64,000 nucleotides of DNA from Deltaproteobacteria bacterium RIFCSPHIGHO2_01_FULL_43_49 (lineage in GTDB: Bacteria > UBA10199 > SPLOWO2-01-44-7). The notes beneath the pieces are model-generated. The model was not told the DNA's origin. It made no database searches and saw only the letters and a program-made list of their open reading frames with translations. The stretch's first letter is position 1. Every line of letters begins with the position of its first letter. Location of the stretch: contig MGRG01000008.1 of assembly GCA_001798075.1 (NCBI GenBank), positions 124,001 to 188,000 of the forward strand. The letters are read 5' to 3'. The position numbers were made by a program, and so were the translations under genes. Positions 1 through 64,000 of this stretch are shown in pieces.

Positions 1-903
1 AATCGTCAATCCAATGGCCGGGTTGAGGCCTAACAAATAAAGTGCGGCGCTGTAAGCCCCTTCCATCACTCCCAACGCACCAGGAATAAAAGTAAAAGCT
101 GTGTTGATGATCGGTGCAAGTGTTGCTAACAACAGCGCAATCACAAGGGTAAACTCAGGCGTAATTGTTTTTCCAATCAGATAGACTTCAAAAACTCCTA
201 AGAAGCGGCCAGCGATATGCAGGGTCAGTGCCGACCAAAAGGCAAAATGACTCTTTTGATAAAGTTGCAAAACCTTTTCATCTAATTCTATTGCCTTATC
301 CATATGTTTTGTCGCTGCTTTTGTGGCGATGTGGAATTTTAAGGCCAACCTCAAAATAGAACTAAAAAGTCCTTTTCTTTGTCGCAACAAAAAGAAAAAA
401 ATAAGACTGGTGGAGAAAACGAGAAAGACGGGTGCGCCAATAGCTATCTGAGGTGGAAGTCCCGGGAGTGTGAAAAAGGCAAAAGCAGCCCCCACAAAGA
501 TGACAGAAACAATCGCAATGCTGTTGACGGTGCGGTCCACAACGACAGAGGCAGCAATAGAAGTTGCATTGGCCATTTTGTGGAGCAAATAAATACGCAT
601 CGAATCACCACCCACAAAATTAGCAGGGGTCATGACGTTGACGGTTTCTCCAACAATTTTGGATTGAAAGAGTGTCCAGAAGGGAATCGTATTGCCTTGT
701 TGTTTTAGGATTTGTCGCCAAGCAAGGGTGTAGCAAACATACCAAATCAAACCGACACTCAAAATAGGAAGCAATTCCCAACCAAATTCTGTGACGTGAT
801 TTTTGATGGATTCAAAACCAATTTTTTTGACGACCGATAGCAAGACGGCTAAACCGATACCCAAAAAAAGTAAACGGACTGCTTTAAATGTTTTTGATTT
901 CAC
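1..903 (-). CDS. Flippase-like membrane protein, LPG_synthase_TM family (3' end outside window)
   Basis: The frame stays open from a GTG at 903 to the window edge, giving about 301 residues without a stop. The product is very hydrophobic, with several membrane segments separated by short basic loops. The segment TPANFVGGDSMRIYLL and the later FIPGALGVMEGAYS are typical of the lysylphosphatidylglycerol synthase transmembrane / AglD-like family, which has been linked to flipping or modifying polar lipids. The start overlaps the last 20 bases of the upstream nucleotidyltransferase, so the two are probably translationally coupled. The role in moving the operon's lipid product across the inner membrane is inferred from context. 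The C-terminus is missing. Confidence 0.8.
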   Translation of the reverse strand, partial: MKSKTFKAVRLLFLGIGLAVLLSVVKKIGFESIKNHVTEFGWELLPILSVGLIWYVCYTLAWRQILKQQGNTIPFWTLFQSKIVGETVNVMTPANFVGGDSMRIYLLHKMANATSIAASVVVDRTVNSIAIVSVIFVGAAFAFFTLPGLPPQIAIGAPVFLVFSTSLIFFFLLRQRKGLFSSILRLALKFHIATKAATKHMDKAIELDEKVLQLYQKSHFAFWSALTLHIAGRFLGVFEVYLIGKTITPEFTLVIALLLATLAPIINTAFTFIPGALGVMEGAYSAALYLLGLNPAIGLTI

Positions 904-1591
904 TTTCAGCCTTTTTTAAATCTTCCAAGGTGTCGACTTCCAACCATCGGATGCCAGAGGTATTAGCGATGTGAATTGGTTCCCCATTTTTTGCCAATTC
1001 ACCCAAAATCATTTCAACAGAAACTTTTTCTCCCAATTTGCCTAACACCGTTTCAAAACCATTGCGATAAATATCCAATTTTGATTTGGGGCAATAGGTC
1101 ATCCCAATATACCCTCCATCGTAATCTAGAAGATTTTTATGAATTTCTTTGAGTTGCCTTTTGGAATCCAATTTAACCTTCATGTCATCGGCAACCAGAG
1201 GACGATCAAAGTCACAGCAAGCGGTGATCCCTTTCACCTGTTTTAGAATATGATCCAGCAATTTTTTAGGATAGATGTGATCGACATTTAACAATAAGAA
1301 ATCGTTATCCAGAAAAGGTAACCCCACCTTTAAAGTCAAAATGCTTCCCTTTTCAAAATGAGGATTTTCAAAAAGCGTTATTTGAGGTGCTCGCTCGTTA
1401 AGATACGCTTTTAAGCGATTGGATTGAAAACCACAAACAACCCCAATTTGGGTGATTCTTGAATCCTTCAAGAATTCAAGCTGATAATGAATTAGCTCTT
1501 GTCCGTTGACCTTTACAAGGGCTTTCGGAAGTTCGTTGGTCAAGGTTCCAAGGCGGTCTCCCGTACCCGCTGCCAGTATCAAAACTTTCAT
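884..1591 (-). CDS. Sugar/polyol-phosphate nucleotidyltransferase (NTP_transferase family)
   Basis: A 235-residue cytoplasmic enzyme opening with MKVLILAAGTGDRLG and PKALVKV. These are the nucleotide-binding signature (GxGxRL, then PK) of NTP transferases. LLNVDHIY near residue 99 fits the metal-binding region after the central strands. Length and form match stand-alone cytidylyltransferases such as inositol-1-phosphate cytidylyltransferase (IPCT), but the substrate cannot be read from sequence. It lies 13 bases behind a HAD phosphatase and two genes behind a CDP-alcohol phosphatidyltransferase. That context suggests it makes a CDP-activated polyol or sugar used by that transferase. A glucose-1-phosphate-type enzyme is an alternative. 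Confidence 0.82.
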   Translation of the reverse strand: MKVLILAAGTGDRLGTLTNELPKALVKVNGQELIHYQLEFLKDSRITQIGVVCGFQSNRLKAYLNERAPQITLFENPHFEKGSILTLKVGLPFLDNDFLLLNVDHIYPKKLLDHILKQVKGITACCDFDRPLVADDMKVKLDSKRQLKEIHKNLLDYDGGYIGMTYCPKSKLDIYRNGFETVLGKLGEKVSVEMILGELAKNGEPIHIANTSGIRWLEVDTLEDLKKAESEIKNI

Positions 1592-1604
1592 AGGAGGGAC
1601 AGAC

Positions 1605-2237
1605 CTAGAACATCTCCTTTAATTGGGCAAGTTCGGAAATGACAGGAATGCCTGGGAAACGGCTTTGGAACTCTCTCTTGGTGAACATACCCTCTTTGGC
1701 GATAAAATCGATTCCGCTTTCAAAAGCCCATTCACCATCTTTGAGCGAATCACCGATAAACACGATATCATTTGGATTACCACCCCATTTTTCCAAAATG
1801 TAGAGAAAATGTGGCAATCCCTTCACAAAGTTCCCTTTGTGGCCTAACACTAAATCACAAGGAATTTCTAACTGCTTTACAAATTTGTCTAATAATTCTT
1901 GCGCGCTATTAGAGGAAATAATGACGGCGTATCCCTTTTCTTTGAGATAACGAATTGTTTCAAGGGTGTCTGGATAGCTTTCTTCTAAAAAATAATTTTC
2001 CCTCTTTTTCTTCTCAAAGATTTGCGAAGCTTTTTTATTTCTCTTTTTTTCTTCCGGATAGAGAGTATTGAGTTGTTCAGAAAAGGGAAGCCCCGAAGTA
2101 AGTTGATAAAGCTGCCTTGCTTCTCGTTCACTAATTCCAAAATGCTCCGACATCACTTCAGAAGCAATGTCACTGAGTTGTTCCATGGAGTTGACGAGTG
2201 TTCCGTCAAAATCAAATACCAGAATTTTTTTATTCAT
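1605..2237 (-). CDS. HAD-superfamily hydrolase (phosphatase)
   Basis: 210 residues with the HAD motifs in order: DFDGTLVNSM (motif I, nucleophile and acid/base Asp, residues 9-18), ISSNS (motif II), a Lys around residue 137, and FIGDSLKD (motif IV acidic pair). The helical cap between motifs I and II indicates a subclass I enzyme like phosphoglycolate phosphatase. Its first codons overlap the end of the phosphatidyltransferase gene by 8 bases, so the two are cotranscribed. A likely job, by analogy with phosphatidylinositol-phosphate and DIPP pathways, is removing a phosphate from the phosphodiester product. That substrate is an inference. Confidence 0.82.
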   Translation of the reverse strand: MNKKILVFDFDGTLVNSMEQLSDIASEVMSEHFGISEREARQLYQLTSGLPFSEQLNTLYPEEKKRNKKASQIFEKKKRENYFLEESYPDTLETIRYLKEKGYAVIISSNSAQELLDKFVKQLEIPCDLVLGHKGNFVKGLPHFLYILEKWGGNPNDIVFIGDSLKDGEWAFESGIDFIAKEGMFTKREFQSRFPGIPVISELAQLKEMF

Positions 2238-3321
2238 AGGTTGATGTGGCCTTGGGTAGGGAAAAAGGCTGCAACTTCAGATAAAGCAGGATTCCGTTGG
2301 CAATCCAAAGACCCGCAATGGAGAGATAAAGTAGCCATGGCAAAGTACCAATAAGTGCAGCCAATAAAAAGTAAAGTGAGAAACAATCTTTGCGCATTAA
2401 AATTTTCCCATAACGGATGAAGCCCAAAAGGACTGGCGAATAATTGTTTTCAGACAACTTCGATAAATATTCTTTGTCAAAGGTGACTAGGCTTGCTGAA
2501 TGAGTAAATCTTTTTAAAAACTGAATCATCTGCCACAAAAGACCCCCAAGACCACCCAAAAGCAGAGTGGCCATCCCAACGGTAGCTGATTGACCATGGT
2601 TATTTGAAAAAGCAAAAATCAACCCTACAAAAAAACTGATCAAAGCACCATTGTCGCTGATCGAATCAAAATATTGTCCGAATTTGGAAGTAGTAAAATT
2701 AAGTTTGGCCACTTCTCCATCGCAACCATCAAAGATGGAAGCGCATTGAAAAAGTGCAGCCCCCATCAACAACATTTTATAAGAGCCTTGCGCTACAAAA
2801 AAACCGGTTGAAATTCCCAAAGCTAAATTAAGTAGTGTAATCCAATTGGGGTGTATGTTCCATTTGGCAAGCCTCAAACTAATGGGTAACGAAATTCTTT
2901 TATTGAGATATTTCGCAACAGGACCCGGTGTGCTGAGTCGGATGTTTTCAGTTAAAATTTTCTCTGCCTCTTTTATTTGAGAGACATCATCGACAATAAA
3001 TTTAAAAAAGGGCGAAGCCAATTTTTCTTCTACAAGGCAGTTCGTTGGAATGATTTTGTCAGCCTGAATTTCTCTCGTTAAGGTTCCTTTTTCATAAGTG
3101 ACAAGGGAGACGTGAATGCCTCGTTTTTCAAGCTGTGGGGCGATCATTTCATGATAACGAATGGCAAGTCTTGCCGGCAGAAGAACCCCTACGGTTTTAA
3201 TTCCGGCTTTTTTAAGGGCCAAAATGTTTCTCAAAAAGAGGGGAATGCCGACAATCCTTTGGAAAAGGATCCCTTCAGGGGCTTTGCAAAGCTCGTGGGA
3301 GAGCAAGACTTCTACTTTCAT
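2230..3321 (-). CDS. CDP-alcohol phosphatidyltransferase with degenerate N-terminal nucleotidyltransferase-like domain
   Basis: 363 residues. The C-terminal half has about six membrane segments and the CDP-alcohol transferase signature near residues 196-221. All four Asp and the DG pair are present; the usual AR is AK. The N-terminal 130 residues (FQRIVGIPLFLRNILALKKAG...) resemble a nucleotidyltransferase Rossmann fold that has lost the GxGxRL loop. That arrangement echoes bifunctional IPCT/DIPPS enzymes, in which a cytidylyltransferase is fused to di-myo-inositol-phosphate-phosphate synthase. Here an intact nucleotidyltransferase is encoded separately two genes downstream. It is the first gene of the minus-strand operon. 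The acceptor alcohol is unknown. Confidence 0.82.
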   Translation of the reverse strand: MKVEVLLSHELCKAPEGILFQRIVGIPLFLRNILALKKAGIKTVGVLLPARLAIRYHEMIAPQLEKRGIHVSLVTYEKGTLTREIQADKIIPTNCLVEEKLASPFFKFIVDDVSQIKEAEKILTENIRLSTPGPVAKYLNKRISLPISLRLAKWNIHPNWITLLNLALGISTGFFVAQGSYKMLLMGAALFQCASIFDGCDGEVAKLNFTTSKFGQYFDSISDNGALISFFVGLIFAFSNNHGQSATVGMATLLLGGLGGLLWQMIQFLKRFTHSASLVTFDKEYLSKLSENNYSPVLLGFIRYGKILMRKDCFSLYFLLAALIGTLPWLLYLSIAGLWIANGILLYLKLQPFSLPKATSTYE

Positions 3322-3365
3322 GAGGCGGGATTTTAATCATTCCAAAGGGGTATTGTAAAGCTTAA

Positions 3366-3395
3366 TTGACTCTATTAAAAAATCCGTGTTAGGTT
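3366..3395 (+). promoter_or_regulatory. Candidate sigma70-type promoter for the radical SAM gene
   Basis: TTGACT at 3366-3371 is followed 18 bases later by TAGGTT at 3390-3395. The gene starts at 3405 with no Shine-Dalgarno in front of it, so a start at this promoter would give a nearly leaderless message. The 83-base gap also has to hold the promoter of the divergent operon. This is a weak pattern match only. Confidence 0.3.
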
Positions 3396-3404
3396 ACTCG
3401 TCCA

Positions 3405-4388
3405 ATGCTTCAAACGAATGGCAATGGCCATGAAAAAGGGTATAAAAGGCCTCCGAAACTCCGTGGTCTTAGCTATTATTTACGCTGCAGGGTCGAAAAA
3501 AGGCCCTATCTCGTTAATTTAGAGTTTACCAAGCTGTGTAATGCCAAATGCTTTTTTTGCAGTTGTTGGCAGGTAGAATCGCCCAATGAGCTGCAAGATT
3601 ATAGCCCCGTTATCAAGCGTTTTCGTCCCATTGTTTGTTCTGTTTCGGGTGGGGAGCCTCTTTTAAGAAAAAATTATGACGAACTCTTGGCTGGCATCAG
3701 GCCTTGGTGTCACTATCTGATGATTATTACGAATGGGGGTCTTCTCAACGAAGAATCTGCCTCGAGATTGCGTAGCGCTGGGGTTGACCAACTCACCATT
3801 TCTCTCGATTATTTAAGCAAAAAGCATGACGAAGTTCGAAAAATTGAGGGACTTTTTGACAATATCAGCAAAATGGCCCCTCTTTTAGCCTCAAAAGGCT
3901 ACAATATTTGCCTAAACACCATCATTATGGAATCCAATATGGATCAGATTATTCCCATTGCGAAGGCAGCCAAAGAATGGGGTGTTCATGTTTCGTTCAG
4001 CTCTTTTTGCACACTGAAAGCCAATGAAGGGAGCGAGATGGTTCGGAAAGAGAAATTCAAAGATTTGGCAAACTTGATTGAAGAAATCAAAGCATTGAAA
4101 AAACAGAACCAAAACATCAAAAATTCCCATTATTATTTAGATAACATTGCCCCCTATTTCCAAAAGGGGGGAGTGAGTGGTTGCAAGGCAGGGCACACTT
4201 TTATTCAGATCACGCCGGATGGATATGTGCAGCGCTGTTCAGAACTCCCTCGCATGGCGCATTATTCCGAATATTGGCCCACCCAGGTTGACAATACACT
4301 TTGCACCAAGTGTTGGTATTCTTGTCGCGGCGAAACCGAAGCCCCGTTTTTCAAACCACAACGTCTGGTCGATTTATTCCGCGCTTAA
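3405..4388 (+). CDS. Radical SAM enzyme with C-terminal SPASM-like cysteines
   Basis: 327 residues. The CxxxCxxC triad that binds the [4Fe-4S]/SAM cluster is at Cys45, Cys49 and Cys52, followed by SGGEPLL (residues 81-87). Strands such as LTISLDYL complete the TIM-barrel pattern. Further cysteines in the last 70 residues (SGCKAGH, QRCSELP, CTKCWYSC) suggest an auxiliary cluster as in SPASM/twitch proteins, while ITPDGYVQRC resembles the PqqE/HpnH-like class. It is divergent from the lipid-type operon, so it may modify a product or precursor of that pathway. The substrate cannot be told. No clear Shine-Dalgarno precedes the start. Confidence 0.83.
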   Translation: MLQTNGNGHEKGYKRPPKLRGLSYYLRCRVEKRPYLVNLEFTKLCNAKCFFCSCWQVESPNELQDYSPVIKRFRPIVCSVSGGEPLLRKNYDELLAGIRPWCHYLMIITNGGLLNEESASRLRSAGVDQLTISLDYLSKKHDEVRKIEGLFDNISKMAPLLASKGYNICLNTIIMESNMDQIIPIAKAAKEWGVHVSFSSFCTLKANEGSEMVRKEKFKDLANLIEEIKALKKQNQNIKNSHYYLDNIAPYFQKGGVSGCKAGHTFIQITPDGYVQRCSELPRMAHYSEYWPTQVDNTLCTKCWYSCRGETEAPFFKPQRLVDLFRA

Positions 4389-4811
4389 ATTCTTCTCGAC
4401 AATTTCTACAAACCTCACCGCAAATTCAAACGCCGATTTTGTTTCTTGTGAAGATACAGAGCCACTTACATCATAAATTATACGATGCCTCTTGGAACGC
4501 ATTTTATCGAAGATGTATATTTCATCCCCTAACTCTTTCCCTAATATTACCTCTGCAAACCGAACAGCAGCTATGTGTTGGCCTTCCCCCGTTGCAGGAC
4601 GATAGCCCTTCGCAAACATCAGTGCTCTTGCTGCTTGCAACACAGCATTATAGGCAATACTAAAGGCCCAATCCGTATCGCTTCCTAACAATCTTTTCGC
4701 TGTCTTAATATCCCTTTTTGCCAGATTCAAACGGTCACGAATCTGACTGGTTGATGCCTTAAAAGGTTTAATGAATCCTTTATTTTGTAAATCGTTTAAA
4801 TCCATTTTCAT
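4374..4811 (-). CDS. HEPN-domain protein (toxin partner of MNT)
   Basis: 145 helical residues with the HEPN layout: ALMFAKGYRP after the first long helices, and RSKRHRIIYD at 105-114. The Arg-x-x-Arg-His...Tyr form is the putative RNase motif of the HEPN subgroup that pairs with minimal nucleotidyltransferases. It overlaps the upstream nucleotidyltransferase gene by 32 bases, so the pair is coupled. Known MNT/HEPN systems are toxin-antitoxin modules in which HEPN is an RNase and MNT neutralises it by adding nucleotides. The 3' end overlaps the convergent radical SAM gene by 15 bases. Confidence 0.82.
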   Translation of the reverse strand: MKMDLNDLQNKGFIKPFKASTSQIRDRLNLAKRDIKTAKRLLGSDTDWAFSIAYNAVLQAARALMFAKGYRPATGEGQHIAAVRFAEVILGKELGDEIYIFDKMRSKRHRIIYDVSGSVSSQETKSAFEFAVRFVEIVEKNLSAE

Positions 4812-5388
4812 CCCCCAAAATCATTATCTTAGGACTTCTAACAACATTGTTAATAAAATCATCTCCTTTTTTCCACTTCTTCAAAAATTCCTTCATATCA
4901 AACAGAGAATATTGGATTTCCCTACCTATTTCTATTTCAGCTGCTTTGATTGCCTTTGCAAGTATTAAAGAATCGATTGTAGCTTTGCTAATTAAGAACA
5001 AATCGATGTCACTTTTTATGCCAGCCTCTTTTGTCGCAAAAGAGCCATAAATAAAGGCGAAAATTAAACCTTTAAACCCTTTTAATGAAGTGTTAATTAC
5101 CCTTGCAATACCTACTGTTTTTAAAACAAGCGACTGCAACTCTGGAAAGAAAGGGGATTCACTGTTAACCTTAAAGTATTTGGCGTTGGCTTTAACTTCA
5201 CTGGTAACGAGACCCAGTTTTTCTAGTTTTTCAAGCTCCCGGATAACAGGTGTAGGAGATTGTTTAAGGAGTGTTGCCAATTGACGAATGTAAAACGATT
5301 CTCCAGGATGCATTGTCACCAAGGCGATGAGATCCGCTCTTGTTTTGGAACCAAATAAAAGATAAAGGGGAGTCGGTTTTGTACTCAT
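4780..5388 (-). CDS. Minimal nucleotidyltransferase antitoxin with N-terminal winged helix
   Basis: I place the start at the ATG at 5388 (MSTKPTPLYLLFGSKTRADL). The frame runs 41 codons further upstream, but that part crosses the palindromic operator and is not protein-like. Residues 1-75 look like an ArsR/MarR-type winged helix (IRQLATLLKQSPTPVIRELEKLEKLGLV). Residues 113-130 hold the Pol-beta nucleotidyltransferase motif GS-x10-D-x-D (Gly115, Ser116, Asp127, Asp129). In this MNT subtype the winged helix binds the promoter, which fits the inverted repeats at the start codon. There is no Shine-Dalgarno, so translation may be leaderless. Confidence 0.8.
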   Translation of the reverse strand: MSTKPTPLYLLFGSKTRADLIALVTMHPGESFYIRQLATLLKQSPTPVIRELEKLEKLGLVTSEVKANAKYFKVNSESPFFPELQSLVLKTVGIARVINTSLKGFKGLIFAFIYGSFATKEAGIKSDIDLFLISKATIDSLILAKAIKAAEIEIGREIQYSLFDMKEFLKKWKKGDDFINNVVRSPKIMILGDENGFKRFTK

Positions 5389-5419
5389 ATTGAGTATTAT
5401 TGTACTCAAAATGAGTACA
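5382..5419. promoter_or_regulatory. Double palindromic operator of the MNT/HEPN module
   Basis: Two inverted repeats of the same sequence class lie 4 bases apart. TACTCA-TAT-TGAGTA (5382-5396) straddles the MNT start codon, and TGTACTCA-AAA-TGAGTACA (5401-5419) has perfect 8-base arms. Their position at the start of a gene with a winged helix suggests autorepression. They could also affect the divergent gene at 5478. Confidence 0.65.
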
Positions 5420-5477
5420 AAGTCCAGAAGCAACTTTTTGGCCCTTTTGCCGATACTATGTATAGGAAGAAAACGAT

Positions 5478-5744
5478 ATGAACACGCCTCCAACATCTCT
5501 ATCGATTCCACCAGTAGCTGCTGGTCTTCAAGCCCAAGCCGAGGTTACCACGGCAGAGGCGACTGCCCTTGAAGAAGCGGGTGGTATTTTGGGGCTTGAT
5601 CCCCCTGACCGATTATCTTTTGAAGAACAGGTAACCCTAGACCGGCTTGGTCAAACCCTACGACCACTCGATGCGAAAGGGCTCGTACCATTAACCCCTT
5701 CACTCCGAATGGTAAGACCAGACATACGCGATTTTTTGAAATGA
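5478..5744 (+). CDS. Unknown small protein preceding the Hint-domain gene
   Basis: 88 residues, rich in Ala, Pro, Leu and Thr at the start (MNTPPTSLSIPPVAAGLQAQ). It has no signal peptide, membrane segment or family I recognise. AGGAAG eight bases before the ATG is a fair Shine-Dalgarno. Its TGA overlaps the ATG of the next gene (ATGA), so the two form a coupled unit. A role with the Hint protein is likely only from this coupling. Confidence 0.55.
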   Translation: MNTPPTSLSIPPVAAGLQAQAEVTTAEATALEEAGGILGLDPPDRLSFEEQVTLDRLGQTLRPLDAKGLVPLTPSLRMVRPDIRDFLK

Positions 5745-6610
5745 AAGCAAAAATCGAAAAACTTGGAGTGGATGGCTACCTTTATCCAGGCCTTGAAGAA
5801 TTTAGAAAGATTATTGCCCGGCATCCTGAAGTGTGCCAAGGAAGAAAGTGGAAAGAGTTTTCAAAAAGATTTTTTGAAACCCAACGATATCTGGATATCG
5901 CCATTGAAACTCTACCAAAGGTGTCCGAAAGAGAACGTGCTGCAATCTATTCGGCTTTGGCCAGGCATCTCAAAGAGCAAAGAGTATTTCTCCAAGAATA
6001 TACAGAAAAACTCCAAATCCATTGGTATTCTATGCCAACCTTTCGCAGGTTTTTAGATGCTTTCCACAATCTCTTTCCCAAGCCTTCGATGGATGGTCCT
6101 CTTAGAAACGAGAGTTATTGTTTCCCCGACAATGCCTATTTAAAAACAAGAGAAGGAGGGCCTGTTACCTTTAATCAGCTCTCTGAAATGTTTCAACGTG
6201 GAGAAAAATTTCCAGAAATTGCTGCCTTTGATGAGGTTACTGGTGAAGTGGTTTACCAAAAACCGGAATTGATCGTCACACATTTCCAAATTCAATCATC
6301 CCTTTTATACTTGGATGCACACAATACGGACCAAACAACCACACTAGAAGTAACACCAAATCATCGTTTATGGATCCTGCGCGGAGGATTAAAAATGTGG
6401 CTAGAGGCGGGGCAACTGGGAGCCAGCGATCAACTCATCAATCCTTTTGGGGAGTCTTATTCCATAGATTCTCTCAGAACGGTCCAGGGGGTCTTCAACT
6501 TATATAATTTATCCTTTCTGTCCAACAAAACCGGACTCCATCCCACCTATTTAGTCTCTGCGGATGGTCAATCTTGGTTTGTAACCCACAATTTTAAAAT
6601 GTTAGGGTAA
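5741..6610 (+). CDS. Protein with C-terminal Hint (intein-like) autoprocessing domain
   Basis: 289 residues. Residues 1-125 are helical and unrecognised. The rest has the Hint landmarks. Block A begins at Cys127 (CFPDNAYLKT), the usual nucleophile. Block B is LEVTPNHRLWIL with Thr205 and His208. The C-terminal block is HPTYLVSADGQSWFVTHN, with the His-Asn pair at 283-284. Only five residues (FKMLG) follow the Asn, so there is no toxin or C-extein, and the +1 residue is Phe rather than Cys, Ser or Thr. That fits a cleaving BIL- or polymorphic-toxin-type Hint, or a remnant after loss of a C-terminal cargo. No signal peptide is seen. Confidence 0.75.
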   Translation: MKAKIEKLGVDGYLYPGLEEFRKIIARHPEVCQGRKWKEFSKRFFETQRYLDIAIETLPKVSERERAAIYSALARHLKEQRVFLQEYTEKLQIHWYSMPTFRRFLDAFHNLFPKPSMDGPLRNESYCFPDNAYLKTREGGPVTFNQLSEMFQRGEKFPEIAAFDEVTGEVVYQKPELIVTHFQIQSSLLYLDAHNTDQTTTLEVTPNHRLWILRGGLKMWLEAGQLGASDQLINPFGESYSIDSLRTVQGVFNLYNLSFLSNKTGLHPTYLVSADGQSWFVTHNFKMLG

Positions 6611-6627
6611 CTATCCTATTTCCTTTG

Positions 6628-6652
6628 ACAGAAGGTGCCTGGCACTTTCTGT
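6628..6652. repeat. Hairpin repeat, GGTGCCTGGCAC family, copy 1
   Basis: ACAGAAGGTGCC and GGCACTTTCTGT form 12-base arms with one mismatch around a single T. It lies 18 bases behind the stop of the Hint gene and may end its transcript. The same core occurs at 34945-34973, and a longer relative at 44703-44772, each with different outer arms. Confidence 0.7.
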
Positions 6653-6688
6653 TTGGAAAGATTTGAAAATTCTGTTATATGACGTTGT

Positions 6689-9652
6689 GTGATTAGAGGC
6701 AGAGAGGCAGAGAGACAAGAAGTAGAGATTAACCGAGTTTTTTCTTTCTCTGCTTCTCTGTTTCTTTGCTTCTTGCTTCTCACCGTCTCGAGTCTCTCCT
6801 TTGCCGCAATCACTTTTACTGGTAGGGCCGATCAAGATTTTGCCTCTAATTCTTGTGTCAAAGATGCCTCCGGCCTGAAAGATGTCGGCTCCCCCATTTT
6901 TGGAATGCAAACCGGTTGGGACATTCAGTCGGTCTGTTTTTATTATGATCCCGCGTTGAAAACTTTTTATGTGGGGATTCAAACGCAAACCGATTCCTTA
7001 AATAACCCTGCTATTTTTTCAGATGCGGATGGGGATGGAGATCCGTCGGGCACCAGTGCTCTGTTGCAAGCCCTGGCTGGTCAGGATTTGGCCAATATGA
7101 GTGGGTCTGAGTTTTTTACTCTGGCCCTCGATTTTAATTTGGATGGTACTCCCGATGTAGTGGTGGGAAATCACACGACAAATAGTTTAACAGAGTTTGC
7201 CGCAGTTGCCGGCACCTCTAGCAATTTAGGAAATGCCAAGCTCGCCAGTTTTTATGGTGCCGCCATGGGTGGGGTCACGGCAACGCTGTTTAATGCTCCT
7301 TCCGCGACTCAGCCCCATCTGGAATTTTCTGTCGCTGACTTCACAATTGTTCCCAATGTTGCTGCACTCCTCGCCTCCGTCAATCCCGATGCCTCCTTCA
7401 ATCTGTTTGTTACAACCGGGAGTGATGCCGACGATGGGATCGCGGAGGATTTTTTTCCCAATGCCGCCAGTGTTTCCTATCAAAGTTTTAAGGTCGATAC
7501 ACTCAAAGATAGCGACAATGATGGAGTACCTGATGGTTTTGATACGGATGACGATAACGATACGATTTCCGATCTGGTCGAGAAAAATTTGTCCCAGTTT
7601 GATACGAATGGCGACGGGGTTCTTTCAGCAGGGGAGGTTGCAGCGAGTGGACAAGATGTCGACGGCGACGGTGACCTTGATACCAATGATGGGCTTGTCT
7701 GGCCTGATACCGATGGCGATGGCACACCTGATTATTTGGATACCGACAGTGATAACGACGGCATTTTGGATATTAATGAAGCGGGCAGTCCTGCCGGCAG
7801 CAGGGATAGTGACGGGGATGGGATTCCTGATTATCGTGAAACCGATAGTGATGGAGATGGTTTGTTGGATACCGTTGAAGATGTCAACGGCAACGGTGTT
7901 GTTGATGCTGGAGAAACAGATCCAACCAAATTCGATACCGATGGAGATGGATTGTGTGATGGTCCTACGGTAGTAGGGAGTTGTACAGGAACTGAAGGTG
8001 CCCTGGGTACCAGTGCGACACAAAGTGATACCGACAGTGACGGTCTTTGTGACGGAGCGGTTGTTGTCGCTCCTTGCGTCCAATCGGAAGGCAATTTGCT
8101 GACTGATCCGCTCAATCCCGATACCGATGGGGATGGAATCAATGATGGAATCGAATTTCAGTTAGGAAGAGATCCCAATGTTGCCGATCCCGATAGTGGT
8201 GTGACAACCAATATTGAGCCAACGCTTCCACCTCCCTCGGCTCAAGGAAACGAGCCAGAAGCAATTTTGGGAGGTGATGTCGATTTGACGGGAGGCCCAG
8301 TTAGACTGCAGGGAGCAGGGGTTGGTTGTTCCATGTTGCCCGGCGGTTCTTTTGTGATGGGGATTTGGTGGCTGATTCTTATCTTTTGGTTTGGGGTTAT
8401 TCCTAAAGTTTGGGGACTCAACATTGATTCTTATCGGCCTTCGATGGATGGAATGGGATTTTTAAGTCAAGAGTCGCCGCACACCTTGCGCAAAAATAAA
8501 TTTTCAGTGGGGCTTTCACAACATATTTCCCACAATCCCTTGCAATTCGGAAGAACCGCATCCGGAAGATTTTTGGATGATGTGGTCAACTATTATTATA
8601 TTTGGAATGTCTGGGGGGCCTTTGGCGTTTTTGAGAATTTCGATGTCGGCTTAAATATTCCCATGAGCTTAGCCACCCAGATAGAAGATTTGACCTCCAC
8701 CGTGCAGCGCAACACCTCTACTTTGGGGGATATTCGTCTGCAGGGGAAATGGAAATTTTTGAATGCTGATCAAAATTTTTTGCAAAGTGATGTTGCCCTG
8801 CATGGATATTTCGATCTCCCAAGTGGCGGAAGTAGTGATTTTTTGGGAGAGGATAATGTTGCGGGAGGGATGCAGGTTGTTACGCAGAGGATGTTTGGAC
8901 GCCATGAGGTCGATTTAAGTCTGGGGCTTTACGCAAGGGGCTCAGAAACAATTAGTGCTTCCGGTTTGCAATTGTTGAAAGCGACATCAGAGATGACGTG
9001 GGGGGCAGGGTGGCGCTGGTTGGTCAGTCAGACGCACGAATTATTTGTCATGAGCAATCTTTGGGGAAAAACCAATTTTAAAAGTGTGGCTACTTCGCCA
9101 ACCGAGTGGGATTTTGGGGCTCAAAAGCGATTCAAAAAATTTCCGCTCGATGTTACGCTGGGGACAGGTCTTGGACTTGGAAAAGGTTATGGCACTCCCG
9201 ACTTTCGAATCATGATCGCCCTTAACTATTCCTCCGATAAGCCAAAGGCAGAGCCGTTGTTGCCGCCGGGTGCTCAGGCCAAGTTGGAGGGGAGCGAAAT
9301 TGTCATCTTGAAACCGATTCATTTTGAAGTGAATCGCGCAACGATCAGGCCAGAGTCATTTGCTATCTTGGATGCGGTGGCCAACTTGTTGGATGTGAAC
9401 CGCACGATCGAAAAGGTTCGCATCGACGGACATACCGATGGCGACGGGGGTGATGAATTTAATCTTGATCTCTCTCAAGAAAGGGCCCAAGCCGTCAAAG
9501 CCTATCTTGTCCAAAAAGGAATTACCGAAAATCGTTTGCTGGTAAAAGGCTGGGGCAAGAGACAACCGGTCACCTTGAATGACATTGCTGAACACAAAGC
9601 CCTCAACCGCCGCGTCGAGTTCCACGTAATCGAAGTAAAGAAACCTTTTTAG
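6689..9652 (+). CDS. Surface protein: thrombospondin type 3 repeats, internal hydrophobic segment, beta-barrel and OmpA domain
   Basis: 987 residues from a GTG start. The signal peptide (FSFSASLFLCFLLLTVSSLSFA) is encoded by a CT-rich repeat. About residues 270-500 are calcium-binding thrombospondin type 3 repeats (DTDGDGIPD-like units rich in Asp). A hydrophobic stretch with a preceding Cys follows (GVGCSMLPGG, then FVMGIWWLILIFWFGV, near residue 555). Next come roughly 280 residues of amphipathic beta strands and a C-terminal OmpA peptidoglycan-binding domain (FEVNRATIRPES, IDGHTDGDGG, NRRVEFHV). It should lie in the outer membrane and bind peptidoglycan. The middle looks like a junction of two proteins. 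Confidence 0.8.
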   Translation: MIRGREAERQEVEINRVFSFSASLFLCFLLLTVSSLSFAAITFTGRADQDFASNSCVKDASGLKDVGSPIFGMQTGWDIQSVCFYYDPALKTFYVGIQTQTDSLNNPAIFSDADGDGDPSGTSALLQALAGQDLANMSGSEFFTLALDFNLDGTPDVVVGNHTTNSLTEFAAVAGTSSNLGNAKLASFYGAAMGGVTATLFNAPSATQPHLEFSVADFTIVPNVAALLASVNPDASFNLFVTTGSDADDGIAEDFFPNAASVSYQSFKVDTLKDSDNDGVPDGFDTDDDNDTISDLVEKNLSQFDTNGDGVLSAGEVAASGQDVDGDGDLDTNDGLVWPDTDGDGTPDYLDTDSDNDGILDINEAGSPAGSRDSDGDGIPDYRETDSDGDGLLDTVEDVNGNGVVDAGETDPTKFDTDGDGLCDGPTVVGSCTGTEGALGTSATQSDTDSDGLCDGAVVVAPCVQSEGNLLTDPLNPDTDGDGINDGIEFQLGRDPNVADPDSGVTTNIEPTLPPPSAQGNEPEAILGGDVDLTGGPVRLQGAGVGCSMLPGGSFVMGIWWLILIFWFGVIPKVWGLNIDSYRPSMDGMGFLSQESPHTLRKNKFSVGLSQHISHNPLQFGRTASGRFLDDVVNYYYIWNVWGAFGVFENFDVGLNIPMSLATQIEDLTSTVQRNTSTLGDIRLQGKWKFLNADQNFLQSDVALHGYFDLPSGGSSDFLGEDNVAGGMQVVTQRMFGRHEVDLSLGLYARGSETISASGLQLLKATSEMTWGAGWRWLVSQTHELFVMSNLWGKTNFKSVATSPTEWDFGAQKRFKKFPLDVTLGTGLGLGKGYGTPDFRIMIALNYSSDKPKAEPLLPPGAQAKLEGSEIVILKPIHFEVNRATIRPESFAILDAVANLLDVNRTIEKVRIDGHTDGDGGDEFNLDLSQERAQAVKAYLVQKGITENRLLVKGWGKRQPVTLNDIAEHKALNRRVEFHVIEVKKPF
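6695..6783. repeat. GAGGCAGA/CTCTGCTTCT quasi-palindromic low-complexity repeat
   Basis: A purine-rich stretch (AGAGGCAGAGAGGCAGAGAG) is followed by a pyrimidine-rich stretch built of TCTCTGCTTCTCTG-like units, which are approximate complements. The second half encodes the hydrophobic core of the signal peptide of the 6689 gene, so the repeat is in frame within a leader that should be cleaved. Confidence 0.6.
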
Positions 9653-9659
9653 AGCAGGA

Positions 9660-10736
9660 TTATTTTTTTGTGATTTTATAACGAGTGCTGCGCCCCAACC
9701 CCACGCGTTCCACCTTTTTGAAACTTAAAAGCCGCCCCATGATTTGGTTGATAGTCGGGCGCGCAATGCCCGTTTTTTTAGCAATGTCCCCCGGAGAAGC
9801 TTCATGAACCTCTTCCAGACATCTAAGAACTGCCAACTGCTTTTGAGACAAAAGCTTTTCTATCTGCTCATCTGCAAGCAAGGCAACTGCCATTTCTGAC
9901 TGCTTCAAAACAATATCCAAAAAAAACTCCAGCCAGGGAGATATGTTTTCCCGTTTTGTCTTGATTGTTTTTTGAGATTTTCGCAACGCTAGGTAATAGT
10001 CGGGTTTGTTGTCTTCAATTAATTTCTCATGAGAGACATAGGGAACATAAGGATAACCTGTTTTTAACAGCAGCAAATTTGTGAGAATACGAGAAAGGCG
10101 TCCGTTGCCATCTTGAAAAGGGTGGATGTTAAGAAACTCCACCAAAAAATTGCCAATGATAAGAAGAGAATGATACTTTTTTTCCTTCAATGCGGCATGA
10201 GTCCATTCCACCAGTTCTTGCATCTCTTTGGGCGTCAAATAGGCTGCTGTTGTGTCAAAGAGAACGCCAATCGACTGCCCCGCTTTGTCGATCATGTGAA
10301 CCTTATTTTCCGTTTTCTTGTATTCTCCCCGATGCCTCTGGTCTTTTGATACAAATTTGAGCAACTCACCATGAAAATGCTTGATGGTGCTTTCAAAAAA
10401 ACGGATTGCTCTCCACGATTCAAAAACATTTTGAAGGAGTTCATAATAGCCCTTTACCTCTTGCCTGTCCCTATCAGCAAATTTTTGCACGCTCAAACCC
10501 CGCATCAGTTTTTCAACATCTTTATCGGACAATTTTGCCCCTTCAATGCGCGTGGAGGCGCCGGTGGAGGTCACCAAGACAAATTGTTTCAATCGCCCCA
10601 ATATTTGTGGGCTTAAATGGGCTCCGGAAATCCAGCGACCTTTGCATTCATCAATCTGGGTAATGCGCTTGATAATCTCAGGAGAAATGGCTCTTAAACG
10701 CTTATCAAAGGGGTGGCCCTTTTTCATATATTTCAA
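9660..10736 (-). CDS. Fic-domain AMP transferase with N-terminal inhibitory motif and C-terminal winged helix
   Basis: 358 residues. Near residue 203 is the full Fic motif HPFQDGNGRLSR, with the catalytic His and the metal-binding Asp/Asn loop. STRIEG at 61-66 fits the (S/T)xxxE(G/N) inhibitory helix, placing this in class II with self-inhibition from the N-terminus. The last 80 residues form a winged helix (LRCLEEVHEASPGDIAKKTGIARPTINQIMGRL), as in many Fic/DUF4172-like regulators. Fic enzymes usually AMPylate a target protein, which is unknown here. A tandem repeat directly upstream may be its operator. ATG at 10727 is an alternative start. Confidence 0.88.
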   Translation of the reverse strand: MKYMKKGHPFDKRLRAISPEIIKRITQIDECKGRWISGAHLSPQILGRLKQFVLVTSTGASTRIEGAKLSDKDVEKLMRGLSVQKFADRDRQEVKGYYELLQNVFESWRAIRFFESTIKHFHGELLKFVSKDQRHRGEYKKTENKVHMIDKAGQSIGVLFDTTAAYLTPKEMQELVEWTHAALKEKKYHSLLIIGNFLVEFLNIHPFQDGNGRLSRILTNLLLLKTGYPYVPYVSHEKLIEDNKPDYYLALRKSQKTIKTKRENISPWLEFFLDIVLKQSEMAVALLADEQIEKLLSQKQLAVLRCLEEVHEASPGDIAKKTGIARPTINQIMGRLLSFKKVERVGLGRSTRYKITKK

Positions 10737-10737
10737 C

Positions 10738-10757
10738 TATATAAGATTATATAAGAT
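10738..10757. promoter_or_regulatory. Tandem 10-bp repeat at the fic start, candidate operator
   Basis: TATATAAGAT occurs twice in direct tandem, ending one base before the fic start codon. Each unit also contains a TATAAG -10-like element. The Fic protein carries a winged helix, so self-binding here is possible but unproven. Confidence 0.4.
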
Positions 10758-10848
10758 TAACAAGATGAAATTTATTGCCAGTGGCCAGGTAGATGGTGGG
10801 GTTGGCATCTTATTTGCATATTTAGCCTCTTGGTATGGGAGGTTCAAT

Positions 10849-11223
10849 ATGGTTAAGAAAGTTCAACAAACGCAGGCGCAAAAGGTTGATCAGAGTATCA
10901 AAGATATTGAATGGAAAATTTCGGATATTCGTTTTGTAGGAAAGAAAGACACTAAATACTATGAAAAGGCCAAGGATGAATTTGAACTGGCCAAAAGCGC
11001 CCTTCGTAATTCCAAGCTGAATCCAAAAGTAGAAAAAGATTTATTGAAGAGTGCCAACCGATTTTTGGCCCGTGCCATTATCTATTTGGATGCTTCCAAG
11101 AACCATTACTCTCAACCAGTTGTGGAAGGAATGTTGACGGTGCACTCTGAGGCTGGCCCAACAGGCACTCCTACCCTTCCCAAAAAACCGGAAAAAAATC
11201 GAGATTGGTCCCGAGCTAGTTGA
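10849..11223 (+). CDS. Unknown protein, N-terminal part of a frameshifted gene
   Basis: The start is the ATG at 10849 behind a good Shine-Dalgarno (GGGAGG). The 124 residues are largely helical and charged (KKDTKYYEKAKDEFELAKSALRN...), with no signal peptide. The frame ends at TGA after the odd tail KNRDWSRAS. Dropping one A from the A7 run at 11192-11198 would continue it as KIEIGPELVDVAGEKD into the next open frame. That would give one 243-residue protein ending at 11581. I do not recognise the family. Confidence 0.6.
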   Translation: MVKKVQQTQAQKVDQSIKDIEWKISDIRFVGKKDTKYYEKAKDEFELAKSALRNSKLNPKVEKDLLKSANRFLARAIIYLDASKNHYSQPVVEGMLTVHSEAGPTGTPTLPKKPEKNRDWSRAS

Positions 11224-11257
11224 TGTAGCGGGAGAAAAAGATATAGGAACGGGGACA

Positions 11258-11581
11258 TTGATAGATGTTCTTACTTCGGATGGGTTGGATCCCATTTTGT
11301 TTACTATTAAGCATCACGAAGATTCCTATGTCATTTTGCGCGACAGTCCTGGGAAAATTTTTAAGGTGCGCGAAGGAAAAAAAGTGCTTGTCGGCCGCAC
11401 TTCCCTCACCTTCAAAGCATTTTTAAAGGCAGAGGATGTTGCGAAGGAAGTCAAGAGGCGCGATCTTAAGCCCGAAGAAGCTAAAGAAGCGATAAGCGCT
11501 GCTCGTTCTGAGAGGATTCAATTTGTAAGATCAGAAGATCGAGATAGAGTATGGCTGCAATTACTGGCTGAAGCTTCTTAA
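11258..11581 (+). CDS. Unknown protein, C-terminal part of the same frameshifted gene
   Basis: 107 residues from a TTG with no Shine-Dalgarno. The coding-like frame extends upstream without a break to the A7 run at 11192-11198. It has a beta-rich first half (TIKHHEDSYVILRDSPGKIFKV) and a helical charged end. The best reading is the second part of the gene starting at 10849, joined by a one-base shift. The stop overlaps the convergent gene at 11578 by 4 bases. Confidence 0.5.
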   Translation: MIDVLTSDGLDPILFTIKHHEDSYVILRDSPGKIFKVREGKKVLVGRTSLTFKAFLKAEDVAKEVKRRDLKPEEAKEAISAARSERIQFVRSEDRDRVWLQLLAEAS

Positions 11582-12048
11582 TCACCGACTATCTCTTCAA
11601 TCCCCTTCAAAAACACAATTCTTTTCTCCCCTTCATTATTTAAAGAAAGACCCTCTAAGTAAACGCGGGCAGAACGGATTAAGTCGACAACCCCTTTTCG
11701 ATTTTGATCAAAATAACGACCTTTCTTTTTCTTGTCTTCAATGGCTCCAACATTCTCTCGGAAAAGCTTCCATGCTGTTTCTGCCCGCTCCATCCAAAAA
11801 AGGGCAACAGCTTTTTGGAAATCTCTAAATTGCCTGAATTGAGGACATCTTTGTTGAATCTTTTCATAGTAGAGAATCTCCAAGGCATTAAGAGGAGTGG
11901 CTGTCTTTTTCTTTTTTGTCAGTGTGTAGGTATCAAGGCCATCCGCGAGATCTGGGTGTGCACCCCCCCTTTCAAAAGTGACACCACTTGCGGTAAATAA
12001 GTGTCGCTCCAAAAGAGTATCGATTGATTTACAAGTATTAGAACTCAT
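11578..12048 (-). CDS. Unknown 156-residue protein
   Basis: A soluble, basic protein without signal peptide or membrane segment. The first 40 residues are mixed (LLERHLFTASGVTFERGG); the rest is helical with several aromatic residues (AVALFWMERAETAWKLFRENVG). No family is recognised. It is 49 bases behind the NHL-repeat lipoprotein gene on the same strand and may be the last gene of that operon. Confidence 0.55.
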   Translation of the reverse strand: MSSNTCKSIDTLLERHLFTASGVTFERGGAHPDLADGLDTYTLTKKKKTATPLNALEILYYEKIQQRCPQFRQFRDFQKAVALFWMERAETAWKLFRENVGAIEDKKKKGRYFDQNRKGVVDLIRSARVYLEGLSLNNEGEKRIVFLKGIEEIVGD

Positions 12049-12097
12049 GGGTTTCTTATCGGCTCCCTTTAAAAAAAGTTGCTCATTTTAATATTTT

Positions 12098-14947
12098 TTA
12101 GGGGGTTGGTAAAGGATCGGCAAATTTGTTCAGCAAGCCCTCGATATTACGGATCACAATGCGCTGGTTGCCAAAGTCAGAGATAATCAAGAATTTATCC
12201 TGCACCCAGATTCCCATCGGGTTATGGAGTCCTTCCGCATTTAAGCTCCCTCCACTGTTTGCAAAGGCCTCGGTTGGGCCTTTTTGGCCGAAGACAAAAT
12301 AACGCTTGGTTTCCTGGTCATGAATGGCCTCTGGATAGTTTTCGGTCGGTTTCTTGAAGACGAGCACTCGATGGTTTCCATAATCACTGACAAAAATCAG
12401 TCCACGATGGATGATTGCAGCAAAGGGATAGATCAGTGATTTGGGTGAAGGAGAATCGGCCTTCCTGCTTTTGAAATTGGCTTGCCCGATGACAAACGTT
12501 GCCGGTGCATTGAAATCGGTCGGCAAATTTTCATAATAAAGAACACGGTGGTTCCAGGAGTCTGCAATGACGAGATGTTTTCCATCCGAAAAAACAGATC
12601 GAGGATAATATAATGAGGAAGCACTGGGGGCGCTCAAGTCCTGATTTGGCTTTTTGCCATTGCAGTCTGTTTGTCCCAAAACGAATTTTGCCTCGGTTTC
12701 TGGTTTTTCCGGGAACGGTTCAAAGACAAGAATTCTGTGTTGTGTCAGATCGGTGACAAAAACTCTTTGCGAATCGGTTGTCACAGAATTTGGCATAAAA
12801 CGACCACAGCTCGGATTCGTATCGGGTAGCGGTAAGGCTGAATTGAGATCGGACTGGCCAAGGACCAAGGGATCTCCAACAGGGAGGCCTTTGTCATTTC
12901 GCTTAAAGATCAAAAGCCGTCTATTCCCTGTGTCGGGGACAAAGAGACGATAAGGGTCGACAAAAATGTTGTTGGGGGCACTCAGTGAATCTTTTGTGAC
13001 TGTTTCTAATCCTCCCCCTTTCAAATCCCCGCTAAAATCCTTTTGACCCATTAGCGCTATGGCCTTGGCCCCTGAAAATGTCGGCACTCCCGAAAAACCA
13101 ATCACACGATGATCTTCCAGATCGCCGACCCACAGATTTTTGGAATCCGCCGCAATACCCCACGCCCCATTGCTGATTTGCTCGGATGGCTTTACGTGGT
13201 TTCGTCCCCAAGTTTGGAAATTAGGCTGCCCAATAAGTCCAATCGCGGAAGGGTTATTGCCTGATATTGTGCAGATATCGAATTCCATGATTCTTGCGAC
13301 ACGCGAGGTGACAAACATACGACACCCGAGGGGAGGGGATGCGGCGGCTCGACCCAAAAGTTTATCATTGAGAATCTCAATGGTGCCCGGTGCAAACAGG
13401 TCCGACCAGCGCTGCTTGACATCGGCCATCCCTAAAACCCGATCGGCTTCAGGACATACGAAGTTTCCATCCACATCTTTTACATCACAGGAGGCCACTT
13501 CACTTGTTTTGTCTGGAACCTTGGAAAAGCGAAGGACACGGTCATTCATGCCATCCGAGACCCATAGTCGAACGTCTTGTTTATCGCGGCGCTCTATGTA
13601 GGCTGCAGACGGCCAAAAGAAACTGAAAGCTGTCGGCCCTTTCTCCACCTTGTCGTAAAAGAAGTTCGAGACATATACAGATCCCTGATTCTGATTGATA
13701 GAGGAAAAATTCGGCTGCCCAATCACGACATCTGCGCTGGCATCGTTTTTGGTTGGGATCTGATTATAGATCAGGACACGATTGTTTTCCGAATCACTGA
13801 CAATCAGTTTTCCTTCAAAAGTGGAAACGCCTCTTGGCCAGTTTAAGGTGTTTGCGGTTCCCTTACCGCCACGGTTGGGTGCAGCACTTGTAAAATCAGC
13901 CTGTCCAATCACCACATCGAATTTCTCTCCATCTTCGTCAGGCCAGTTATTCCAAATCACGACTCGCGAATGGTTCGTGTCGGCAACAATAATTTTTTGT
14001 GTTTCGGGATCAACCCAAACGGCACTGGGAAAACGCAAGGAGGATTGTGTGGGCCCTATTCCTTGGGCCGCTAAGTTCATTTGTTCATTGATTTGCCCTA
14101 AAACCAAATCGGCGAATTGACCGTTGATGGTTGGAAACTGATTCCAAATGAGGAGACGGCTGTTGCCGGTGTCGGCAACGATTACCCTTTTTCCATCACT
14201 CCAAGCACCGAAGGGACCTTTCACTGTTCCCAAGTGAGGGGTTCCGCCGCGATTGGGAATGGTTGAATAAAAATCGACTTGTCCCAAAACCAGACCCGGT
14301 TTGTTTTGAGAAATTTCATCGCCACAATAGAGAACCACACGATTATTTCCACTATCGGGCACCAACAGACAGTCGGTCCCGTCGGGCTTGCGAAAGGCAT
14401 GGGTATTTTGCATCACGGAATGAAGTCCTTTTTCCTTGCCAGCGTTAGAGTAACAGTCTTTTTGCAAAAGGCAGATGGCATCCGTCGTTGCGAGAGAAAA
14501 GGTTGACGTTTCGGAAGTTTTAGTGCCGTGGACATGGAGTGTATAGTTTGCATCGATATCGGCAACGACATCATAAGTTCCAACGGTTGGCAGATTGGAT
14601 GCAATCACCTCATTGTTTTTCAACAGCTCTACTTCATTGGCCCCTTTGGTTTCCCATTCCAGCGTGACTTTGGCCCCGGAGAGTATTTCGATGAGATTTC
14701 CCACAGAACCTTCTTCAGGAACATAGCCTTGAGGGGCGAACTTGGCGATGGCAAGCGAGCTTGCTGAAGGAGTAAGAATAAGCGGGTCAGAGCTTAAAGG
14801 CTGGTCTCCTCCTCCCGTTGTTTCTACACCCTTGGTTTGTCCTGCGGGAGGCTGAAACGTTTGACTGTCTTGCCCAGGCCCACTTAGACCTTGGCACCCA
14901 GCCAGGAGGAGAAAGAGAAGACAAAATGTAAGACCGCCATACTTCAT
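12098..14947 (-). CDS. NHL-type beta-propeller lipoprotein
   Basis: 949 residues with a lipoprotein signal (MKYGGLTFCLLFLLLAGCQG; lipobox LAGC). A Gly/Gln-rich linker and an Ig-like domain of about 90 residues follow. About a dozen NHL-like repeats come next, marked by recurring VLGQxDF, NRVLIY and DTGNSRLLIW segments. Such propellers bind proteins or ligands at the cell surface. The Cys after Ala-Gly will be acylated, so it is anchored to the inner or outer membrane. It sits 6 bases behind an unknown gene and close to the LamG gene, in one minus-strand operon of exported proteins. Confidence 0.8.
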   Translation of the reverse strand: MKYGGLTFCLLFLLLAGCQGLSGPGQDSQTFQPPAGQTKGVETTGGGDQPLSSDPLILTPSASSLAIAKFAPQGYVPEEGSVGNLIEILSGAKVTLEWETKGANEVELLKNNEVIASNLPTVGTYDVVADIDANYTLHVHGTKTSETSTFSLATTDAICLLQKDCYSNAGKEKGLHSVMQNTHAFRKPDGTDCLLVPDSGNNRVVLYCGDEISQNKPGLVLGQVDFYSTIPNRGGTPHLGTVKGPFGAWSDGKRVIVADTGNSRLLIWNQFPTINGQFADLVLGQINEQMNLAAQGIGPTQSSLRFPSAVWVDPETQKIIVADTNHSRVVIWNNWPDEDGEKFDVVIGQADFTSAAPNRGGKGTANTLNWPRGVSTFEGKLIVSDSENNRVLIYNQIPTKNDASADVVIGQPNFSSINQNQGSVYVSNFFYDKVEKGPTAFSFFWPSAAYIERRDKQDVRLWVSDGMNDRVLRFSKVPDKTSEVASCDVKDVDGNFVCPEADRVLGMADVKQRWSDLFAPGTIEILNDKLLGRAAASPPLGCRMFVTSRVARIMEFDICTISGNNPSAIGLIGQPNFQTWGRNHVKPSEQISNGAWGIAADSKNLWVGDLEDHRVIGFSGVPTFSGAKAIALMGQKDFSGDLKGGGLETVTKDSLSAPNNIFVDPYRLFVPDTGNRRLLIFKRNDKGLPVGDPLVLGQSDLNSALPLPDTNPSCGRFMPNSVTTDSQRVFVTDLTQHRILVFEPFPEKPETEAKFVLGQTDCNGKKPNQDLSAPSASSLYYPRSVFSDGKHLVIADSWNHRVLYYENLPTDFNAPATFVIGQANFKSRKADSPSPKSLIYPFAAIIHRGLIFVSDYGNHRVLVFKKPTENYPEAIHDQETKRYFVFGQKGPTEAFANSGGSLNAEGLHNPMGIWVQDKFLIISDFGNQRIVIRNIEGLLNKFADPLPTP

Positions 14948-14953
14948 AAAAAT

Positions 14954-15538
14954 TCATTTTAGTTTTTCCGTGTCCAAACCTTCTTTGAGGCGTTCCGGAT
15001 TCTCACCTCTGAAAATTTTTTTTCTAAGATCAAAAATTTCAGCACTGTATTGGCTAATGAAAGCCGGATCTGGAATTTCATCTTTAAAAAGGGCTGCAAA
15101 TAAAATTTTGGCTTCGTCAGGGGAGGAAAAAGATTCGGGCTGGCCAAGAAAAAAATCCTCTAGGGAAGAAACACCTGCATTCCCACCCAAATTTGCCCTC
15201 GCTTTCTGGGGACATTGGGGATCGAGTAGATGGCTGCGGTCTGGATTCCATTTACAGTGAATCAGCTCATGGGTTTTGCCATTGGCGTACAGATATCGCA
15301 AACGTATTTGATTTTCCTCAACAGTCTCTTTGTCAGATTGCTTAATTCCAATCCAAGGAATTTTGGTTCCAAGTAACCACTTTTCCTGTTCATCTTTTTT
15401 ACCGGGCTCTCCCGGAAACAGTTCCTTGCCGACTTCGTTCTTGAATATGTCTTGATCGTGGAGGAAGGCTCTGACAGCATCTCTTAGCCTTTCTGTTATT
15501 GGGATGATTTTGTCTCCAAATTTTCCAATCCTAGGCAT
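14954..15538 (-). CDS. Unknown cytoplasmic-type protein in the surface-protein operon
   Basis: 194 residues, charged, without signal peptide or membrane segments, and not recognised. AGGAG seven bases before the ATG supports the start. It contains a Cys/His-bearing stretch (HELIHCKWNPDRSHLLDPQC) that could bind metal, but this is a guess. It is tightly packed between the LamG gene (9 bases) and the NHL lipoprotein gene (6 bases), so it is cotranscribed with exported proteins although not itself obviously exported. Confidence 0.6.
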   Translation of the reverse strand: MPRIGKFGDKIIPITERLRDAVRAFLHDQDIFKNEVGKELFPGEPGKKDEQEKWLLGTKIPWIGIKQSDKETVEENQIRLRYLYANGKTHELIHCKWNPDRSHLLDPQCPQKARANLGGNAGVSSLEDFFLGQPESFSSPDEAKILFAALFKDEIPDPAFISQYSAEIFDLRKKIFRGENPERLKEGLDTEKLK

Positions 15539-15547
15539 ATAAATCTC

Positions 15548-18500
15548 CTACCAGACTCCCACATTAAGGCTAGTAGTTGTGGTTCTGTCTATTGAATCGT
15601 AAGCGGTCACTTCAATGACATAATAGGTGGTTGTTCCGAAAGTGCCATAGAGCTTGGTGAAGACCTTGGAACCTGAGCAACTTGATACATCGCCGCAAGA
15701 GGTTGTATAGGTTTCAAGGACAGTACTGCTGCCGCTTTTCTTGAGATTAAAGACAATTTGACGAATTGGGAAACCGTAGGTGCCATTCTTTGAAGCACTC
15801 GCGCTGATATTATAGGAGCGATCGCCGCCCCAGAAACTTGTTCCATCATGATAGGTGATGGTTGATAGAGGAGGTGGTGAATCATAGATTTTGAACTGAA
15901 CCTTCTGCTCAGTGGAGGTGGCCCCCTTGGGATCAGACCCTTGGACATAGACGTCAAAGATTCCGTAACTGCCACTGCCAGCAACAGCAGAAGTCGGGGT
16001 CCAGCTGTATTTATCGGTATAGCCGAAAAGCGTAGGACTTATCCAGGATCCGGACCCCGAATACGAATTGAAGGTGCTGCGGATAACTTTAACTGTTACT
16101 TTCTCCCCATCGGGATCCATGCCATTCACATGGAATCCAGCTGGTTTAAGCTCACTCCCTACTACGAGGGTTTTTTCTAGCGAAATAGTTGGTTTTTGAT
16201 TTACGTCAGAAACGCTGATTGGAACGCTCGCGGCAGCACTGCTTAAGGAGGCATCTTTAGCAGTCATACTTGCGGTATAACTTCCGGATTGAAGATTAGT
16301 AGGGGTCCATGTGATAGAACAATCGGTATTCCAGGTGGCTCCCGATGGTAGTGAAGAGAAAGTACAAGTGGTTGGATCGTTATCGGGATCATTAACATAG
16401 AGTGTTTTTAGAGCGACAGTTTTGGAAGTCATCTCTACAAAAGATTGCGTTGCAATGGCGCTGATGGTTGGGGCACGATTTTTATTATTTACGGTGATTG
16501 CAACCGATTTGGGATCGGAGGACAAACCCGCACTATCCATGACAGTAATGCTGGCATTCACTGTGACGGTAGGATTCGCTGTTCCAGCAACAGTATAGGC
16601 CGGTGTTCCACTGATGACGCAATTACTAATGCTAAGACCCGCTGGCAGGCCGGTCGCAGAACAGGTAAAGGTTGTTGGTCCGTCGGGATCGGCTGCACTG
16701 ACAGCCACAGGGGCCATTGCGGTTCCTTCAGTCAGGGTTGGGATATAAATGGAACCGACAATCGGTTTTTGATTTGTGTTTGCTATTGTAATACTAAATT
16801 GTGTTGGCTGAGAGTTCAAACCGTCACTATCCTTTACGGATACGCTAACTGTATATGTTCCAGCCGATGTGAAGGAAGGCTTGCCACTAATTGAGCAACC
16901 ATTTTGTACCAACCCTGATGGCAAACCAGTGATGGGATTACAGGTATAGATATCCCCATCAGGATCGGTAGCGCTAATCGTAATGGCAGCAATATCTTGG
17001 CCTTCGGAAGCACTTACATTTGCCATTGCATTGACAACAGAGGCTCTGTTCACATTATTGACAGTTACGTAGAAATTCCCCGTGGTATTCAAGGAGGGAT
17101 TGCCCGAATCGACCACTATGATGCTCACCATATAAGAACCTGCATCTTGATAGCTTGGTGTCCAAATCAGTGAAGAAGAACTCAGCTCTGAACAACTGAT
17201 ACTCGCCGGGCTTGTGATTGGCAAGCCGCTGATTGTGCAGTTGAGGGTGTCTCCATCTGGATCACTGACCGTGATGGGGACCATGAGTGTTTGTCCCTCG
17301 GATGTGATCTGATCGAAAATATAATCGATGTAGGGCGGTTTATTGATCTGTTTGACGGTGAGGCTCACATTTTTTGTGTCGCAAGCATTCATGGAGTCAC
17401 AGACTTTTAAATTCAAAGAAACGACCTCGTCGATTCTGACCTCTGCTGCGGCGAGTGTTACAATATTGTTTGCGATTGATAAACCCGATTGATAGGAAAC
17501 GGGAGCAGCTTCAAAACTCCATTGAAGTGTTTGTCCTTCGGGATCGGAAGCACTCGCAATTTGTAGAGAACTATTTTCATTCATTACCTGACCTTGTGCT
17601 GCCAAAAGCTGAATTTGAGGCAAGCCATTTAATTTTCTAATCGCAGCCAAATTCCTTTCTATCGCTTCTCTTTCCTCCACAATCTGAGTGGCTGCTAAGG
17701 CGCTCTCAAAAAGGGCAAATGCCTCACCAATATTTTCTTTTTCCCAATAAGCCAATGCCTGCAAGGCAAGACATCTTGTTTTCAGCGAATCGATGTTGAA
17801 GTTACAAGCCTGTTGAGCTGCCTGAATGGCAGCATCAAATTGGCCCAGCGCAATATAATCGCTGGCCAGTTGCAGTTGCAATTCGACCTTTTCTTGATCG
17901 GTGGTTGCTGGTTTGAATTCGATGTAGAATGGCTCTGCTTTAATTTCACCTAAAGCCAAAGCCTCTGCTCCCGATTTGTTTTGAACAAAGGCATTAGCCG
18001 GATCGAAATAGGCGGTAACCTTGTAGATACCGGAATTTGCAAAAGTGCTTTCAAGAAATTCCCACGCTGCTTCGCTTCCCGTTGGTGTCAAGACAGTTTC
18101 CTGGCCCACTGTTTTTGCCGGCAAGACGGCATTTGGCTGCAATATGGTGCCATCGGCGCCGGCAATTTCAAAGCGGACTTTGCCAGCCCAAATGCCTGCT
18201 TGAGTAAAGGTCAAGGGGTTATCAGCATCAACCGGTTTGCCAGAAAGGCTCGCGTTGATGGGGACTATAGGACTTCCGAGATAACGCAATAAACTTCCGC
18301 TGCCAGCCAAACCGATGATGGGGGCTTTATAGACATTGACTTCCACTTTTTGGCTGATTTTGATACCCGAAAGATCCCCCACGAAAAATTCAAAATGATA
18401 GGTTCCCTCGGGTGCAGAAACGACATCCCATTTGAACTCGCCGGTGCTTTGATTCATAGTCATGCCGGTGGCATTTGGGACATCATGTGTAAAGGAATAT

Positions 18501-20935
18501 TTCAAAACTTCGCATGGATCTTCATCTTTTGCAGGGACTCCGATCGTCAGAACTTCTCCATTTGCCGTCTGAATTTCGGGCCCGGCAGCAGCCATCCAAA
18601 GGGGTGGGGTGTTGGCCTGGGCGGTCATTGTGACATTCAGGGTCTTTTTTGCAATGACATCGTCCCAGCAATAGAAGCCAAAGTCATAGATGGTACCTGC
18701 AGGTCCGACGGTGGAGATTTCATGTTCCCCCAAACGATAGGTGCCTGTTATGTTCCATCTGTATGTAGAGGCAAGTTCTATAGGACTATATCCAATGTTC
18801 CAGCTGTTTTGGAGATTGTTGTTAAAATCTGGGCACTCAAGCGTAAATTTGCCAGGGCGATTTTCGATCCAAACAGGACACATTGATGAAAAAATAACTC
18901 TAGGGCCGGTTGTGTCACTGCTGATCGTGACTCCACCCGTGGGTGTTGAAGCAGCTGTTGGTGTTGGCTCCGTTGTCGTCGTTGGGGATGTTGGCGTTGT
19001 AGAAGTAGTTCCTGAAGTTGTGGTCGATGTTCCAGAGGTCTGCGTGTCGGTCGTTGCGGTAGAAGTCACTGCCGATCCCAGAGGAGTCGCTGCAATACTA
19101 TATGCAATTCCAGAAGAAGAAAGGGTTCCGGGATATTGGTTGGGGGTGTTTGCCGGAGTGAAATCAGCTGGTGTGATGGCGCTGTCGTAGACCTCTACAT
19201 CCCCTTTGGTCTCATCGAGTCTCCAATGGGCAACGAGACCTGGTTCCTTCTCCGATAATTTTGCACTCATACTGGCCTTGATCTCATCAGCACTACGCGC
19301 CAAATTCCAAACGCGGATCTCATCCAATTCTCCTTTGAAGAAACGACTACTGTCATCAATCGATTTTCCAATCCAGATCTCTTTGATGTTTGTCATATCG
19401 AGAGGTGTGGTAATCGTTGCCTGGCTGGGTCTATTCGGGGTAACAGCGACATCGGTCCCCAGAACGCCATCGACATAAAGCGAAACCGTGTTGTTCACCC
19501 CATCAATCACACAGGCTACATGATGCCATTTACCATCCTTATAAGGGACACCACCCACCCAGTTGCCTCCGTAGCAACTGATCCAGCCATTATGCAGGTA
19601 GAGATGAAAATGTTTTTTGGAGGGATCGGTACTTGCGTTCCTTTGGTCTCCTACCACCATGCCGCCCCACTGGCCGGCTCCACTGAAAGTTTCACTACTC
19701 TTGAAACGGGCTTCAACCGTTAGGCTCTTGGAACTACTGAAGCGAGAGCCGATCGCTTTAGGGACATGAATGTTGCCGGCCACGCCGTCAAAACTCATCC
19801 CCACATTGTCACTTACATTAAAGGAATACAATTTGGGCGTGGTGGCCAAGGCCTCTTTCGGCAAGTAGTAAGTCCCTTGAGCATCCGTAATTTCAAAATA
19901 ATAGTCATAGTGTTTTCCTGCTGTCTGTGCAGCAAGAATTTCCGAAATAAATTGCTGTGTTCCTGAAACGGGAACCATGTCAACGGATTGGAGAGCTTCA
20001 TTATCAATTTTGTATTTTAGTTTGACGCTGTTATCGATAGGGGTCACATCCCCAGAGAGCAAAAGAGAGATGGGATAGTTATTTACGGTATCAGCAGTGT
20101 CTCCCAAAGGGGTGTGAGCGGCGATGGCAATATTAGGATCAGTATCTAGTCCCAAGGATACAACGCCTTTATATTGGCCATTCCAATTATTGGGGCCGTT
20201 GTCCACTGTCGGGGGAGGTACCCCGTCCGGAGAGATCTGGGATGTCTTTTCATCTAGTTTCCAATAACCAATCAAACCCGATTCGTTTCCTTTGAGTGTT
20301 ATATCTTTGGTTAACGCAATCTGATCTGGGGAGCGCACCACATTATAGATTCGCACCTCATCCACAAGTCCCTCGTATTGCCCGCCATACCAGTTCTTCC
20401 AACCACTACCGATTAAAAAGGTCTGAATCAAAGAGAGGTTAAGGGGTGTAGTTGCACTCTTTTGCCCGACTAGTAGTCCATCAACATATAAACTGTTGTT
20501 TGCCCCATCGATGACCGCTACCACATGATGCCATTGTTGTTCGAAGCTTGGATTATTGGGATCTTTATAAAGAGGTCCAACGATTTCAGCACCCCCGTTA
20601 AAGTAAATTTTATTGCGTCGTAAGTAGAGATGAAAATTGAGTTTGCTGCCGGCACCCGTATCGTCGAGGGAGGCCGTATTCAGACCGGAGACAAGCCCAT
20701 GCCACAAATCATTAGCAGAAGTATCCATGGAACTTTTGAACCTAGCTTCAACAGTCAGTTTGCTGGTGAGTTTGGGACCGATCGCAGCGTTTGTCACTTG
20801 AACGGCACTGGTTCCCGATATGGGGTCCGGCACAAATTGCACAGACTTGTTTTGAGATGCGTCAAAACTGAGGCTTTGAGTTGCGAGGACCAACCCCAAA
20901 GTGAAAAACCCCAAAATTTTAAAATAACCTCTCAT
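15548..20935 (-). CDS. Giant secreted protein with two LamG domains, TPR-like insert and cadherin/Ig-like repeats
   Basis: 1795 residues with a signal peptide (FFTLGLVLATQSLSF). Two LamG/concanavalin-type domains lie at about 25-245 and 385-610, each with WHHVxxVIDG, LYVDG and DEVRIYN-like signatures. A Thr/Ser/Pro linker follows, then Ig-like domains (NTPPLWMAAAG). A helical TPR-like stretch (LASDYIALGQFDAAIQAAQQ...) lies near 1020-1120. After it come at least six repeats starting xNxxPxI and holding SDPDGDT, typical of cadherin-like or He_PIG domains. It likely binds glycans or cells. T2SS export is possible. The TPR inside a surface protein is unusual. Confidence 0.82.
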   Translation of the reverse strand: MRGYFKILGFFTLGLVLATQSLSFDASQNKSVQFVPDPISGTSAVQVTNAAIGPKLTSKLTVEARFKSSMDTSANDLWHGLVSGLNTASLDDTGAGSKLNFHLYLRRNKIYFNGGAEIVGPLYKDPNNPSFEQQWHHVVAVIDGANNSLYVDGLLVGQKSATTPLNLSLIQTFLIGSGWKNWYGGQYEGLVDEVRIYNVVRSPDQIALTKDITLKGNESGLIGYWKLDEKTSQISPDGVPPPTVDNGPNNWNGQYKGVVSLGLDTDPNIAIAAHTPLGDTADTVNNYPISLLLSGDVTPIDNSVKLKYKIDNEALQSVDMVPVSGTQQFISEILAAQTAGKHYDYYFEITDAQGTYYLPKEALATTPKLYSFNVSDNVGMSFDGVAGNIHVPKAIGSRFSSSKSLTVEARFKSSETFSGAGQWGGMVVGDQRNASTDPSKKHFHLYLHNGWISCYGGNWVGGVPYKDGKWHHVACVIDGVNNTVSLYVDGVLGTDVAVTPNRPSQATITTPLDMTNIKEIWIGKSIDDSSRFFKGELDEIRVWNLARSADEIKASMSAKLSEKEPGLVAHWRLDETKGDVEVYDSAITPADFTPANTPNQYPGTLSSSGIAYSIAATPLGSAVTSTATTDTQTSGTSTTTSGTTSTTPTSPTTTTEPTPTAASTPTGGVTISSDTTGPRVIFSSMCPVWIENRPGKFTLECPDFNNNLQNSWNIGYSPIELASTYRWNITGTYRLGEHEISTVGPAGTIYDFGFYCWDDVIAKKTLNVTMTAQANTPPLWMAAAGPEIQTANGEVLTIGVPAKDEDPCEVLKYSFTHDVPNATGMTMNQSTGEFKWDVVSAPEGTYHFEFFVGDLSGIKISQKVEVNVYKAPIIGLAGSGSLLRYLGSPIVPINASLSGKPVDADNPLTFTQAGIWAGKVRFEIAGADGTILQPNAVLPAKTVGQETVLTPTGSEAAWEFLESTFANSGIYKVTAYFDPANAFVQNKSGAEALALGEIKAEPFYIEFKPATTDQEKVELQLQLASDYIALGQFDAAIQAAQQACNFNIDSLKTRCLALQALAYWEKENIGEAFALFESALAATQIVEEREAIERNLAAIRKLNGLPQIQLLAAQGQVMNENSSLQIASASDPEGQTLQWSFEAAPVSYQSGLSIANNIVTLAAAEVRIDEVVSLNLKVCDSMNACDTKNVSLTVKQINKPPYIDYIFDQITSEGQTLMVPITVSDPDGDTLNCTISGLPITSPASISCSELSSSSLIWTPSYQDAGSYMVSIIVVDSGNPSLNTTGNFYVTVNNVNRASVVNAMANVSASEGQDIAAITISATDPDGDIYTCNPITGLPSGLVQNGCSISGKPSFTSAGTYTVSVSVKDSDGLNSQPTQFSITIANTNQKPIVGSIYIPTLTEGTAMAPVAVSAADPDGPTTFTCSATGLPAGLSISNCVISGTPAYTVAGTANPTVTVNASITVMDSAGLSSDPKSVAITVNNKNRAPTISAIATQSFVEMTSKTVALKTLYVNDPDNDPTTCTFSSLPSGATWNTDCSITWTPTNLQSGSYTASMTAKDASLSSAAASVPISVSDVNQKPTISLEKTLVVGSELKPAGFHVNGMDPDGEKVTVKVIRSTFNSYSGSGSWISPTLFGYTDKYSWTPTSAVAGSGSYGIFDVYVQGSDPKGATSTEQKVQFKIYDSPPPLSTITYHDGTSFWGGDRSYNISASASKNGTYGFPIRQIVFNLKKSGSSTVLETYTTSCGDVSSCSGSKVFTKLYGTFGTTTYYVIEVTAYDSIDRTTTTSLNVGVW

Positions 20936-20939
20936 AAAA

Positions 20940-23429
20940 TTACGGTCCTATAATTTGTTGTAGTTCCGCGTCGCTCCAGTCTTTGATCCGGATTTGCTCA
21001 AAGCACGATTTCCCGTTTCCGCTCTCCGTTGGATTTTGACTGTATTGATTTAAGTCGCCATAGGTAAAAAGTTGGGAGATGTCAGCGCCGGTGGCCTGGC
21101 TCGCCGCGATTTCATTATATTGGAACTCTTGTGAGGGAGGAGGCACACGCATCGCGCAAGTATCATCGCCAAGTCCAAGTCTATCTTCTGGGGGGGTTGG
21201 ATTATAATCATGGTGATGTGGTTCTCCTATGGCATGGCCCAGTTCATGTTTTACAAGAAATTTGTTTTTTTCTTTGAGAATGTTGGCCAGAATGGCTTCA
21301 GGAGGTACCCCAGGCATTTTTTTCTCAAATTGTTTTTTTAGATTCTGTTTAAAATCAGCTTTCGTTAGAAAGGTACTAATATTGACGTAGTCAACAACTC
21401 GTGGGTTAAGGGCATTTCTTTGTTTTTCCTTTAATTTTGTAGCTAGTGAGGGGGAGGGTTCATTCCACCCGTCAAAAAAGATGGCCTTAAAAGCGGCAAC
21501 ATCCTTCGTAACATGCAACGCGTGCTGGCGGGGACTGGACGAGTTAGAATTGATCCATCGCAGATCATCATGGCTGACAACTTTGTTGCAAACCCAAACC
21601 GCACCCAATGTGCATTGTTTTATTTGCAAAGGCGTTTGTACCATTGCAGATCCATTCATCGCTAGAGAGTTTAGAATAGGCTGAACGTTTATCTTTGCCG
21701 GATTCTCGTCAGAGTGGTAACCAAAATAATTGGCTAATTGAAAGGGATCATATACAAAAAGATCCTTTGTTTTGTATGGGTCTGTGGACTGACGCCAAAC
21801 GATTTTATTTTCAGTGACATTGGTCACAAAACCGCGATATTCATCGTAAGCCGTTAGCCCGTCACCGGGGCTTGTCTGTCCTTGAACTCCCTCATAATCC
21901 CAATTCCATGCAAGAGAGAATGCCGGATCTGTTGACAGTCCCATCGCTTCTTCCCAACCATCGGCCATTAAATTGTTATTTTTATCGAGAGGGATATCGA
22001 TGGCATTGTTTTCAAATTCGAATCCTATTAAGCTGGCACGATCACTGTTACCCAAATCTTTGCTGTTGGAAGGGCCGACAACTTTGACTTCCACGACTAT
22101 ATGGCCGTAGGCTCCATAGTCATAGGACTGCACCAGAAAGGGGGCCTCCACTTTCTTTTCATAACTCTTCAATCCCGTGATTTTTAATTCGTCTCTATTG
22201 GGTGAAAGGACATAGGTTGTGCCCGCCGGGGGTGTAAAACCTCCATCCAAAGGATGGGCTAATTTAAGATCAGGAGAATTATCCGTGCTGTTGGGAGGCC
22301 AGTTTGTGCAAATCCCTCTTTCCTTACTGCAGATCAGTGTAATGGTGACATCCGCAACATCTTCTTCGCTGCTGGTTACAAAGTAGACATAAAATAACAA
22401 AGAATTTCCAGGTTTGCCCGGGATGAGACTTGCCTGAGGTCGCCATTGTCTATAAACGGTTGGTCCAGTTTCAACAGCAGCCGAGAGGTTGTCACAGGCA
22501 TCTCCCTTTCCATCTTTGTCGGAGTCTTTTTGATCATTGTTGGCAACGAAGATGCAATTGTCACACGCATTCCCTTTGGAATCGCCATCCGAGTTGCTCT
22601 GATCCGAATTGGATTTGGTAATACAATTATCTTTGGAATCGGGAACGACGTCATTATCTGTATCAATGGCGCTTTCTGGTGGAGAGTAGGGAATCAAAAT
22701 CCAATCGGCAAAGCCATTAATGCCTGTTGTCGGTTCATTAAAAGTTATCTGATCCGAGATGATCGTTTGATTTTGAGTATAGGTTCCTTGTTTGCCCCCA
22801 CCAGAAATGCCCGGAAGTGTGATATCAATACGATATGAGTAAAACCCCTCTGCATCCGTTGGCCAATATCCTATTGCCGGCTTGTCTTTGGATCTAGCAG
22901 TACAAGTAACATTACTACCTGGACCGGCAGCTCCAGTATAAATAGGGGCTCTTAAGAAATAATTTCCTTTGGAAGCATCCAAACTTAATTCAAGGCCGTC
23001 AAAGCCACAATTCTTGTATTCCAATGCAGTTAATTCAGAGGTTTTATCTTCAGCTGTGACATCCTTGCATTTAACAGAGGCTTTTGGATTGCCCGTGAGG
23101 TTGATCTCCAGTGGATTGCCAGGTTGTGAAAGAATATTAAGGTATAGTTTAAGGTTCGTAAAAGTGATGGTGCATGAATCGTAATCGAATGGATAAGTTG
23201 GCGCTATGCTCGGAAATTCTGCATAGTAGTTAAGCTCTTTAGCCATCCAACCAGGATAAACACCAAGATCCCACTTTTTAGTTTCTAAATTGTAAGCATT
23301 TGTTGGAATATAATAGTCCAATACTTGTTGTGATGTTTGAGCAAAGAGAGGGCGACTCCCGAGAAGCAAAATAAAGAGGCCGAAAATAGTCGTATAATAT
23401 ATAATTTTTCGATACATATTTATCCCCAT
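20940..23429 (-). CDS. Secreted metzincin-type zinc metalloprotease with thrombospondin type 3 repeats
   Basis: 829 residues with a signal peptide (YTTIFGLFILLLGSRPLFA). About residue 728 starts HELGHAIGEPH, a full HExxHxxGxxH zinc site of metzincins. CAMR about 35 residues later may be the Met-turn. Residues near 250-310 are Asp-rich thrombospondin type 3 units (DTDNDVVPDSKDNC, DGDSKGNACDNC) that bind calcium. It is the first gene of a five-gene operon and stops 4 bases before the LamG gene. The ATG at 23417, behind GGGGA, is an alternative start. The substrate is unknown; secretion by the T2SS is inferred. Confidence 0.8.
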   Translation of the reverse strand: MGINMYRKIIYYTTIFGLFILLLGSRPLFAQTSQQVLDYYIPTNAYNLETKKWDLGVYPGWMAKELNYYAEFPSIAPTYPFDYDSCTITFTNLKLYLNILSQPGNPLEINLTGNPKASVKCKDVTAEDKTSELTALEYKNCGFDGLELSLDASKGNYFLRAPIYTGAAGPGSNVTCTARSKDKPAIGYWPTDAEGFYSYRIDITLPGISGGGKQGTYTQNQTIISDQITFNEPTTGINGFADWILIPYSPPESAIDTDNDVVPDSKDNCITKSNSDQSNSDGDSKGNACDNCIFVANNDQKDSDKDGKGDACDNLSAAVETGPTVYRQWRPQASLIPGKPGNSLLFYVYFVTSSEEDVADVTITLICSKERGICTNWPPNSTDNSPDLKLAHPLDGGFTPPAGTTYVLSPNRDELKITGLKSYEKKVEAPFLVQSYDYGAYGHIVVEVKVVGPSNSKDLGNSDRASLIGFEFENNAIDIPLDKNNNLMADGWEEAMGLSTDPAFSLAWNWDYEGVQGQTSPGDGLTAYDEYRGFVTNVTENKIVWRQSTDPYKTKDLFVYDPFQLANYFGYHSDENPAKINVQPILNSLAMNGSAMVQTPLQIKQCTLGAVWVCNKVVSHDDLRWINSNSSSPRQHALHVTKDVAAFKAIFFDGWNEPSPSLATKLKEKQRNALNPRVVDYVNISTFLTKADFKQNLKKQFEKKMPGVPPEAILANILKEKNKFLVKHELGHAIGEPHHHDYNPTPPEDRLGLGDDTCAMRVPPPSQEFQYNEIAASQATGADISQLFTYGDLNQYSQNPTESGNGKSCFEQIRIKDWSDAELQQIIGP

Positions 23430-23509
23430 TTGAAAGAAGCATATTTTGTGCCAAATTTTGTCAGATGGAGTAAAAATAAAGATTAGTAATTACAATGAGT
23501 TGCTTAGAC

Positions 23510-23582
23510 TGAGAATTCTGAAAATTCGTCAGATTCTCACTTTGATAGAAAATGAGTCAAAATTTTGACAAGGGTGTCAAAA
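23510..23582. promoter_or_regulatory. Two inverted repeats upstream of the metzincin operon
   Basis: The 245 bases between the protease gene and tRNA-Thr hold no gene. They contain TGAGAATTCTGA...TCAGATTCTCA (23510-23539) and TTTTGACA-AGGG-TGTCAAAA (23563-23582). Both are plausible regulator sites for the minus-strand operon starting at 23429. The second could alternatively be a weak terminator. Confidence 0.4.
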
Positions 23583-23674
23583 TAATGTCTGACCAATAAG
23601 TAGCGGCTACTTTCTGGTCTGAGTCGAGAGGGGGAATTGACAATGCAGACTGCCCGTGGCGGACCAGCTAATTG

Positions 23675-23747
23675 AGCCAACGGGCAGAATCGAACTGCCG
23701 ACCTACTCATTACGAATGAGTTGCTCTACCAGCTGAGCTACGTTGGC
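23675..23747 (-). tRNA. tRNA-Thr (anticodon CGT)
   Basis: Folds as a standard cloverleaf: acceptor GCCAACG/CGTTGGC, D arm GCTC-AGCTGGTA-GAGC, anticodon stem ACTCA/TGAGT with loop TTCGTAA, 5-base variable loop, and T arm GGCAG-TTCGATT-CTGCC. The anticodon CGT reads ACG (Thr). CCA is not encoded. It lies 6 bases downstream of the hppA stop. Confidence 0.95.
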
Positions 23748-23753
23748 GTCCGT

Positions 23754-26195
23754 TTACACCAATTGCTTAGCAGCATGAGCGTGAGAAGTCACGGAGTTCG
23801 TCGAAGTATTCGCCTTGATTCGCATGCCGTAGAAAGAGCGCCACACAAAAAAAGTGCCGATCAAAAAGAAGACCGCCCCAACCCATCTGACATAGGGTGC
23901 TGCCCCATCTGAAATCGCAATTTCGACCGCCAACAAACCAAACAGAGTGGTGAATTTGATGATCGGGTTCAAGGCTACAGAAGAAGTATCTTTGAAGGGA
24001 TCACCCACCGTGTCACCAACAACCATTGCTGTGTGCAGTGCCGTTCCCTTTTCTTTCATCTCCACTTCGACCAGTTTCTTGGCATTGTCCCATGCGCCGC
24101 CACCATTGGCCATGAAGATGGCTTGAAAAAGTCCGAACACCGCAATTGAAATGAGATAGCCGACAAAGAAAGTTGGGCTGAAACAGGCAAAGGCCAGTGT
24201 GAAGCAAAAGATCACGCCAAAAATATTAACCATTCCTGCTTGTGCATATTGTGTACAAATTTTCACCACTTCTTTGGAATCGTGAATTGAGGCTTTGGTA
24301 GAGCCCTCGAGTCGAATATTTTTTTTGATATACTCCACCGCTCGGTAGGCCCCTGTCGTCACCGCTTGCATGGAGGCCCCGGTGAACCAATAAATCACGG
24401 AACCGCCGCAGATAATCCCTAACAGAACATGGGGGTCAATAATGGAGAGCTCCGCCCCAATCTTTTCCCAGTGAAAATGTTCTTTCAAAAGCAAGATAAG
24501 CGAGAAGATCATTGTTGTCGCTCCTATTACCGCTGTGGCAATCAAGACCGGCTTGGCCGTTGCTTTAAAGGTGTTGCCGGCTCCGTCGTTCTCTTCCAAG
24601 AAATGTTTTCCTTTTACAAAATCGGGTTTGAAACCAAAATCTTTTTCAATTTCCTGACTGATATTTGGGGCTTGTTCAATGAGTGACAATTCAAAAATCG
24701 ACTGGGCATTGTCGGTCACTGGGCCGTAGCTATCCACCGCGATGGTAACAGGTCCCATTCCCAAAAGTCCAAAAGCAACCAAACCAAAAGCAAAAACGGT
24801 TGGGTATCCCATGTAGAGATCCAGTCCATGCTGGCTGGCAGTGTAGGCAACGAACATGAGGCCGATAATGGAAATCCCTTTCCAGAAGCAGCTGAAATTT
24901 CCTGCGATCAATCCAGAGAGAATTACCAATGAGGCCCCTCCCTCTTTTCCGGCATTCACAATTTCTTGAACATGTTTGGAATGACAGCTGGTGAAAACTT
25001 TTGTTAGCTCTGGAATGACGGCCGCTGCTAATGTCCCGCAACTAATAATGATGGAAAGAGTCAGCCAGAGGTTGCCGTAGTTGGCATGTAGCAAGAGGTA
25101 ACTCACTGCAAACGTCACACCAATCGAAATTAAAGAGGTCAGCCAAACCAGCTCTGTCAACGGAGCTTCAAAATTGAATTTATCTTTCTCTTTGAGGCGG
25201 GCGGCGGTAATCACACTGTTGAGTGTGTAGGAACCAATCGAGGTGAGAATCATGAGAACACGCATTGTAAAAATCCAGATGATGAAGTCCGATTTGAATT
25301 GAGGTATCACCGCCAACACGATGAAAGTGATGAGAGCCACACCGGTAACACCGTAGGTTTCAAAACCATCTGCTGTTGGTCCAACACTGTCGCCGGCATT
25401 GTCACCGGTACAGTCGGCGATCACGCCAGGGTTTCTGGCATCATCTTCTTTAATGTTGAAAACGATTTTCATCAGGTCGGAACCGATGTCGGCAATTTTG
25501 GTGAAGATACCACCGCAGATTCTCAATGCAGAAGCACCGAGCGATTCACCGATTGCAAAACCGATGAAACAGGATCCGGCTGCAGAAGGATCAACAAACA
25601 AAAGGATAGAAAGCATCATGATGAGCTCAATGCAAATCAACAAAACACCGATACTCATCCCTGCGCGTAGAGGAATTTTGGAGACCCAATAGGGTTTGCC
25701 ACGTAGTGATGCAAAAGCGGTGCGGCTGTTGGCCAGCGTGTTAATCCGGATTCCGAACCAGGCGACTGAAAAGGAGCCCAAAATACCGACGACAGACCAA
25801 CCAAGAATCAACAATACCCGTTGGAGCGGCATATGTTGCAAAGCAAAGAAATAATAGAAGATACAAGACCCAATGAAGAGTTCGAGAACAATCAGGAGCT
25901 TGCCTTGTTGAAAAAGATAGGTTTTACAGGTTTCATAAATGATATTAGAAACCTCTAACATCAGTTTGTGTGCTGGGAGTCTTTTGACTTTGATGTATTC
26001 AAAAAGGCCAAAAAGCATTCCCAAGATGCAGATTCCGAGTCCCCCATACATCAGGTCTTTTCCCAAAACTGTTTTTCCGAAGAGAAGGTATTGAGAAGTC
26101 AGCTCCGGCAGTTGAAGACTTGCCTCACCGGCAGCGAGTGAGAGTTGGGGAATCAACAAAATCCCTAAAAGGGCCAAACAAAACTTTTTAATCAT
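23754..26195 (-). CDS. hppA: Membrane-bound proton-translocating pyrophosphatase
   Basis: 813 residues from the ATG at 26195, chosen because AGGAGG stands four bases before it. About 16 membrane segments. The substrate-binding loops are present: ADCTGDNAGDSVGPTADGFETYG, and a later GDTVGDPFKDTSSVALN. The segment GNTFKATAK has Lys where potassium-independent enzymes have Lys and potassium-dependent ones Ala, so a K+-independent H+ pump is likely. It uses pyrophosphate to pump ions across the inner membrane. It is divergent from coaB. Confidence 0.93.
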   Translation of the reverse strand: MIKKFCLALLGILLIPQLSLAAGEASLQLPELTSQYLLFGKTVLGKDLMYGGLGICILGMLFGLFEYIKVKRLPAHKLMLEVSNIIYETCKTYLFQQGKLLIVLELFIGSCIFYYFFALQHMPLQRVLLILGWSVVGILGSFSVAWFGIRINTLANSRTAFASLRGKPYWVSKIPLRAGMSIGVLLICIELIMMLSILLFVDPSAAGSCFIGFAIGESLGASALRICGGIFTKIADIGSDLMKIVFNIKEDDARNPGVIADCTGDNAGDSVGPTADGFETYGVTGVALITFIVLAVIPQFKSDFIIWIFTMRVLMILTSIGSYTLNSVITAARLKEKDKFNFEAPLTELVWLTSLISIGVTFAVSYLLLHANYGNLWLTLSIIISCGTLAAAVIPELTKVFTSCHSKHVQEIVNAGKEGGASLVILSGLIAGNFSCFWKGISIIGLMFVAYTASQHGLDLYMGYPTVFAFGLVAFGLLGMGPVTIAVDSYGPVTDNAQSIFELSLIEQAPNISQEIEKDFGFKPDFVKGKHFLEENDGAGNTFKATAKPVLIATAVIGATTMIFSLILLLKEHFHWEKIGAELSIIDPHVLLGIICGGSVIYWFTGASMQAVTTGAYRAVEYIKKNIRLEGSTKASIHDSKEVVKICTQYAQAGMVNIFGVIFCFTLAFACFSPTFFVGYLISIAVFGLFQAIFMANGGGAWDNAKKLVEVEMKEKGTALHTAMVVGDTVGDPFKDTSSVALNPIIKFTTLFGLLAVEIAISDGAAPYVRWVGAVFFLIGTFFVWRSFYGMRIKANTSTNSVTSHAHAAKQLV

Positions 26196-26270
26196 GTAAT
26201 CCTCCTGTTGTGGCGCCACAAGGAATAGAAATTTACACATTTTGTCAACTCTATTATAACTGCCCAGGCA

Positions 26271-26933
26271 ATGCTAAAAGGTAAAAGGATTTTAATTACT
26301 TCGGGGCCAACGAGGATGCCGTTGGATGCGATGCGTTTTATCAGCAATCGCTCCACGGGGCGGTTTGGGACTTTGTTGGCAAAAGAGGCTTTGAAAAGGG
26401 GGGCGAAAGTAACCTTTATATATGGAGTGGGGAGCCAAACCCCGAAAGCCCCCCCAAAAGGCGTCGGACGCCTTTTATGTATCCCCGTCGAAACCAACCA
26501 AAAGGTAGCGTCTACCTTACGGTCACTTTTATTGCATTCCAGATACGATGTCGTCATTCACGCCATGGCAGTTTTGGATTTTCAGCCGAGCGGAGTAAAA
26601 AAAATCAAAACAAAAACGAAAAGAGGGGTTTGGAGTTTAAAACTCGTTCCAACGCCGAAAATTATCAACCAGATCAAAAAATGGTCCCCAAAAACTTTTT
26701 TGGTGGGGTTTAAGTTGGAAGTTGGGGTTTCTCAAAAAGAATTATTACGCAGGGCTCGTCGCCTTTTGCGTCAAACCAAAGCCGATTTAGTTTTGGCGAA
26801 TCAATTGACGGAAGGGGATGATAACAAGCATAGAGGGTTTTTATTAAATCGTGCTGGAAATATTTTGTATATGGGTAGAGGGAAAAAGCGACTTGCAAAT
26901 TTGATCATTAATGAAGTAGAAAAAGGGCTCTGA
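26271..26933 (+). CDS. coaB: Stand-alone phosphopantothenate-cysteine ligase (CoaB/DFP domain)
   Basis: 220 residues matching only the CoaB half of the usual bifunctional CoaBC. ILITSGPTRMPLDAMRFISNRSTGRFG is the conserved N-terminal region, followed by the LKLVPTPKII, FLVGFKLE and ADLVLANQL segments of the nucleotide-binding fold. The enzyme joins cysteine to 4'-phosphopantothenate in coenzyme A synthesis. The decarboxylase half (CoaC) is not next to it. A small perfect palindrome, AAAAGGCGTCGGACGCCTTTT less its outermost bases, is in frame near codon 62. tRNA-Leu follows eight bases after the stop. Confidence 0.8.
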   Translation: MLKGKRILITSGPTRMPLDAMRFISNRSTGRFGTLLAKEALKRGAKVTFIYGVGSQTPKAPPKGVGRLLCIPVETNQKVASTLRSLLLHSRYDVVIHAMAVLDFQPSGVKKIKTKTKRGVWSLKLVPTPKIINQIKKWSPKTFLVGFKLEVGVSQKELLRRARRLLRQTKADLVLANQLTEGDDNKHRGFLLNRAGNILYMGRGKKRLANLIINEVEKGL

Positions 26934-26941
26934 GGAAAATT

Positions 26942-27027
26942 GCCGAGGTGTTGGAATGGTATACAAGGTGGTCTCAAAAACCACTGGGCTCCGGCCCGTG
27001 TGGGTTCGACTCCCATCCTCGGCACCA
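26942..27027 (+). tRNA. tRNA-Leu (anticodon CAA)
   Basis: A class II tRNA: acceptor GCCGAGG/CCTCGGC, anticodon stem GTGGT/ACCAC with loop CTCAAAA (anticodon CAA, codon TTG), long variable arm TGGGCTCCGGCCCG, T arm GTGGG-TTCGACT-CCCAT, and an encoded CCA. It is 8 bases from coaB and 7 bases from the homing-endonuclease gene. Confidence 0.95.
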
Positions 27028-27034
27028 TTTAAGA

Positions 27035-27760
27035 ATGCCAAAACTGAAAAGCCCTGCAAAAGAATTCACATGGTCTCCTAAACTGGCTTATGCAATTGGG
27101 CTTATTACAACAGATGGCAACCTCTCCAAAGATAGACGTCATATTGTTTTACGTTCTTCAGATCTCGAACAGCTAGAAAATTTTAGAAGCTGTTTAAAAC
27201 TTTCTAATAAAATAGGAACACCAAAAGTTTCCGGTCAGTACGGTAAAAGGGTTTGTTATCGAATACAATTTGGAGATGTACAATTTTATCAATGGCTTTT
27301 GAAAATTGGTTTATCACCAGCGAAAACTTATACTTTAGGCCCAGTTAACGTACCGGATGAATTCTTCCGAGATTTCTTAAGGGGACATCTTGATGGTGAT
27401 GGGAGCATTTCAATCTATCAAGACAAATATAATACAGCTAAACATGCCGATTATATTTATTTGCGTTTATTGGTAAGGTTTATATCTGCTAGTCGGGCTC
27501 ACATAGAATGGGTTCGAGCAAACATATTAAGATTGTTGGGCTTGAAAGGGGACCTCTTTGAAATTCACTCAAAAAGGGTATCGAGAACTAGTATATGGCA
27601 ACTGAAATATATGAAGAAAGAATCTATCAAACTTCTTCCATGGCTTTATTATTCTCAAGATATCCCGTGTTTGCTAAGAAAGCGCAACAAAGCAGAGAAA
27701 GCTCTTGCCTTAATTTCAAACAAGAAGCGAAAAACGTATACTTTTAAAAGGGTCGCTTAA
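27035..27760 (+). CDS. LAGLIDADG-type homing endonuclease, free-standing
   Basis: 241 residues from the ATG at 27035; the frame also runs back through the tRNA, which cannot be coding. Two LAGLIDADG motifs are visible, LAYAIGLITTDG (17-28) and FLRGHLDGDGS (114-124), each with the catalytic acidic residue. It is therefore a monomeric two-domain enzyme. It begins 7 bases after the CCA of tRNA-Leu and has no Shine-Dalgarno. It may be translated from the fragment released by tRNA 3' processing. It is not inside an intron or intein. The DNA target may be the tRNA region. Confidence 0.83.
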   Translation: MPKLKSPAKEFTWSPKLAYAIGLITTDGNLSKDRRHIVLRSSDLEQLENFRSCLKLSNKIGTPKVSGQYGKRVCYRIQFGDVQFYQWLLKIGLSPAKTYTLGPVNVPDEFFRDFLRGHLDGDGSISIYQDKYNTAKHADYIYLRLLVRFISASRAHIEWVRANILRLLGLKGDLFEIHSKRVSRTSIWQLKYMKKESIKLLPWLYYSQDIPCLLRKRNKAEKALALISNKKRKTYTFKRVA

Positions 27761-27762
27761 AA

Positions 27763-27990
27763 CTACTTCTTCTTTTTGCGCTTTTTTTCGTCTTTTTCTT
27801 CCTCGAACTCGATGACTTTGACTTTGGAATCGGCGATTTCGCGAAGGGCGGTTACGATTTCCTTATTTTTGCAATCCACAAGGGGGTTAGAACCCTTGAA
27901 GATCATTTTAGTTCGTTTGGCGGCAGCATGGACTAATGCAAACCGGTTTTCAACTTGGGTCAAACAATCTTCAACAGTAACTCTGGCCAT
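27763..27990 (-). CDS. rpoZ: RNA polymerase omega subunit
   Basis: 75 residues: [28 protein letters not shown] is the conserved N-terminal helix pair of omega, followed by [16 protein letters not shown] and a Lys/Glu-rich tail. AAGGAG five bases before the ATG supports the start. Omega helps assemble and stabilise RNA polymerase. A 38-base perfect palindrome lies 18 bases upstream, in the probable leader. It converges with the homing-endonuclease gene. Confidence 0.93.
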
Positions 27991-28008
27991 TGTATCTCCT
28001 TGTTTGCA

Positions 28009-28046
28009 GAAGGGGACGTTCCCCTTGCAAGGGGAACGTCCCCTTC
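28009..28046. repeat. 38-bp perfect palindrome (GGGGACGTTCCCC type)
   Basis: GAAGGGGACGTTCCCCTTG is followed directly by its exact reverse complement. It would form a very stable hairpin in the rpoZ leader on one strand. I see no second copy in this window. The 88 bases to the histidine kinase start hold nothing else I can name. Confidence 0.75.
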
Positions 28047-28133
28047 GGAGGTGTCTAGCTAGTATGTTGTGGCAAAAATGTCAAGTTTTTCAAGGCGTTT
28101 GACGCATCTTTTAATCTATGTTAACTCCCATTT

Positions 28134-30071
28134 ATGCCCTTAAAAAGCTTAATTGACCTCTCTCTTCCCGAATATAGGGAACGGCACATTTTTACCACCA
28201 AACTCCGTTTGGTCCTTTTTGTCGGCTTTTGGATCCCCTATCTTTATTTCTTTTATCAAGTTTTGGGCCAGCTCCAAGTTGTCACCGCTATCGTCATCGT
28301 CTGTTTCGTCTTGACGATGCTTTCCTATTTTTGGGTGTTGCGAGACCGGTTTATTTTCCTTTCTGTAATCACCGAAGTGGTTGCCGATTTGGTCACAATC
28401 ACAACCATCGTTTATATTACGGAAGGGCCCTATAGTGATTTTTTCACTATTTACCTTTTCTATATTTTTGTCGCCGGTATTTTTTATAATTATGTTTTGG
28501 CCTTTTTGATTGCGTTGGCATGCACTCTTTTTTACGGAAGTTTTTTGTTGCTCTGTCAGTTTCAAATCATTCCTCCCCTTATTATCGATTGGGGAAATCA
28601 AATACCGATTGAATCTCATTCTCCGCAATATCATTTTGCCTTTTGGGCCATTTTTTCGGTCCTGGTTATTTATGGGGTGAAGGTCGCCAGTTATTTTGGT
28701 CAGAGACGAGAAAGAATGTTGGAGGCGCGCAACAAAGAACTCACGGCACTTGCTCATATGGGTTCTACGATCCGTTCTATTATTTCTTTAGACCAGGTTT
28801 CAGAACAGATTGTTCAAGGTTTGCAGGCTGGCCTCGAGCTCGATTTAACACTCCTTGTTTTATTCGACCGAGAAAAAGAGGAGATCCGCTGTCTATCTCC
28901 AAAAGACCATCGCATTGTAAAAAAGGTCTTGGGGTTGGTTGGAGATAAACTGGGGGAAATTTCCTTTCCCCTGGATGCCCCTGAAAATTCGGCATTGCAA
29001 GCCATCAAGAATCACCAGATCATTTATAGAAAAAACTTAGAAGAAATTTTGATTGGGTTGGAACCGCCTTTGCCAAAATCCCTGATTGGCGAAATTCAAA
29101 AGTCGATTGGGTTTAAAAAAATGGTTGGGGTTCCCCTAGTTGCGGAAAGAGAATTATTGGGGGCCTTGATCGGTTTTACGCAAGAAAGCCACATCGATCA
29201 GCAAACAGTCAAAAGCCTTGATGCGTTTGCAAACCAGGCCGCTCTTATTTTGGAGACGGCCCTTTTGATTCAGAAATTGCGTCAAGCCAATGAAGATTTG
29301 AAAGAGGCCAACCGTGTGAAATCAGAATTTTTGGCAACGATGAGTCATGAATTACGCACACCGCTTACTGCCATTATCGGTTTTTCTGAATTGCTGATGG
29401 AAGGAGTAATGGGAAAAATGAGCGAAGAGCAGATGGATAGTCTTCGCGAAGTTCTCAATAACGGTGCGACTTTGCTCGACATGATCAACAATCTTTTGGA
29501 TATGGCAAAGGTTGAGGCAGGTAAAATGGAACTAGAGATTCATCCCTTTGATCTTTCTGATTTGTTGCAAAGACTGACACAGACTATTGCTTCTCTTGTG
29601 CACCGCAAAAATCATGAGTTGGTATTGGATCTTCCAAAAAATGTCCCCCCCATTCAAGCGGATGAAAAAAAAGTACAGCAAGTTTTGCTCAACTTGCTTT
29701 CCAATGCCATCAAATTTACGCCGGAAGGTGGCAAAATAAGCATTGAGCTAAAACATTATAATGGAAGGAAGTGGTGGGAAAAAGCCTCATGGCAGAAAAA
29801 GATTGTCGACACCCAAATTTTTGAAAAAGGGGCTTTTGAACTTTCTGTGCGAGATACAGGCATGGGGATCAAAAAAGAAAATCTTTCAAAAGTTTTTGAA
29901 ATGTTTGCCCAAGCCGATAGTTCTGTAACCCGCAGTCATGGAGGTACCGGTTTGGGACTGACATTGGCCAAACAGTTTGTTGAGCTTCAAAAAGGTCTCA
30001 TTTGGGTAGAATCGGAATATGGTAAAGGGGCTACCTTTACTGTTATTTTACCAGCGGTTGTGATAGCCTAA
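28134..30071 (+). CDS. Membrane sensor histidine kinase with GAF domain
   Basis: 645 residues: six membrane segments in residues 20-195, a coiled linker, a GAF domain at about 215-385, then HisKA (SHELRTPL, phospho-acceptor His405) and HATPase_c. The ATPase shows the N box (LLNLLSNAIKFTPEGG), G1 box (DTGMGI), F box (FEMFAQAD) and G2 box (GGTGLGLTLAK). No response regulator is adjacent. It is directly upstream of gspC, separated by a strong hairpin. That could mean control of secretion, but the partner is not in the window. Confidence 0.9.
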   Translation: MPLKSLIDLSLPEYRERHIFTTKLRLVLFVGFWIPYLYFFYQVLGQLQVVTAIVIVCFVLTMLSYFWVLRDRFIFLSVITEVVADLVTITTIVYITEGPYSDFFTIYLFYIFVAGIFYNYVLAFLIALACTLFYGSFLLLCQFQIIPPLIIDWGNQIPIESHSPQYHFAFWAIFSVLVIYGVKVASYFGQRRERMLEARNKELTALAHMGSTIRSIISLDQVSEQIVQGLQAGLELDLTLLVLFDREKEEIRCLSPKDHRIVKKVLGLVGDKLGEISFPLDAPENSALQAIKNHQIIYRKNLEEILIGLEPPLPKSLIGEIQKSIGFKKMVGVPLVAERELLGALIGFTQESHIDQQTVKSLDAFANQAALILETALLIQKLRQANEDLKEANRVKSEFLATMSHELRTPLTAIIGFSELLMEGVMGKMSEEQMDSLREVLNNGATLLDMINNLLDMAKVEAGKMELEIHPFDLSDLLQRLTQTIASLVHRKNHELVLDLPKNVPPIQADEKKVQQVLLNLLSNAIKFTPEGGKISIELKHYNGRKWWEKASWQKKIVDTQIFEKGAFELSVRDTGMGIKKENLSKVFEMFAQADSSVTRSHGGTGLGLTLAKQFVELQKGLIWVESEYGKGATFTVILPAVVIA

Positions 30072-30135
30072 CCCCACCACCTGTCTCATTGACGAAGACA
30101 ATTGGCCCTTCTGGCCAAGAGACAGGTGGTGGGGT
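30071..30135. repeat. Long hairpin between the histidine kinase and gspC
   Basis: ACCCCACCACCTGTCTC (30071-30087) pairs exactly with GAGACAGGTGGTGGGGT (30119-30135). A second stem, TTGGCC/GGCCAA (30102-30118), lies within. It begins at the kinase stop codon and ends 8 bases before the gspC ATG, so its 3' arm (GGTGGTGGGG) may also hide a ribosome site. No T run follows, so a simple terminator is less likely. Confidence 0.7.
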
Positions 30136-30143
30136 AAAACACC

Positions 30144-31085
30144 ATGGGTGGTCTGCTTAAACAGTATCTTTGGGTCTTGGATTTAGTCACCATTTTATTT
30201 TGCTCTTTTTTTGCGGCGAAACTCACAAGCGTTTATCTAAGCAGACTCATTGAAGTAGAACGCCCTCTTGCCAAACTGGTTGTGGCGGAATCGACTACAA
30301 CCGCCGCGCGCACAACACCCCCCGCATCGGATTATAAAATTATCGTTGAGAGAAATATTTTTGATTCGACAGAATTGCCGCCAGAAGAACCGCCACCAGA
30401 CGTGGCTCTGACAGCCCCAATCACGGGTGAGGCCCTACCCACCACTTTGGGGATCAAGGTCATGGGGGTTTTGGTGGTGGGCAAAGGAGTCGATGAACGC
30501 TCTTCGGCAACCATTGAAGGGGGTCAGGGTGGTGCGGCCGTCGACACCTATGCGGTAGGGACAGAAAATGGTTTTGCACCCGGTACGAAGCTAACCAAGG
30601 TGAAACCAGACAGAATCGAATTTATTCATAATGGACGTCTCGAATATGCGTTAGTTGAGGATGAAGGTGGGGAAAGCATTTTTGGCCCTCCTCCGGCCAT
30701 GACAACGGCTGCGACCCCGGTTTCTTCTGCACCGGTAGAACCTGGCCAAGCTATTAAAAAGACTGGGGAAAATAAATTTGTGATTGATCAAAAAGAGGTT
30801 CAAAATGCCCTAATCAATGTCGATCAACTTTATACAGAGATTAGGGCAGTGCCGAATTTTGCCGGTGGAAAAGTGTCTGGAATGAAGATTTTATCGGTGA
30901 AGCAAGGCTCGATTTTTGATAAGCTGGGACTTCAACGAGGGGACATATTGGAAAAGATTAATGGCCAAGAATTGGACGTCAAGCGAGGCTTTGAAATTTT
31001 TGGTCAGCTAAAGGATGAAAAAAGGCTGACTCTCGATTTGGTCCGTCAAGGGGCTAATCAGAGTTTTGAATATGAAATACGTTAG
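30144..31085 (+). CDS. gspC: Type II secretion system protein GspC
   Basis: 313 residues: a short cytoplasmic start, one membrane helix (LVTILFCSFFAAKLTSVYL), then the periplasmic HR domain (YKIIVERNIFDS, LGIKVMGVLVVG). Near 215-313 is a PDZ domain (GSIFDKLGLQRGDILEKINGQEL). GspC links the inner-membrane platform to the secretin GspD. Its end overlaps the gspD frame by 20 bases. Confidence 0.92.
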   Translation: MGGLLKQYLWVLDLVTILFCSFFAAKLTSVYLSRLIEVERPLAKLVVAESTTTAARTTPPASDYKIIVERNIFDSTELPPEEPPPDVALTAPITGEALPTTLGIKVMGVLVVGKGVDERSSATIEGGQGGAAVDTYAVGTENGFAPGTKLTKVKPDRIEFIHNGRLEYALVEDEGGESIFGPPPAMTTAATPVSSAPVEPGQAIKKTGENKFVIDQKEVQNALINVDQLYTEIRAVPNFAGGKVSGMKILSVKQGSIFDKLGLQRGDILEKINGQELDVKRGFEIFGQLKDEKRLTLDLVRQGANQSFEYEIR

Positions 31086-33870
31086 GTTAAAAAAGGAACG
31101 GGGCCTGTCCCTCCGTGTTTTTGTGGGGGCCCCTAACAAAACCCCACAACAAACACTCCGGACCACCCGTTCCTTTTTTAATAAATCTTTTGGTTTTGTT
31201 TTTTTTGTTCTTATAACTTTCTCAGCTTATGCTCAGCTTCCTGAGGGAGCGGCGCAACTTCCAGGGGCAGAGGATGTTTTTACGCCACAAGTTGAGCAAC
31301 CGACTCCTCCTTCAGAAACAAAGGCAGAAACGGTACCCACTGAGGCTCAAAAAACTGAGGCTCAAAAAGAAGAAGAACAACCGGTCAGTCCAGAAGAAGA
31401 GCTTGTCTATCTCAATGTGCAAGATCAAGACATCAAAGAAATCATCAAGCAAATCAGCAAGGCAACAGGGCGTAATTTTATTATCGATGCAAAAGTTTCC
31501 GGCAAGATCACGATCCTTTCAAATAAAATGATGAGCAAAGAGGAGGCCTATCAAGCCTTTCTCTCGGCTTTACAGGTTGCCGGATTTACAACAGTGGCCG
31601 GCCCTGGCGGTGTTTTGAAAATTATTCCAACAAGAGATGCTAAAAATTTTCCAATTCCAACCCACGTTGATTCCACACCCTACACAGACAGTTACATTAC
31701 AAGACTCATCAAAATGGAAAACATCAGTGCCAACGACATGGCAGAAGCCATCAAAGGTTTGATTTCCAGAGATGGGAATTTGTTTGCTTATCCAGAAACC
31801 AACACACTTGTTTTGACAGACTCCGGAACTAACATTGATCGCTTGATGAAAATCATCAAAGAGTTGGATCAAGAAGGGCCTCAACAAACTGTTGAAATTA
31901 TCCCAATTCACTTTGCCTCAGCCAAAGAGTTGGCAAGCATTGTCTTGAAAATTTTTGAGGAACAGAAAGGCAAGGGAGGTGGAGCCAGACCAACTGGAGG
32001 CTTGGAAGAAGGGGCTCAGGTTTCCCAAATCATTGCGGATGACAGAACCAATTCACTCATCGTGTTGGCAACAAAAAGGGCCATGGAGAAAGTCAAAGAA
32101 CTGATCAACCGTTTGGATGCCAAATTGGAAGAGGGGGCCGAAGGAAAAATTCATGTCCATTATCTGAAGTATGCCAAGGCCAAGGACATTACATCGGTAT
32201 TGCAGGGTTTGGCGGGTCAGGCTGCAAAACCACCCGGACAGGGTGGAGCCGACAAAGGGCCAATCATTGCTGAGTTGGAAGATTTTAAAGTTTCTGCCGA
32301 TGAGACGACAAACTCTCTTTTGATCACGGCGAGTGCAAAGACCTACAATAACTTGGTCGAAAAAGTCATCGACAAGCTCGATATTCCAAGAAAGCAAGTC
32401 TATCTTGAAGCGATGGTCATTGAGTTTACGCTGGCACGCAAAAAAGAATTTGGCATTTCAGCGCATGGTGGAGTTGCCGGTGGATCAACGGTTGGATTTG
32501 GAGAAACATTCAAACAGTTAACAAATTTGTTTGATCCCTTGGCGGCGGGGACTTTTGCCGCCCCCGGTTTGTTGGGGGGCATTTTATCAACCAGAACGGT
32601 GGATATTAAGGTTTTGGACAAAGATGGAGCCCAAAAAACAATCAGTCTGCCCGCATTTTCTGCTTTCTTAACGGCTTTAAATTCTTTTGGTGACACCAAC
32701 ATTGTTGCCAGCCCCAATCTTTTGGCCCTCGATAACGAAGAATCTTCTATCGAAATTATCAGGAAAGAACCGGAGGCGGGACAGACAACCATCACAGGAA
32801 CGGGGCTTTCTCAAGCTGGACCGCCTAGTCGCGTGGAGGCTGGTTTGAAATTAAAACTGACCCCGCAAATTACCGAAAGGGGTGCTGTGCGGATGAAGAT
32901 TGATCAGTCGTATTCTTCCTTCGTTACGCCGGCCAATACTACTCTCGGCTCTCAAGCCATTGTTGAAAGAAAAGTGGCCACTTCTGTTATTACTAATGAT
33001 GCCCAAACGGTGGTCATTGGCGGTTTGATGGAAGATAAAATCATCACTGCCAAGACTAAAGTTCCGATTTTGGGTGATATTCCTTTGCTCGGCTATCTTT
33101 TTCAAAAGAAAGAAACAACAAAAGGGAAAAGTAATCTTTTGTTGTTTATCACGCCGCATATTATTCGAGATTCAGGCGATTTTCAAAATGTCTTGAGTAG
33201 AAAACTGGCTCAGCAAGACGATTTTTTAGATAAAAATTTCAAACGTAAAGAAAAGAAGACTATCGAAACAACGATTGAAGGGCACAATCCAGACCTTTTG
33301 GATATTTTGGCAAAAGCCCCTGCTTCTTCTGCCTCTTCTACTGCCCTACCGCCGATGAGCGCACAAGAAAGGATGGCTTATACCCCTGCGGTGATTACGG
33401 CCAAGCCAGATGATGAACCACGGATAACAATTGTTTTGCCTGCGCGTTCAGAGGAATCTTTTGAACCACCCGCGCTCCCCAAAGAAGAAAAACGCTCTAA
33501 GAAAAAGATCAAAGAAGAAACGGTGATAGAAGAAGCGCCGAAGACGACAACAAAAAAATCGGTTGAGGTGAAACCGATAGAAAAAGAAATGATTGAAACT
33601 AAAGAGACGGAAAAACCGGCGACCAAATCTGTCCCTAAATCGGCTCCGGAATCAGCACCTCCGACTATCGAAGTCATTCCACCAAAGCCCGCCAAAAAAG
33701 AGGCGAAGGCAACGGCTCCCATTGAGCCGGCACCCATGAAAGTGGAATCAAAACCAAAAACCCAAAAGACAGAGACAAAGAAGTCAACCACCGGTGGCAG
33801 CAGCACTAAAATGAAGCACGCCCCCGTCATTACCCTTCCCCCCGGCACCACCCCGGATATGGGAGAATAA
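31066..33870 (+). CDS. gspD: Type II secretion system secretin GspD with long charged C-terminal tail
   Basis: 934 residues. The signal peptide core (FGFVFFVLITFSAYA) lies about 40 residues in, because a 91-base palindromic repeat is in frame ahead of it and encodes VGAPNKTPQQ. The N0 domain (LNVQDQDIKEIIKQISKATGRNFIID), N1-N3 domains, and secretin core (VASPNLLALDNEES, VPILGDIPLLGYLF) follow, with FITPHIIRD at the end of the core. The last 190 residues are a Lys/Glu/Pro/Thr-rich tail without known fold. GspD forms the outer-membrane pore. The start inside gspC implies coupling; an ATG at 31072 is an alternative. Confidence 0.93.
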   Translation: MNMKYVRLKKERGLSLRVFVGAPNKTPQQTLRTTRSFFNKSFGFVFFVLITFSAYAQLPEGAAQLPGAEDVFTPQVEQPTPPSETKAETVPTEAQKTEAQKEEEQPVSPEEELVYLNVQDQDIKEIIKQISKATGRNFIIDAKVSGKITILSNKMMSKEEAYQAFLSALQVAGFTTVAGPGGVLKIIPTRDAKNFPIPTHVDSTPYTDSYITRLIKMENISANDMAEAIKGLISRDGNLFAYPETNTLVLTDSGTNIDRLMKIIKELDQEGPQQTVEIIPIHFASAKELASIVLKIFEEQKGKGGGARPTGGLEEGAQVSQIIADDRTNSLIVLATKRAMEKVKELINRLDAKLEEGAEGKIHVHYLKYAKAKDITSVLQGLAGQAAKPPGQGGADKGPIIAELEDFKVSADETTNSLLITASAKTYNNLVEKVIDKLDIPRKQVYLEAMVIEFTLARKKEFGISAHGGVAGGSTVGFGETFKQLTNLFDPLAAGTFAAPGLLGGILSTRTVDIKVLDKDGAQKTISLPAFSAFLTALNSFGDTNIVASPNLLALDNEESSIEIIRKEPEAGQTTITGTGLSQAGPPSRVEAGLKLKLTPQITERGAVRMKIDQSYSSFVTPANTTLGSQAIVERKVATSVITNDAQTVVIGGLMEDKIITAKTKVPILGDIPLLGYLFQKKETTKGKSNLLLFITPHIIRDSGDFQNVLSRKLAQQDDFLDKNFKRKEKKTIETTIEGHNPDLLDILAKAPASSASSTALPPMSAQERMAYTPAVITAKPDDEPRITIVLPARSEESFEPPALPKEEKRSKKKIKEETVIEEAPKTTTKKSVEVKPIEKEMIETKETEKPATKSVPKSAPESAPPTIEVIPPKPAKKEAKATAPIEPAPMKVESKPKTQKTETKKSTTGGSSTKMKHAPVITLPPGTTPDMGE
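31089..31179. repeat. Palindromic repeat family A, copy 1 (in frame in gspD)
   Basis: Outer arms AAAAAAGGAACGGG and CCCGTTCCTTTTTT pair perfectly. The core carries GGGCCTGTCCCT, then TGTGGGGGCCCCTAACAAAA and CCCCACAACAAACACTCCGG. The core is nearly identical to those at 50479-50594 and 54022-54116, but the outer arms differ. It is read as codons 9-38 of gspD. Confidence 0.85.
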
Positions 33871-33877
33871 TGCTATA

Positions 33878-34942
33878 ATGTTTCCTTTTACTCTTTGGCT
33901 GATGCTTTTAACCGCGATGTCGTCAGGGCTGCAAGCTCAGTCTCAACCCAACCCACAAATAACTCAAATCGATGCTACGACGTTAGCTTCTGTTTTGCTG
34001 ACTCCCAATGAAGTTCAGAAAATAAAAAACATTCCTTTGGTCAACCCGGCAACAATCAAATTCTATGGTCGTTTGGGAACGAATCGTGACGTCATTTTTA
34101 ATTTTTCTATCGCGCGCACTTGGCATCGCCCTCAAAATATATGGACCTTGATCGTTAATGCCCTGACCGCTTTTCCCTCTGCCGAAGCGGCCAAAGAGGG
34201 GTTGGCAGTTTTGAGCCGAGAGGGAGAACAACTTTCCAACGCAAACCCAGTTGGTGATCAATCGATTGCAAAGTTTCAAGAACCAAAAGGAGAAGAACCT
34301 GCCTTCATTGCCTATTATTTTACGGTAGGACCTTATGTCGCCCAGGTCACGGTTTTTGGCGATCCAAATGTACACGGTGAAAAAGAGATGTTTGTTTCAC
34401 ACTTGGAACCGGCTGCTCATACCTTGGCCAAGGCACAGGAGGAAAAAATGCGCCCTCTTTTGAGTGGAACAATTCCTCTTGTGGAAAGAGATTTCTCCTC
34501 TCTTCGATTTCCACAGAATCTTGCAGGAACAACCTTGCTTGGCAGTGCACCGGTCACTCCTTTAGAATGGCGCACGTTGGAAAAAGACACTGCCAAAACC
34601 ACGATTGCGGGATTTCAAAAGGGGGCCACACGCAGTTTTCATCTCATGGCTCGTCCAGAAGAAATTGCCCGTGTTGCTGTTTTTACTTTTGATACCGATG
34701 CCAATGCAAAAGCCTTCGTCAAAGAATTAACCGCAAGAAAATTGCCCAAAATTCCTCTGCCGCCAGAGCTTAAGAACAATGGAGTTGCTGTGGATGTTAC
34801 ACAATACGAAATTCTGGAATTTCGAGGTGCAAAAGGAAGCCGATCCGTCGATATCCTCCTTCTTTCCCCTTTTGGAAAAATCGACAAAAAGGAAGCCAAG
34901 AAAGACCTCATAGACTTTGCAAAACAACTCCTGGCTTATTAG
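33878..34942 (+). CDS. Unknown secreted protein behind gspD
   Basis: 354 residues with a signal peptide (FPFTLWLMLLTAMSSGLQAQ). A mixed alpha/beta body contains NIWTLIVNALTAFPSAEAAKEG and a similar second half (VFTFDTDANAKAFVKELTARK), so it may be two copies of one fold. I do not recognise the family. The ATG is 8 bases after the gspD stop, making it part of the T2SS operon. A periplasmic or secreted role in the T2SS is a guess from position. Confidence 0.7.
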   Translation: MFPFTLWLMLLTAMSSGLQAQSQPNPQITQIDATTLASVLLTPNEVQKIKNIPLVNPATIKFYGRLGTNRDVIFNFSIARTWHRPQNIWTLIVNALTAFPSAEAAKEGLAVLSREGEQLSNANPVGDQSIAKFQEPKGEEPAFIAYYFTVGPYVAQVTVFGDPNVHGEKEMFVSHLEPAAHTLAKAQEEKMRPLLSGTIPLVERDFSSLRFPQNLAGTTLLGSAPVTPLEWRTLEKDTAKTTIAGFQKGATRSFHLMARPEEIARVAVFTFDTDANAKAFVKELTARKLPKIPLPPELKNNGVAVDVTQYEILEFRGAKGSRSVDILLLSPFGKIDKKEAKKDLIDFAKQLLAY

Positions 34943-34944
34943 TC

Positions 34945-34973
34945 TACCACCAGGTGCCTGGCACCCTGTGGTA
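34945..34973. repeat. Hairpin repeat, GGTGCCTGGCAC family, copy 2
   Basis: TACCACCAGGTGCC and GGCACCCTGTGGTA flank one T, with outer arms TACCAC/GTGGTA. It fills the gap between the convergent unknown secreted gene and the PIN toxin gene and may serve as terminator for both. Confidence 0.7.
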
Positions 34974-35384
34974 TCAATCGATTTCTTTTATCAATTCGTT
35001 TGTTGATAGGACTTTGATAATGGTTTGATTCTTTATTCCTGAATCATTAGACCAAATTGGGATATTGAGATGCATGGCCAAAGCCAGATAAGGAGCATCT
35101 TCCTCATGTGGAGCAATTTCTAAGGCCCGATTTAAACAAGAGACATATTCTTCTTTTGGAATGACTTTGATTGGAGCGGTCAAAAAATCAAAGAGAAAAT
35201 CGAAATCGGCTTGTGAAAAGTCATCCCATCTTTTTGAAAAACGTTCCTTAAGCACCTTTCTTGACTCAATTAAAAGATGCTGCGGAGAATAAAGCTCCAC
35301 TTTTTCGTTTAAAAGAAGATTCCTTGTTATTGCCGCTTTTAAGAATGCTGCGATTAGAATGTTGGCATCGATAACGAGTTGCAT
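34974..35384 (-). CDS. PIN-domain RNase toxin
   Basis: 136 residues with the PIN acidic residues in place: VIDANILIAAF (Asp5), the internal Glu/Asp region (IAPHEEDAPYLALAM) and IWSNDSGI (C-terminal Asp). PIN proteins of this size are VapC-like endoribonucleases. The gene follows the RHH antitoxin gene after 3 bases. The module lies against the direction of the T2SS genes, between gspD and gspE. Confidence 0.88.
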   Translation of the reverse strand: MQLVIDANILIAAFLKAAITRNLLLNEKVELYSPQHLLIESRKVLKERFSKRWDDFSQADFDFLFDFLTAPIKVIPKEEYVSCLNRALEIAPHEEDAPYLALAMHLNIPIWSNDSGIKNQTIIKVLSTNELIKEID

Positions 35385-35387
35385 CAG

Positions 35388-35609
35388 CTATGAGCGGTGT
35401 TTTTTCCAGACCCGTTTTTTTACTTCACGATCCAATTCGGGAATTTCTGTTTCGTCAAGCCCGCCTGCTTTGAGCATGCGATTCATTTTTTCTAAAAGCT
35501 TGGCCTTTTCAAGGATCGCTTGGCGGGCTACCTCTGACCAGTTGATCTCTGGAAATTCCCGCATCTTTTCTCTTAGTTCTTCGGGGATGGAAAGGGTTAA
35601 ACTAGCCAT
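35388..35609 (-). CDS. Ribbon-helix-helix-type antitoxin
   Basis: The start is the ATG at 35609, seven bases behind AAGGAGG. The 73 residues open with ASLTLSIPEELREKM, a typical DNA-binding ribbon-helix-helix, then a helical, charged tail that would wrap the toxin. It is encoded directly before the PIN toxin and probably represses the pair through the inverted repeat at 35634. Confidence 0.82.
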   Translation of the reverse strand: MASLTLSIPEELREKMREFPEINWSEVARQAILEKAKLLEKMNRMLKAGGLDETEIPELDREVKKRVWKKHRS

Positions 35610-35633
35610 GAACAAACCTCCTTAAACACAACT

Positions 35634-35651
35634 TTATGTTAATACACATAA
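35634..35651. promoter_or_regulatory. Candidate operator of the PIN/RHH module
   Basis: TTATGT-N6-ACATAA lies 25 bases upstream of the antitoxin start. A second palindrome, ACGTT-TGTC-AACGT, follows at 35654-35667. Both suit binding by a dimeric ribbon-helix-helix protein. Confidence 0.5.
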
Positions 35652-35806
35652 TTACGTTTGTCAACGTTTTGAACATGAATAGGGTAATGGAGCGTAATTC
35701 TTATTTAATTTCAGCTAGTTAGGATTTCTTGAAAAAGTTGAGCAACTTTTTTAGCTTTTTGCCTTACCCTAAGTCGCGGTGCAAACGAGCCACCATTTTT
35801 GAATAG

Positions 35807-35984
35807 AGTTTGTTTCCGACTGGCGTGGCGAAAGGCGGGTCCAAGGGCTTCTCGCAGGCGGTTTTCTCTTTGCGGGGGTCCAAAATAAAATCGCCGAGAG
35901 AGAGCGCAAAATGGGGGTAGAATCCCCATTTTGATAGCGTCCCTTGGACTTGCCTTGCGCCAGCAAGCCAGGAGGAAACAAACT
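35807..35984. repeat. GC-rich structured repeat family C, copy 1
   Basis: Imperfect terminal inverted repeats of about 42 bases begin AGTTTGTTTCC at one end and end GGAAACAAACTT at the other. Inside is a hairpin, AAAATGGGG...CCCCATTTT (35909-35933). The ends match the unit at 55538-55774 and, less closely, the gspK unit. It fills most of the 480 bases between the antitoxin and gspE, which hold no gene. Confidence 0.75.
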
Positions 35985-36092
35985 TAGGTATAAATGAAGG
36001 CGAGTGGAAGTCACAACTTGAGGTAACTAGCTTATTTCTTTATGACTTTTTGCGCCTTGTTCGCCCTTCAGCAAAATGGTATTCTTGAAATC

Positions 36093-37793
36093 ATGGAAGA
36101 AAGAAGCCTTGGTGCCATTCTTTTGGAGTCCACGTCGCTGACGGAAGAGCAGCTTCAGCAAGGCCTCATTTTGCAAAGGGAAAAAGGAATCAAGCTGGGG
36201 GAGGCCCTCGTTCAACTTAAATTTTTGCGAACCGAGGATATTTTGAAAGCACTCTCAATTCAACTTGGGTTTCCCTATGAAAGCAAGATTGAAGTGGAAA
36301 CAGTTGATCCGGCATTAGTGGAGCATCTTCCCATCAATTATGCCAAAGACAATGAAGTTCTACCATTGCGCAAAGACAACGGAACAATAGTCGTGGCGGT
36401 TGCCGACCCCACCAATTTTCAGGTGATTGATGATCTGCGCCTTTTGTTTCATTCCAATATCAAACCGGTCATCGCCGGTTCTTATGAAATTGTGAACGCC
36501 ATCAACGCCGTCTACAACAAAACCACCGATAAAGGTGAAAAGGCAATGACCGATTTGGAAGAGGGGATGGAAGAAATTGCGGAAGACTTCAATGAACCAG
36601 TCGATTTGTTGGATGCCTCCGATGAAGCCCCGATCATTCGGTTGGTCAACTCTCTCATGTTTCGTGCGGTCAAACAAAAAGCCAGTGATATTCATATCGA
36701 ACCTTTTGAAAGGGACCTAGCGGTCCGTTTCAGGATTGATGGAGTTCTCTACGATGTCATGCACCCGCCCAAACGGGCACAAAATTCCATTATCTCCAGG
36801 GTAAAAATCATGGCAGGTCTTAACATTGCTGAGAAGCGAATTCCCCAGGATGGCAGAATTCGAATCAAGATTGCGGGGAAAGATATCGATATGCGTGTCT
36901 CCACGATTCCCACCGCCTTTGGTGAAAGTGTTGTGATGCGTCTGTTGGATAAATCTGCCGTACTTCTGGACATTTCCACATTGGGTTTCATTGGAAAGAA
37001 TTTGGATTATATTAACGAAGTGATCCAACGCCCCCATGGTATTATTTTGGTCACCGGTCCTACCGGTTCCGGAAAAACGACGACTCTTTATTCCGCCTTG
37101 TCAAAAATCAATACCCAAGAACTCAAGATCATTACCGTGGAAGATCCTGTCGAATATCAATTGCCAGGGATCAATCAAATGCAAGTCAATCCCAAGATTG
37201 ATCTGACTTTTGCAACGGGCTTAAGGGCCTTTTTGCGTCAAGATCCCGATGTGATCATGGTGGGTGAGATTCGTGATAAAGAAACAGCCGAGATTGCGAT
37301 TCAAGCCTCCCTCACAGGACATTTGGTTTTTTCTACATTGCACACCAATGATGCCTGTTCTTCCATCACACGCTTGGTCGATATGGGTGTGGAACCCTTT
37401 TTGGTTTCTTCTTCGGTCATTTGTATCATGGCTCAGCGTTTGGTTCGCTCTGTTTGCAAGGATTGCGCTAGAAAATACACCCCCGAAGAGGTGGAGCTTG
37501 CGAAGCTTGGACTTAAACCCGAAGATTTGAAAGGGCGCCAATTTTATAGACCGGTTGGCTGTCCTAATTGTTTGGAGACAGGCTATTCCGGTCGTACAGG
37601 CATTCATGAAATCTTAATGATCAGTGACCCTGTCCGTTCTGAAATCATGAAAGGCTCGGATGCCTCAACGATTAAAAAAGTTGCTCAGTCAGGTGGCATG
37701 AAGACATTAAGAGAAGATGCCGCCCAAAAAATTCTCATGGGTTGGACAACGGTTGAAGAGGTTTTGAGTATCACGCAAGGGGATAGGGACTAA
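36093..37793 (+). CDS. gspE: Type II secretion ATPase GspE
   Basis: 566 residues from MEERSLGAILLE; an ATG 51 bases upstream is in frame but adds residues unlike GspE. An N-terminal MshEN-like/N1E region is followed by the ATPase core: Walker A GPTGSGKTTT, Asp box ITVEDPVEYQ, Walker B VIMVGEIRDKETAEIA and the His box HLVFSTLHTNDA. A four-Cys zinc site (CKDC, CPNC) precedes the C-terminus. GspE drives pseudopilus assembly from the cytoplasm. Confidence 0.95.
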   Translation: MEERSLGAILLESTSLTEEQLQQGLILQREKGIKLGEALVQLKFLRTEDILKALSIQLGFPYESKIEVETVDPALVEHLPINYAKDNEVLPLRKDNGTIVVAVADPTNFQVIDDLRLLFHSNIKPVIAGSYEIVNAINAVYNKTTDKGEKAMTDLEEGMEEIAEDFNEPVDLLDASDEAPIIRLVNSLMFRAVKQKASDIHIEPFERDLAVRFRIDGVLYDVMHPPKRAQNSIISRVKIMAGLNIAEKRIPQDGRIRIKIAGKDIDMRVSTIPTAFGESVVMRLLDKSAVLLDISTLGFIGKNLDYINEVIQRPHGIILVTGPTGSGKTTTLYSALSKINTQELKIITVEDPVEYQLPGINQMQVNPKIDLTFATGLRAFLRQDPDVIMVGEIRDKETAEIAIQASLTGHLVFSTLHTNDACSSITRLVDMGVEPFLVSSSVICIMAQRLVRSVCKDCARKYTPEEVELAKLGLKPEDLKGRQFYRPVGCPNCLETGYSGRTGIHEILMISDPVRSEIMKGSDASTIKKVAQSGGMKTLREDAAQKILMGWTTVEEVLSITQGDRD

Positions 37794-37798
37794 AAATG

Positions 37799-37935
37799 CA
37801 AATCCGAAATTCTAAATCCGAAATTCTAAACAAATATCAATTTTTCAAATTACAATCCCCAAAACTATTTATTATTTGAAACATTGAAATTTAAAATTTG
37901 TTTAGGATTTAGATATTAGAATTTAGGGTTTTTAA
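37799..37935. repeat. AT-rich palindromic repeat family B, copy 1
   Basis: Fills the gap between gspE and gspF. The left arm is made of AAATTCTAAATCCGAAATTC-like units ending in AAACAAAT. The right arm reads ATTTGTTTAGGATTTAGATA and onwards, its reverse complement with changes. Similar copies lie at 45377, 49507 and 51945. gspF starts 8 bases later without a Shine-Dalgarno. Confidence 0.85.
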
Positions 37936-37943
37936 TTAAAAAT

Positions 37944-39179
37944 ATGCCAGTCTTCGAATATGTAGGGATTGACCAACAAAGAAAAAAAGCTCAAGGCATT
38001 ATTGAGGCCGACAACGACCGCACGGCGCGGATGCGCCTTCGCAAGATGGGGATTTTCCCTCAGTCTCTAACACTGGAGGGAAGGGCGAAGGCAAAAATTT
38101 CTTTGTCTACCAATGTTGATTTTTCAAGATTTACCCAAAGAATCAAAACACAAGACATTGCGCAAATGACTCGTCAGCTGGCGACACTTGTGAATGCGGG
38201 CATTCCTCTTGTGGAATCGTTGACAGCGCTAGTGGATCAAATTGAAAACCCCAAATTGAAGAAAGTGATTTCCCAAGTCAGAGAAAAAGTAACAGAGGGT
38301 ATGAAAATGTCAGATGCCATGCGTGCCCATCCGAAAGTTTTTGGCGATCTTTATGTCAATATGGTCAATGCTGGGGAAAACAGCGGTGCGCTCGATGTTG
38401 TTTTGGTGCGTCTGGCCGATTTCACTGAAGGGCAAGCAAGGCTAAAAAGCAAAATTATTGGGGCGATGATTTATCCTGCCATCATGTCCATTGTCGGCGT
38501 TTTTTTGATGATCGCTTTGGTTGTTTTTGTTGTGCCAAAAATCACACAGATTTTTGAAGATGTTCAGGCGACTCTTCCGTTGCCAACGAAAATTTTGATG
38601 GGTGTCAGTGATGCCCTCACAACCCCTTGGGTTATCATTTTAATTTTAATCCTGATTCCTCTGGCTATTTATGGGGTCAAACGTTGGCTTAAAACCCCTA
38701 AAGGGAGAGAGTTTTGGGATCGACGAATGTTAAAAGTACCTCTTTTTGGAAAACTCAACCGCATGGTTGCGATTTCCCGTTTTTCCAGAACCTTGTCTAC
38801 GTTGCTAAACAGTGGCGTTCCTTTACTCAATGCGTTGGACATTGTGCGCAACATTGTTACCAACACTATTATCCGTCGCGCTATTGAGGAGACCAGAACC
38901 AGCGTTCAAGAAGGGGCCTCCGTTTCCGATCCATTGAAAAAGAGTGGCGAATTTCCACCAATCGTAACCCACATGATTGCCATCGGTGAAAAAACGGGAG
39001 ATCTGGAAAAGATGCTGGAGCGCATCGCAGAGGCCTATGATGCTCAGGTGGATAATACGGTTTCGACCTTGACGACTCTTTTGGAACCGATCATGATTTT
39101 AGTCATGGCTAGTATTGTTTCCTTTATAGTAATGTCAATTTTGTTGCCCATTTTGCAACTCAACCAACTTGGGACATAA
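37944..39179 (+). CDS. gspF: Type II secretion inner-membrane platform protein GspF
   Basis: 411 residues with two GspF/PilC repeats (TRQLATLVNAGIPLVESL and SRTLSTLLNSGVPLLNALD), each followed by membrane segments, and a third helix at the C-terminus (LEPIMILVMASIVSFIVMSI). The N-terminal YVGIDQQRKKAQGIIEADN region is typical. GspF is the platform on which GspE acts. It follows gspE across repeat B1. Confidence 0.95.
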   Translation: MPVFEYVGIDQQRKKAQGIIEADNDRTARMRLRKMGIFPQSLTLEGRAKAKISLSTNVDFSRFTQRIKTQDIAQMTRQLATLVNAGIPLVESLTALVDQIENPKLKKVISQVREKVTEGMKMSDAMRAHPKVFGDLYVNMVNAGENSGALDVVLVRLADFTEGQARLKSKIIGAMIYPAIMSIVGVFLMIALVVFVVPKITQIFEDVQATLPLPTKILMGVSDALTTPWVIILILILIPLAIYGVKRWLKTPKGREFWDRRMLKVPLFGKLNRMVAISRFSRTLSTLLNSGVPLLNALDIVRNIVTNTIIRRAIEETRTSVQEGASVSDPLKKSGEFPPIVTHMIAIGEKTGDLEKMLERIAEAYDAQVDNTVSTLTTLLEPIMILVMASIVSFIVMSILLPILQLNQLGT

Positions 39180-39194
39180 ATAAAAGGGGGACTT

Positions 39195-39635
39195 ATGAAA
39201 CGCTTCACGCTTCACGCTTCACGCTTCACGAACAAAGGTATGACACTCATCGAAATCATGGTGGTGATCACCATTTTAGGTTTGATCGCTGCCATGGTTA
39301 CAGTCAACGTCATGGGCCGTTTGGAAAAGGCAAAGCTGGATACGGCTATGACTCAAATTAAATCGCTAGAACAAGCCTTGGAGCAATATCGCCTCGATAA
39401 TGGAAGTTATCCTTCAACAGAACAGGGGCTTGCTGGCTTGGTTGAAGCCCCATCTGGTGCCAAACGCTTCCAACCAGGTGGTTATCTGAAAGGTGGAAAA
39501 GTTCCGGATGATTCCTGGAATGAGCCTTTTAGTTATTTAAGCCCCGGGACCCAAGGTCATCCGTTTGAAATTGTTTCCAAAGGACCGGATCGCGAAGAAG
39601 GAACGGATGATGATGTTAAGAGCTGGGAAGAATAA
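39195..39635 (+). CDS. gspG: Major pseudopilin GspG
   Basis: 146 residues. After an unusual leader encoded by a heptamer repeat (MKRFTLHASRFTNKG), the prepilin signature G|MTLIEIMVVITILG appears with Glu at +5. The C-terminal half has the GspG loop (YRLDNGSYPSTEQGL) and calcium-site region (DSWNEPFSYLSPG, DREEGTDDDV). AGGGGGAC before the ATG is the likely ribosome site. It builds the pseudopilus. Confidence 0.95.
   Translation: MKRFTLHASRFTNKGMTLIEIMVVITILGLIAAMVTVNVMGRLEKAKLDTAMTQIKSLEQALEQYRLDNGSYPSTEQGLAGLVEAPSGAKRFQPGGYLKGGKVPDDSWNEPFSYLSPGTQGHPFEIVSKGPDREEGTDDDVKSWEE
39201..39230 (+). repeat. CGCTTCA heptamer tandem repeat in the gspG leader
   Basis: Four exact tandem copies of CGCTTCA plus CG, starting two codons after the gspG start. 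It encodes RFTLHASRFT of the prepilin leader, which prepilin peptidase should remove. Confidence 0.85.
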
Positions 39636-40248
39636 CCGCGGTTTCACCCTCATCGAACTTCTAGTGACCCTCGCCATTGTGGGGCTTATCATGGGCTTAG
39701 TTGTCGGCCAGACAGGTAGGCTCCTATCGTCGGATATGAAAGCCGCTGCCAAAAAACTCTCTTCAACGATTCGCTTTCTTTATAACAAATCGGCGACAGA
39801 GAGTGTAACTTTAAGACTGGTTTTTGATATTGATGAAAATAGTTATTGGGTGGAGGGGACCTCGGAGAGCTTCACCCTGACTAAAGAAGAGGAAGAAACG
39901 TTCCAAAATCAAAAATCAAAAATCAAAGATCAAAAAGAAGAAAAAAAAGAGGAGACAAATTCTATCCAACCCAAGGAAGCTAGTTTTTCGCCCCAAGAAT
40001 CCTACATTTTAAAACCAGTAAAACTTCCCGGTGGCGTTTTTTTTAAAGATATTTATGCCGAGCACCAGATCGATCGTTTGAGCTCTGGAAAAGCCTATAT
40101 TTATTTTTTTCCGCAAGGCTATGTTGAAAGGTCGGTGATTAATTTACGCAATGAAAGTGATGACGTTCATTATTCGCTGCAAGTTAGCCCGATCTCTGGC
40201 ACGGTCAAAATTGAATCGGCCTACAAAGAACCGGAGATAGAGAGATGA
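39613..40248 (+). CDS. gspH: Minor pseudopilin GspH
   Basis: About 211 residues. Three ATGs in a row (39607, 39610, 39613) could start it; AAGGAA at 39598 fits 39610 or 39613 best. Prepilin signature RG|FTLIELLVTLAIVGL. The middle holds a charged stretch (FQNQKSKIKDQKEEKKEE) encoded by AAAATCA-type repeats at 39905-39936, probably a loop. It overlaps the end of gspG by 23 bases and the start of gspI by 4. Confidence 0.88.
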   Translation: MLRAGKNNRGFTLIELLVTLAIVGLIMGLVVGQTGRLLSSDMKAAAKKLSSTIRFLYNKSATESVTLRLVFDIDENSYWVEGTSESFTLTKEEEETFQNQKSKIKDQKEEKKEETNSIQPKEASFSPQESYILKPVKLPGGVFFKDIYAEHQIDRLSSGKAYIYFFPQGYVERSVINLRNESDDVHYSLQVSPISGTVKIESAYKEPEIER

Positions 40249-40697
40249 AAAAGGGTTTTTCACTTTTGGAAGTGATGGTGGCGGTGGCCATTTTGGCCAT
40301 GTCCCTTTTAACCCTGATTAATTTTCAAGGCCAATCGATGTTTGTTGTGGGACGGGCGGAAAAGCTTACTCTGGGGACTTTTCTGGCCCGAGAAAAAATG
40401 GCGGAAGTTATTTTGCAACTTGAAAAAGAACAAAAACAGCAGGGAGTTTTTTCGGAAGATAAAAGTGATGAGGGAGAATTTGAAAAACCCTATGAAGATT
40501 ATAAATGGAAATGGAGCTTAAGAAAAGTGGCTATTCCAGCACCTGGTGGAGGAGAGGGCTCTCCGATGATGGCGATGCTCACAATGGTGACGAATCAAAT
40601 CAAAGAGTTCGTTCGAGAGGTAAAGTTAACCGTCTCGTGGGAAGCATTAGGAAAGGAACAAAGTTTCGATGTGGTTACGCATATTACAAAACTTTAA
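40245..40697 (+). CDS. gspI: Minor pseudopilin GspI
   Basis: 150 residues with a short leader and KKG|FSLLEVMVAVAILAMSLLTL, then the AREKMAEVILQLE segment typical of GspI. An insertion rich in Gly and Met (GGGEGSPMMAMLTM) lies before the last strands. It starts within an ATGA overlap with gspH. GspI nucleates the pseudopilus tip with GspJ and GspK. Confidence 0.92.
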   Translation: MKKGFSLLEVMVAVAILAMSLLTLINFQGQSMFVVGRAEKLTLGTFLAREKMAEVILQLEKEQKQQGVFSEDKSDEGEFEKPYEDYKWKWSLRKVAIPAPGGGEGSPMMAMLTMVTNQIKEFVREVKLTVSWEALGKEQSFDVVTHITKL

Positions 40698-40698
40698 A

Positions 40699-41385
40699 AT
40701 GAAAATAAAACCGGAACGGGCCACCCGTTCCGGTTTTACTCTCATTGAAGTCTTAGTATCGGTTGCTTTGGTTGCCGTTATCATGTTGCTCATTTGGCAA
40801 ACGACCGGACAAACACTGAATGCCAAGCAGCGCATTGAAAAACGTGATGAACTCTATCACAACGCCCGTGTGTCTGTTGATAAAATGGTACAAGATATTT
40901 CCATGGCCTTTTTGGTCAATGGCCCATCCCATACCGGTCAACGACAAGGCTCCCCGCAAATCAAGACTGTTTTTAAAGGGGAGGATGCTTCGCTTTATTT
41001 TGCTTCGTTGGCTCATTTGCGCCTTTTTAGCGGTTCTCGGGAAACAGAAGGTTCCGAAATGGGCTATAAAGTGGAGCAGGATCCAGACAACAGAGACTTT
41101 TTAATTTTGATGCGTCGGGAATCGAAATGGATGGATGACAAACCAGAAGAAGGGGGAGTTTGGCTCCCACTTGCTTCGAGAGTTAAAAAACTAAAAATTG
41201 AATATTATGATGGCCGCAAATTCGATTGGCAAAGTAGCTGGAACACAGAAAGTGACACAGGAATGAAGCTGCCGCGCGCTGTTCGCATTAGCATTGATTT
41301 TGATAATCCCGATAATCCCGACGAAGATATTTCGATAACGACAACCGCACTCTTGGAGATGTATAACAATGCGATCGATTTTTAA
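40699..41385 (+). CDS. gspJ: Minor pseudopilin GspJ
   Basis: 228 residues from the ATG at 40699, one base after the gspI stop; an in-frame ATG 30 bases earlier lies inside gspI. The leader MKIKPERATRSG and first mature codon are encoded by a perfect 31-base hairpin repeat, and cleavage is expected before FTLIEVLVSVALVAV. The rest matches GspJ (LYHNARVSVDKMVQDISMAF, LPRAVRISIDFD). It is part of the tip complex. Confidence 0.92.
   Translation: MKIKPERATRSGFTLIEVLVSVALVAVIMLLIWQTTGQTLNAKQRIEKRDELYHNARVSVDKMVQDISMAFLVNGPSHTGQRQGSPQIKTVFKGEDASLYFASLAHLRLFSGSRETEGSEMGYKVEQDPDNRDFLILMRRESKWMDDKPEEGGVWLPLASRVKKLKIEYYDGRKFDWQSSWNTESDTGMKLPRAVRISIDFDNPDNPDEDISITTTALLEMYNNAIDF
40707..40737. repeat. Solo palindrome related to family A, in frame in the gspJ leader
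   Basis: AAAACCGGAACGGG and CCCGTTCCGGTTTT, exact complements, flank CCA. The inner GGAACGGG/CCCGTTCC arms match the outer arms of the family A copy in gspD, as if the core had been lost. It encodes KPERATRSGF next to the prepilin cleavage site. Confidence 0.8.
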
Positions 41386-43078
41386 AAGAGACTTGATAAA
41401 AAATTGCCGAGCTGGCTACCTGGCGCTGAGGCGGGTGAAAAGACGTGGTCCTTTTTGGGGCGACCCAAAAAGTCCACTCAGCTCTCCCCCGCCAAGACAT
41501 TCATATCCCGACAAGGTGTTGGCGGGGTCCGAGATGCTTTTCACCCCCCTCATCGCCACGCCAGCTCGGCACCCTATTTCTAAATTGATTTATTTAGGCA
41601 ATCGCGCGAGCGAGTTGCGGTTCGAAAGGCGTCTCGGAGGCACTGGCAACAGCGGGGGTTATGAAAACCGCCAGCGCCGAGAGACGAGTGGGTGTTTTGG
41701 GGCGCTCCCCAAAACAACCCACGTCCTTTCGAATCCCAACGAGCGGAAGCGATTGCTTAAGAGATCAAGTGAATCAGGGATTGCGTTGTTGCTAGTCATG
41801 AGTGCGATCATGATTTTGACGATGATTGGGGTGGAATTCGCTTACAATGCCCAGATTGAATATCAAATGGCCGTGCGCCAGAGAGAAAGGCTTCAAGCCT
41901 TTTACCTTGCTAACTCCGGTTATAATTTGACCAGGTTGCAACTCAAGATTGGAAATGCCACACAAGGCCAGGTTCAACAGGCCACCACGCAGGCCAATAT
42001 TGACCTTCCTGTCGATTTGTCAGCACCCCTTTGTCAACAGTTTCCCATCAAGACCTCTTTATTTCGTTTGTTAATGATGGGAGAAAGTGGCGAGGCGCCT
42101 CCACCGAGTAATGAGGAGGGAGCAGAAGCTACAAGCGAAACGGCTGAAAACATGTTTGCCGCGTTCCCCATGCAAGGGCTGGAAGAATTTTTGCAATTCG
42201 AAGGAGACTTTGATTCGGAGTGTGCCGATGAGGCTTCCAAAATTGATCTTAATTTTTTCTACACGCAAGATCCCTCCAAAAGAGTTGAAGGACAAGACAA
42301 CGCCTATGACCAATACAAAAAATTTCTTATCGGGGTGTTAAATCAGCCGACCTACAAAGAACTTTTCGAAAAAACGAACGTCAAAGTGTTGGATGTCGTT
42401 CGCAATATTGCCGACTGGATTGACGGAAACGAAGTCATCAACGAGTTTGGGGGTTCTGAAGGAGGGGGAGAGGACTCTGTCTATCGCGGAGGAGTTTCCG
42501 GCCAGATGGCCGCTAAAAATGGGAAACTCTCTTTGCCAGGGGATATTTATCTTGTGGAGGGGGTGACCGATCTTTGGTGGATTCCTCTCTCGGAATTGTT
42601 CACGATTTATGGTACAACCAGCCAAGATGCGAAGCCTCAAATTAATGTTTGCCGGGCCCCAAATGAGGTGGTTAGAGCCCTTATTTTGAGATATACTGAA
42701 ACGCGAACCGATTTGCCGCCGGTTAAACCAGAAGATGAAGAAATTTTGGGTCAGTTGGTTCAAACAGTCAAAGGAGGTTGTACGGGGGCCGTTCCAGATA
42801 AAAATAAAATCGCTCAAGATTTGGATGCCAAACTTTTAGAAATTTTGAAGGCCAGCCCAACGACAACAACTGGACAACCAACGGGCGGTCAGGCTGGTTA
42901 TGGCACAACCGCTTCCCGTTTTGCAGATTGGATTGCGACCCAGAGCCGTTTTTTCAGTCTTAATATCAAAGGAGCAGTGGGCGATACCGTTGTAACCATC
43001 AAATCGGTCATTGATATGGGACAAGCGGGGGGGTCTGATACCTCCAAATGGAAAACCGTTTATTATAAAGTGCAATAA
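41369..43078 (+). CDS. gspK: Minor pseudopilin GspK with an in-frame repeat insertion before the prepilin signature
   Basis: The frame opens at an ATG inside the end of gspJ, but the prepilin signature ESG|IALLLVMSAIMILTM comes only after about 137 residues. The segment between is encoded by two family C repeat units (41405-41571 and 41597-41758). The body is standard GspK (YQMAVRQRERLQAFYLANSG, IDLNFFY, ADWIDGNEV, PGDIYLVEGV). Either the long form is made, or translation starts at the TTG at 41752, giving a normal leader MLKRSSESG. GspK caps the pseudopilus. Confidence 0.85.
   Translation: MRSIFKRDLIKNCRAGYLALRRVKRRGPFWGDPKSPLSSPPPRHSYPDKVLAGSEMLFTPLIATPARHPISKLIYLGNRASELRFERRLGGTGNSGGYENRQRRETSGCFGALPKTTHVLSNPNERKRLLKRSSESGIALLLVMSAIMILTMIGVEFAYNAQIEYQMAVRQRERLQAFYLANSGYNLTRLQLKIGNATQGQVQQATTQANIDLPVDLSAPLCQQFPIKTSLFRLLMMGESGEAPPPSNEEGAEATSETAENMFAAFPMQGLEEFLQFEGDFDSECADEASKIDLNFFYTQDPSKRVEGQDNAYDQYKKFLIGVLNQPTYKELFEKTNVKVLDVVRNIADWIDGNEVINEFGGSEGGGEDSVYRGGVSGQMAAKNGKLSLPGDIYLVEGVTDLWWIPLSELFTIYGTTSQDAKPQINVCRAPNEVVRALILRYTETRTDLPPVKPEDEEILGQLVQTVKGGCTGAVPDKNKIAQDLDAKLLEILKASPTTTTGQPTGGQAGYGTTASRFADWIATQSRFFSLNIKGAVGDTVVTIKSVIDMGQAGGSDTSKWKTVYYKVQ
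41405..41571. repeat. Structured repeat family C, copy 2 unit 1 (inside gspK)
   Basis: Terminal inverted repeats of about 40 bases start TGCCGAGCTGGC and end GCCAGCTCGGCA. Inside are CTTTTTGGG/CCCAAAAAG and CCCCGCCAA/TTGGCGGGG stems. It is read in frame as GYLALRRVK...YPDKVLAGSE, which matches the peptide of the unit at 55538-55774. Confidence 0.8.
41597..41758. repeat. Structured repeat family C, copy 2 unit 2 (inside gspK)
   Basis: Ends GGCAATCGC... and ...GCGATTGCTT form inverted repeats of about 34 bases containing GTTCGAAAGG/CCTTTCGAAT. An inner stem TTTTGGGGCGCTCCCCAAAA lies near 41697-41716. The encoded GGYENRQRRETSG and NPNERKRLL peptides recur in the unit near 55352-55520. Confidence 0.78.
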
Positions 43079-43087
43079 TAATAACTT

Positions 43088-44704
43088 ATGCCACAAAATG
43101 TTATCGGAATTGATATTGGGTCTTATTCGATCAAGATTGCGGAACTCGAGCGGACTTTTCAGAAATACGAGTTCGTTAATTTCTTTGAACGCAAAGTTCA
43201 GTTTAATGAGCTTTTAAAACCAGAAGAATCAATCACGGTTACCCTGCAAGGGATGTTAGATGATTTTGGTTTGAAGTGGGATCAAGTAATTTGCGGTTAT
43301 CCGGGCCACAAAGTTTCTTCCCGCTTGGTTACCTTGCCATTCGGCAATCTCAAAAAGATTGATCAAACCATTGAGTTCGAATTGGAAAATTATGTTCCCT
43401 TTGATTTAGAGACTTTGGTCATCGATTATCATGTTTTGTCAGCCACGAAGGAGCAATCAGAAATTCTGGTCTTCTATACTTTGAAGGATGAGTTCTCAAA
43501 ATATCTTAACTTGCTTCAAAATTGCAAGGTCGATCCCAAAATCATTACGGCAGAAGGGGTGGAGCTTTTAAATCTGGTTGTTTCGGGGATGGTTCCCCCA
43601 GAAAGTCCTTACGCGATTTTGGATCTGGGTCATACCAAGACCAATTTGACCTTGTGCCGCGGCAAAAAACTGCAGTCTGTTCGGTCTATTTCAATTGGGG
43701 GTCAGCAGTTCACAGAGGCGATTCAGAAAAATCTAAAAATTCCCTTGGAAGAGGCAGAAAAAATGAAAATTGAAATGGGGGGAATTCCTCCTGAAGGGGA
43801 AGTTATTTTGGACGATCTTTCCAAACAGGTGGGCGTGGCGATGAAGCAAGTAGTCGATGAGTTAGTTTTGAACATTCGCCAAGCTTTTTTTTCGTATCAA
43901 GATCATTCGAAGACACCGGTAGAAGGGATCTATCTTTGTGGTGGAACTTCCAGAATGCCTGGACTCGATCGCTATCTCTCTTTGCGGCTCAAACAAAACG
44001 TCACACACATTGATCCGACCTCTTTTCATTTTAGTAAATTAGGAAAAGTCGCTTCGCACCGTGCGGTGATGGCTCAAGGAGTGGCTCTTGCTTTGCGGAG
44101 TGTGGCGGCCGCCGGAATGCCGGACATCAATTTACGCAGTGGGGAATTTGCCTTCAAAGGGGATGTTCAAAAATTGGGAGGAACCTTAAGACATGTGGGG
44201 ATAGCACTGGGTCTCATTTTTTTGATGGCATTGACCCATTTTGGCGTGAAATTTTTTGTCCTTTCGAAACAAATCACCGCGTTGAACAAAGAGGTGACCG
44301 CACTGGTAAAGCAGGCATTGCCAGGTGTTGCCGAGAAACAACTCTCCTCACCGGCCTCCGCTTTGAAAATTTTGCAGAGTGAAGAAAGCAGAATACAAGA
44401 TCGAGTTGGCAAACTCACCATATTAGAAGGAATTCCCGCGCTGGATATTGTCAAAGAAATTTCGGCAAAGGTTCCCGCAAGGCAAGATATTGTTCTTGAT
44501 ATTGAAGATTTAAATGTGAAGGGAGAGAGAATGAGTCTGGCAGGCAGGACTGATTCCTTTATTGCCGTCGATAAAATCAAAGCGGCCCTTGAGAGTTCTA
44601 AATATTTTAAGAAAGTAACGCCCGGAAACGTTGGCAAAGGGGTGAAGGAAGGGGAAGTAAAGTTTGAAATGACGATGGATGTGGTGCCAAAAGGAGAGGA
44701 GTAG
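43088..44704 (+). CDS. gspL: Type II secretion protein GspL (PilM-like and PilN-like parts)
   Basis: 538 residues. Residues 1-345 are an actin-like PilM fold (IGIDIGSYSIKIAELE, AILDLGHTKTNLTLCRG, YLCGGTSRMPGLDRYL). One membrane helix follows near 375-395 (VGIALGLIFLMALTHFGVKF), then a PilN/Fimbrial-type periplasmic part (LEGIPALDIVKEISAKVP). GspL recruits GspE to the membrane and binds GspM. The start is 9 bases after gspK. Confidence 0.9.
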   Translation: MPQNVIGIDIGSYSIKIAELERTFQKYEFVNFFERKVQFNELLKPEESITVTLQGMLDDFGLKWDQVICGYPGHKVSSRLVTLPFGNLKKIDQTIEFELENYVPFDLETLVIDYHVLSATKEQSEILVFYTLKDEFSKYLNLLQNCKVDPKIITAEGVELLNLVVSGMVPPESPYAILDLGHTKTNLTLCRGKKLQSVRSISIGGQQFTEAIQKNLKIPLEEAEKMKIEMGGIPPEGEVILDDLSKQVGVAMKQVVDELVLNIRQAFFSYQDHSKTPVEGIYLCGGTSRMPGLDRYLSLRLKQNVTHIDPTSFHFSKLGKVASHRAVMAQGVALALRSVAAAGMPDINLRSGEFAFKGDVQKLGGTLRHVGIALGLIFLMALTHFGVKFFVLSKQITALNKEVTALVKQALPGVAEKQLSSPASALKILQSEESRIQDRVGKLTILEGIPALDIVKEISAKVPARQDIVLDIEDLNVKGERMSLAGRTDSFIAVDKIKAALESSKYFKKVTPGNVGKGVKEGEVKFEMTMDVVPKGEE

Positions 44705-44772
44705 GTGCCAGGTACCTTTTGTGCGTTATGCGAACTCACGCTTAACATCGCTGCAAAAGGTACCTGGCTCCT
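44703..44772. repeat. Hairpin repeat, GGTGCC/GGTACC family, copy 3
   Basis: AGGTGCCAGGTACCTTTTG (44703-44721) pairs with CAAAAGGTACCTGGCTCCT (44754-44772) with one mismatch. A 32-base loop lies between. It begins at the gspL stop codon and ends 7 bases before gspM. Confidence 0.75.
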
Positions 44773-44779
44773 TTAAAAT

Positions 44780-45376
44780 ATGGCTCTAAAGTTTAAATAT
44801 TCTATTTTGCAACGGTTTAATTTTGAAGCATTATACAATACCTTTCTTGGTTTGCAGCCCAGAGAACAGATCTTTGCGCTTCTTGGCGCCGGTTTTGTCG
44901 TTTTGTTTATTGTAGGACTTCCTTTTTCTTTAGCCTCCGGCAAGTTAGGAAGTTTGGAAAAAGAGATCACTCAGGGCAGAGAAAAACAACGTCAGATTTT
45001 GAGGGAGTTGGAGCGCTACCAACAACTAAAGAAAGAATTGGAGACTGTTGAATCAAAAATTTCTGGCGGTTTCGACGCGACCATCACAACAACGATGGAA
45101 TCGTTAGCCGAAAAAAGCGGGATCAAAGATCGGATTGAAAATATCAAAGAAAGGGCGGCAACTCCCTCCGAGTTGTTCGATGAGGTTGCCGTCGATGTTC
45201 GTATCACGAAAGTGACGGTGCCGCAGTTGGTCGATTTTTTATACAATATCGAGCAGCATCCACAGCTTTTTTTGAAAGTTAAACAGATCCAGGTTAAAAG
45301 GCGTTATGACAATAGACAATTACTAGATGTCTCTTTCCAGGCTTCAACATATAGACTGCAAGGAACAGGAGGTTAA
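44780..45376 (+). CDS. gspM: Type II secretion protein GspM
   Basis: 198 residues: a short cytoplasmic start, LGLQPREQIFALLGAGFVVLFIVGLPF with the membrane helix, a coiled coil (REKQRQILRELERYQQLKKELE) and a ferredoxin-like periplasmic domain (VTVPQLVDFLYNIEQHPQLFLKVKQIQV). It partners GspL in the inner-membrane platform. No Shine-Dalgarno is visible because hairpin copy 3 fills the gap. Confidence 0.88.
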   Translation: MALKFKYSILQRFNFEALYNTFLGLQPREQIFALLGAGFVVLFIVGLPFSLASGKLGSLEKEITQGREKQRQILRELERYQQLKKELETVESKISGGFDATITTTMESLAEKSGIKDRIENIKERAATPSELFDEVAVDVRITKVTVPQLVDFLYNIEQHPQLFLKVKQIQVKRRYDNRQLLDVSFQASTYRLQGTGG

Positions 45377-45509
45377 AATTCTAAATCCTAAATTCGAAAT
45401 TCTAAACAAATTCCAATTTCCAAATCCAAATTTTTCAAACCATTTGAAATTTGAAGCCTTGAAATTTGGTATTTGTTTAGGATTTAGATATTAGAATTTA
45501 GTATTTTTT
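45377..45509. repeat. AT-rich palindromic repeat family B, copy 2
   Basis: Begins right after the gspM stop with TAAATCCTAAATTCGAAATT-type units and AAACAAATTCC. It ends in ATTTGTTTAGGATTTAGATA followed by TTAGAATTTAG. gspN starts three bases later. Confidence 0.85.
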
Positions 45510-45511
45510 TT

Positions 45512-46453
45512 ATGCCCAAACTCATAAAATATCTTCTCTACGCTGGAGCTTTTGTCGGAAGTTTTGTTTTGTTTGTTTATTGGATGCTTCCAATGGAGGC
45601 AGTCAAAACAAGGGTGATTCAATCGATCGAGACTGCGTTGGGTTCAAATTATTCCGTCAAGATAAAGGAAGTGGATACCCATTGGATTACGGGTGTGAAT
45701 CTTGAAGATGTTTCGATTTTGCAAGTGAACCAAGGCAAGGAAGAAACGGTTTTGAAGGCAGAACGCATTAAAGCCCGTGCCGGACTTTTTTCCCTTCTTT
45801 TTGGAGGCCCAAAGATTAAATTCGATGCGACGGTTGGTAAAGCCGATATCAAAGGAGTCTTGCACGCCTCAGATCAAGGCTGGTCTTTGGATTGTTCCCT
45901 AGAGGATGTCGATTTCGAAAAGACACCTTTGATTAAAAAAACAACGGGCCTGAATTTGAATTCTTCCATAGAAGGAGAAATTCAGGTCAATTATGATGCA
46001 AGGCAACCGCTTCGAACCGTTGGCAACGTGGAGTTAAATTTTGCAAAACTTTTTCTTAAAGCAGGAGACGTTCCTCTGGGTGAAATGGGGACGTTTCCCT
46101 TGCCCGATTTGTCGATGGCCACCAAAGGTTCTTTAATCAAGGCGACGATTGATAAAGGAGCTATTAATGTTGAGAGTTTAAAACTCAAAGGAGATGATTT
46201 TAATTTGGAATTATCAGGCAAAGTTTTTTTGGCACCCGATGTTTCGAGGTATCGGATGAACCTTCAGGGGAAATTTCAGTTTTCTCAAAAACTTTGGGGA
46301 GTTTTGGATCCGATATTGCCTGCTACCTGGTTGGATGAATTGAAAAAACAAAAATCCGCGGATGACAATTTTCCCATAAGCGTGGCCGGTCAATTTGCTT
46401 CTCCTCAAATCTACTCCGGCACCGTCGCCATTTATCCCTTCAAGCCCTTTTGA
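45512..46453 (+). CDS. gspN: Type II secretion protein GspN
   Basis: 313 residues with an N-terminal membrane anchor (LLYAGAFVGSFVLFVYWMLP). The beta-rich AsmA-like periplasmic domain is typical of GspN (AVKTRVIQSIETALGSNYSVKI; repeated strands). GspN is an accessory part of the inner-membrane complex found mainly in delta- and gammaproteobacteria. It ends the T2SS gene run and abuts the convergent higA. Confidence 0.85.
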   Translation: MPKLIKYLLYAGAFVGSFVLFVYWMLPMEAVKTRVIQSIETALGSNYSVKIKEVDTHWITGVNLEDVSILQVNQGKEETVLKAERIKARAGLFSLLFGGPKIKFDATVGKADIKGVLHASDQGWSLDCSLEDVDFEKTPLIKKTTGLNLNSSIEGEIQVNYDARQPLRTVGNVELNFAKLFLKAGDVPLGEMGTFPLPDLSMATKGSLIKATIDKGAINVESLKLKGDDFNLELSGKVFLAPDVSRYRMNLQGKFQFSQKLWGVLDPILPATWLDELKKQKSADDNFPISVAGQFASPQIYSGTVAIYPFKPF

Positions 46454-46750
46454 TTAAGCCGTATGGGGCGCCTCTGGAATATCAGAATATTCTTTTTCGC
46501 GTTGTAGGATGCGAAGATCATAGGTTGTTTGCAAATTTAACCAAAATTCGGCACTGGTTCCGAAATAACGAGATAAACGCATCGCTGAATCAGGGCTGAC
46601 ATTTCTTTTACCACGGATGATTTCATTGACACGGCGATGAGGCACCTGGATATCTCTTGCTAATTTACTTTGGCTAATGCCCATTGGCTTTAGAAACTCT
46701 TCCTCCAAAATTTCTCCAGGGTGTATCGATTTTAACATTTTATTAGTCAT
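46454..46750 (-). CDS. higA: HigA-type antitoxin (XRE family)
   Basis: The ATG at 46750, seven bases behind AGGAG, gives 98 residues. The helix-turn-helix reads ISQSKLARDIQVPHRRVNEIIRGKRNVSPDSAMRL (HigA/VapI type), preceded by IHPGEILEEEFLKPMG. It neutralises the toxin encoded just upstream and binds the operator. Toxin-first order is usual for higBA. Confidence 0.92.
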   Translation of the reverse strand: MTNKMLKSIHPGEILEEEFLKPMGISQSKLARDIQVPHRRVNEIIRGKRNVSPDSAMRLSRYFGTSAEFWLNLQTTYDLRILQREKEYSDIPEAPHTA

Positions 46751-46760
46751 TTTTTCTCCT

Positions 46761-47042
46761 TTAATGATAGTCCGTAATTTCAACCTCGGATGCTAGTCCA
46801 TTTTCAAAGCGAAAACAAATGCGCCATTGATCGTTAATTCGAATACTGTATTGGCCTTTTCTATCGTCCCTAAGTTTTTCCAATCTGTTTGCAGGGGGTA
46901 TCCTCAAATCATTTAACGTTCTTGCCGCATGTAACATTAGCAACTTCCTTCTAGCCACTCTCAAAATGTCATTTGGCAACTTCTTCGGCCGCTTGTCAAA
47001 AAACAGCTCCTCAGTCTCTTGATCCGCAAACGATACAATCAT
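46761..47042 (-). CDS. higB: HigB-type toxin (RelE/ParE fold)
   Basis: 93 residues: the MIVSFADQETEELFFDKR start, the LRIPPANRLEKLRDD strand-helix and the QYSIRINDQWRICFRF strands mark HigB. The family cleaves mRNA at the ribosome. It is 10 bases from higA and starts just below a perfect palindrome. Confidence 0.92.
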   Translation of the reverse strand: MIVSFADQETEELFFDKRPKKLPNDILRVARRKLLMLHAARTLNDLRIPPANRLEKLRDDRKGQYSIRINDQWRICFRFENGLASEVEITDYH

Positions 47043-47049
47043 GGATAGT

Positions 47050-47070
47050 TTATACCATATAATGGTATAA
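47050..47070. promoter_or_regulatory. higBA operator palindrome
   Basis: TTATACCAT-ATA-ATGGTATAA, perfect 9-base arms, lies 7 bases upstream of the higB start codon. The TATAAT-like core could be the -10 element, so HigA binding would block transcription. Confidence 0.7.
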
Positions 47071-47103
47071 CGTCAAGTGTAATAATCTACTCCGACCGGA
47101 TAT

Positions 47104-47430
47104 CTATTTTTTAGCTGGGAGTTTGATCATGACTTCGCCCGATTCCACATAGCCCAAATCTTTGTGAATCAGATGTTTTAAGTAGCGGGGGTCGTCGAGA
47201 CGTTTGAGCTCTCCTTCTAATTCTTTTTTTTCCGCTTCGAGTTGAACCTTTTGCTCCAGTAATTGGCGCTTCATCCGGACAATTTGCTCCATTTGATAGA
47301 GCCCTTGATGTCCAAAAACCCAGAGCCATAAGAAGAGGACTAAACCTGCGACAGCAAGCCAAGTGCTTAAAGGAAGCGATCTAAAAATTTGGGACAAAAA
47401 AAAAGAGATAGATTTGATTTTGAAACGCAT
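47104..47430 (-). CDS. FtsB/DivIC-like septum formation initiator
   Basis: 108 residues: one membrane helix (LAVAGLVLFLWLWVFGHQG), a coiled coil (MKRQLLEQKVQLEAEKKELEGELKRL), then DPRYLKHLIHKDLGYVESGEVMIKL, the conserved end of the DivIC/FtsB family. It would bind FtsL and FtsQ at the division site. It starts one base after the ruvB stop. Confidence 0.85.
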   Translation of the reverse strand: MRFKIKSISFFLSQIFRSLPLSTWLAVAGLVLFLWLWVFGHQGLYQMEQIVRMKRQLLEQKVQLEAEKKELEGELKRLDDPRYLKHLIHKDLGYVESGEVMIKLPAKK

Positions 47431-47431
47431 G

Positions 47432-48451
47432 TCAAAAGAGTTTGGTTTGGGTCTCTTCTTTTAACTTGAAACCCAGATGGTTGTAGGCAAGGGGGGTGGC
47501 TACACGTCCACGAGGGGTGCGGTTGATGAATCCACATTGAATGAGATAGGGCTCATAAACATCTTCCAGCGTATCTTTTTCTTCGCTCAAGGCGGTGGAA
47601 AGTGTTTCGACACCAACAGGGCCTCCCTGAAATTTTTCGATGATCGTTTTTAGAATTTTGCGATCCATCGCATCAAACCCTTTTGCATCAACTTCCAACA
47701 TCTCTAGTCCTTTGCGTGTCATGTTTAAATCAATCATTCCATCTCCAAGCACTTGGGCATAGTCGCGGACCCTTTTTAAGAGCCGATTTGCAATACGGGG
47801 TGTGCCGCGGGAACGTTCTCCCATTTCAAGGGCCGCCTCTTCCTTGACGGAGACTCCAAGCAGTTTAGCGGATCGGCTAATGATTGTTTGCAAATCGTGA
47901 GCAGGATAAAAGTCGAGGCGAATGGACAAACCAAATCGGTCTCTTAAAGGAGAGGTGATTAATCCAGTCCGTGTTGTGGCTCCCACCAAAGTGAAATGTG
48001 GCAATGCGATTTGAATACTTTTGGCCGACGGGCCTTGGCCAACAATCAGGTCTAGCTTGAAATCCTCCATTGCGGGATAGAGAATTTCCTCCACAATACG
48101 AGGGAGTCTGTGCACTTCATCAATAAACAAAACATCTTTTTCGTTGAGGTTGGTGAGGATTGCAGCAAGATCGCCGGGTCTTTCAAGACTTGGGCCCGAA
48201 GTTGTTGTGATGTTGACCCCTAGCTCACCCGCTAAAATGTGAGCGAGACTGGTTTTTCCAAGTCCCGGCGGCCCGGAAAACAAAACGTGATCGAGCGCCT
48301 CTCTCCGCTGTTTGGTTGCTTTGATAAAGACATCAAGTTTTTCTTTGAGTTCTTTTTGACCGATGAATTCTGTCAATCGTTTGGGTCTTAAAGAGACTTC
48401 AAACTGTTGTTCTTCTTCGGAGGGTGTCGGTTTTAAAAAAACTTCGCTCAT
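47432..48451 (-). CDS. ruvB: Holliday junction branch-migration helicase RuvB
   Basis: 339 residues with the Walker A site [15 protein letters not shown], Walker [10 protein letters not shown], sensor I GATTRTG and the arginine-finger region SPLRDRFG. The C-terminal winged helix ([24 protein letters not shown]) binds DNA. It starts directly after ruvA in a ruvC-ruvA-ruvB operon. Confidence 0.97.
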
Positions 48452-49036
48452 CTAGCTCCTCGCCAAATTTTTCAATCCCTCTTTAACCACTGTTTCTAAA
48501 CTTGAAGCTTTTGTCCAATCGAGCCTTTGGAGGGATTGTTCTGCCTGCCCGCGAGTGTATCCTAAATGGGTGAGGGCTGACAAGGCTTCATCATAGGTTT
48601 GACTGGCACTCGGGCGCTTTGAACTAGAAATGGGAGCTTGAATCTTGCCTTTCAGATCGATCAAAATCCTCTCAGCCGTTTTTTGGCCGATGCCGGGGAT
48701 CGATTTCAATTTGGCACTATCTCCATTGGCAATTGCTTCCGCCATCTCGTGAGGAGTCATGCCCGAAAGGAGGGTGATAGCCGATTTTGGCCCAATCCCA
48801 GAAACTTTAATCAATTGTTGGAAAAGACTTTTTTCATTGAGACTCAAAAAACCAAAAAGGGTCAGCTGATCTTCCCGCACGTGAGTGTGGATATGAAGGG
48901 AGACCTCCATTTCTTCAGGGGGGAGTTCATAAAAAGTGTTGAGCGAGACAGAGACTTGATACCCAACACCATTGACATCGATGATGATATGCTCAGTAGA
49001 CTTAAGTTTTAATATTCCTTTAAGATGGGCGATCAT
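48452..49036 (-). CDS. ruvA: Holliday junction DNA-binding protein RuvA
   Basis: 194 residues: OB-fold start MIAHLKGILKLKSTEHIIIDVNGVGYQV, helix-hairpin-helix motifs (KVSGIGPKSAITLLSG and SIPGIGQKTAERILIDLKGK) and a small C-terminal domain (ALTHLGYTRGQAEQSL) that contacts RuvB. It overlaps ruvC by 4 bases. Confidence 0.97.
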   Translation of the reverse strand: MIAHLKGILKLKSTEHIIIDVNGVGYQVSVSLNTFYELPPEEMEVSLHIHTHVREDQLTLFGFLSLNEKSLFQQLIKVSGIGPKSAITLLSGMTPHEMAEAIANGDSAKLKSIPGIGQKTAERILIDLKGKIQAPISSSKRPSASQTYDEALSALTHLGYTRGQAEQSLQRLDWTKASSLETVVKEGLKNLARS

Positions 49037-49506
49037 TTAAACCTCTTTGTTTGACAATGACAAAGAGCAACCGCCAAAGCATCGGTGGCATCTTCTTGCG
49101 CCACTTCTTTTAATTTCAAATGAATCTTCACCATTTTTTGCATCTGCTCTTTGGTGGCTTGTCCAAAGCCGGTGATGGCTTGTTTGACTTGGGCCGGCGG
49201 ATATTCATAAACACTCACTCCTTGGATGGCTGCAGCCAACATCACAACCCCTCTTGCATAGCCTAGTTTGAGTGAACTTTTGACATTTTTGGCCATAAAA
49301 ACATCTTCTAGCGCAATTTCAGAAGGGGAAAATTGTTGGATCAGTTTTTGAATGCCTTCAAAGATTTGTTTCAAGCGCAATGGGATTTCCATTTTGGAAG
49401 AGGGAGCGATCAAGCCGTTATCAATGTGTTGAATCCCCCGCCCATTTTTTTCAATCAAACCATAGCCGGTGAAACGTGTCCCAGGATCGACTCCTAGAAT
49501 AATCAT
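49033..49506 (-). CDS. ruvC: Holliday junction resolvase RuvC
   Basis: 157 residues with the RNase H-like fold: catalytic Asp in ILGVDPGTRFTGYG, Glu in IALEDVFMAKN, and the final acidic pair in EDATDALAVALCHC. First gene of ruvCAB, separated from yebC by repeat B3. Confidence 0.97.
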   Translation of the reverse strand: MIILGVDPGTRFTGYGLIEKNGRGIQHIDNGLIAPSSKMEIPLRLKQIFEGIQKLIQQFSPSEIALEDVFMAKNVKSSLKLGYARGVVMLAAAIQGVSVYEYPPAQVKQAITGFGQATKEQMQKMVKIHLKLKEVAQEDATDALAVALCHCQTKRFK

Positions 49507-49645
49507 AAATTCTAAATCCCAATTTCTAAATTCTAAACAAATTCCAAATCCTAATGACCAAAATTCCGAACAAGATTGTTTAGATCATTTGAATTTAGAA
49601 TTTTGAATTTGTTTAGGGTTTCGGATTTAGTGCTTAGGATTTGCA
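49507..49645. repeat. AT-rich palindromic repeat family B, copy 3
   Basis: Between ruvC and yebC: left arm AATTCTAAATCCCAATTTCT and further units with AAACAAATTCC, right arm TTGAATTTGTTTAGGGTTTC and following bases. The central part is less symmetric than in copies 1 and 2. Confidence 0.8.
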
Positions 49646-49649
49646 TTTG

Positions 49650-50393
49650 TTATGACGCTAATTTTTCCATGACGGAAGCATCAATATCAAAATTGGCATG
49701 GACATTTTGCACATCATCATGGTCTTCCAGGGCTTCCATTAATTTCAACATCTTTTCGGCATCAAGCCCTTCCAAACGGATTGTATTTTGTGGAATCATT
49801 TGAAGCGAAGCCTCTTGTGATTTCAATCCTTTTGCTTCACAAGCCGTTTTCACTTTATCCAAAGCGTTTGGATTCGTTAAGACTTCAAAGACATCTTCGG
49901 CATCATGGATGTCATCGGCACCGGCATCCAAAGCGATTTCCATCAATTTTTCTTCGCCAACGGCTTTGGGGAAGATTAGGACTCCTTTTTTATGAAACAT
50001 CCATCCCACACAACCGACCTCACCAAGGTTTCCACCCATTTTGTTCAAGAGATGTCTAACTTCAGCCACCGTTCGGTTGTGGTTGTCGGTCATCGCTTCG
50101 ACGAGAAGGGCAACACCCCCGGGCCCGTAGCCTTCGAGGACAAATTCTTCGATGTTTGCCCCTTCGCCTTCTCCAGTTCCTTTTTTGATGGCCCTTTGGA
50201 CGTTGTCGGCTGGCATATTGGCTGCCTTGGCCTTATCAATAGCAAGCCGGAGTCGTGAATTACCATTTGGATCAGCGCCCCCGATCCGTGCGGCAATAGT
50301 AATCTCCCGGATGACTTTAGAGAAAACTTTTCCTCTTTTCGCATCGGCAGCTCCTTTCTTTCTTTTGATGGTGGACCATTTGGAATGCCCTGA
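49650..50393 (-). CDS. yebC: YebC/PmpR-family regulatory protein
   Basis: 247 residues from [23 protein letters not shown], the universally conserved start; an in-frame ATG 21 bases upstream is disregarded. [26 protein letters not shown] and [22 protein letters not shown] are family hallmarks. Members act as transcription regulators or as translation factors at proline stretches. It stands upstream of ruvCAB, a common arrangement. Confidence 0.95.
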
Positions 50394-50478
50394 CATGAGA
50401 GGAGCGTAGCACAACGAATTCTCGCCTGTAAACCCCTTTTAATTTGGAAGTCTTCTCCGGCCTTTGCGAAAAACGCAT

Positions 50479-50594
50479 TTATTAAATTGAGTGAAGCTTC
50501 GGGGTCCTGTCCCTACGTGTTTTTGTGGGGGCCCCTAACAAAACCCCACAACAAACACTCCGGGCCACCCCTTCGCTTCAATTATTAAATTAAA
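50479..50594. repeat. Palindromic repeat family A, copy 2 (intergenic)
   Basis: The core (GTCCTGTCCCTACGTGTTTT, TGTGGGGGCCCCTAACAAAA, CCCCACAACAAACACTCCGG) is nearly identical to the gspD copy. The outer arms are different: ATTAAATTGAGTGAAGC on the left against GCTTCAATTATTAAATT on the right. Confidence 0.82.
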
Positions 50595-50604
50595 GCGCTT
50601 TTCA

Positions 50605-50850
50605 CAGGGACTGCTTCGAACTATCGCAGTGTTCGAACCTCCTGTGGGCCCATTGCGCGAGGGCAGGAGGGGGTGGGCAAAACATTGTGCGGGAACGAGG
50701 GCGTATTGAGTCAATAAAAATGATATTCGTTTCTGCAGATAGAGCTGACGGCAGGTAAGATACTATCTGCATTTTTTTGACGAGATAGCCCGAAGTGAAG
50801 CACCGTTTTGAACGCCCACTCCTGCCAGAAAGCAATGGGCTCAAAGGTCG
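50605..50850. other. Long imperfect inverted-repeat region, possible structured RNA or mobile repeat
   Basis: No protein-like frame exists between yebC and pilT. GGGCCCATTGC with GGCAGGAG, GTGGGC and AAAAC on the left (50646-50683) matches, in the same order, the reverse complement of the right side (50804-50843). Further pairs and an apical hairpin GCAGATAG/CTATCTGC (50735-50770) would form a rod of about 200 bases. On the plus strand that apical hairpin is followed by seven T. A nested stem, CACAGG...TTCGAAC/GTTCGAA...CCTGTG, lies at about 50605-50646. The rod with bulges recalls 6S RNA, but I see no diagnostic sequence. Confidence 0.45.
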
Positions 50851-50876
50851 GAGAAGGGTTATACCATCTTTTTTAG

Positions 50877-51935
50877 CTAACCTAGTTGTTTGCGGAGTTC
50901 TTCGAGATCGGGGGAGCGGGCGAGGGCTTCTTCGGTTTTCACGCTTTTGTTTTTCACAAGGTTGGCCAGAGATTGATTCATGGTTTGCATGCCGGTTTCT
51001 GTTTGAGACAATTGCATTTGGGCATAAACTTGGTGGATTTTGTTTTCTCGAATCAAATTTCTCATCGCCGGGTTTGGAATCAAAATTTCCAAGGCCAGCA
51101 CACGCCCCTTTTCCACTTTGGGGAGTAACTGTTGGCATAAAATACCTTGTAAAATTGTCGCCAATTGGCTTCTGACTTGGTTTTGTTGATGAGAAGGAAA
51201 GATATCAATAATGCGATCGATAGTTTGGACCGCAGTATTCGTATGCAGCGTGGCTAGAACCAAATGTCCTGTTTCCGCAATCGTCAACGCGGCACGAACT
51301 GTCTCCAAATCGCGCATTTCGCCCACCATCACCATATCCGGGTCTTCTCGGAGACAATATTTTAGTCCATTTTGGAAGCTCGTTGTATCTCTGCCGACCT
51401 CGCGTTGGTGGATAAGGCACTTTTTTGATGTGAATACAAATTCAATGGGGTCTTCAACGGTGATGATGTGCCAAGGTTTTACCTGATTCATGGCGTTAAT
51501 CATGGCGGCCAGCGTTGTGGATTTACCACTACCCGTCGTTCCCGTGACTAAAACAAGACCATGAGGTTTATAAGCCAGGTCTTGAACGAGTTTAGGGAGC
51601 CCCAGTTCTTCAAACTTTGGGATTTGAAATGGAATTTGCCGAAAAGCCCCGGTGACACTGTGTTGCTGCCAGTAAAGATTCGCCCGAAAACGGGCCAAAT
51701 CCTTAATGGCAAAGGAAAGGTCTAATTCCAAATCTTGCTCAAACTTCATGATATGTTCTTGACTGAGAACCTCGTAGCAAATCGCTTGCGATTGTTCGGA
51801 GCTCAGGGGAGTATCCGTTAAGGGATATAAAGAGCCATCCACGCGGATGAGGGGAGGGGTACCTGCCCCAATATGAAGGTCAGAAGCCCCTTTTGAAACC
51901 ATTGTTTTTAAAAATTCGTGTAGTGCCTTGGCCAT
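50877..51935 (-). CDS. pilT: Type IV pilus retraction ATPase PilT
   Basis: 352 residues: N-terminal PAS-like region (KGASDLHIGAGTPPLIRVDG), Walker A GTTGSGKSTTLAAMI, Asp box ITVEDPIEFV, Walker B MVMVGEMRDLETVRAAL, His box HLVLATLHTNTA, and the PilT-specific C-terminal AMRNLIRENKIHQVYAQ. PilT disassembles pili for retraction. It is away from the pilus operon, facing the minor pilin at 52135 across repeat B4. Confidence 0.93.
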   Translation of the reverse strand: MAKALHEFLKTMVSKGASDLHIGAGTPPLIRVDGSLYPLTDTPLSSEQSQAICYEVLSQEHIMKFEQDLELDLSFAIKDLARFRANLYWQQHSVTGAFRQIPFQIPKFEELGLPKLVQDLAYKPHGLVLVTGTTGSGKSTTLAAMINAMNQVKPWHIITVEDPIEFVFTSKKCLIHQREVGRDTTSFQNGLKYCLREDPDMVMVGEMRDLETVRAALTIAETGHLVLATLHTNTAVQTIDRIIDIFPSHQQNQVRSQLATILQGILCQQLLPKVEKGRVLALEILIPNPAMRNLIRENKIHQVYAQMQLSQTETGMQTMNQSLANLVKNKSVKTEEALARSPDLEELRKQLG

Positions 51936-51944
51936 CTAACAAAA

Positions 51945-52080
51945 AATCCTAAATCCTAATATCTAAATCCTAAACAAATCCCAAATCTTAAATTCAAATG
52001 TTCCAAACAATCTTGTTTGGAATTTTGGATTTTTGATCATTAGATATTGTTTAGAATTTAGGATTTCGAATTTAGAGTTT
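51945..52080. repeat. AT-rich palindromic repeat family B, copy 4
   Basis: Lies between the divergent pilT and the minor pilin gene. AAATCCTAAATCCTAATATC and AAACAAATCCC on the left; the right arm ends ATTGTTTAGAATTTAGGATT. A central TCCAAACAATCTTGTTTGGA hairpin is clear. Any promoter of pilT would have to lie within or beside it. Confidence 0.8.
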
Positions 52081-52134
52081 TCCCCCTTGTATTTACTTAT
52101 GCAATATTTTTTTTAATTATGCTAGGAGAAAGTC

Positions 52135-52452
52135 GTGGAATTAAAAAGAATGAATCGATCGGGGTGGGAATATTTTCTCATCATCAGTATTGTAGGGTTC
52201 TCTCTTATTTTGTCCGTTGGGCTCTATGCCAAACGGGATCGGGTGTTTAAAGAACGCTTGTTGATCTTGGAGTTATCGCGCCTTCGAAGCCATGTCATCG
52301 CATATATGTTGGAATATAAACAACACCCGTCGGATTTGAAGCTATGGACTAAGGACTATGGACTCAAGGTCGATCCATTTGGCAATCCTTACCATTACGA
52401 TCCAAGATCAGGCTGGGTATCGACAACGACTCCATCTCACAAACACTGGTAA
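52135..52452 (+). CDS. Small pseudopilin-like protein (GspG-like)
   Basis: 105 residues from a GTG eight bases behind AGGAG. The start (MELKRMNRSGWEYFLIISIVGFSLIL) resembles a class III signal, but Glu is at +2, not +5. The C-terminus YGLKVDPFGNPYHYDPRSGWVST matches the end of GspG-type pseudopilins. Codons near 70-77 fall in a GGACTATGGACT-type repeat (52342-52364) read in frame. It is probably a minor pilin or periplasmic pilin-like factor, encoded alone and convergent with pilQ. Confidence 0.65.
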   Translation: MELKRMNRSGWEYFLIISIVGFSLILSVGLYAKRDRVFKERLLILELSRLRSHVIAYMLEYKQHPSDLKLWTKDYGLKVDPFGNPYHYDPRSGWVSTTTPSHKHW

Positions 52453-52453
52453 G

Positions 52454-54136
52454 TTACCGTAAAATCCTTGGTGTGATAAAGACCATCAATTCACTTTGGG
52501 TCTTTGATTTCGTTTTGGATTTGAAAAAGAGGCCGACCACCGGAATTTTTGAAAATCCAGGAACAGACCTTTTTGAATTGGAGTTTTTAACTTTGATCAA
52601 CCCACCAATAACAGCGGTTTCCCCATCTTTGAGAAAGACGGTGGTGGAGGCTACGTTGTCGATGACAGCCGGAATTCCATCAACGGTTTTTGAGAAGTCG
52701 GCTTCGCTTTCCGTTGCCTCGATCTTCAGCTTGATGAGGTTTTCAGGTGAAATTTGTGGCGTGACTTTAAGTTCAATACCGGTATCAATTTCCTGTAGAC
52801 CTGACGTCGAACCGCCACCTGTTCCGGCAGCGGTTCCCACGGTAATGTTCGAGGTCGATTTAACGTGAATTTTGACACCACTTCTGATTTTTGCCGGTAA
52901 ATTGTTGACTGTGGTGATGTTCGGTTTCGAAATGATGCGGATATCTCCCTTTTGTTCAGCAGCGCTTAACTGTAAATCGATATTCATTCCACCCGGCAAT
53001 TGACCGATTCGGAGTGCTGCAGCACTGGTAGGGTTTGCGGCACCGAGATTGACTTGGGGTCTTGTCGCCGCGTTGGCCCCAACCGTGAAACTCGTCAGGG
53101 AGTCTCCCCCTGCAATAGTCAAACGGTCTGGTGTTCCCGTCACACCCCATTGGATTCCCAACGACCTCGAAAATTCATTGGTTGCATCGATGATGTGGGC
53201 TTCAATCAATACTTGTTGATCTTTTTTGTCGACGGCTTCGATTAAACTCCTGACGTTTTCCACATTGGCATCATAGTCCTTGACGCTCAAAACGTTTATC
53301 CTGTCTTCAGCCGTCACGGAGCCTTTGTCAGAAAGAAGCGGTTTTACTTTATCAACCAAATCTTTGGCCGTTGCGTATTTCAAAGCGATTGTTGTGGCCA
53401 GAAGGTCTGTTCCCCCAACAAATTGGTCAGATCTACCGACTCGGATAATGCCACTTTCGATGGCATAATTGTAACCATTTACTTTCAAGATGGAATTAAT
53501 GGCATCCCTCAGTGTTGTATTTTCAAAGCTCAAGTTTAATCTCCCCGTCATATCCTCCGGAGTGATCAAATTGTAACTAGCAGACTTGGCAAGTAGTCGA
53601 AGGGAATCTCTTAGGTCTGCATGGCGAAATTCTATTGAATAGTTTTGTTTCCCCTTTTTACTGACAGATTCAATGTATCCTTCGAGGTTGAGATGATACT
53701 CTTGGTTGTCAAGGGAAAGGACGATTTCCCCTTCGTGGATTTTAGCGACACTATATTTTCCAAGCTGGTCTCCCACTCGCACGATGTTGCCGGAAACCAA
53801 GGCAAAAGCTTTGCCCTCTCCAATCACCAGGCCTTCCAAAGTCAAAGAGGTGATGTCGATTTCTCCTTTGACGTCGGCGGGCATAAAGGGATTGCGCGCT
53901 CCCACACGGATCTGCTCCTTTTCCAATTGTTCGGTTGCAATGTCGGAAAGGGAGGTCGCCCCCCATGCAGTACCGGTGAAGAGGAAAAAGAAAAGGAGAG
54001 CCGCAATTTTATATGAGAGTGGTGAAAAAGTAGTGGGTGGCCCGTAGTGTTGCTGTGGGGTTTTGTTAGGGGCCCCCACAGAACACGGAGGGACAGGCCC
54101 TACTACTTTTTCACCATCCTTTTTATTGCGCCACAT
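52454..54136 (-). CDS. pilQ: Type IV pilus secretin, PilP-PilQ (MshK-MshL-like) fusion
   Basis: 560 residues. The signal peptide (IAALLFFFLFTGTAWG) follows a 40-residue lead encoded by repeat A3, again with VGAPNKTPQQ. Residues about 78-155 form a PilP-like domain (ARNPFMP, LTLEGLVIGEGKAFALVSG, VRVGDQLGKYSVAKI). A secretin N0/STN domain (FRHADLRDSLRLLAKSASYN), N1 domain and secretin core (ISKPNITTVNNLPA, VPGFSKIPVVGLFFKS, FITPRIL) complete it. No separate pilP is present, so the lipoprotein-type PilP appears fused to its secretin. It overlaps pilO by 14 bases. Confidence 0.88.
   Translation of the reverse strand: MWRNKKDGEKVVGPVPPCSVGAPNKTPQQHYGPPTTFSPLSYKIAALLFFFLFTGTAWGATSLSDIATEQLEKEQIRVGARNPFMPADVKGEIDITSLTLEGLVIGEGKAFALVSGNIVRVGDQLGKYSVAKIHEGEIVLSLDNQEYHLNLEGYIESVSKKGKQNYSIEFRHADLRDSLRLLAKSASYNLITPEDMTGRLNLSFENTTLRDAINSILKVNGYNYAIESGIIRVGRSDQFVGGTDLLATTIALKYATAKDLVDKVKPLLSDKGSVTAEDRINVLSVKDYDANVENVRSLIEAVDKKDQQVLIEAHIIDATNEFSRSLGIQWGVTGTPDRLTIAGGDSLTSFTVGANAATRPQVNLGAANPTSAAALRIGQLPGGMNIDLQLSAAEQKGDIRIISKPNITTVNNLPAKIRSGVKIHVKSTSNITVGTAAGTGGGSTSGLQEIDTGIELKVTPQISPENLIKLKIEATESEADFSKTVDGIPAVIDNVASTTVFLKDGETAVIGGLIKVKNSNSKRSVPGFSKIPVVGLFFKSKTKSKTQSELMVFITPRILR
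54022..54116. repeat. Palindromic repeat family A, copy 3 (in frame in pilQ)
   Basis: Reverse orientation to copies 1 and 2. Arms GGTGAAAAAGTAGT and ACTACTTTTTCACC pair perfectly and differ from those of copies 1 and 2. The core is conserved (GGGGTTTTGTTAGGGGCCCC). It supplies codons 7-38 of pilQ. Confidence 0.85.
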
Positions 54137-54713
54137 GTCTCTCCTCTACTTGAAAAAGGGCTCCATTCAATTCTAATTCGACACGGGCTGCTTTCTCATC
54201 CACCACTTTTAAATCGATATTTTCCAGCACTAAAAGGACAGGTAATTTTCGGATTCTATCCAGATAGTCAATCATATTGCGAAAAGATCCCTGGGCATTG
54301 ATAAAAAAATCAGCCTTTTTATATCCTTTTTCTTGTTTGGGGGAGAGGTCGCTCATTTCTTTGACTAAAATTCCCTTCAAAAATGGCTGGGAGGTAACGA
54401 GACTCAACAAGGCTGCTGTTTCCTTGGCAACCGATTTGACATCTCCTTTTAAGACTTGAACCTTGATGGAGGGAAGTTCTTTAGCGACTTGTAGTTGCTC
54501 TTTCAGAGCTGTTTCCCTCAACGCTTGTGTAAATTTATTAAGGGCGTCTTTTTCCATTTTGAGGTTTTTAACTTGGGATTTTAACCGAGTGACTTCATCC
54601 TTTTTGGGCGAATAGATAACCCTGACGAACATTACGAAGATGGCAAGCATCACCAGTCCGGCGAGTAGTTGCTCCCTCATATTGGCAACTTTTTTTAGGT
54701 CCCCTGTGTCCAT
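54123..54713 (-). CDS. pilO: Pilus assembly protein PilO
   Basis: 196 residues: one membrane helix (LLAGLVMLAIFVMFVRVIY), a coiled coil (KDEVTRLKSQVKNLKMEKDAL) and a ferredoxin-like domain (FFINAQGSFRNMIDYLDRIRKLP) as in PilO. It pairs with PilN in the inner-membrane alignment complex. It starts 3 bases after pilN. Confidence 0.85.
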   Translation of the reverse strand: MDTGDLKKVANMREQLLAGLVMLAIFVMFVRVIYSPKKDEVTRLKSQVKNLKMEKDALNKFTQALRETALKEQLQVAKELPSIKVQVLKGDVKSVAKETAALLSLVTSQPFLKGILVKEMSDLSPKQEKGYKKADFFINAQGSFRNMIDYLDRIRKLPVLLVLENIDLKVVDEKAARVELELNGALFQVEERHVAQ

Positions 54714-54716
54714 ATT

Positions 54717-55259
54717 TTAAGACTTCCTCTTGGGAGTGATATCACAAGAAGCACTAAAGTTAAAGACACCAATTTCCTCCTTTGAAGAGGTCAAGACAAC
54801 CTTTTCGAAGTAAGGGTTTTCTTCCAATGCATTTAGAAAAGAGGCCAGGGCAGCGGGGGTTTTTGCGGTTCCGTTTACTATGATTCCCCTTTTGGAACGA
54901 GCATCCTGTTTGGCGGCTGTTTTAAAACTGACCAACCAAACATTCGGTGGCAAGGCCCTGGCAACACTTGCCAAAAGGGTAGACCATTCTGGTTCTTCTT
55001 CTAAAATCTTTCTTAAAACAAACGAGGGGCCACTTCCCTGCACGACTTCATCTCTACTGAGTAATTGTTCCCGCTCTGCTTTAAGTTTTTTAATTTCTTC
55101 ATTAAACAGTTTGAATTGGGATTTTGTTCGATAGTGGGCTAGCAATACGATTCCTTGGATAGCCAAACAGGTAAAGACAACACCACCCAAGCCCCAAAGA
55201 AGAGTTCCATAGGTGATTTGCAGTCCCTCTTTCTGAATGAAATTAATTCGTTGAATCAT
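54717..55259 (-). CDS. pilN: Pilus assembly protein PilN (MshJ/PilN-type)
   Basis: 180 residues starting MIQRINFIQKEGLQ, where the INF motif normally inserts into PilM. Then a membrane helix (LLWGLGGVVFTCLAIQGIVLLAHY), a coiled coil and a ferredoxin-like domain (LLASVARALPPNVWLVSFKT). The ATG overlaps the stop of the repeat-derived frame 55256-55831 as ATGA, whereas it would normally follow pilM directly. Confidence 0.87.
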   Translation of the reverse strand: MIQRINFIQKEGLQITYGTLLWGLGGVVFTCLAIQGIVLLAHYRTKSQFKLFNEEIKKLKAEREQLLSRDEVVQGSGPSFVLRKILEEEPEWSTLLASVARALPPNVWLVSFKTAAKQDARSKRGIIVNGTAKTPAALASFLNALEENPYFEKVVLTSSKEEIGVFNFSASCDITPKRKS

Positions 55260-55831
55260 GAATTCTCACTTAGTAATCGTCCGCTAAGGGGACTCATTTC
55301 GCAAGGCTTCCACCCCGAAGGGATCCCTTTGGGACTCGCCTGGTCGAAAAATAAAAGCCGCCGCTTCCGTTCGGGGGGATTCAAAAAGACGCAGGTCAAT
55401 TTGGGGAGGTTCCCCAAATTGCCTCCTCCGCTCTCGTCCCGCCGAGTTTCATAACCCCCATAAGGTTCGGCGGGACTGCGAGAGGCTTTTTTCACCCCCC
55501 TCACTCGCGCAGCGGGTGCTACAGTACTGTTTGATCGAATTTGTTTCCGACGTGGCGTGGCGATGAGGGTAACGAAAGTCGTCTCGGACCCCGCCAACAC
55601 CTTGTCGGGATAAAATGTTTTGGCGGGGGAGAGCCGAGCGAATTTTATGTCAAGGCCCAGCTTTGCTGGGCCGCGAAGCAAACCCGAAGGGTTTGCGGAG
55701 TCTGATGCCTCGACCCAAAAAATATCGCGTACTTTCGGCACCCTCAGCGCCAGGTAGCCAGGAGGAAACAAGTTCAATAAAAAAGAAGGGTACTCGAAAC
55801 GATTGCCAATAATGTCACAAAAGATATTCAT
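55256..55831 (-). CDS. Open frame of 191 codons made of repeat family C, between pilM and pilN
   Basis: The frame overlaps pilM by ATGA at its start and pilN by ATGA at its end, so it is perfectly set in the operon. Almost all of it is family C repeat. Its peptides (LFPPGYLALR, YPDKVLAGSE, LIATPRRK, GGYETRRDESGG, NPPERKRRLL) recur in the extra N-terminus of GspK. Known pil operons have pilN directly after pilM, so this is probably an insertion that kept an open, coupled frame, not an ordinary gene. Whether it is translated is unknown. Confidence 0.4.
   Translation of the reverse strand: MNIFCDIIGNRFEYPSFLLNLFPPGYLALRVPKVRDIFWVEASDSANPSGLLRGPAKLGLDIKFARLSPAKTFYPDKVLAGSETTFVTLIATPRRKQIRSNSTVAPAARVRGVKKASRSPAEPYGGYETRRDESGGGNLGNLPKLTCVFLNPPERKRRLLFFDQASPKGIPSGWKPCEMSPLSGRLLSENS
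55352..55520. repeat. Structured repeat family C, copy 3 unit 2
   Basis: Contains GCTTCCGTTCGGGGGGATTC and the stem CAATTTGGGGA...TCCCCAAATTG (55394-55421), corresponding to unit 2 of the gspK copy. The arms GACTTTTT-like and AAAAAGAC-like ends are imperfect here. Confidence 0.65.
55538..55774. repeat. Structured repeat family C, copy 3 unit 1
   Basis: Terminal inverted repeats: AATTTGTTTCC...GGCGATGAGGGT against ACCCTCAGCGCC...GGAAACAAGTT. Internal stems CCCGCCAA/TTGGCGGG, GGCCCAGC/GCTGGGCC and AAACCC/GGGTTT. The ends match the copies at 35807 and 41405. Confidence 0.78.
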
Positions 55832-56790
55832 GGCTTTAGAAAAGCTAACCCCAATGCGGCACCAAAAAGATACGGTTTTTCAGTGGCCAACGCAAACTCA
55901 TTGGTTTGTTCAATACCTTGAAAAGGGTTGAACAATTCGGTAACGATACCTAAGTTCTTTGACAAAGTAGCTGAGAGGTTTTCACTGGCAGCGCCTCCCC
56001 CTGTCAAGAAAAGTTTCTCTATTTTTTCAATTTGATGGGAAATAGAGAAGGCATCAATGGCATGTTGGATTTCCAAGCCCAACTTCTCCGAAAAATTTTC
56101 TTGAAGCACTTGGGCTTGTTCTAAGGAGACACCGGCTAAAGGTTTGATAAAGTGGAGCTTTCCATTGCCGATGGCTAAAAAATAGGCATGCCGCCACCCA
56201 ATATCGATACAGGCTGCCCATTCGTTCTCTCCGGAAGGGAAAATGCGTTCCATCGTGTAGGCAAGGGAAACAGGTGCCGGTTCTACAAAGAAAGGCCTCA
56301 GCCCTATTTTTTCCAGAATTCTTAGATACTGTTGAACGACAATTTTTTTAACGGCGTAACCGAGAAGATTGAGTCGTACGATTTCTGGTTGTACAATTTC
56401 TTCTAAGATAGAATAACGGACGATGTAATCATCCATCGATTCTTCAGCGATGTCACGCATTTGCCAGCGGACAGCCTCTCTCAAGTCTTCCATGGGCATT
56501 CGAGGAAGCTCTAGTTTGCGGATGTGAAGACTGTCGTCTTGTATGCAGACAGCCGCAGGAGTTCCCCCAAGATGATTTTTTAAAACATATTCTTTCAAGT
56601 TAGTAACAAGCTGGGCGCCTCCTTCAGTCAAACTCAAGGAATCCAAGAAGACAAGTCGATGCCGGCCTGGGCCTATAGTTTGGACTTTCGCCCATTTCAA
56701 TTCTTTGATGCCCCAATCGATACCGATGCAATCTTGCCTCTTTAAGTTTTTCAAAAATGGGATGGATAGAAGGGATGGTATGGAGATCAT
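55828..56790 (-). CDS. pilM: Pilus assembly protein PilM (MshI-like)
   Basis: 320 residues with an actin-like ATPase fold: CIGIDWGIKELKWAKVQ (phosphate loop 1), WAACIDIGWRHAYFLAI (phosphate 2) and KLFLTGGGAASENLSATL (adenosine). It binds the N-terminus of PilN and links the cytoplasmic ATPase to the membrane complex. Its first codons overlap the TPR gene by 4 bases. Confidence 0.85.
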   Translation of the reverse strand: MISIPSLLSIPFLKNLKRQDCIGIDWGIKELKWAKVQTIGPGRHRLVFLDSLSLTEGGAQLVTNLKEYVLKNHLGGTPAAVCIQDDSLHIRKLELPRMPMEDLREAVRWQMRDIAEESMDDYIVRYSILEEIVQPEIVRLNLLGYAVKKIVVQQYLRILEKIGLRPFFVEPAPVSLAYTMERIFPSGENEWAACIDIGWRHAYFLAIGNGKLHFIKPLAGVSLEQAQVLQENFSEKLGLEIQHAIDAFSISHQIEKIEKLFLTGGGAASENLSATLSKNLGIVTELFNPFQGIEQTNEFALATEKPYLFGAALGLAFLKP

Positions 56791-57500
56791 TTTTTTTCGA
56801 GGGACTCGATTTTGGTCTGGATTTTCTTTTTTAATTCTTCATTGGTCCCTGGCGACAAAGTAAGGAATTGACTGTAGAATTCCGCTGCCTGTTTGATGTT
56901 CCCCTCGCGCTCAAACACGGAAGCCATATTAAAATAGGGATCGGCATAGTCTTTTGTAAGCGAGAGTGCTTTTTGAAAATGGGTCTTGGCTTTGCCAATC
57001 TCATTGTCGATAAGCAATAATACCCCCATGTTATTTAATGCCTCTGGATAGTCCTGTTTGAGGGCCAGAGCTTTGTTGTAGGCTGAATAGGCGGCCTCTT
57101 TTTTCCCCATTTTTTTTAAAACAAGTCCTAAATTGTTATAAATTTCGGGATCGGTTGACATGAGGAGCGTCAATTGTTCCCAAAGCGCCAAACTTTCCGA
57201 GAGTTTATTTTCTTGAAAGAGTTGGGTAGCCTTTTTTTTGATTTCGACAGAGTCTTGAGAATTATTGGTTGCAGTCAAAACAGAAACCGGTTGTGAGTTG
57301 GGACTTGTTTTTGGGGCCTTAAAATATCGCAGATAAAACATTGCAGCAGCACTCACCACTAATAAAACAACAAGGAGAAGTAAGCGTTTTGAAGAGGGAG
57401 GACGAGGAGGAAGAATAGGGTTGGGCAAAGAAATGTTTTTTCCTCCAGTGGGCTGAGTTTCTTGCTGGGCTTTTTTAAGGGCATCAAGGATGAGTGACAT
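56787..57500 (-). CDS. MshN-like TPR protein
   Basis: 237 residues: a Pro-rich cytoplasmic start (MSLILDALKKAQQE, as in MshN/GspB-type proteins), a membrane helix (RLLLLVVLLVVSAAAMFYLRYF) and about four TPR units (PEIYNNLGLVLKKMGKKEAAYSAYNKAL, DPYFNMASVFEREGNIKQAAEFY). With the MshM-like ATPase in front (17-base overlap) it forms the ATPase/TPR pair typical of MSHA pilus loci. Exact role unknown. Confidence 0.8.
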   Translation of the reverse strand: MSLILDALKKAQQETQPTGGKNISLPNPILPPRPPSSKRLLLLVVLLVVSAAAMFYLRYFKAPKTSPNSQPVSVLTATNNSQDSVEIKKKATQLFQENKLSESLALWEQLTLLMSTDPEIYNNLGLVLKKMGKKEAAYSAYNKALALKQDYPEALNNMGVLLLIDNEIGKAKTHFQKALSLTKDYADPYFNMASVFEREGNIKQAAEFYSQFLTLSPGTNEELKKKIQTKIESLEKK

Positions 57501-58311
57501 AAGGAATATTTCCCTCCGATTCTAAAAAGGCCTCCTCTACTATCGTTTTGGTAATGACACGCGAACCTTTTAAATAAGCCGCAACCAAGCAAAAGTCGCA
57601 AAGGGTATTGATCAACCTTGGGATCCCTTGAGAGAGGCGATGCAATCTTGAGACAGACGATTTTTCAAAGGCCACTCGCGACTCAGGTCCCGCTTTTTGA
57701 ATCCGGAAAGTAATATAGCGCTCTGTCTGTTCCAAATCGAGTGGATTTAACCTGCAACGAATTTGAATTCTTTGCCTCAATTGTCTGAGTTCGGGGCTCG
57801 CAAGTTTCTCTTCCAACTCGGGTTGGCCAACAAGCAGGATTTGAAGAAGTTTATGTGTCTCTGTTTCCAGATTGGATAAAAGTCTAGTCATTTCAAGCGC
57901 TTCCATTGATAACTGCTGACCTTCATCAATAATAACAAGGGCATTACGCCCCTTTTTGCCACACTCCAGGACAAATTGGTTGAGATGATCAATCTGTTCT
58001 TTAATGGAATTTCTTTTGAAATCACGACCAAAGTCTCGGTTAATGGTTTTTAAAAGTTCTAGTTTGGAGAGCTGAGGATTTAGAATGAGACTCGTTTCAC
58101 AAGAGCCTCCGAGGTTGTTAAGAAGTGCCCGAAGACTCATCGTTTTGCCAGTGCCAACCTCGCCGGTCAGTAGCAAAAATCCCTTCCTCTCCTGAATGCC
58201 ATAGCGAAGGGTTTCTAAAACTCCTTGATGCAAGGGAGAAAGGTATAAATACCTGGTATCTGGGGTTACATTAAAAGGTTTTTCGTTAAAACCGAAGAAG
58301 TCGCAGTACAT
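57484..58311 (-). CDS. MshM/GspA-like AAA ATPase
   Basis: 275 residues opening MYCDFFGFNEKPFNVTPDTRYLYLSP, the mark of the ExeA/GspA/MshM family. Walker A GEVGTGKTMSLRALL, Walker B ALVIIDEGQQLS, and the RQRIQIRCRLNPLD and GIPRLINTLCD segments follow. These ATPases help place the secretin or assembly complex in the cell wall. First of the MshM-MshN pair. Confidence 0.87.
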   Translation of the reverse strand: MYCDFFGFNEKPFNVTPDTRYLYLSPLHQGVLETLRYGIQERKGFLLLTGEVGTGKTMSLRALLNNLGGSCETSLILNPQLSKLELLKTINRDFGRDFKRNSIKEQIDHLNQFVLECGKKGRNALVIIDEGQQLSMEALEMTRLLSNLETETHKLLQILLVGQPELEEKLASPELRQLRQRIQIRCRLNPLDLEQTERYITFRIQKAGPESRVAFEKSSVSRLHRLSQGIPRLINTLCDFCLVAAYLKGSRVITKTIVEEAFLESEGNIPYVTHP

Positions 58312-58326
58312 GGAAGCTCAATATAG

Positions 58327-58362
58327 CATAGTCCGTAATCCATAGTCCATAGTCCATAGTCC
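58327..58362. repeat. CATAGTC-type tandem repeat
   Basis: CATAGTCC occurs four times in 36 bases, one unit altered (CATAGTCCGTAATC). It fills the gap between the MshM-like and PilX-like genes. A reverse-oriented relative is read in frame in the gene at 52135. Confidence 0.7.
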
Positions 58363-58363
58363 C

Positions 58364-59071
58364 TCATTCCTCCAATGGGCCGAAGGTAACTGTCTTTGTG
58401 GTGTTATCAGCAAAAGTCCAGGTCATCGTCACTGTTTTTCCCTCCATATCGTTATCCCATTCAATATCATTGATGACGTTGTTATTCCCCGTTGTTGCTG
58501 TGTAATCAGCCACATCGAGAAGGGTTCCGGAAGGGGCGCCGGCAGGATTGTTATAAATTGTTGTCGATTCAATTCGAATTCTTTCTATTCTTTCTGCACC
58601 GTCGGGGTCCCAACTAAATTGCATTTGGGTAACGGTGATTTGGGTTAGGCATATTTTTCGAAAAGTTATCGATGAAATGTCATCTCCATCATGACTCAAA
58701 TTATAATTACTCGTATCGATCAGCGTGCAATCGGCTTCTGTGGGGCTATCCACGCTGTGTGATCTAACGGCATCGCCCACCGTTCCCGTGACGGTAATTG
58801 TTCTTGCAGCTTGGCTAATGGTAAAAGTCCCTCCCCCAAAGGAGACTCCGGGAGAGGGGACCGCTGGGCTTGCCGCTTCATAGATTTTTCTGACCCCATA
58901 TTCAATGCCTGCCTGGGTTACATAAAAGGCCCTTGTGGCCAGAAAATGCCCAGCCCTGCTTTCTTCGCCCGCTGCGACAAGATAGGTAATGACCCCACCC
59001 ATGGCCACCATGCTCAGTAAGACAAACAAGGCTGCGATCGTTGAAACGCCTTTTTTATTGAAAATTTTCAT
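58364..59071 (-). CDS. PilX/MshP-like minor pilin assembly protein
   Basis: 235 residues from MKIFNKKGVSTIAALFVLLSM (ATG at 59071, AGGA nine bases before). The start resembles MshP/PilX: hydrophobic helix after KKG, then HFLATRAFYVTQAGIEYGVRKI. The mature part is Thr-rich and beta-like. It lacks Glu at +5, as in PilX/GspK-type minor pilins. It overlaps the PilW-like gene by 17 bases. Confidence 0.75.
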   Translation of the reverse strand: MKIFNKKGVSTIAALFVLLSMVAMGGVITYLVAAGEESRAGHFLATRAFYVTQAGIEYGVRKIYEAASPAVPSPGVSFGGGTFTISQAARTITVTGTVGDAVRSHSVDSPTEADCTLIDTSNYNLSHDGDDISSITFRKICLTQITVTQMQFSWDPDGAERIERIRIESTTIYNNPAGAPSGTLLDVADYTATTGNNNVINDIEWDNDMEGKTVTMTWTFADNTTKTVTFGPLEE

Positions 59072-59555
59072 ATAAGTAATTCCTGATAAAAACATCAGTC
59101 CTCAAAGTGAGTGGTGCCGTCTGGCCAGGGGGTAGTGTTGAGAATTCGATCCGCACTCTTCTTGTTTGTTGTCCCGAACTGGTTGTGTTTCCATTGTCCT
59201 TAAATCCTGTGAAGGTTGCTGATGTGACATTACTAAGAAGGAGGTCGGTTCCCCTATATAGGGCCTGGTTTGTAAAATTAAAGTCCGTTGTAATGCTATC
59301 GCTATCCACAAAGGAAACACTGTTGGACTGTATGCTTTGAATATTGGTGCTGCTTTCGTCTCCTACGAGTTCAAGTTCCCTCGACATTCTCTCCATTGCA
59401 TAGCGTGCCGCTTGCAAGTTGGCAGACCTCTCTGAGATATGCGCATAGGAATCGAGTCCTTGTCTTAAAATTAATCCTGCGGAGGCAAAGAGGATTGAAA
59501 CCAAGGCAATGGTTAGAACAATTTCAACCAATGTAAAGCCACCTTCTTTCTTCAT
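59055..59555 (-). CDS. PilW-like minor pilin
   Basis: 166 residues with prepilin signature EGG|FTLVEIVLTIALVSILFASAGLIL and the ERSANLQAARYAMERMSRELELVG segment of the PilW/MshO/GspJ class. The start overlaps the stop of the PilV-like gene as ATGA. It is part of the minor pilin block. Confidence 0.83.
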   Translation of the reverse strand: MKKEGGFTLVEIVLTIALVSILFASAGLILRQGLDSYAHISERSANLQAARYAMERMSRELELVGDESSTNIQSIQSNSVSFVDSDSITTDFNFTNQALYRGTDLLLSNVTSATFTGFKDNGNTTSSGQQTRRVRIEFSTLPPGQTAPLTLRTDVFIRNYLYENFQ

Positions 59556-59980
59556 TCTTCCCCCCAGTCGGTGACCAGTGTGTCAAAAGAAACTATATCC
59601 CCAGCAGGATCTTGAACCGATACCGTCACTTTTGTATATCCCGCTTCATTTCCTTGAGGAGGGGAAGAAAGGTTCGATGGACTTACCGCTGTAATGGTAG
59701 TTGTTCTTGTGTAGCCGGCATAGCCCTCGCTCGCCAATGTTTCGGTGGGGTAATTGCTTTGGATGATGTAGTCATAGGACTGATATTTTTTATCGTGAAT
59801 GATCTGTTCGAGTTTCTCCTGTGCTAATGCAGAGGCAATGAGAGTCTGTTCCATTTCATCAGCCCTTTCAATATTTTGTTGGTAGATGGTCAAGACCCCC
59901 ACAATGCCAAAGGCAAGGATTGTCATTGTTAGTATGGCCTCAATAAGACTAAATCCCTTTTTGTTTTTCAAATTCTTCAT
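59552..59980 (-). CDS. PilV-like minor pilin
   Basis: 142 residues: KKG|FSLIEAILTMTILAFGIVGVLTIYQQ and LIASALAQEKLEQIIHDKK, as in PilV/MshD/GspI-type pilins. It overlaps the FimT-like gene by 4 bases. Confidence 0.83.
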   Translation of the reverse strand: MKNLKNKKGFSLIEAILTMTILAFGIVGVLTIYQQNIERADEMEQTLIASALAQEKLEQIIHDKKYQSYDYIIQSNYPTETLASEGYAGYTRTTTITAVSPSNLSSPPQGNEAGYTKVTVSVQDPAGDIVSFDTLVTDWGEE

Positions 59981-60441
59981 TGGCGTACCACCACCCCTGT
60001 ATTGTCTGTGACCAGCAAACTGACGACTGTTTGACCATTTCCTATTTGGATGATGCTGCCCCCACCCAGAACGGGGCGCCCCAACGGATCAAACTCCACC
60101 TGGGCATTTGTGAGGATATTCACGTTGTCAAACGCATCACTGATATCCTGAGTGAAATCTTGTCTGGTTACCGGATTAGTGGCAGGTGTTGCTGTGCTTC
60201 CCTCATAAATAGTATAGGTACCATTCGCTACAAATTCGATGCCACAATTTGTATCAGTAATGAGAGCCAATTCTCTTGCATAACGCAGGTCTTGTTCCAC
60301 CCTTGCAACAGCCGTTTCGAGATTGAAAGCGGGGATAGATTCCTGCGGGATTAAGGAGGCTACAAGAATTCCCAATGTCGCAATGACCAGGACCACTTCC
60401 AGTAAACTAAACCCACGTTCTTGTAGTCTCCTTGTATAAAT
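59977..60441 (-). CDS. FimT/GspH-like minor pilin, probable ATT start
   Basis: The prepilin signature ERG|FSLLEVVLVIATLGILVASL lies upstream of the first canonical start (GTG at 60396, which would cut through the signature). The frame is open back to 60474 and has no ATG, GTG or TTG before the signature. ATT at 60441 stands eight bases behind a perfect AAGGAGG (60450-60456) and gives a normal ten-residue leader MYTRRLQERG. So the gene likely starts at ATT and makes 154 residues. RVEQDLRYARELALITDTNCGIEF fits FimT/GspH. Confidence 0.7.
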   Translation of the reverse strand: MYTRRLQERGFSLLEVVLVIATLGILVASLIPQESIPAFNLETAVARVEQDLRYARELALITDTNCGIEFVANGTYTIYEGSTATPATNPVTRQDFTQDISDAFDNVNILTNAQVEFDPLGRPVLGGGSIIQIGNGQTVVSLLVTDNTGVVVRQ

Positions 60442-60480
60442 ACAAACCCCCTCCTTTGACGGTGGTTTGTTACATCAAGA

Positions 60481-60924
60481 TTACGGCGCTGTTGCACTTA
60501 TGAATGATCCAGCCGCGTTATCATACGTATATTCGTATGTGGTTGTCCCATCGTCGAAGATGTAGACCTTTGCATCGGCTGCATCTTTGGCCCAAGCACC
60601 ATCAGAGATTCCTGTAGCCAGTACGGCCCCAAAAAACGGGTCTGTAGCACTTGCTGTAGTACCAGCAGCTTCATCAGCTGGCACTGCAAATGTTCCATCG
60701 AGAGAAGATGGATACGCTCCGGGAGCCCCGTTAGCGACCAAGTCATTGGCCCGCCAAAGGGCAATACCGGCTCGCACGGCACCAACCACACCATCCCTGG
60801 ATGCCTGTCTTGCTTGCGTGCTTACGTTGATAAACGAAGGAAGGGCTGCGATCGCCAAAATTCCTAAAATGGAGATCACGAGCACCAGCTCGATCAACGT
60901 GAAGCCTTTCGTTTTTCTTAACAT
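60481..60924 (-). CDS. pilA: Major type IV pilin (PilA/MshA-type)
   Basis: 147 residues: MLRKTKG|FTLIELVLVISILGILAIAALPSF with Glu at +5, then INVSTQARQASRDGVVGAVRAGIALWRAN. The globular half is Ala/Gly/Thr-rich, resembling MSHA-type pilins. GGAGGG precedes the ATG. It is the only full pilin in the cluster, so it should be the main subunit. No cysteine pair is seen. Confidence 0.87.
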   Translation of the reverse strand: MLRKTKGFTLIELVLVISILGILAIAALPSFINVSTQARQASRDGVVGAVRAGIALWRANDLVANGAPGAYPSSLDGTFAVPADEAAGTTASATDPFFGAVLATGISDGAWAKDAADAKVYIFDDGTTTYEYTYDNAAGSFISATAP

Positions 60925-61056
60925 ACTCTTTATCCCTCCTTTCAGGGTTAAGTTGTATAAGTAACATTGTACCCTACCTAAGAATAGTGTCTATGGGTAA
61001 TTATTTACACGGGAATCGGGAAAATTGAGGTTGAATGGGTATATTTATACTCATCT

Positions 61057-62274
61057 TTATTTATGCATGACAGCGCTAGACATATTCCAAATAGGCAAGA
61101 AGATGGCCAAAGCGAATAAAGCTACCATGCCAAAGATTAAAACTAATAAAAAGGGTTCCAGAAGGGTGGTTAAATTTTTGACCATATGATGGATTTCGAT
61201 GTCGTAGTGTTCTCCCAAAGCTTTCAGCATATCATCTAGGGACCCACTTTTTTCTCCAATGGCGGTTGCCTCGACGAGCATGGGGGAAAAACTTTCTGTT
61301 TTTCTCATCGCCTCTGAGATACTTTGCCCCCTCTCGATTTCTGTACGAATTTGGCGGATGTCTCTGGCCATGACTTCATTTTCAATGGTGGCCTCCACGA
61401 GTCCTAAGGCTTTTGGAACGGACAGCCCACTTTTGTAAAGGGCCGACAAGATATGAGCAAATCGGGCGTTTCCAATTTTTTGAGCCAGTAATCCAAAGAC
61501 AGGGATTTTCCAACGAATTTGATCGATCCGAAATTTGCCTTCTGGGGTGTGGTAATATCGTTTGAGTGCTAGAAAAATTCCTCCAAAAAAGAGGCCAACA
61601 GCCCATCCATAGTAACGTAAGACATAGCTGGCCCCCAACAAAATCCTAGTTGGCAATGGGAGTTCTGATTTATAATGAGCATAGAATTTTGCAAACTCTG
61701 GAATGACCCAAACAAGCATGACGGTTAGCGCAACGGTTAACACCCCTACGACAATTTTGGGATAAAGGGTCGCCGATTTAACACCGGCATGAATCTCTAC
61801 TTCTTTTTGTAAGAGATCGGACAAATTTTTTAAAACACCCTCCAAAATACCGGCCTCTTCTCCGGCAGCTAGCATACTAATATAGAGGTCATTAAAAATT
61901 TTGGGATGTTTTGCAAATGACTTGGACAAAGAAGCCCCTTGCGAAACACTGGTCTGGATCCGTTGCAATGTTTCTTGAAGTGTTTTGTTTTTAGTTTGGT
62001 GGGCCAGTGTTGTTAGGAGACTCTCCATGCTGATGCCTGCCTTGAAGAGGGTGTGAAACTGCCTTGTCATTAAGACGATCTCCTCGTCTTTCACTTTTCT
62101 AAAAAGTTGAAAGTCTTCTGGGAACCATCCTTTTCCTTGTATCTGTCTGACGGCCAGTGGAATCAAACCTTGTTCTGCAAGGAGGTGTTTGATGGGTTCA
62201 CTTGCAGCCCCTTCCAGCTTGCCGGTAACAAGTATTCCTTTTTGATCTCTGGCACGGTAGGCGAAGAAAGGCAT
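61057..62274 (-). CDS. pilC: Pilus platform protein PilC (MshG-like)
   Basis: 405 residues with two GspF-type repeats (TRQFHTLFKAGISMESLLTTL and NARFAHILSALYKSGLSVPKAL) and three membrane helices, including LTTLLEPFLLVLIFGMVALFALAIFL at the end. It is a parallel of GspF at 37944. The ATG overlaps the end of pilB by one base. Confidence 0.92.
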   Translation of the reverse strand: MPFFAYRARDQKGILVTGKLEGAASEPIKHLLAEQGLIPLAVRQIQGKGWFPEDFQLFRKVKDEEIVLMTRQFHTLFKAGISMESLLTTLAHQTKNKTLQETLQRIQTSVSQGASLSKSFAKHPKIFNDLYISMLAAGEEAGILEGVLKNLSDLLQKEVEIHAGVKSATLYPKIVVGVLTVALTVMLVWVIPEFAKFYAHYKSELPLPTRILLGASYVLRYYGWAVGLFFGGIFLALKRYYHTPEGKFRIDQIRWKIPVFGLLAQKIGNARFAHILSALYKSGLSVPKALGLVEATIENEVMARDIRQIRTEIERGQSISEAMRKTESFSPMLVEATAIGEKSGSLDDMLKALGEHYDIEIHHMVKNLTTLLEPFLLVLIFGMVALFALAIFLPIWNMSSAVMHK

Positions 62275-63965
62275 TAATCCTCCTCTGTTACGCGTAAGAC
62301 TTCTTCAAGTGTGGTGATTCCTTCTTCTATTTTGTGGATTCCGTCTTGCCTGATGTCGGTCAGACCCATTTTTCTTAACTCCTTTTCAATTTCAACATCG
62401 CCGGCTTTTTTATAAATGAGTTCGCGAATTGTTTCTGTCATCGGAGCCAATTCAAAAAGACCGATTCTCCCGCTATAGCCGGTTAAATGACATTTTTTAC
62501 ACCCTTTACCTTTGAATGCCTTTTTGACCATTTTTGCATAGGAACCCATTTTTTCTGGGTCAAGGGGTATCTCTTCGCGACATTGGGTACAAATTTTTCT
62601 CACCAATCTTTGCGCCAAGACACCCTGAAGGGCAGAGCTGAGCAGGAACGGTTCAACCCCTAGATCCACAAGTCTGGAGATCGCTCCTGCTGCGGTGTTG
62701 GTATGCAAAGTAGACAACACTAAGTGACCCGTGATAGCAGCGCGGACAGCAATGCTTGCTGTTTCGCCATCTCTAATTTCACCAATCATGATGACATCGG
62801 GGTCTTGTCTCAAAACAGAACGCAAAATACTGGCAAAAGTGAGCCCTGCCTTTGCATTGATAGCCACTTGAGAAACCCCTTCAATTTCACTTTCGATAGG
62901 GTCTTCAATGGTTATAATATTTAACTCCGACGAATTGATACGCATCAGTGATGCATACAAAGTCGTCGATTTTCCAGAACCGGTGGGCCCTGTTACCAAA
63001 AAAATTCCGTGACTTTTGGCAACCATCTCTGAAAAAATTTTGCGGTCATCCCTGGCAAGCCCTAAATCGTCGATGTTACGTAGTGATTCCTTTGCCAAGA
63101 GACGCAAAACAATTTTTTCTCCATATTGTGTGGGGCAGGTGGATATTCTCAAATCGAGGGTGCGACCCATCAAACGGAGTCGAACGCGCCCATCTTGAGG
63201 GATGCGATGCTCTGCGATGTCGAGACCTGCCATGATTTTGATTCGAGAGACGATGGCAATGTGCATATTGCGGGTAAAGGTTGCTCGTTCATTGAGAATG
63301 CCATCCAGGCGATAGCGGACACGACAGCTATCGTGGGAAGGTTCAATATGGATATCGCTGCCACCTTCTGCCCACGCATTGCAAATCAAGTCATTGACAG
63401 CGGTGATGACTCTCTGGCCGGCTGCGATCTCCTTGATCTTTTTAAATTCCATGTCACCAAGGCCGATTCCTTCTGTAATCGTCTCAACACTACTAATTCG
63501 CTTGCCAATTTCTTCTACAGGCTGTCTTGCATAGCCTTCATCAAGTTGATTCTGAATTTCTTGAGGACTTGCAAGGTAGGGGACGATCTCACGACCGACA
63601 GCTGCTTTGAGGTCATCGATTGCAAAGGAATCCAAAGGATTGGCCATGGCTACTTCAAGTTTATTGCCCAACTTCCTGATGGGGATTGCCCCATGACGTT
63701 TTGCAATAGCAGCCGGTATTTCTCTCAATAGGTGAGGATCAATTTTTTTGTTTTGTAGAGAAACAAAAGGGACTTTGAGTTGCCGACTCAAAAAATCAAG
63801 GAGCTGAGCCTCATTAATAAATCCTTTTTTGACGAGGACAAGCCCTAGGTCCTCACCTAAGTTTGCCTGAGTCACCTTGGCGACGGCGAGCTGTTCTTTA
63901 GTGATAAGACCATCCTTAATGAGATCCTGTGAAAACTTGGCGACGGAAGGGAGGGCTAAAGTCAT
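62274..63965 (-). CDS. pilB: Pilus assembly ATPase PilB (MshE-like)
   Basis: 563 residues: an N-terminal MshEN-like region (LGLVLVKKGFINEAQLLDFLSRQLKVPFV), Walker A GPTGSGKSTTLYASL, Asp box ITIEDPIESE, Walker B VIMIGEIRDGETASIA, His box HLVLSTLHTNTA, and a four-Cys zinc site (CTQC, CKKC). MshE proteins bind c-di-GMP through MshEN; the first Arg of the consensus is not seen here, so binding is uncertain. First gene of the pilus operon. Confidence 0.93.
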   Translation of the reverse strand: MTLALPSVAKFSQDLIKDGLITKEQLAVAKVTQANLGEDLGLVLVKKGFINEAQLLDFLSRQLKVPFVSLQNKKIDPHLLREIPAAIAKRHGAIPIRKLGNKLEVAMANPLDSFAIDDLKAAVGREIVPYLASPQEIQNQLDEGYARQPVEEIGKRISSVETITEGIGLGDMEFKKIKEIAAGQRVITAVNDLICNAWAEGGSDIHIEPSHDSCRVRYRLDGILNERATFTRNMHIAIVSRIKIMAGLDIAEHRIPQDGRVRLRLMGRTLDLRISTCPTQYGEKIVLRLLAKESLRNIDDLGLARDDRKIFSEMVAKSHGIFLVTGPTGSGKSTTLYASLMRINSSELNIITIEDPIESEIEGVSQVAINAKAGLTFASILRSVLRQDPDVIMIGEIRDGETASIAVRAAITGHLVLSTLHTNTAAGAISRLVDLGVEPFLLSSALQGVLAQRLVRKICTQCREEIPLDPEKMGSYAKMVKKAFKGKGCKKCHLTGYSGRIGLFELAPMTETIRELIYKKAGDVEIEKELRKMGLTDIRQDGIHKIEEGITTLEEVLRVTEED

Positions 63966-64000
63966 GGTTTAATTATATAAAATTAAAGGGGACAAGGAAA

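Follow-up and report, generated by a model that had tools for sequence, protein, structure and literature searches.

Unrelated small repeats lie in frame in the leaders of exported proteins in a deltaproteobacterial genome

Repeats at the export genes of the window

The window analysed here is a stretch of 64,000 nucleotides, positions 124001-188000 of contig C8 in the genome of Deltaproteobacteria bacterium RIFCSPHIGHO2_01_FULL_43_49 (own genome, G000; 2.23 Mb in 15 contigs). Between 31066 and 54136 it holds the type II secretion genes gspD and gspG to gspK, and pilQ on the opposite strand. Genes were called with a home-made caller and signal peptides were assigned by a simple hydropathy rule. 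Repeats were counted in a sample of 1.2555 Mb, or 56% of the own genome, and the counts were replicated in one other genome, G004, which belongs to a different genus (587 kb). The features are collected in Table 1. At 26948-27760 the window also has an open reading frame that Pfam matches to LAGLIDADG_3, a domain like that of homing endonucleases (E=1.5e-8).

Table 1. Genes and repeats of the window, in window coordinates
Feature	Position	Strand	Basis and remarks
AGAGGCAG array, codes for the charged n-region of the OmpA-family protein at 6689	6695..6714	+	Pfam OmpA
TTCTCTGC array, partner of AGAGGCAG, hydrophobic h-region of the 6689 protein	6746..6781	+	Mutually complementary octamers
gspD (type II secretion secretin)	31072..33870	+	Pfam Secretin, Secretin_N, GspD N0; same start in other genera
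gspD copy, left arm TTAAAAAAGGAACGGG, translated LKKERG	31086..31101 (approximate limits)	+	Pairs with the right arm over 16 bp without mismatch
Family-A core in the gspD leader	31102..31167	+	Profile match; stop-free in the gspD frame
gspD copy, right arm CCCGTTCCTTTTTTAA, translated RSFFN	31167..31182 (approximate limits)	+	Complementary to the left arm
Array of 4.4 ACGCTTC copies, prepilin leader of gspG	39200..39230	+	TRF; gspG Pfam T2SSG, N_methyl
Solo palindrome TAAAACCGGAACGGG-CCA-CCCGTTCCGGTTTTA in the gspJ prepilin leader	40706..40738	+	15-bp perfect palindrome; gspJ Pfam N_methyl, T2SSJ
Family-C repeat, after gspJ and before the prepilin motif of gspK	41410..41745 (approximate limits)	+	Inverted copies 55538-55771
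Family-A core, third window copy	50504..50569	+	Intergenic; other arm class (GAAGCTTCGGGG); profile match
pilQ (type IV pilus secretin)	52454..54136	-	Pfam Secretin, Secretin_N
Family-A core in the pilQ leader	54036..54099	-	Profile match; stop-free; hairpin z = -6.4

The first-pass annotation of this stretch had listed six export-related genes with a repeat inside or just before the leader. Five of them (gspD, pilQ, gspG, gspJ and the gene at 6689) bear it out, and gspK is unsecured. In gspD and pilQ the same element, family A, lies between a start codon and the hydrophobic core of the signal peptide with no stop, as had been proposed. The gspD start itself had been set at TTG 31066; we place it instead at ATG 31072 (GAATATGAAAT); this start overlaps gspC at its end, and G001 and G003-G005 share it. 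The family-A element is palindromic, with a core of 68 nt, GGGCCTGTCCCTCCGTGTTTTTGTGGGGGCCCCTAACAAAACCCCACAACAAACACTCCGGGCCACCC, and a profile search found 60 copies in the own-genome sample. Another 39 genomes, from the same family and class, lack it except for one match of 76% in G002. Most copies are intergenic, and many of these are situated, as terminators are, within 4-40 bp of a gene end.

Outer arms, complementary to one another, flank nearly every family-A copy. With its arms the element measures about 100 nt, and it folds far better than shuffled sequences (z from -3.8 to -6.4). Copies with cores that are 97% identical have left arms only 38-45% identical between copies, whereas within one copy the left arm and the reverse-complemented right arm are 74-79% identical; when right arms were exchanged between copies, the pairing score fell on average from 10.5 to 4.3. 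The arms differ at almost every own-genome locus and remain self-complementary, and the 68-nt core is nearly invariant. The gspJ leader hints that the arms may be purely inverted host DNA, but the motif GGAACGGG recurs in the arms at gspD, gspJ, PrmA and one G002 copy, so that the element itself may carry part of its arms. Locus-specific arms may come from insertion into hairpin loops, from template-switching inverted duplication or from fast correlated change of arms that the element carries. At five other places in the own genome (C12:33904, C12:152174, C14:180050, C8:192771 and C8:304647) family-A-like arms (GTTGAAAATGACGGG) surround a different core of about 60 nt (TGGTCGGCGATGC...); these palindromes look as if different cores used one kind of arm.

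Y1_Tnp was considered as the mobiliser of family A. The own genome has six Y1_Tnp genes, and no family-A copy was found in the 3.3-kb loci (about 1.5 kb on each side) around five of them. At one locus, L052 (G000:C12, near 121725), a RAYT-like Y1_Tnp gene lies between GGTACCTGGTACC palindromes, others of which are found both within genes and in intergenic DNA in similar form; gene and palindromes are likely a REP/RAYT pair.

The palindrome in the gspJ leader had been taken for a separate repeat. Its 15-bp palindrome does lie in the leader, but its centre, GGGCCACCC, is identical to the end of family A, and it is probably a family-A copy that has no core. We infer that, with GGGCC at both core ends, a deletion between the two would leave exactly GGGCCACCC. 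Besides gspJ, only one other solo GGGCCACCC palindrome, a decayed one, was found in the 1.26-Mb sample. The right arm of the gspJ palindrome extends into the conserved G/FTLIE codons. The heptamer reported in the gspG leader was confirmed; ATG 39195 is the sole start upstream of the G/MTLIE motif, with no later start that keeps the leader, and the array is direct, with no inverted partner. For gspK two starts come into question, an ATG at 41369 (-136) before family C and a TTG (-8) after the repeat, eight codons before the prepilin cleavage site. Family C is in frame with no stop from ATG 41369, and it is also open in an intergenic copy at 55256-55831. Translation of gspK through family C is ambiguous because the TTG lies beyond the repeat.

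The repeat noted for the 6689 surface protein proved to be two complementary octamer arrays, one in the n-region and one in the h-region, and the leader reads RGREAERQEVE...FSASLFLCFLLL. Just 5' of the gene, at 6622-6655, lies a small palindrome, ACAGAAGGTGCCTGGCACTTTCTGT, a GGTGCC-type repeat. Four AT-rich intergenic elements of the window (37799-37938, 45375-45508, 49500-49648 and 51937-52081) consist of AAATTCT/AAATCC-type arrays opposite their own reverse complement and are the intergenic form of an inverted array pair.

Excess of repeats in the leaders of exported proteins

We defined a leader copy as one lying between the start codon and the hydrophobic core of an exported protein and scored it with a strict automatic rule; a laxer classifier had called 14% of random positions leader. 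Under the strict rule, 7 of the 11 in-gene copies of family A fall in leaders, as against 3.4% of random in-gene positions (870/25,924), a 19-fold excess (p=1.4e-8). Inspection by eye places family A in the leaders of eight exported proteins (gspD, pilQ, C6:75440, C12:54015, C8:435618, C12:213818, C6:63253 and C8:239106), of which the strict rule counts seven. Tandem arrays with a period of 7 or 8 behave alike: 13/38 in-gene arrays of the own genome lie in leaders (3.1% at random; 11-fold, p=6e-11), as do 19/41 in G004 (2.9% at random; 16-fold, p=8e-19). The mature domains of many host proteins are typical of export and include TonB receptor, SLT, OmpA, PPIC/SurA, LppC, M48, S41, M23 and LolA.

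A second count, which used called starts only, with no special handling, and took an N-terminal hydrophobic segment as the mark of an exported protein, bears on whether repeats are equally common at the 5' ends of other genes. They are not: array density in the first 45 codons was 206/Mb for exported proteins and 0/Mb for the others in the own genome (p=1e-5), and 794/Mb versus 59/Mb in G004 (p=1e-6). Leaders are nevertheless a hotspot and not the exclusive site that had been suggested, nor are they required. Of the 11 family-A copies inside genes four lie elsewhere, as do half to two thirds of the in-gene arrays; three of these four copies are in frame in the linkers of cytosolic enzymes, namely TrpE/PabB, PrmA and a GcvT-domain protein.

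The same genes carry repeats in other genera. The GspD leader, measured from the start up to the residue preceding the Q of AQxPxG, has about 54 aa here, as opposed to about 16-24 aa in the repeat-free leaders of G001, G002 and G003; in G004 and G005 it is long and contains TGGACCA-type heptamers. Orthologues that have no repeat mostly have short leaders, and the long leaders of G004 and G005 hold other repeats, which answers the question of whether long leaders of unrelated sequence are usual at these genes. Heptamer arrays also lie in the gspH, gspI, gspJ, gspK and pilQ leaders of G004, long inserts are found in gspI, gspJ and gspK of G003, and the pilQ start of G005 has another repeat. The leader of a LppC/Peripla_BP_6 lipoprotein holds arrays in G004 as well as in the own genome. 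The sites are common across genera and the repeats are not. Tolerance predicts this pattern, whereas something peculiar to family A would not be expected to recur so. Outside leaders, the TrpE/PabB linker contains family A in the own genome (C12:295515), heptamers in G002 (L105) and a probable third repeat in G004 (L106); on the sequences compared, this linker is a second cross-genus hotspot.

Paired arrays have a polarity. The reverse complement of AAA, AAG, GAG, AGA and CAG (K, K, E, R and Q) is TTT, CTT, CTC, TCT and CTG (F, L, L, S and L). Because A at the second codon position becomes T on the reverse complement, hydrophilic and hydrophobic residues swap, and an in-frame inverted repeat that begins with its purine-rich arm therefore encodes charged or polar residues and then hydrophobic ones. 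Besides the 6689 protein, examples are EARSREARSRE...SLLLCFFVSCF in a M23 lipoprotein of G004 and KQRGRGTEKQR...LCFLFLCLSAS. The downstream arm is the more hydrophobic in 13 of the 14 leader array pairs (mean KD -1.2, then +0.9; p=9e-4), with G004 L227:1679 as the sole exception. In G004, arrays are paired in 15/19 leaders and in 4/23 gene interiors (p=1e-4). The own genome has a clear array pair in only 3-4 leaders, and in most of its leaders with arrays one unpaired, pyrimidine-rich array codes for the h-region, as in FFAFLFLCFFAS and SLLLVSCFLFL.

Proposed tolerance of repeats in leaders and the alternatives to it

Signal peptides consist of a positive n-region followed by a hydrophobic h-region, tolerate wide changes of sequence and are removed by signal or prepilin peptidase. 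We propose that unrelated small repeats, most of them able to form hairpins, spread in these genomes (family A, the arrays of 7- and 8-mers, often with their reverse complement, and long elements of the family-C type), and that in-gene copies would persist where an in-frame addition is harmless, chiefly in the leaders of exported proteins. Leaders would be favoured because they are read for net composition and then cut off. Inverted repeats would fit them especially, the purine-rich left arm and the pyrimidine-rich right arm supplying charge and then hydrophobicity. This model of leaders that tolerate repeats and are partly built from them is, taken as a whole, probable in our view. The first-pass annotation had regarded leaders as permissive sites for the reason that the added peptide never reaches the mature protein. 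The enrichment over random positions and over the 5' ends of non-exported genes agrees with permissive sites, but removal is half of the reason: a leader needs composition and not sequence, and inverted repeats also supply the order of charge and hydrophobicity. Some leaders appear to be built from repeats. Leaders as long as 54-60 aa would presumably be cleaved normally. More tentatively, in-frame inverted repeats might be a mutational source of new signal peptides, in which one event adds an n-region arm and an h-region arm and repeat turnover continuously rebuilds and replaces export signals in this bacterial family.

The excess could also originate at the insertion step, if a mobiliser or repair process favoured palindromic DNA with A-tracts and T-tracts, such as terminators and starts of the type ATG AAA AAA ... 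TTT TTT, and so struck leaders more often. Family-A arms are often AAAAAG...CTTTTT and fall at KK...FF in leaders; in most leader copies the left arm reads KKER, KKW or RKW and the right arm includes FF. The closeness of intergenic copies to gene ends also agrees with such a preference. However, some arms have no A-tract (GACGACTGACGGG, CTATATAGGTGGG), and dissimilar arrays (TGGACCA, AGAAGC and ACGCTTC) share the leader bias. We therefore consider target preference rather unlikely as the explanation, although it may operate jointly with tolerance, and we infer that the excess is caused by selection against harmful insertions and not by choice of target.

It is unlikely, too, that the arrays arose in place, in signal-peptide DNA of low complexity, through slippage and repair templated by hairpins. 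The h-region arrays are pyrimidine-rich (fraction 0.71-0.89), like the composition of their sites, but synonymous-codon shuffles of the same proteins gave 0.2 leader arrays where 8 are real and 1.8 elsewhere where 24 are real; shuffled genes being nearly free of arrays, amino-acid and codon composition does not account for them. Similar arrays are moreover common between genes (40 of the 79 7/8-mer arrays), and family A, with a core that is common genome-wide, would be left unexplained.

Tolerance of translated repeats presupposes that the repeats are translated. If starts were misannotated, the repeats would lie in 5' untranslated DNA, translation would begin downstream and the leader would not be lengthened. 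The TTG of gspK after its repeat would suit this, as would the several starts that our caller set past family-A copies because repeat DNA scores as non-coding. For gspD, the start is conserved at the DNA level in the genomes named above. From the repeat to the hydrophobic core, neither gspD nor pilQ contains a possible start codon (ATG, GTG or TTG; a GTG is present inside the core), and gspG offers no later start either. Many arrays encode the h-region itself. Lastly, the family-A core has two natural variants, TAACA and TAACT, of which TAACT gives a stop in the mostly used frames, and TAACA is found in 10/11 coding copies versus 16/49 others (p=5e-4), so coding copies shun the stop-bearing variant. 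Misannotation is accordingly improbable as a general account. Least probable is a regulatory adaptation in which hairpins near starts were selected to control the expression of secretion genes: the hairpins near the gspD, pilQ and gspJ starts are strong (z = -5.7, -6.4 and -8.2), but the kind, position and structure of the repeats vary between genera at the same genes, the gspG array is direct and most family-A copies are intergenic.

If leaders are tolerant in this sense, the replicated excess gives a simple rule for where genomes put up with translated selfish DNA, and a coding inverted repeat that spells charged and then hydrophobic residues offers a testable one-step route to make or replace signal peptides, which evolve fast and have little sequence in common. 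For annotation it is a caution, as leaders and start codons near repeats are easily miscalled in such genomes.

Relation to known repeat systems

In-frame repeats in bacterial proteins are already known, mainly as palindromes in Rickettsia and from scattered cases, as is one Yersinia signal peptide built from a repeat. The Rickettsia palindromic elements (RPE; Ogata et al. 2000, 2002) are palindromes of about 100-150 bp that are in frame in many protein genes, translated, hairpin-forming and also intergenic (PMC2229807, PMC10969869). Their hosts are unrelated genes, metabolic ones included, and an enrichment in leaders is not reported in the accessible part of that source (PMC10969869). Family A resembles RPE in its features: it is palindromic, hairpin-forming and about 100 nt long with its arms, and it lies in frame, with the frame intact, in the conserved genes for GspD, PilQ, TrpE/PabB, PrmA and the GcvT-like protein. 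It differs in that its outer arms change from locus to locus, it lies mostly between genes and, among in-gene copies, the excess is in export leaders and is common to unrelated repeats. The Yersinia case is YPO1552, with a signal peptide built from the enterobacterial RU-2/YPAL repeat (Delihas 2007, PMC2759123). There, few loci are concerned and the repeat's own open reading frame gives the hydrophobic residues; the accessible part of that report contains no genome-wide test, inverted-repeat polarity or recurrence of unrelated repeats at one gene (PMC2759123), all of which are present here. The genome-wide, multi-family excess in export leaders and the polarity argument were not found in the literature we searched, a weak negative since subscription journals mostly lay outside it, and a search for tandem repeats in signal peptides gave no relevant match.

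REP, BIME and REPIN sequences with RAYT (Y1) transposases are high-copy small palindromes, mainly extragenic, in which the palindrome is conserved (PMC2817692, PMC3116915, PMC3733652). High-copy small palindromes and Y1_Tnp genes, six of them, also occur in the own genome. Unlike REP and REPIN, however, family A conserves its core while the palindrome arms are poorly alike, and it has no copy beside the five Y1 genes checked. In MITEs the terminal inverted repeats are constant, whereas the terminal arms of family A, also inverted repeats, vary by locus. The STRRs of cyanobacteria are heptanucleotide tandem repeats, mostly intergenic. The arrays described here are likewise tandem 7-mers, but of those inside genes one third to one half fall in export leaders, where many form inverted pairs.

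Follow-up and report, generated by a model that had tools for sequence, protein, structure and literature searches.

Near-cognate start codons and minor-pilin operons

To our knowledge, few bacterial genes other than infC retain a near-cognate start codon in evolution. According to the excerpted text of one report, infC starts with AUU in E. coli and with ATC in Streptomyces, and Streptomyces sigR has a GTC start that is repressed by IF3 (PMC5472188). Partial texts of two other reports give AUU starts for Borrelia pncA, where the database starts were wrong (PMC13398362), and for Yersinia RcsD-Hpt (PMC10191623), and the excerpt of a further study counts a single switch to AUU among 61,358 reconstructed AUG starts (PMC5622118). 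Regarding minor pilins, the excerpted V. cholerae study describes overlapping fimT-pilW-pilX-pilV genes and a minor:major pilin ratio that sets pilus dynamics and activity (PMC13249403).

We analyzed a FimT/GspH-like minor prepilin gene (hereafter fimT) of Deltaproteobacteria bacterium RIFCSPHIGHO2_01_FULL_43_49, located in a window of 64,000 nucleotides (the whole stretch of DNA that was analyzed). This gene shares with infC a near-cognate AUN codon behind a strong Shine-Dalgarno (SD) sequence, as does infC of the same genome (ATA after AAGGAGG), but its product is no translation factor, so that self-feedback would be lacking, and control of fimT by IF3 is our proposal. As far as the excerpt goes, the resemblance to sigR lies in a conserved noncanonical start outside infC, placed first in an operon pair and setting the ratio to the partner; the sigR case differs in its codon, in concerning a sigma factor and in having been established experimentally, whereas ours is a pilin block known from sequence. 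Borrelia pncA and Yersinia RcsD-Hpt also have an AUU start outside infC but are single genes, and in comparison with the parts of those systems described in the excerpts, conservation across genera is seen only for fimT. The V. cholerae operon is similar in that FimT comes first, the overlapping genes are presumed to be translationally coupled and the minor:major ratio matters; the excerpted text mentions no noncanonical start for its fimT. Near-cognate starts are already known outside infC, and the new part of the idea is the gating of a block of minor pilins. Among the titles and abstract openings of the open-access literature, a body that most subscription papers lie outside, we recognized no report of a near-cognate start on a pilin.

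A FimT/GspH-like gene with a putative ATT start

The features of the locus are the following:

60481 to 60924, minus strand: upstream GspG/PilA-like pilin, ATG start behind a strong SD; the fimT ATT follows after 39 nt
60475 to 60477, minus strand: in-frame TGA bounding the fimT leader, read from the frame
60450 to 60456, minus strand: SD sequence AAGGAGG, 8 nt 5' of the ATT; duplex with the anti-SD of -11.7 kcal/mol
60439 to 60441, minus strand: putative ATT start codon, with a leader lacking ATG, GTG and TTG; ATT, ATC or ATG at the homologous place in four relatives
59977 to 60441, minus strand: FimT/GspH-like minor prepilin, 154 codons counted from the ATT, with N_methyl and GspH Pfam matches
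59552 to 59980, minus strand: PilV/GspI-like prepilin; its ATG and the fimT stop share the ATGA at 59980-59977
59055 to 59555, minus strand: PilW/GspJ-like prepilin, with an ATGA overlap with pilV; named from gene order, no family match
58364 to 59071, minus strand: PilX/GspK-like protein, likely start MKIFNKKG; the listed ORF begins at 59095

The sequence-only reading of this window had claimed, leaving the strand unstated, that no ATG, GTG or TTG precedes the prepilin signature, and that an ATT at 60441 follows AAGGAGG at a good spacing. Reading of the frame on the minus strand bore this out. From the stop, the frame runs TGA(60477-60475) TGT AAC AAA CCA CCG TCA AAG GAG GGG GTT TGT ATT(60441-60439) TAT ACA AGG AGA CTA CAA GAA CGT GGG TTT AGT, and none of the three canonical codons occurs between the TGA and the signature GFSLLE. 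As looked for in an infC-type start, the interval between the upstream stop and the conserved N-terminus is free of in-frame ATG, GTG and TTG, and the near-cognate codon is well spaced from a strong SD, here an exact AAGGAGG at 8 nt; the anti-SD ATCACCTCCTT was found at the 16S 3' end of the same genome. The first canonical codon of the frame is the GTG at 60396, which falls within the signature and where the mechanical ORF opens (139 aa); an SD looked for before this GTG was not found. Gene callers limited to ATG, GTG and TTG would begin at this codon and drop the signature. Near-cognate starts are usually hard to recognize from sequence alone; they become recognizable here because the N-terminus is so sharply marked by the prepilin signature.

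The product has both a prepilin signature and a GspH domain, matching PF07963 (N_methyl) with 22.3 bits (cut-off 21.2) and PF12019 (GspH) with 22.7 bits (cut-off 21). The NCBIfam equivalog cut-offs were missed by a wide margin for both GspH (27.7 bits of 80) and ComGD (30 of 70), and the product is therefore named only FimT/GspH-like.

Conservation of the start codon in the family

The family (and order) consists of six genomes. fimT was found in five of them, and no match was found in the sixth (G001, 67% complete). The orthologues of the relatives are stop-free and 53-56% identical to our fimT, and the prepilin signature is kept in all five genes. Comparison of the start codons of relatives, a check that the sequence-only reading had proposed, gave ATT in G002, ATC in G004 and G005, and ATG in G003. 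A canonical start is missing in four of the five orthologues, G003 being the exception, and the claim that fimT starts at ATT is backed by near-cognate ATT or ATC at the homologous position in four genera, with ATG in a fifth species. The start region AAGGAGGnGGTTTGTATY is common to our genome and G004, and in G002 an AAGGAGG likewise lies 8 nt from the start. In G004, G002 and G005, too, the first canonical codons fall within or past the signature. The leader counted from the ATC of G004 is very short (MRG), and PilV of G003 has an equally short one from its ATG.

A tree of the five genomes resolves only the grouping of G003 with G005, which form one genus (g4), and the four near-cognate starts may come from one event. 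Initiation of fimT at AUU/AUC is strongly supported by these comparisons, which indicate a near-cognate start that is inherited and retained across most of the family. Because G003 has an ATG, the near-cognate codon is not indispensable. Separate MAG records of Deltaproteobacteria bacterium correspond to G002 (JAUSII010000026.1), G003 (JAHFSU010000023.1) and G005 (JAUYJH010000150.1).

Rarity of the start among prepilins of the class

To place the family in context, the five-row fimT alignment was used as query against 46 genomes of the class, with matches in 38. The search gave 112 prepilin rows, of which G006:C58 was left out (N-terminus missing) and 111 (95 + 16) were examined; a start was scored as canonical when ATG, GTG or TTG lay within 25 codons before the signature. 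Such a codon was present in 107 of the 111 rows, and the remaining four (our genome, G002, G004 and G005) are all fimT orthologues of this family. In the first 95 rows, the contrast of 4/5 vs. 0/90 gives a Fisher p of 1.6e-6, which is a guide only, the rows being related. All other prepilins recognized by the script in the same five operons have an ATG. A search of wider records for named close relatives gave no match when the protein of our genome was used by itself; the alignment returned 16 loci, three of which are the relatives G002, G003 and G005; among the 13 more distant loci, canonical codons precede the signature in 11, and the signature was not located in L104 and L113.

Rows without ATG amount to 8 of 42 GspH-like pilins vs. 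1 of 53 other prepilins of the class (p 0.009; related rows, divided by a score cut that we set on the 95 rows), a result only suggestive of an enrichment of weak starts among GspH-like pilins of the class. Separately, the pilin at G030:C3:90192 (L097), counted as canonical by our rule, has its nearest canonical codon, a GTG, at 17 codons upstream; four codons before the signature stands an ATC, behind a G-rich stretch, and this is possibly a further near-cognate start.

A probable near-cognate start at infC of the same genome

The sample of our own genome covered 464,000 of 2,225,619 bases (the window and 20 further stretches), in which a simple codon model gave 398 genes. In 16 of them, the first canonical codon is preceded by one of ATT, ATC, ATA and CTG together with an SD of at least 5; most of these have a canonical codon a few codons on or an SD-like match that is weak or badly spaced. 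An exact AAGGAGG combined with a near-cognate codon occurs in only two of the 398 genes, fimT (ATT) and infC (ATA), and in each the next canonical codon is 15 codons away; a scan of 464 kb leaves room for other near-cognate genes in the rest of the genome. This SD-based scan replaced one based on coding score (signal before the first canonical start), which picked out 7 of 367 genes; none of these combined a near-cognate start with an SD of at least 5, and both fimT and infC were missed.

Locus L128, 3632 to 4180, minus strand: infC of the same genome, ATA after AAGGAGG (loci of the relatives: L058, L055 and L056)

Translated from the ATA, the infC product matches TIGR00168 well above its cut-off, as well as both IF3 Pfam domains. 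The near-cognate codon is also ATA in G003 and G005, and ATC in G004, with an ATG four codons later; the G002 copy is cut at a contig end. For infC of G005 and G004, in-frame canonical codons also occur further upstream on the contig, and we read the near-cognate starts of these two genes on account of the SD and the shared N-terminus. These sequences suggest an infC-type start at the IF3 gene of this lineage, a feature shared by fimT, and the analogy with infC drawn in the earlier reading gains strength from an ATA behind the same AAGGAGG.

The minor-pilin block and a proposed mechanism

fimT sits after the major pilin and before the PilV-, PilW- and PilX-like genes; the G002 contig begins just before fimT, so that the upstream gene falls outside it. 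The order fimT, PilV-like, PilW-like, PilX-like is the same in all five genomes, and the genes overlap or abut in each, the layout looked for in a coupled block. In every genome, the distance from the fimT stop to the pilV start is about 25 nt at most, the pilV ATG lying at -4 in our genome, +6 in G004, +9 in G003 and a few nt past the stop in G005, while G002 has a GTG at -4 and a leader-fitting ATG some 11 nt past the stop. As read from the sequences, pilV overlaps pilW, and pilW overlaps pilX, in 5/5 genomes.

Two details of the layout may be added. For the PilX-like gene, whose product had no match in Pfam or NCBIfam and whose name comes from gene order, the listed ORF (from 59095) opens with MFLSGITY, but the probable start is the second ATG, at 59071 (MKIFNKKG), giving a 17-nt overlap with pilW as in the relatives. 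In G004 and G005 (L023, L026), the pilin and fimT genes are further apart than in our genome and G003, and the interval contains DNA that by eye resembles palindromic repeats.

The near-cognate fimT starts have anti-SD duplexes of -11.7, -11.5, -11.3 and -8.5 kcal/mol, vs. -7.1 for the ATG version. Most later starts of the block have weak anti-SD pairing upstream; the exceptions are pilV and pilW of our genome and pilW of G002, which pair well with the anti-SD and may therefore be entered independently. A 5' hairpin around the SD, formed by ACAAACC/GGTTTGT, was considered and rejected as not conserved: among the four orthologues folded, z is -2.38 in our genome but 0.05, 1.64 and -0.33 in G004, G002 (a piece cut by the contig start) and G005.

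We propose that the AUU of fimT is decoded by initiator tRNA as formyl-Met, that the near-perfect SD makes up for the poor start codon, and that the resulting leader, MYTRRLQERG, precedes the processed pilin. Ribosomes would get into the minor-pilin block mainly via fimT, and the near-cognate start would form a weak entry point for fimT-pilV-pilW-pilX, open to discrimination by IF3, and would hold the minor pilins at a low level compared with the major pilin encoded upstream, which has an ATG and a strong SD of its own. From the sequence facts and their conservation we infer that translation begins at AUU, that output is low and sensitive to IF3, and that the block is coupled. Taken as a whole, this model of an AUU start, a strong SD and a weak, IF3-open entry to an overlapping minor-pilin block is in our judgment likely to be correct.

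Because the genes overlap or nearly touch and most later SDs are weak, output of the entire block is probably governed by the fimT start. The earlier reading suggested that the pilin may be made at a fixed low level; if IF3 discriminates at fimT as it does in E. coli, the level would be low but would change with IF3, and the following pilins would probably be affected too, since the genes overlap. A further step, which we put forward tentatively and which may well not hold, is that fimT holds an IF3-tuned valve by which the ratio of minor to major pilins is fixed; pilus number or dynamics would then track the state of the translation machinery. If true, a surface organelle would be under start-codon control of the infC type, and, should the block be gated in the manner proposed, the choice of start codon would be a simple means of keeping pilus-initiating subunits scarce.

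Other explanations of the missing canonical start

The AUU/AUC start could also be real but merely tolerated, a nearly neutral variant, as a strong SD might offset the weak codon and give ordinary fimT output without regulation. In its favor, the fimT SDs are strong, and the third base differs among the orthologues (ATT, ATC, ATG), even within genus g4; against it speak the great rarity of the AUG to AUU switch in the excerpted survey (PMC5622118) and the fact that the only other such gene in our sample is infC, whose codon, in the excerpted literature, is regulatory in E. coli. We consider this explanation unlikely, though worth keeping in mind.

It is very improbable that translation starts at a canonical codon in another frame and then shifts by +1 into the pilin frame. 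Suitable codons do exist, all in the same alternative frame (a TTG 4 nt before the ATT of our genome and before the ATC of G004, and an ATG 13 nt before the ATC of G005), but they are not conserved: G002 has a CTG at that place, the pilin frame of G003 carries its own ATG, the shift in G004 would be needed within two or three codons, and a slippery sequence common to the orthologues was not found. Equally hard to credit is a start at the internal GTG at 60396, giving a protein without the prepilin signature, or a dead gene; this GTG is the first canonical codon, but it has no SD, its use would lose a signature conserved in five orthologues, and three relatives show the same displacement of the first canonical codon. 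Loss of a canonical start through sequencing or assembly error has next to no probability: although the comparison rests on one genome per species, four different genera lack the canonical start at the same place and G002 and G005 were recovered again in separate MAG records, so that an error common to several separate assemblies is not credible. Sequencing error and an upstream frameshift, which the earlier reading had named as the ways in which its ATT start could prove wrong, are thus disfavored by the same feature in separate assemblies.

An insert in the 16S rRNA gene

In our genome, the 16S rRNA gene on contig C14 contains an insert of ~780 bp near its 3' end (L022, about 3005-3795), and the true 16S 3' end, with ATCACCTCCTT, lies at 3824 of the same locus. 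A search of the insert region against Rfam gave no intron match at the gathering score. The insert resembles an intron that carries a homing endonuclease, its product being presumably LAGLIDADG-like (GCLLGDGTL ... IWFMDDGTK).
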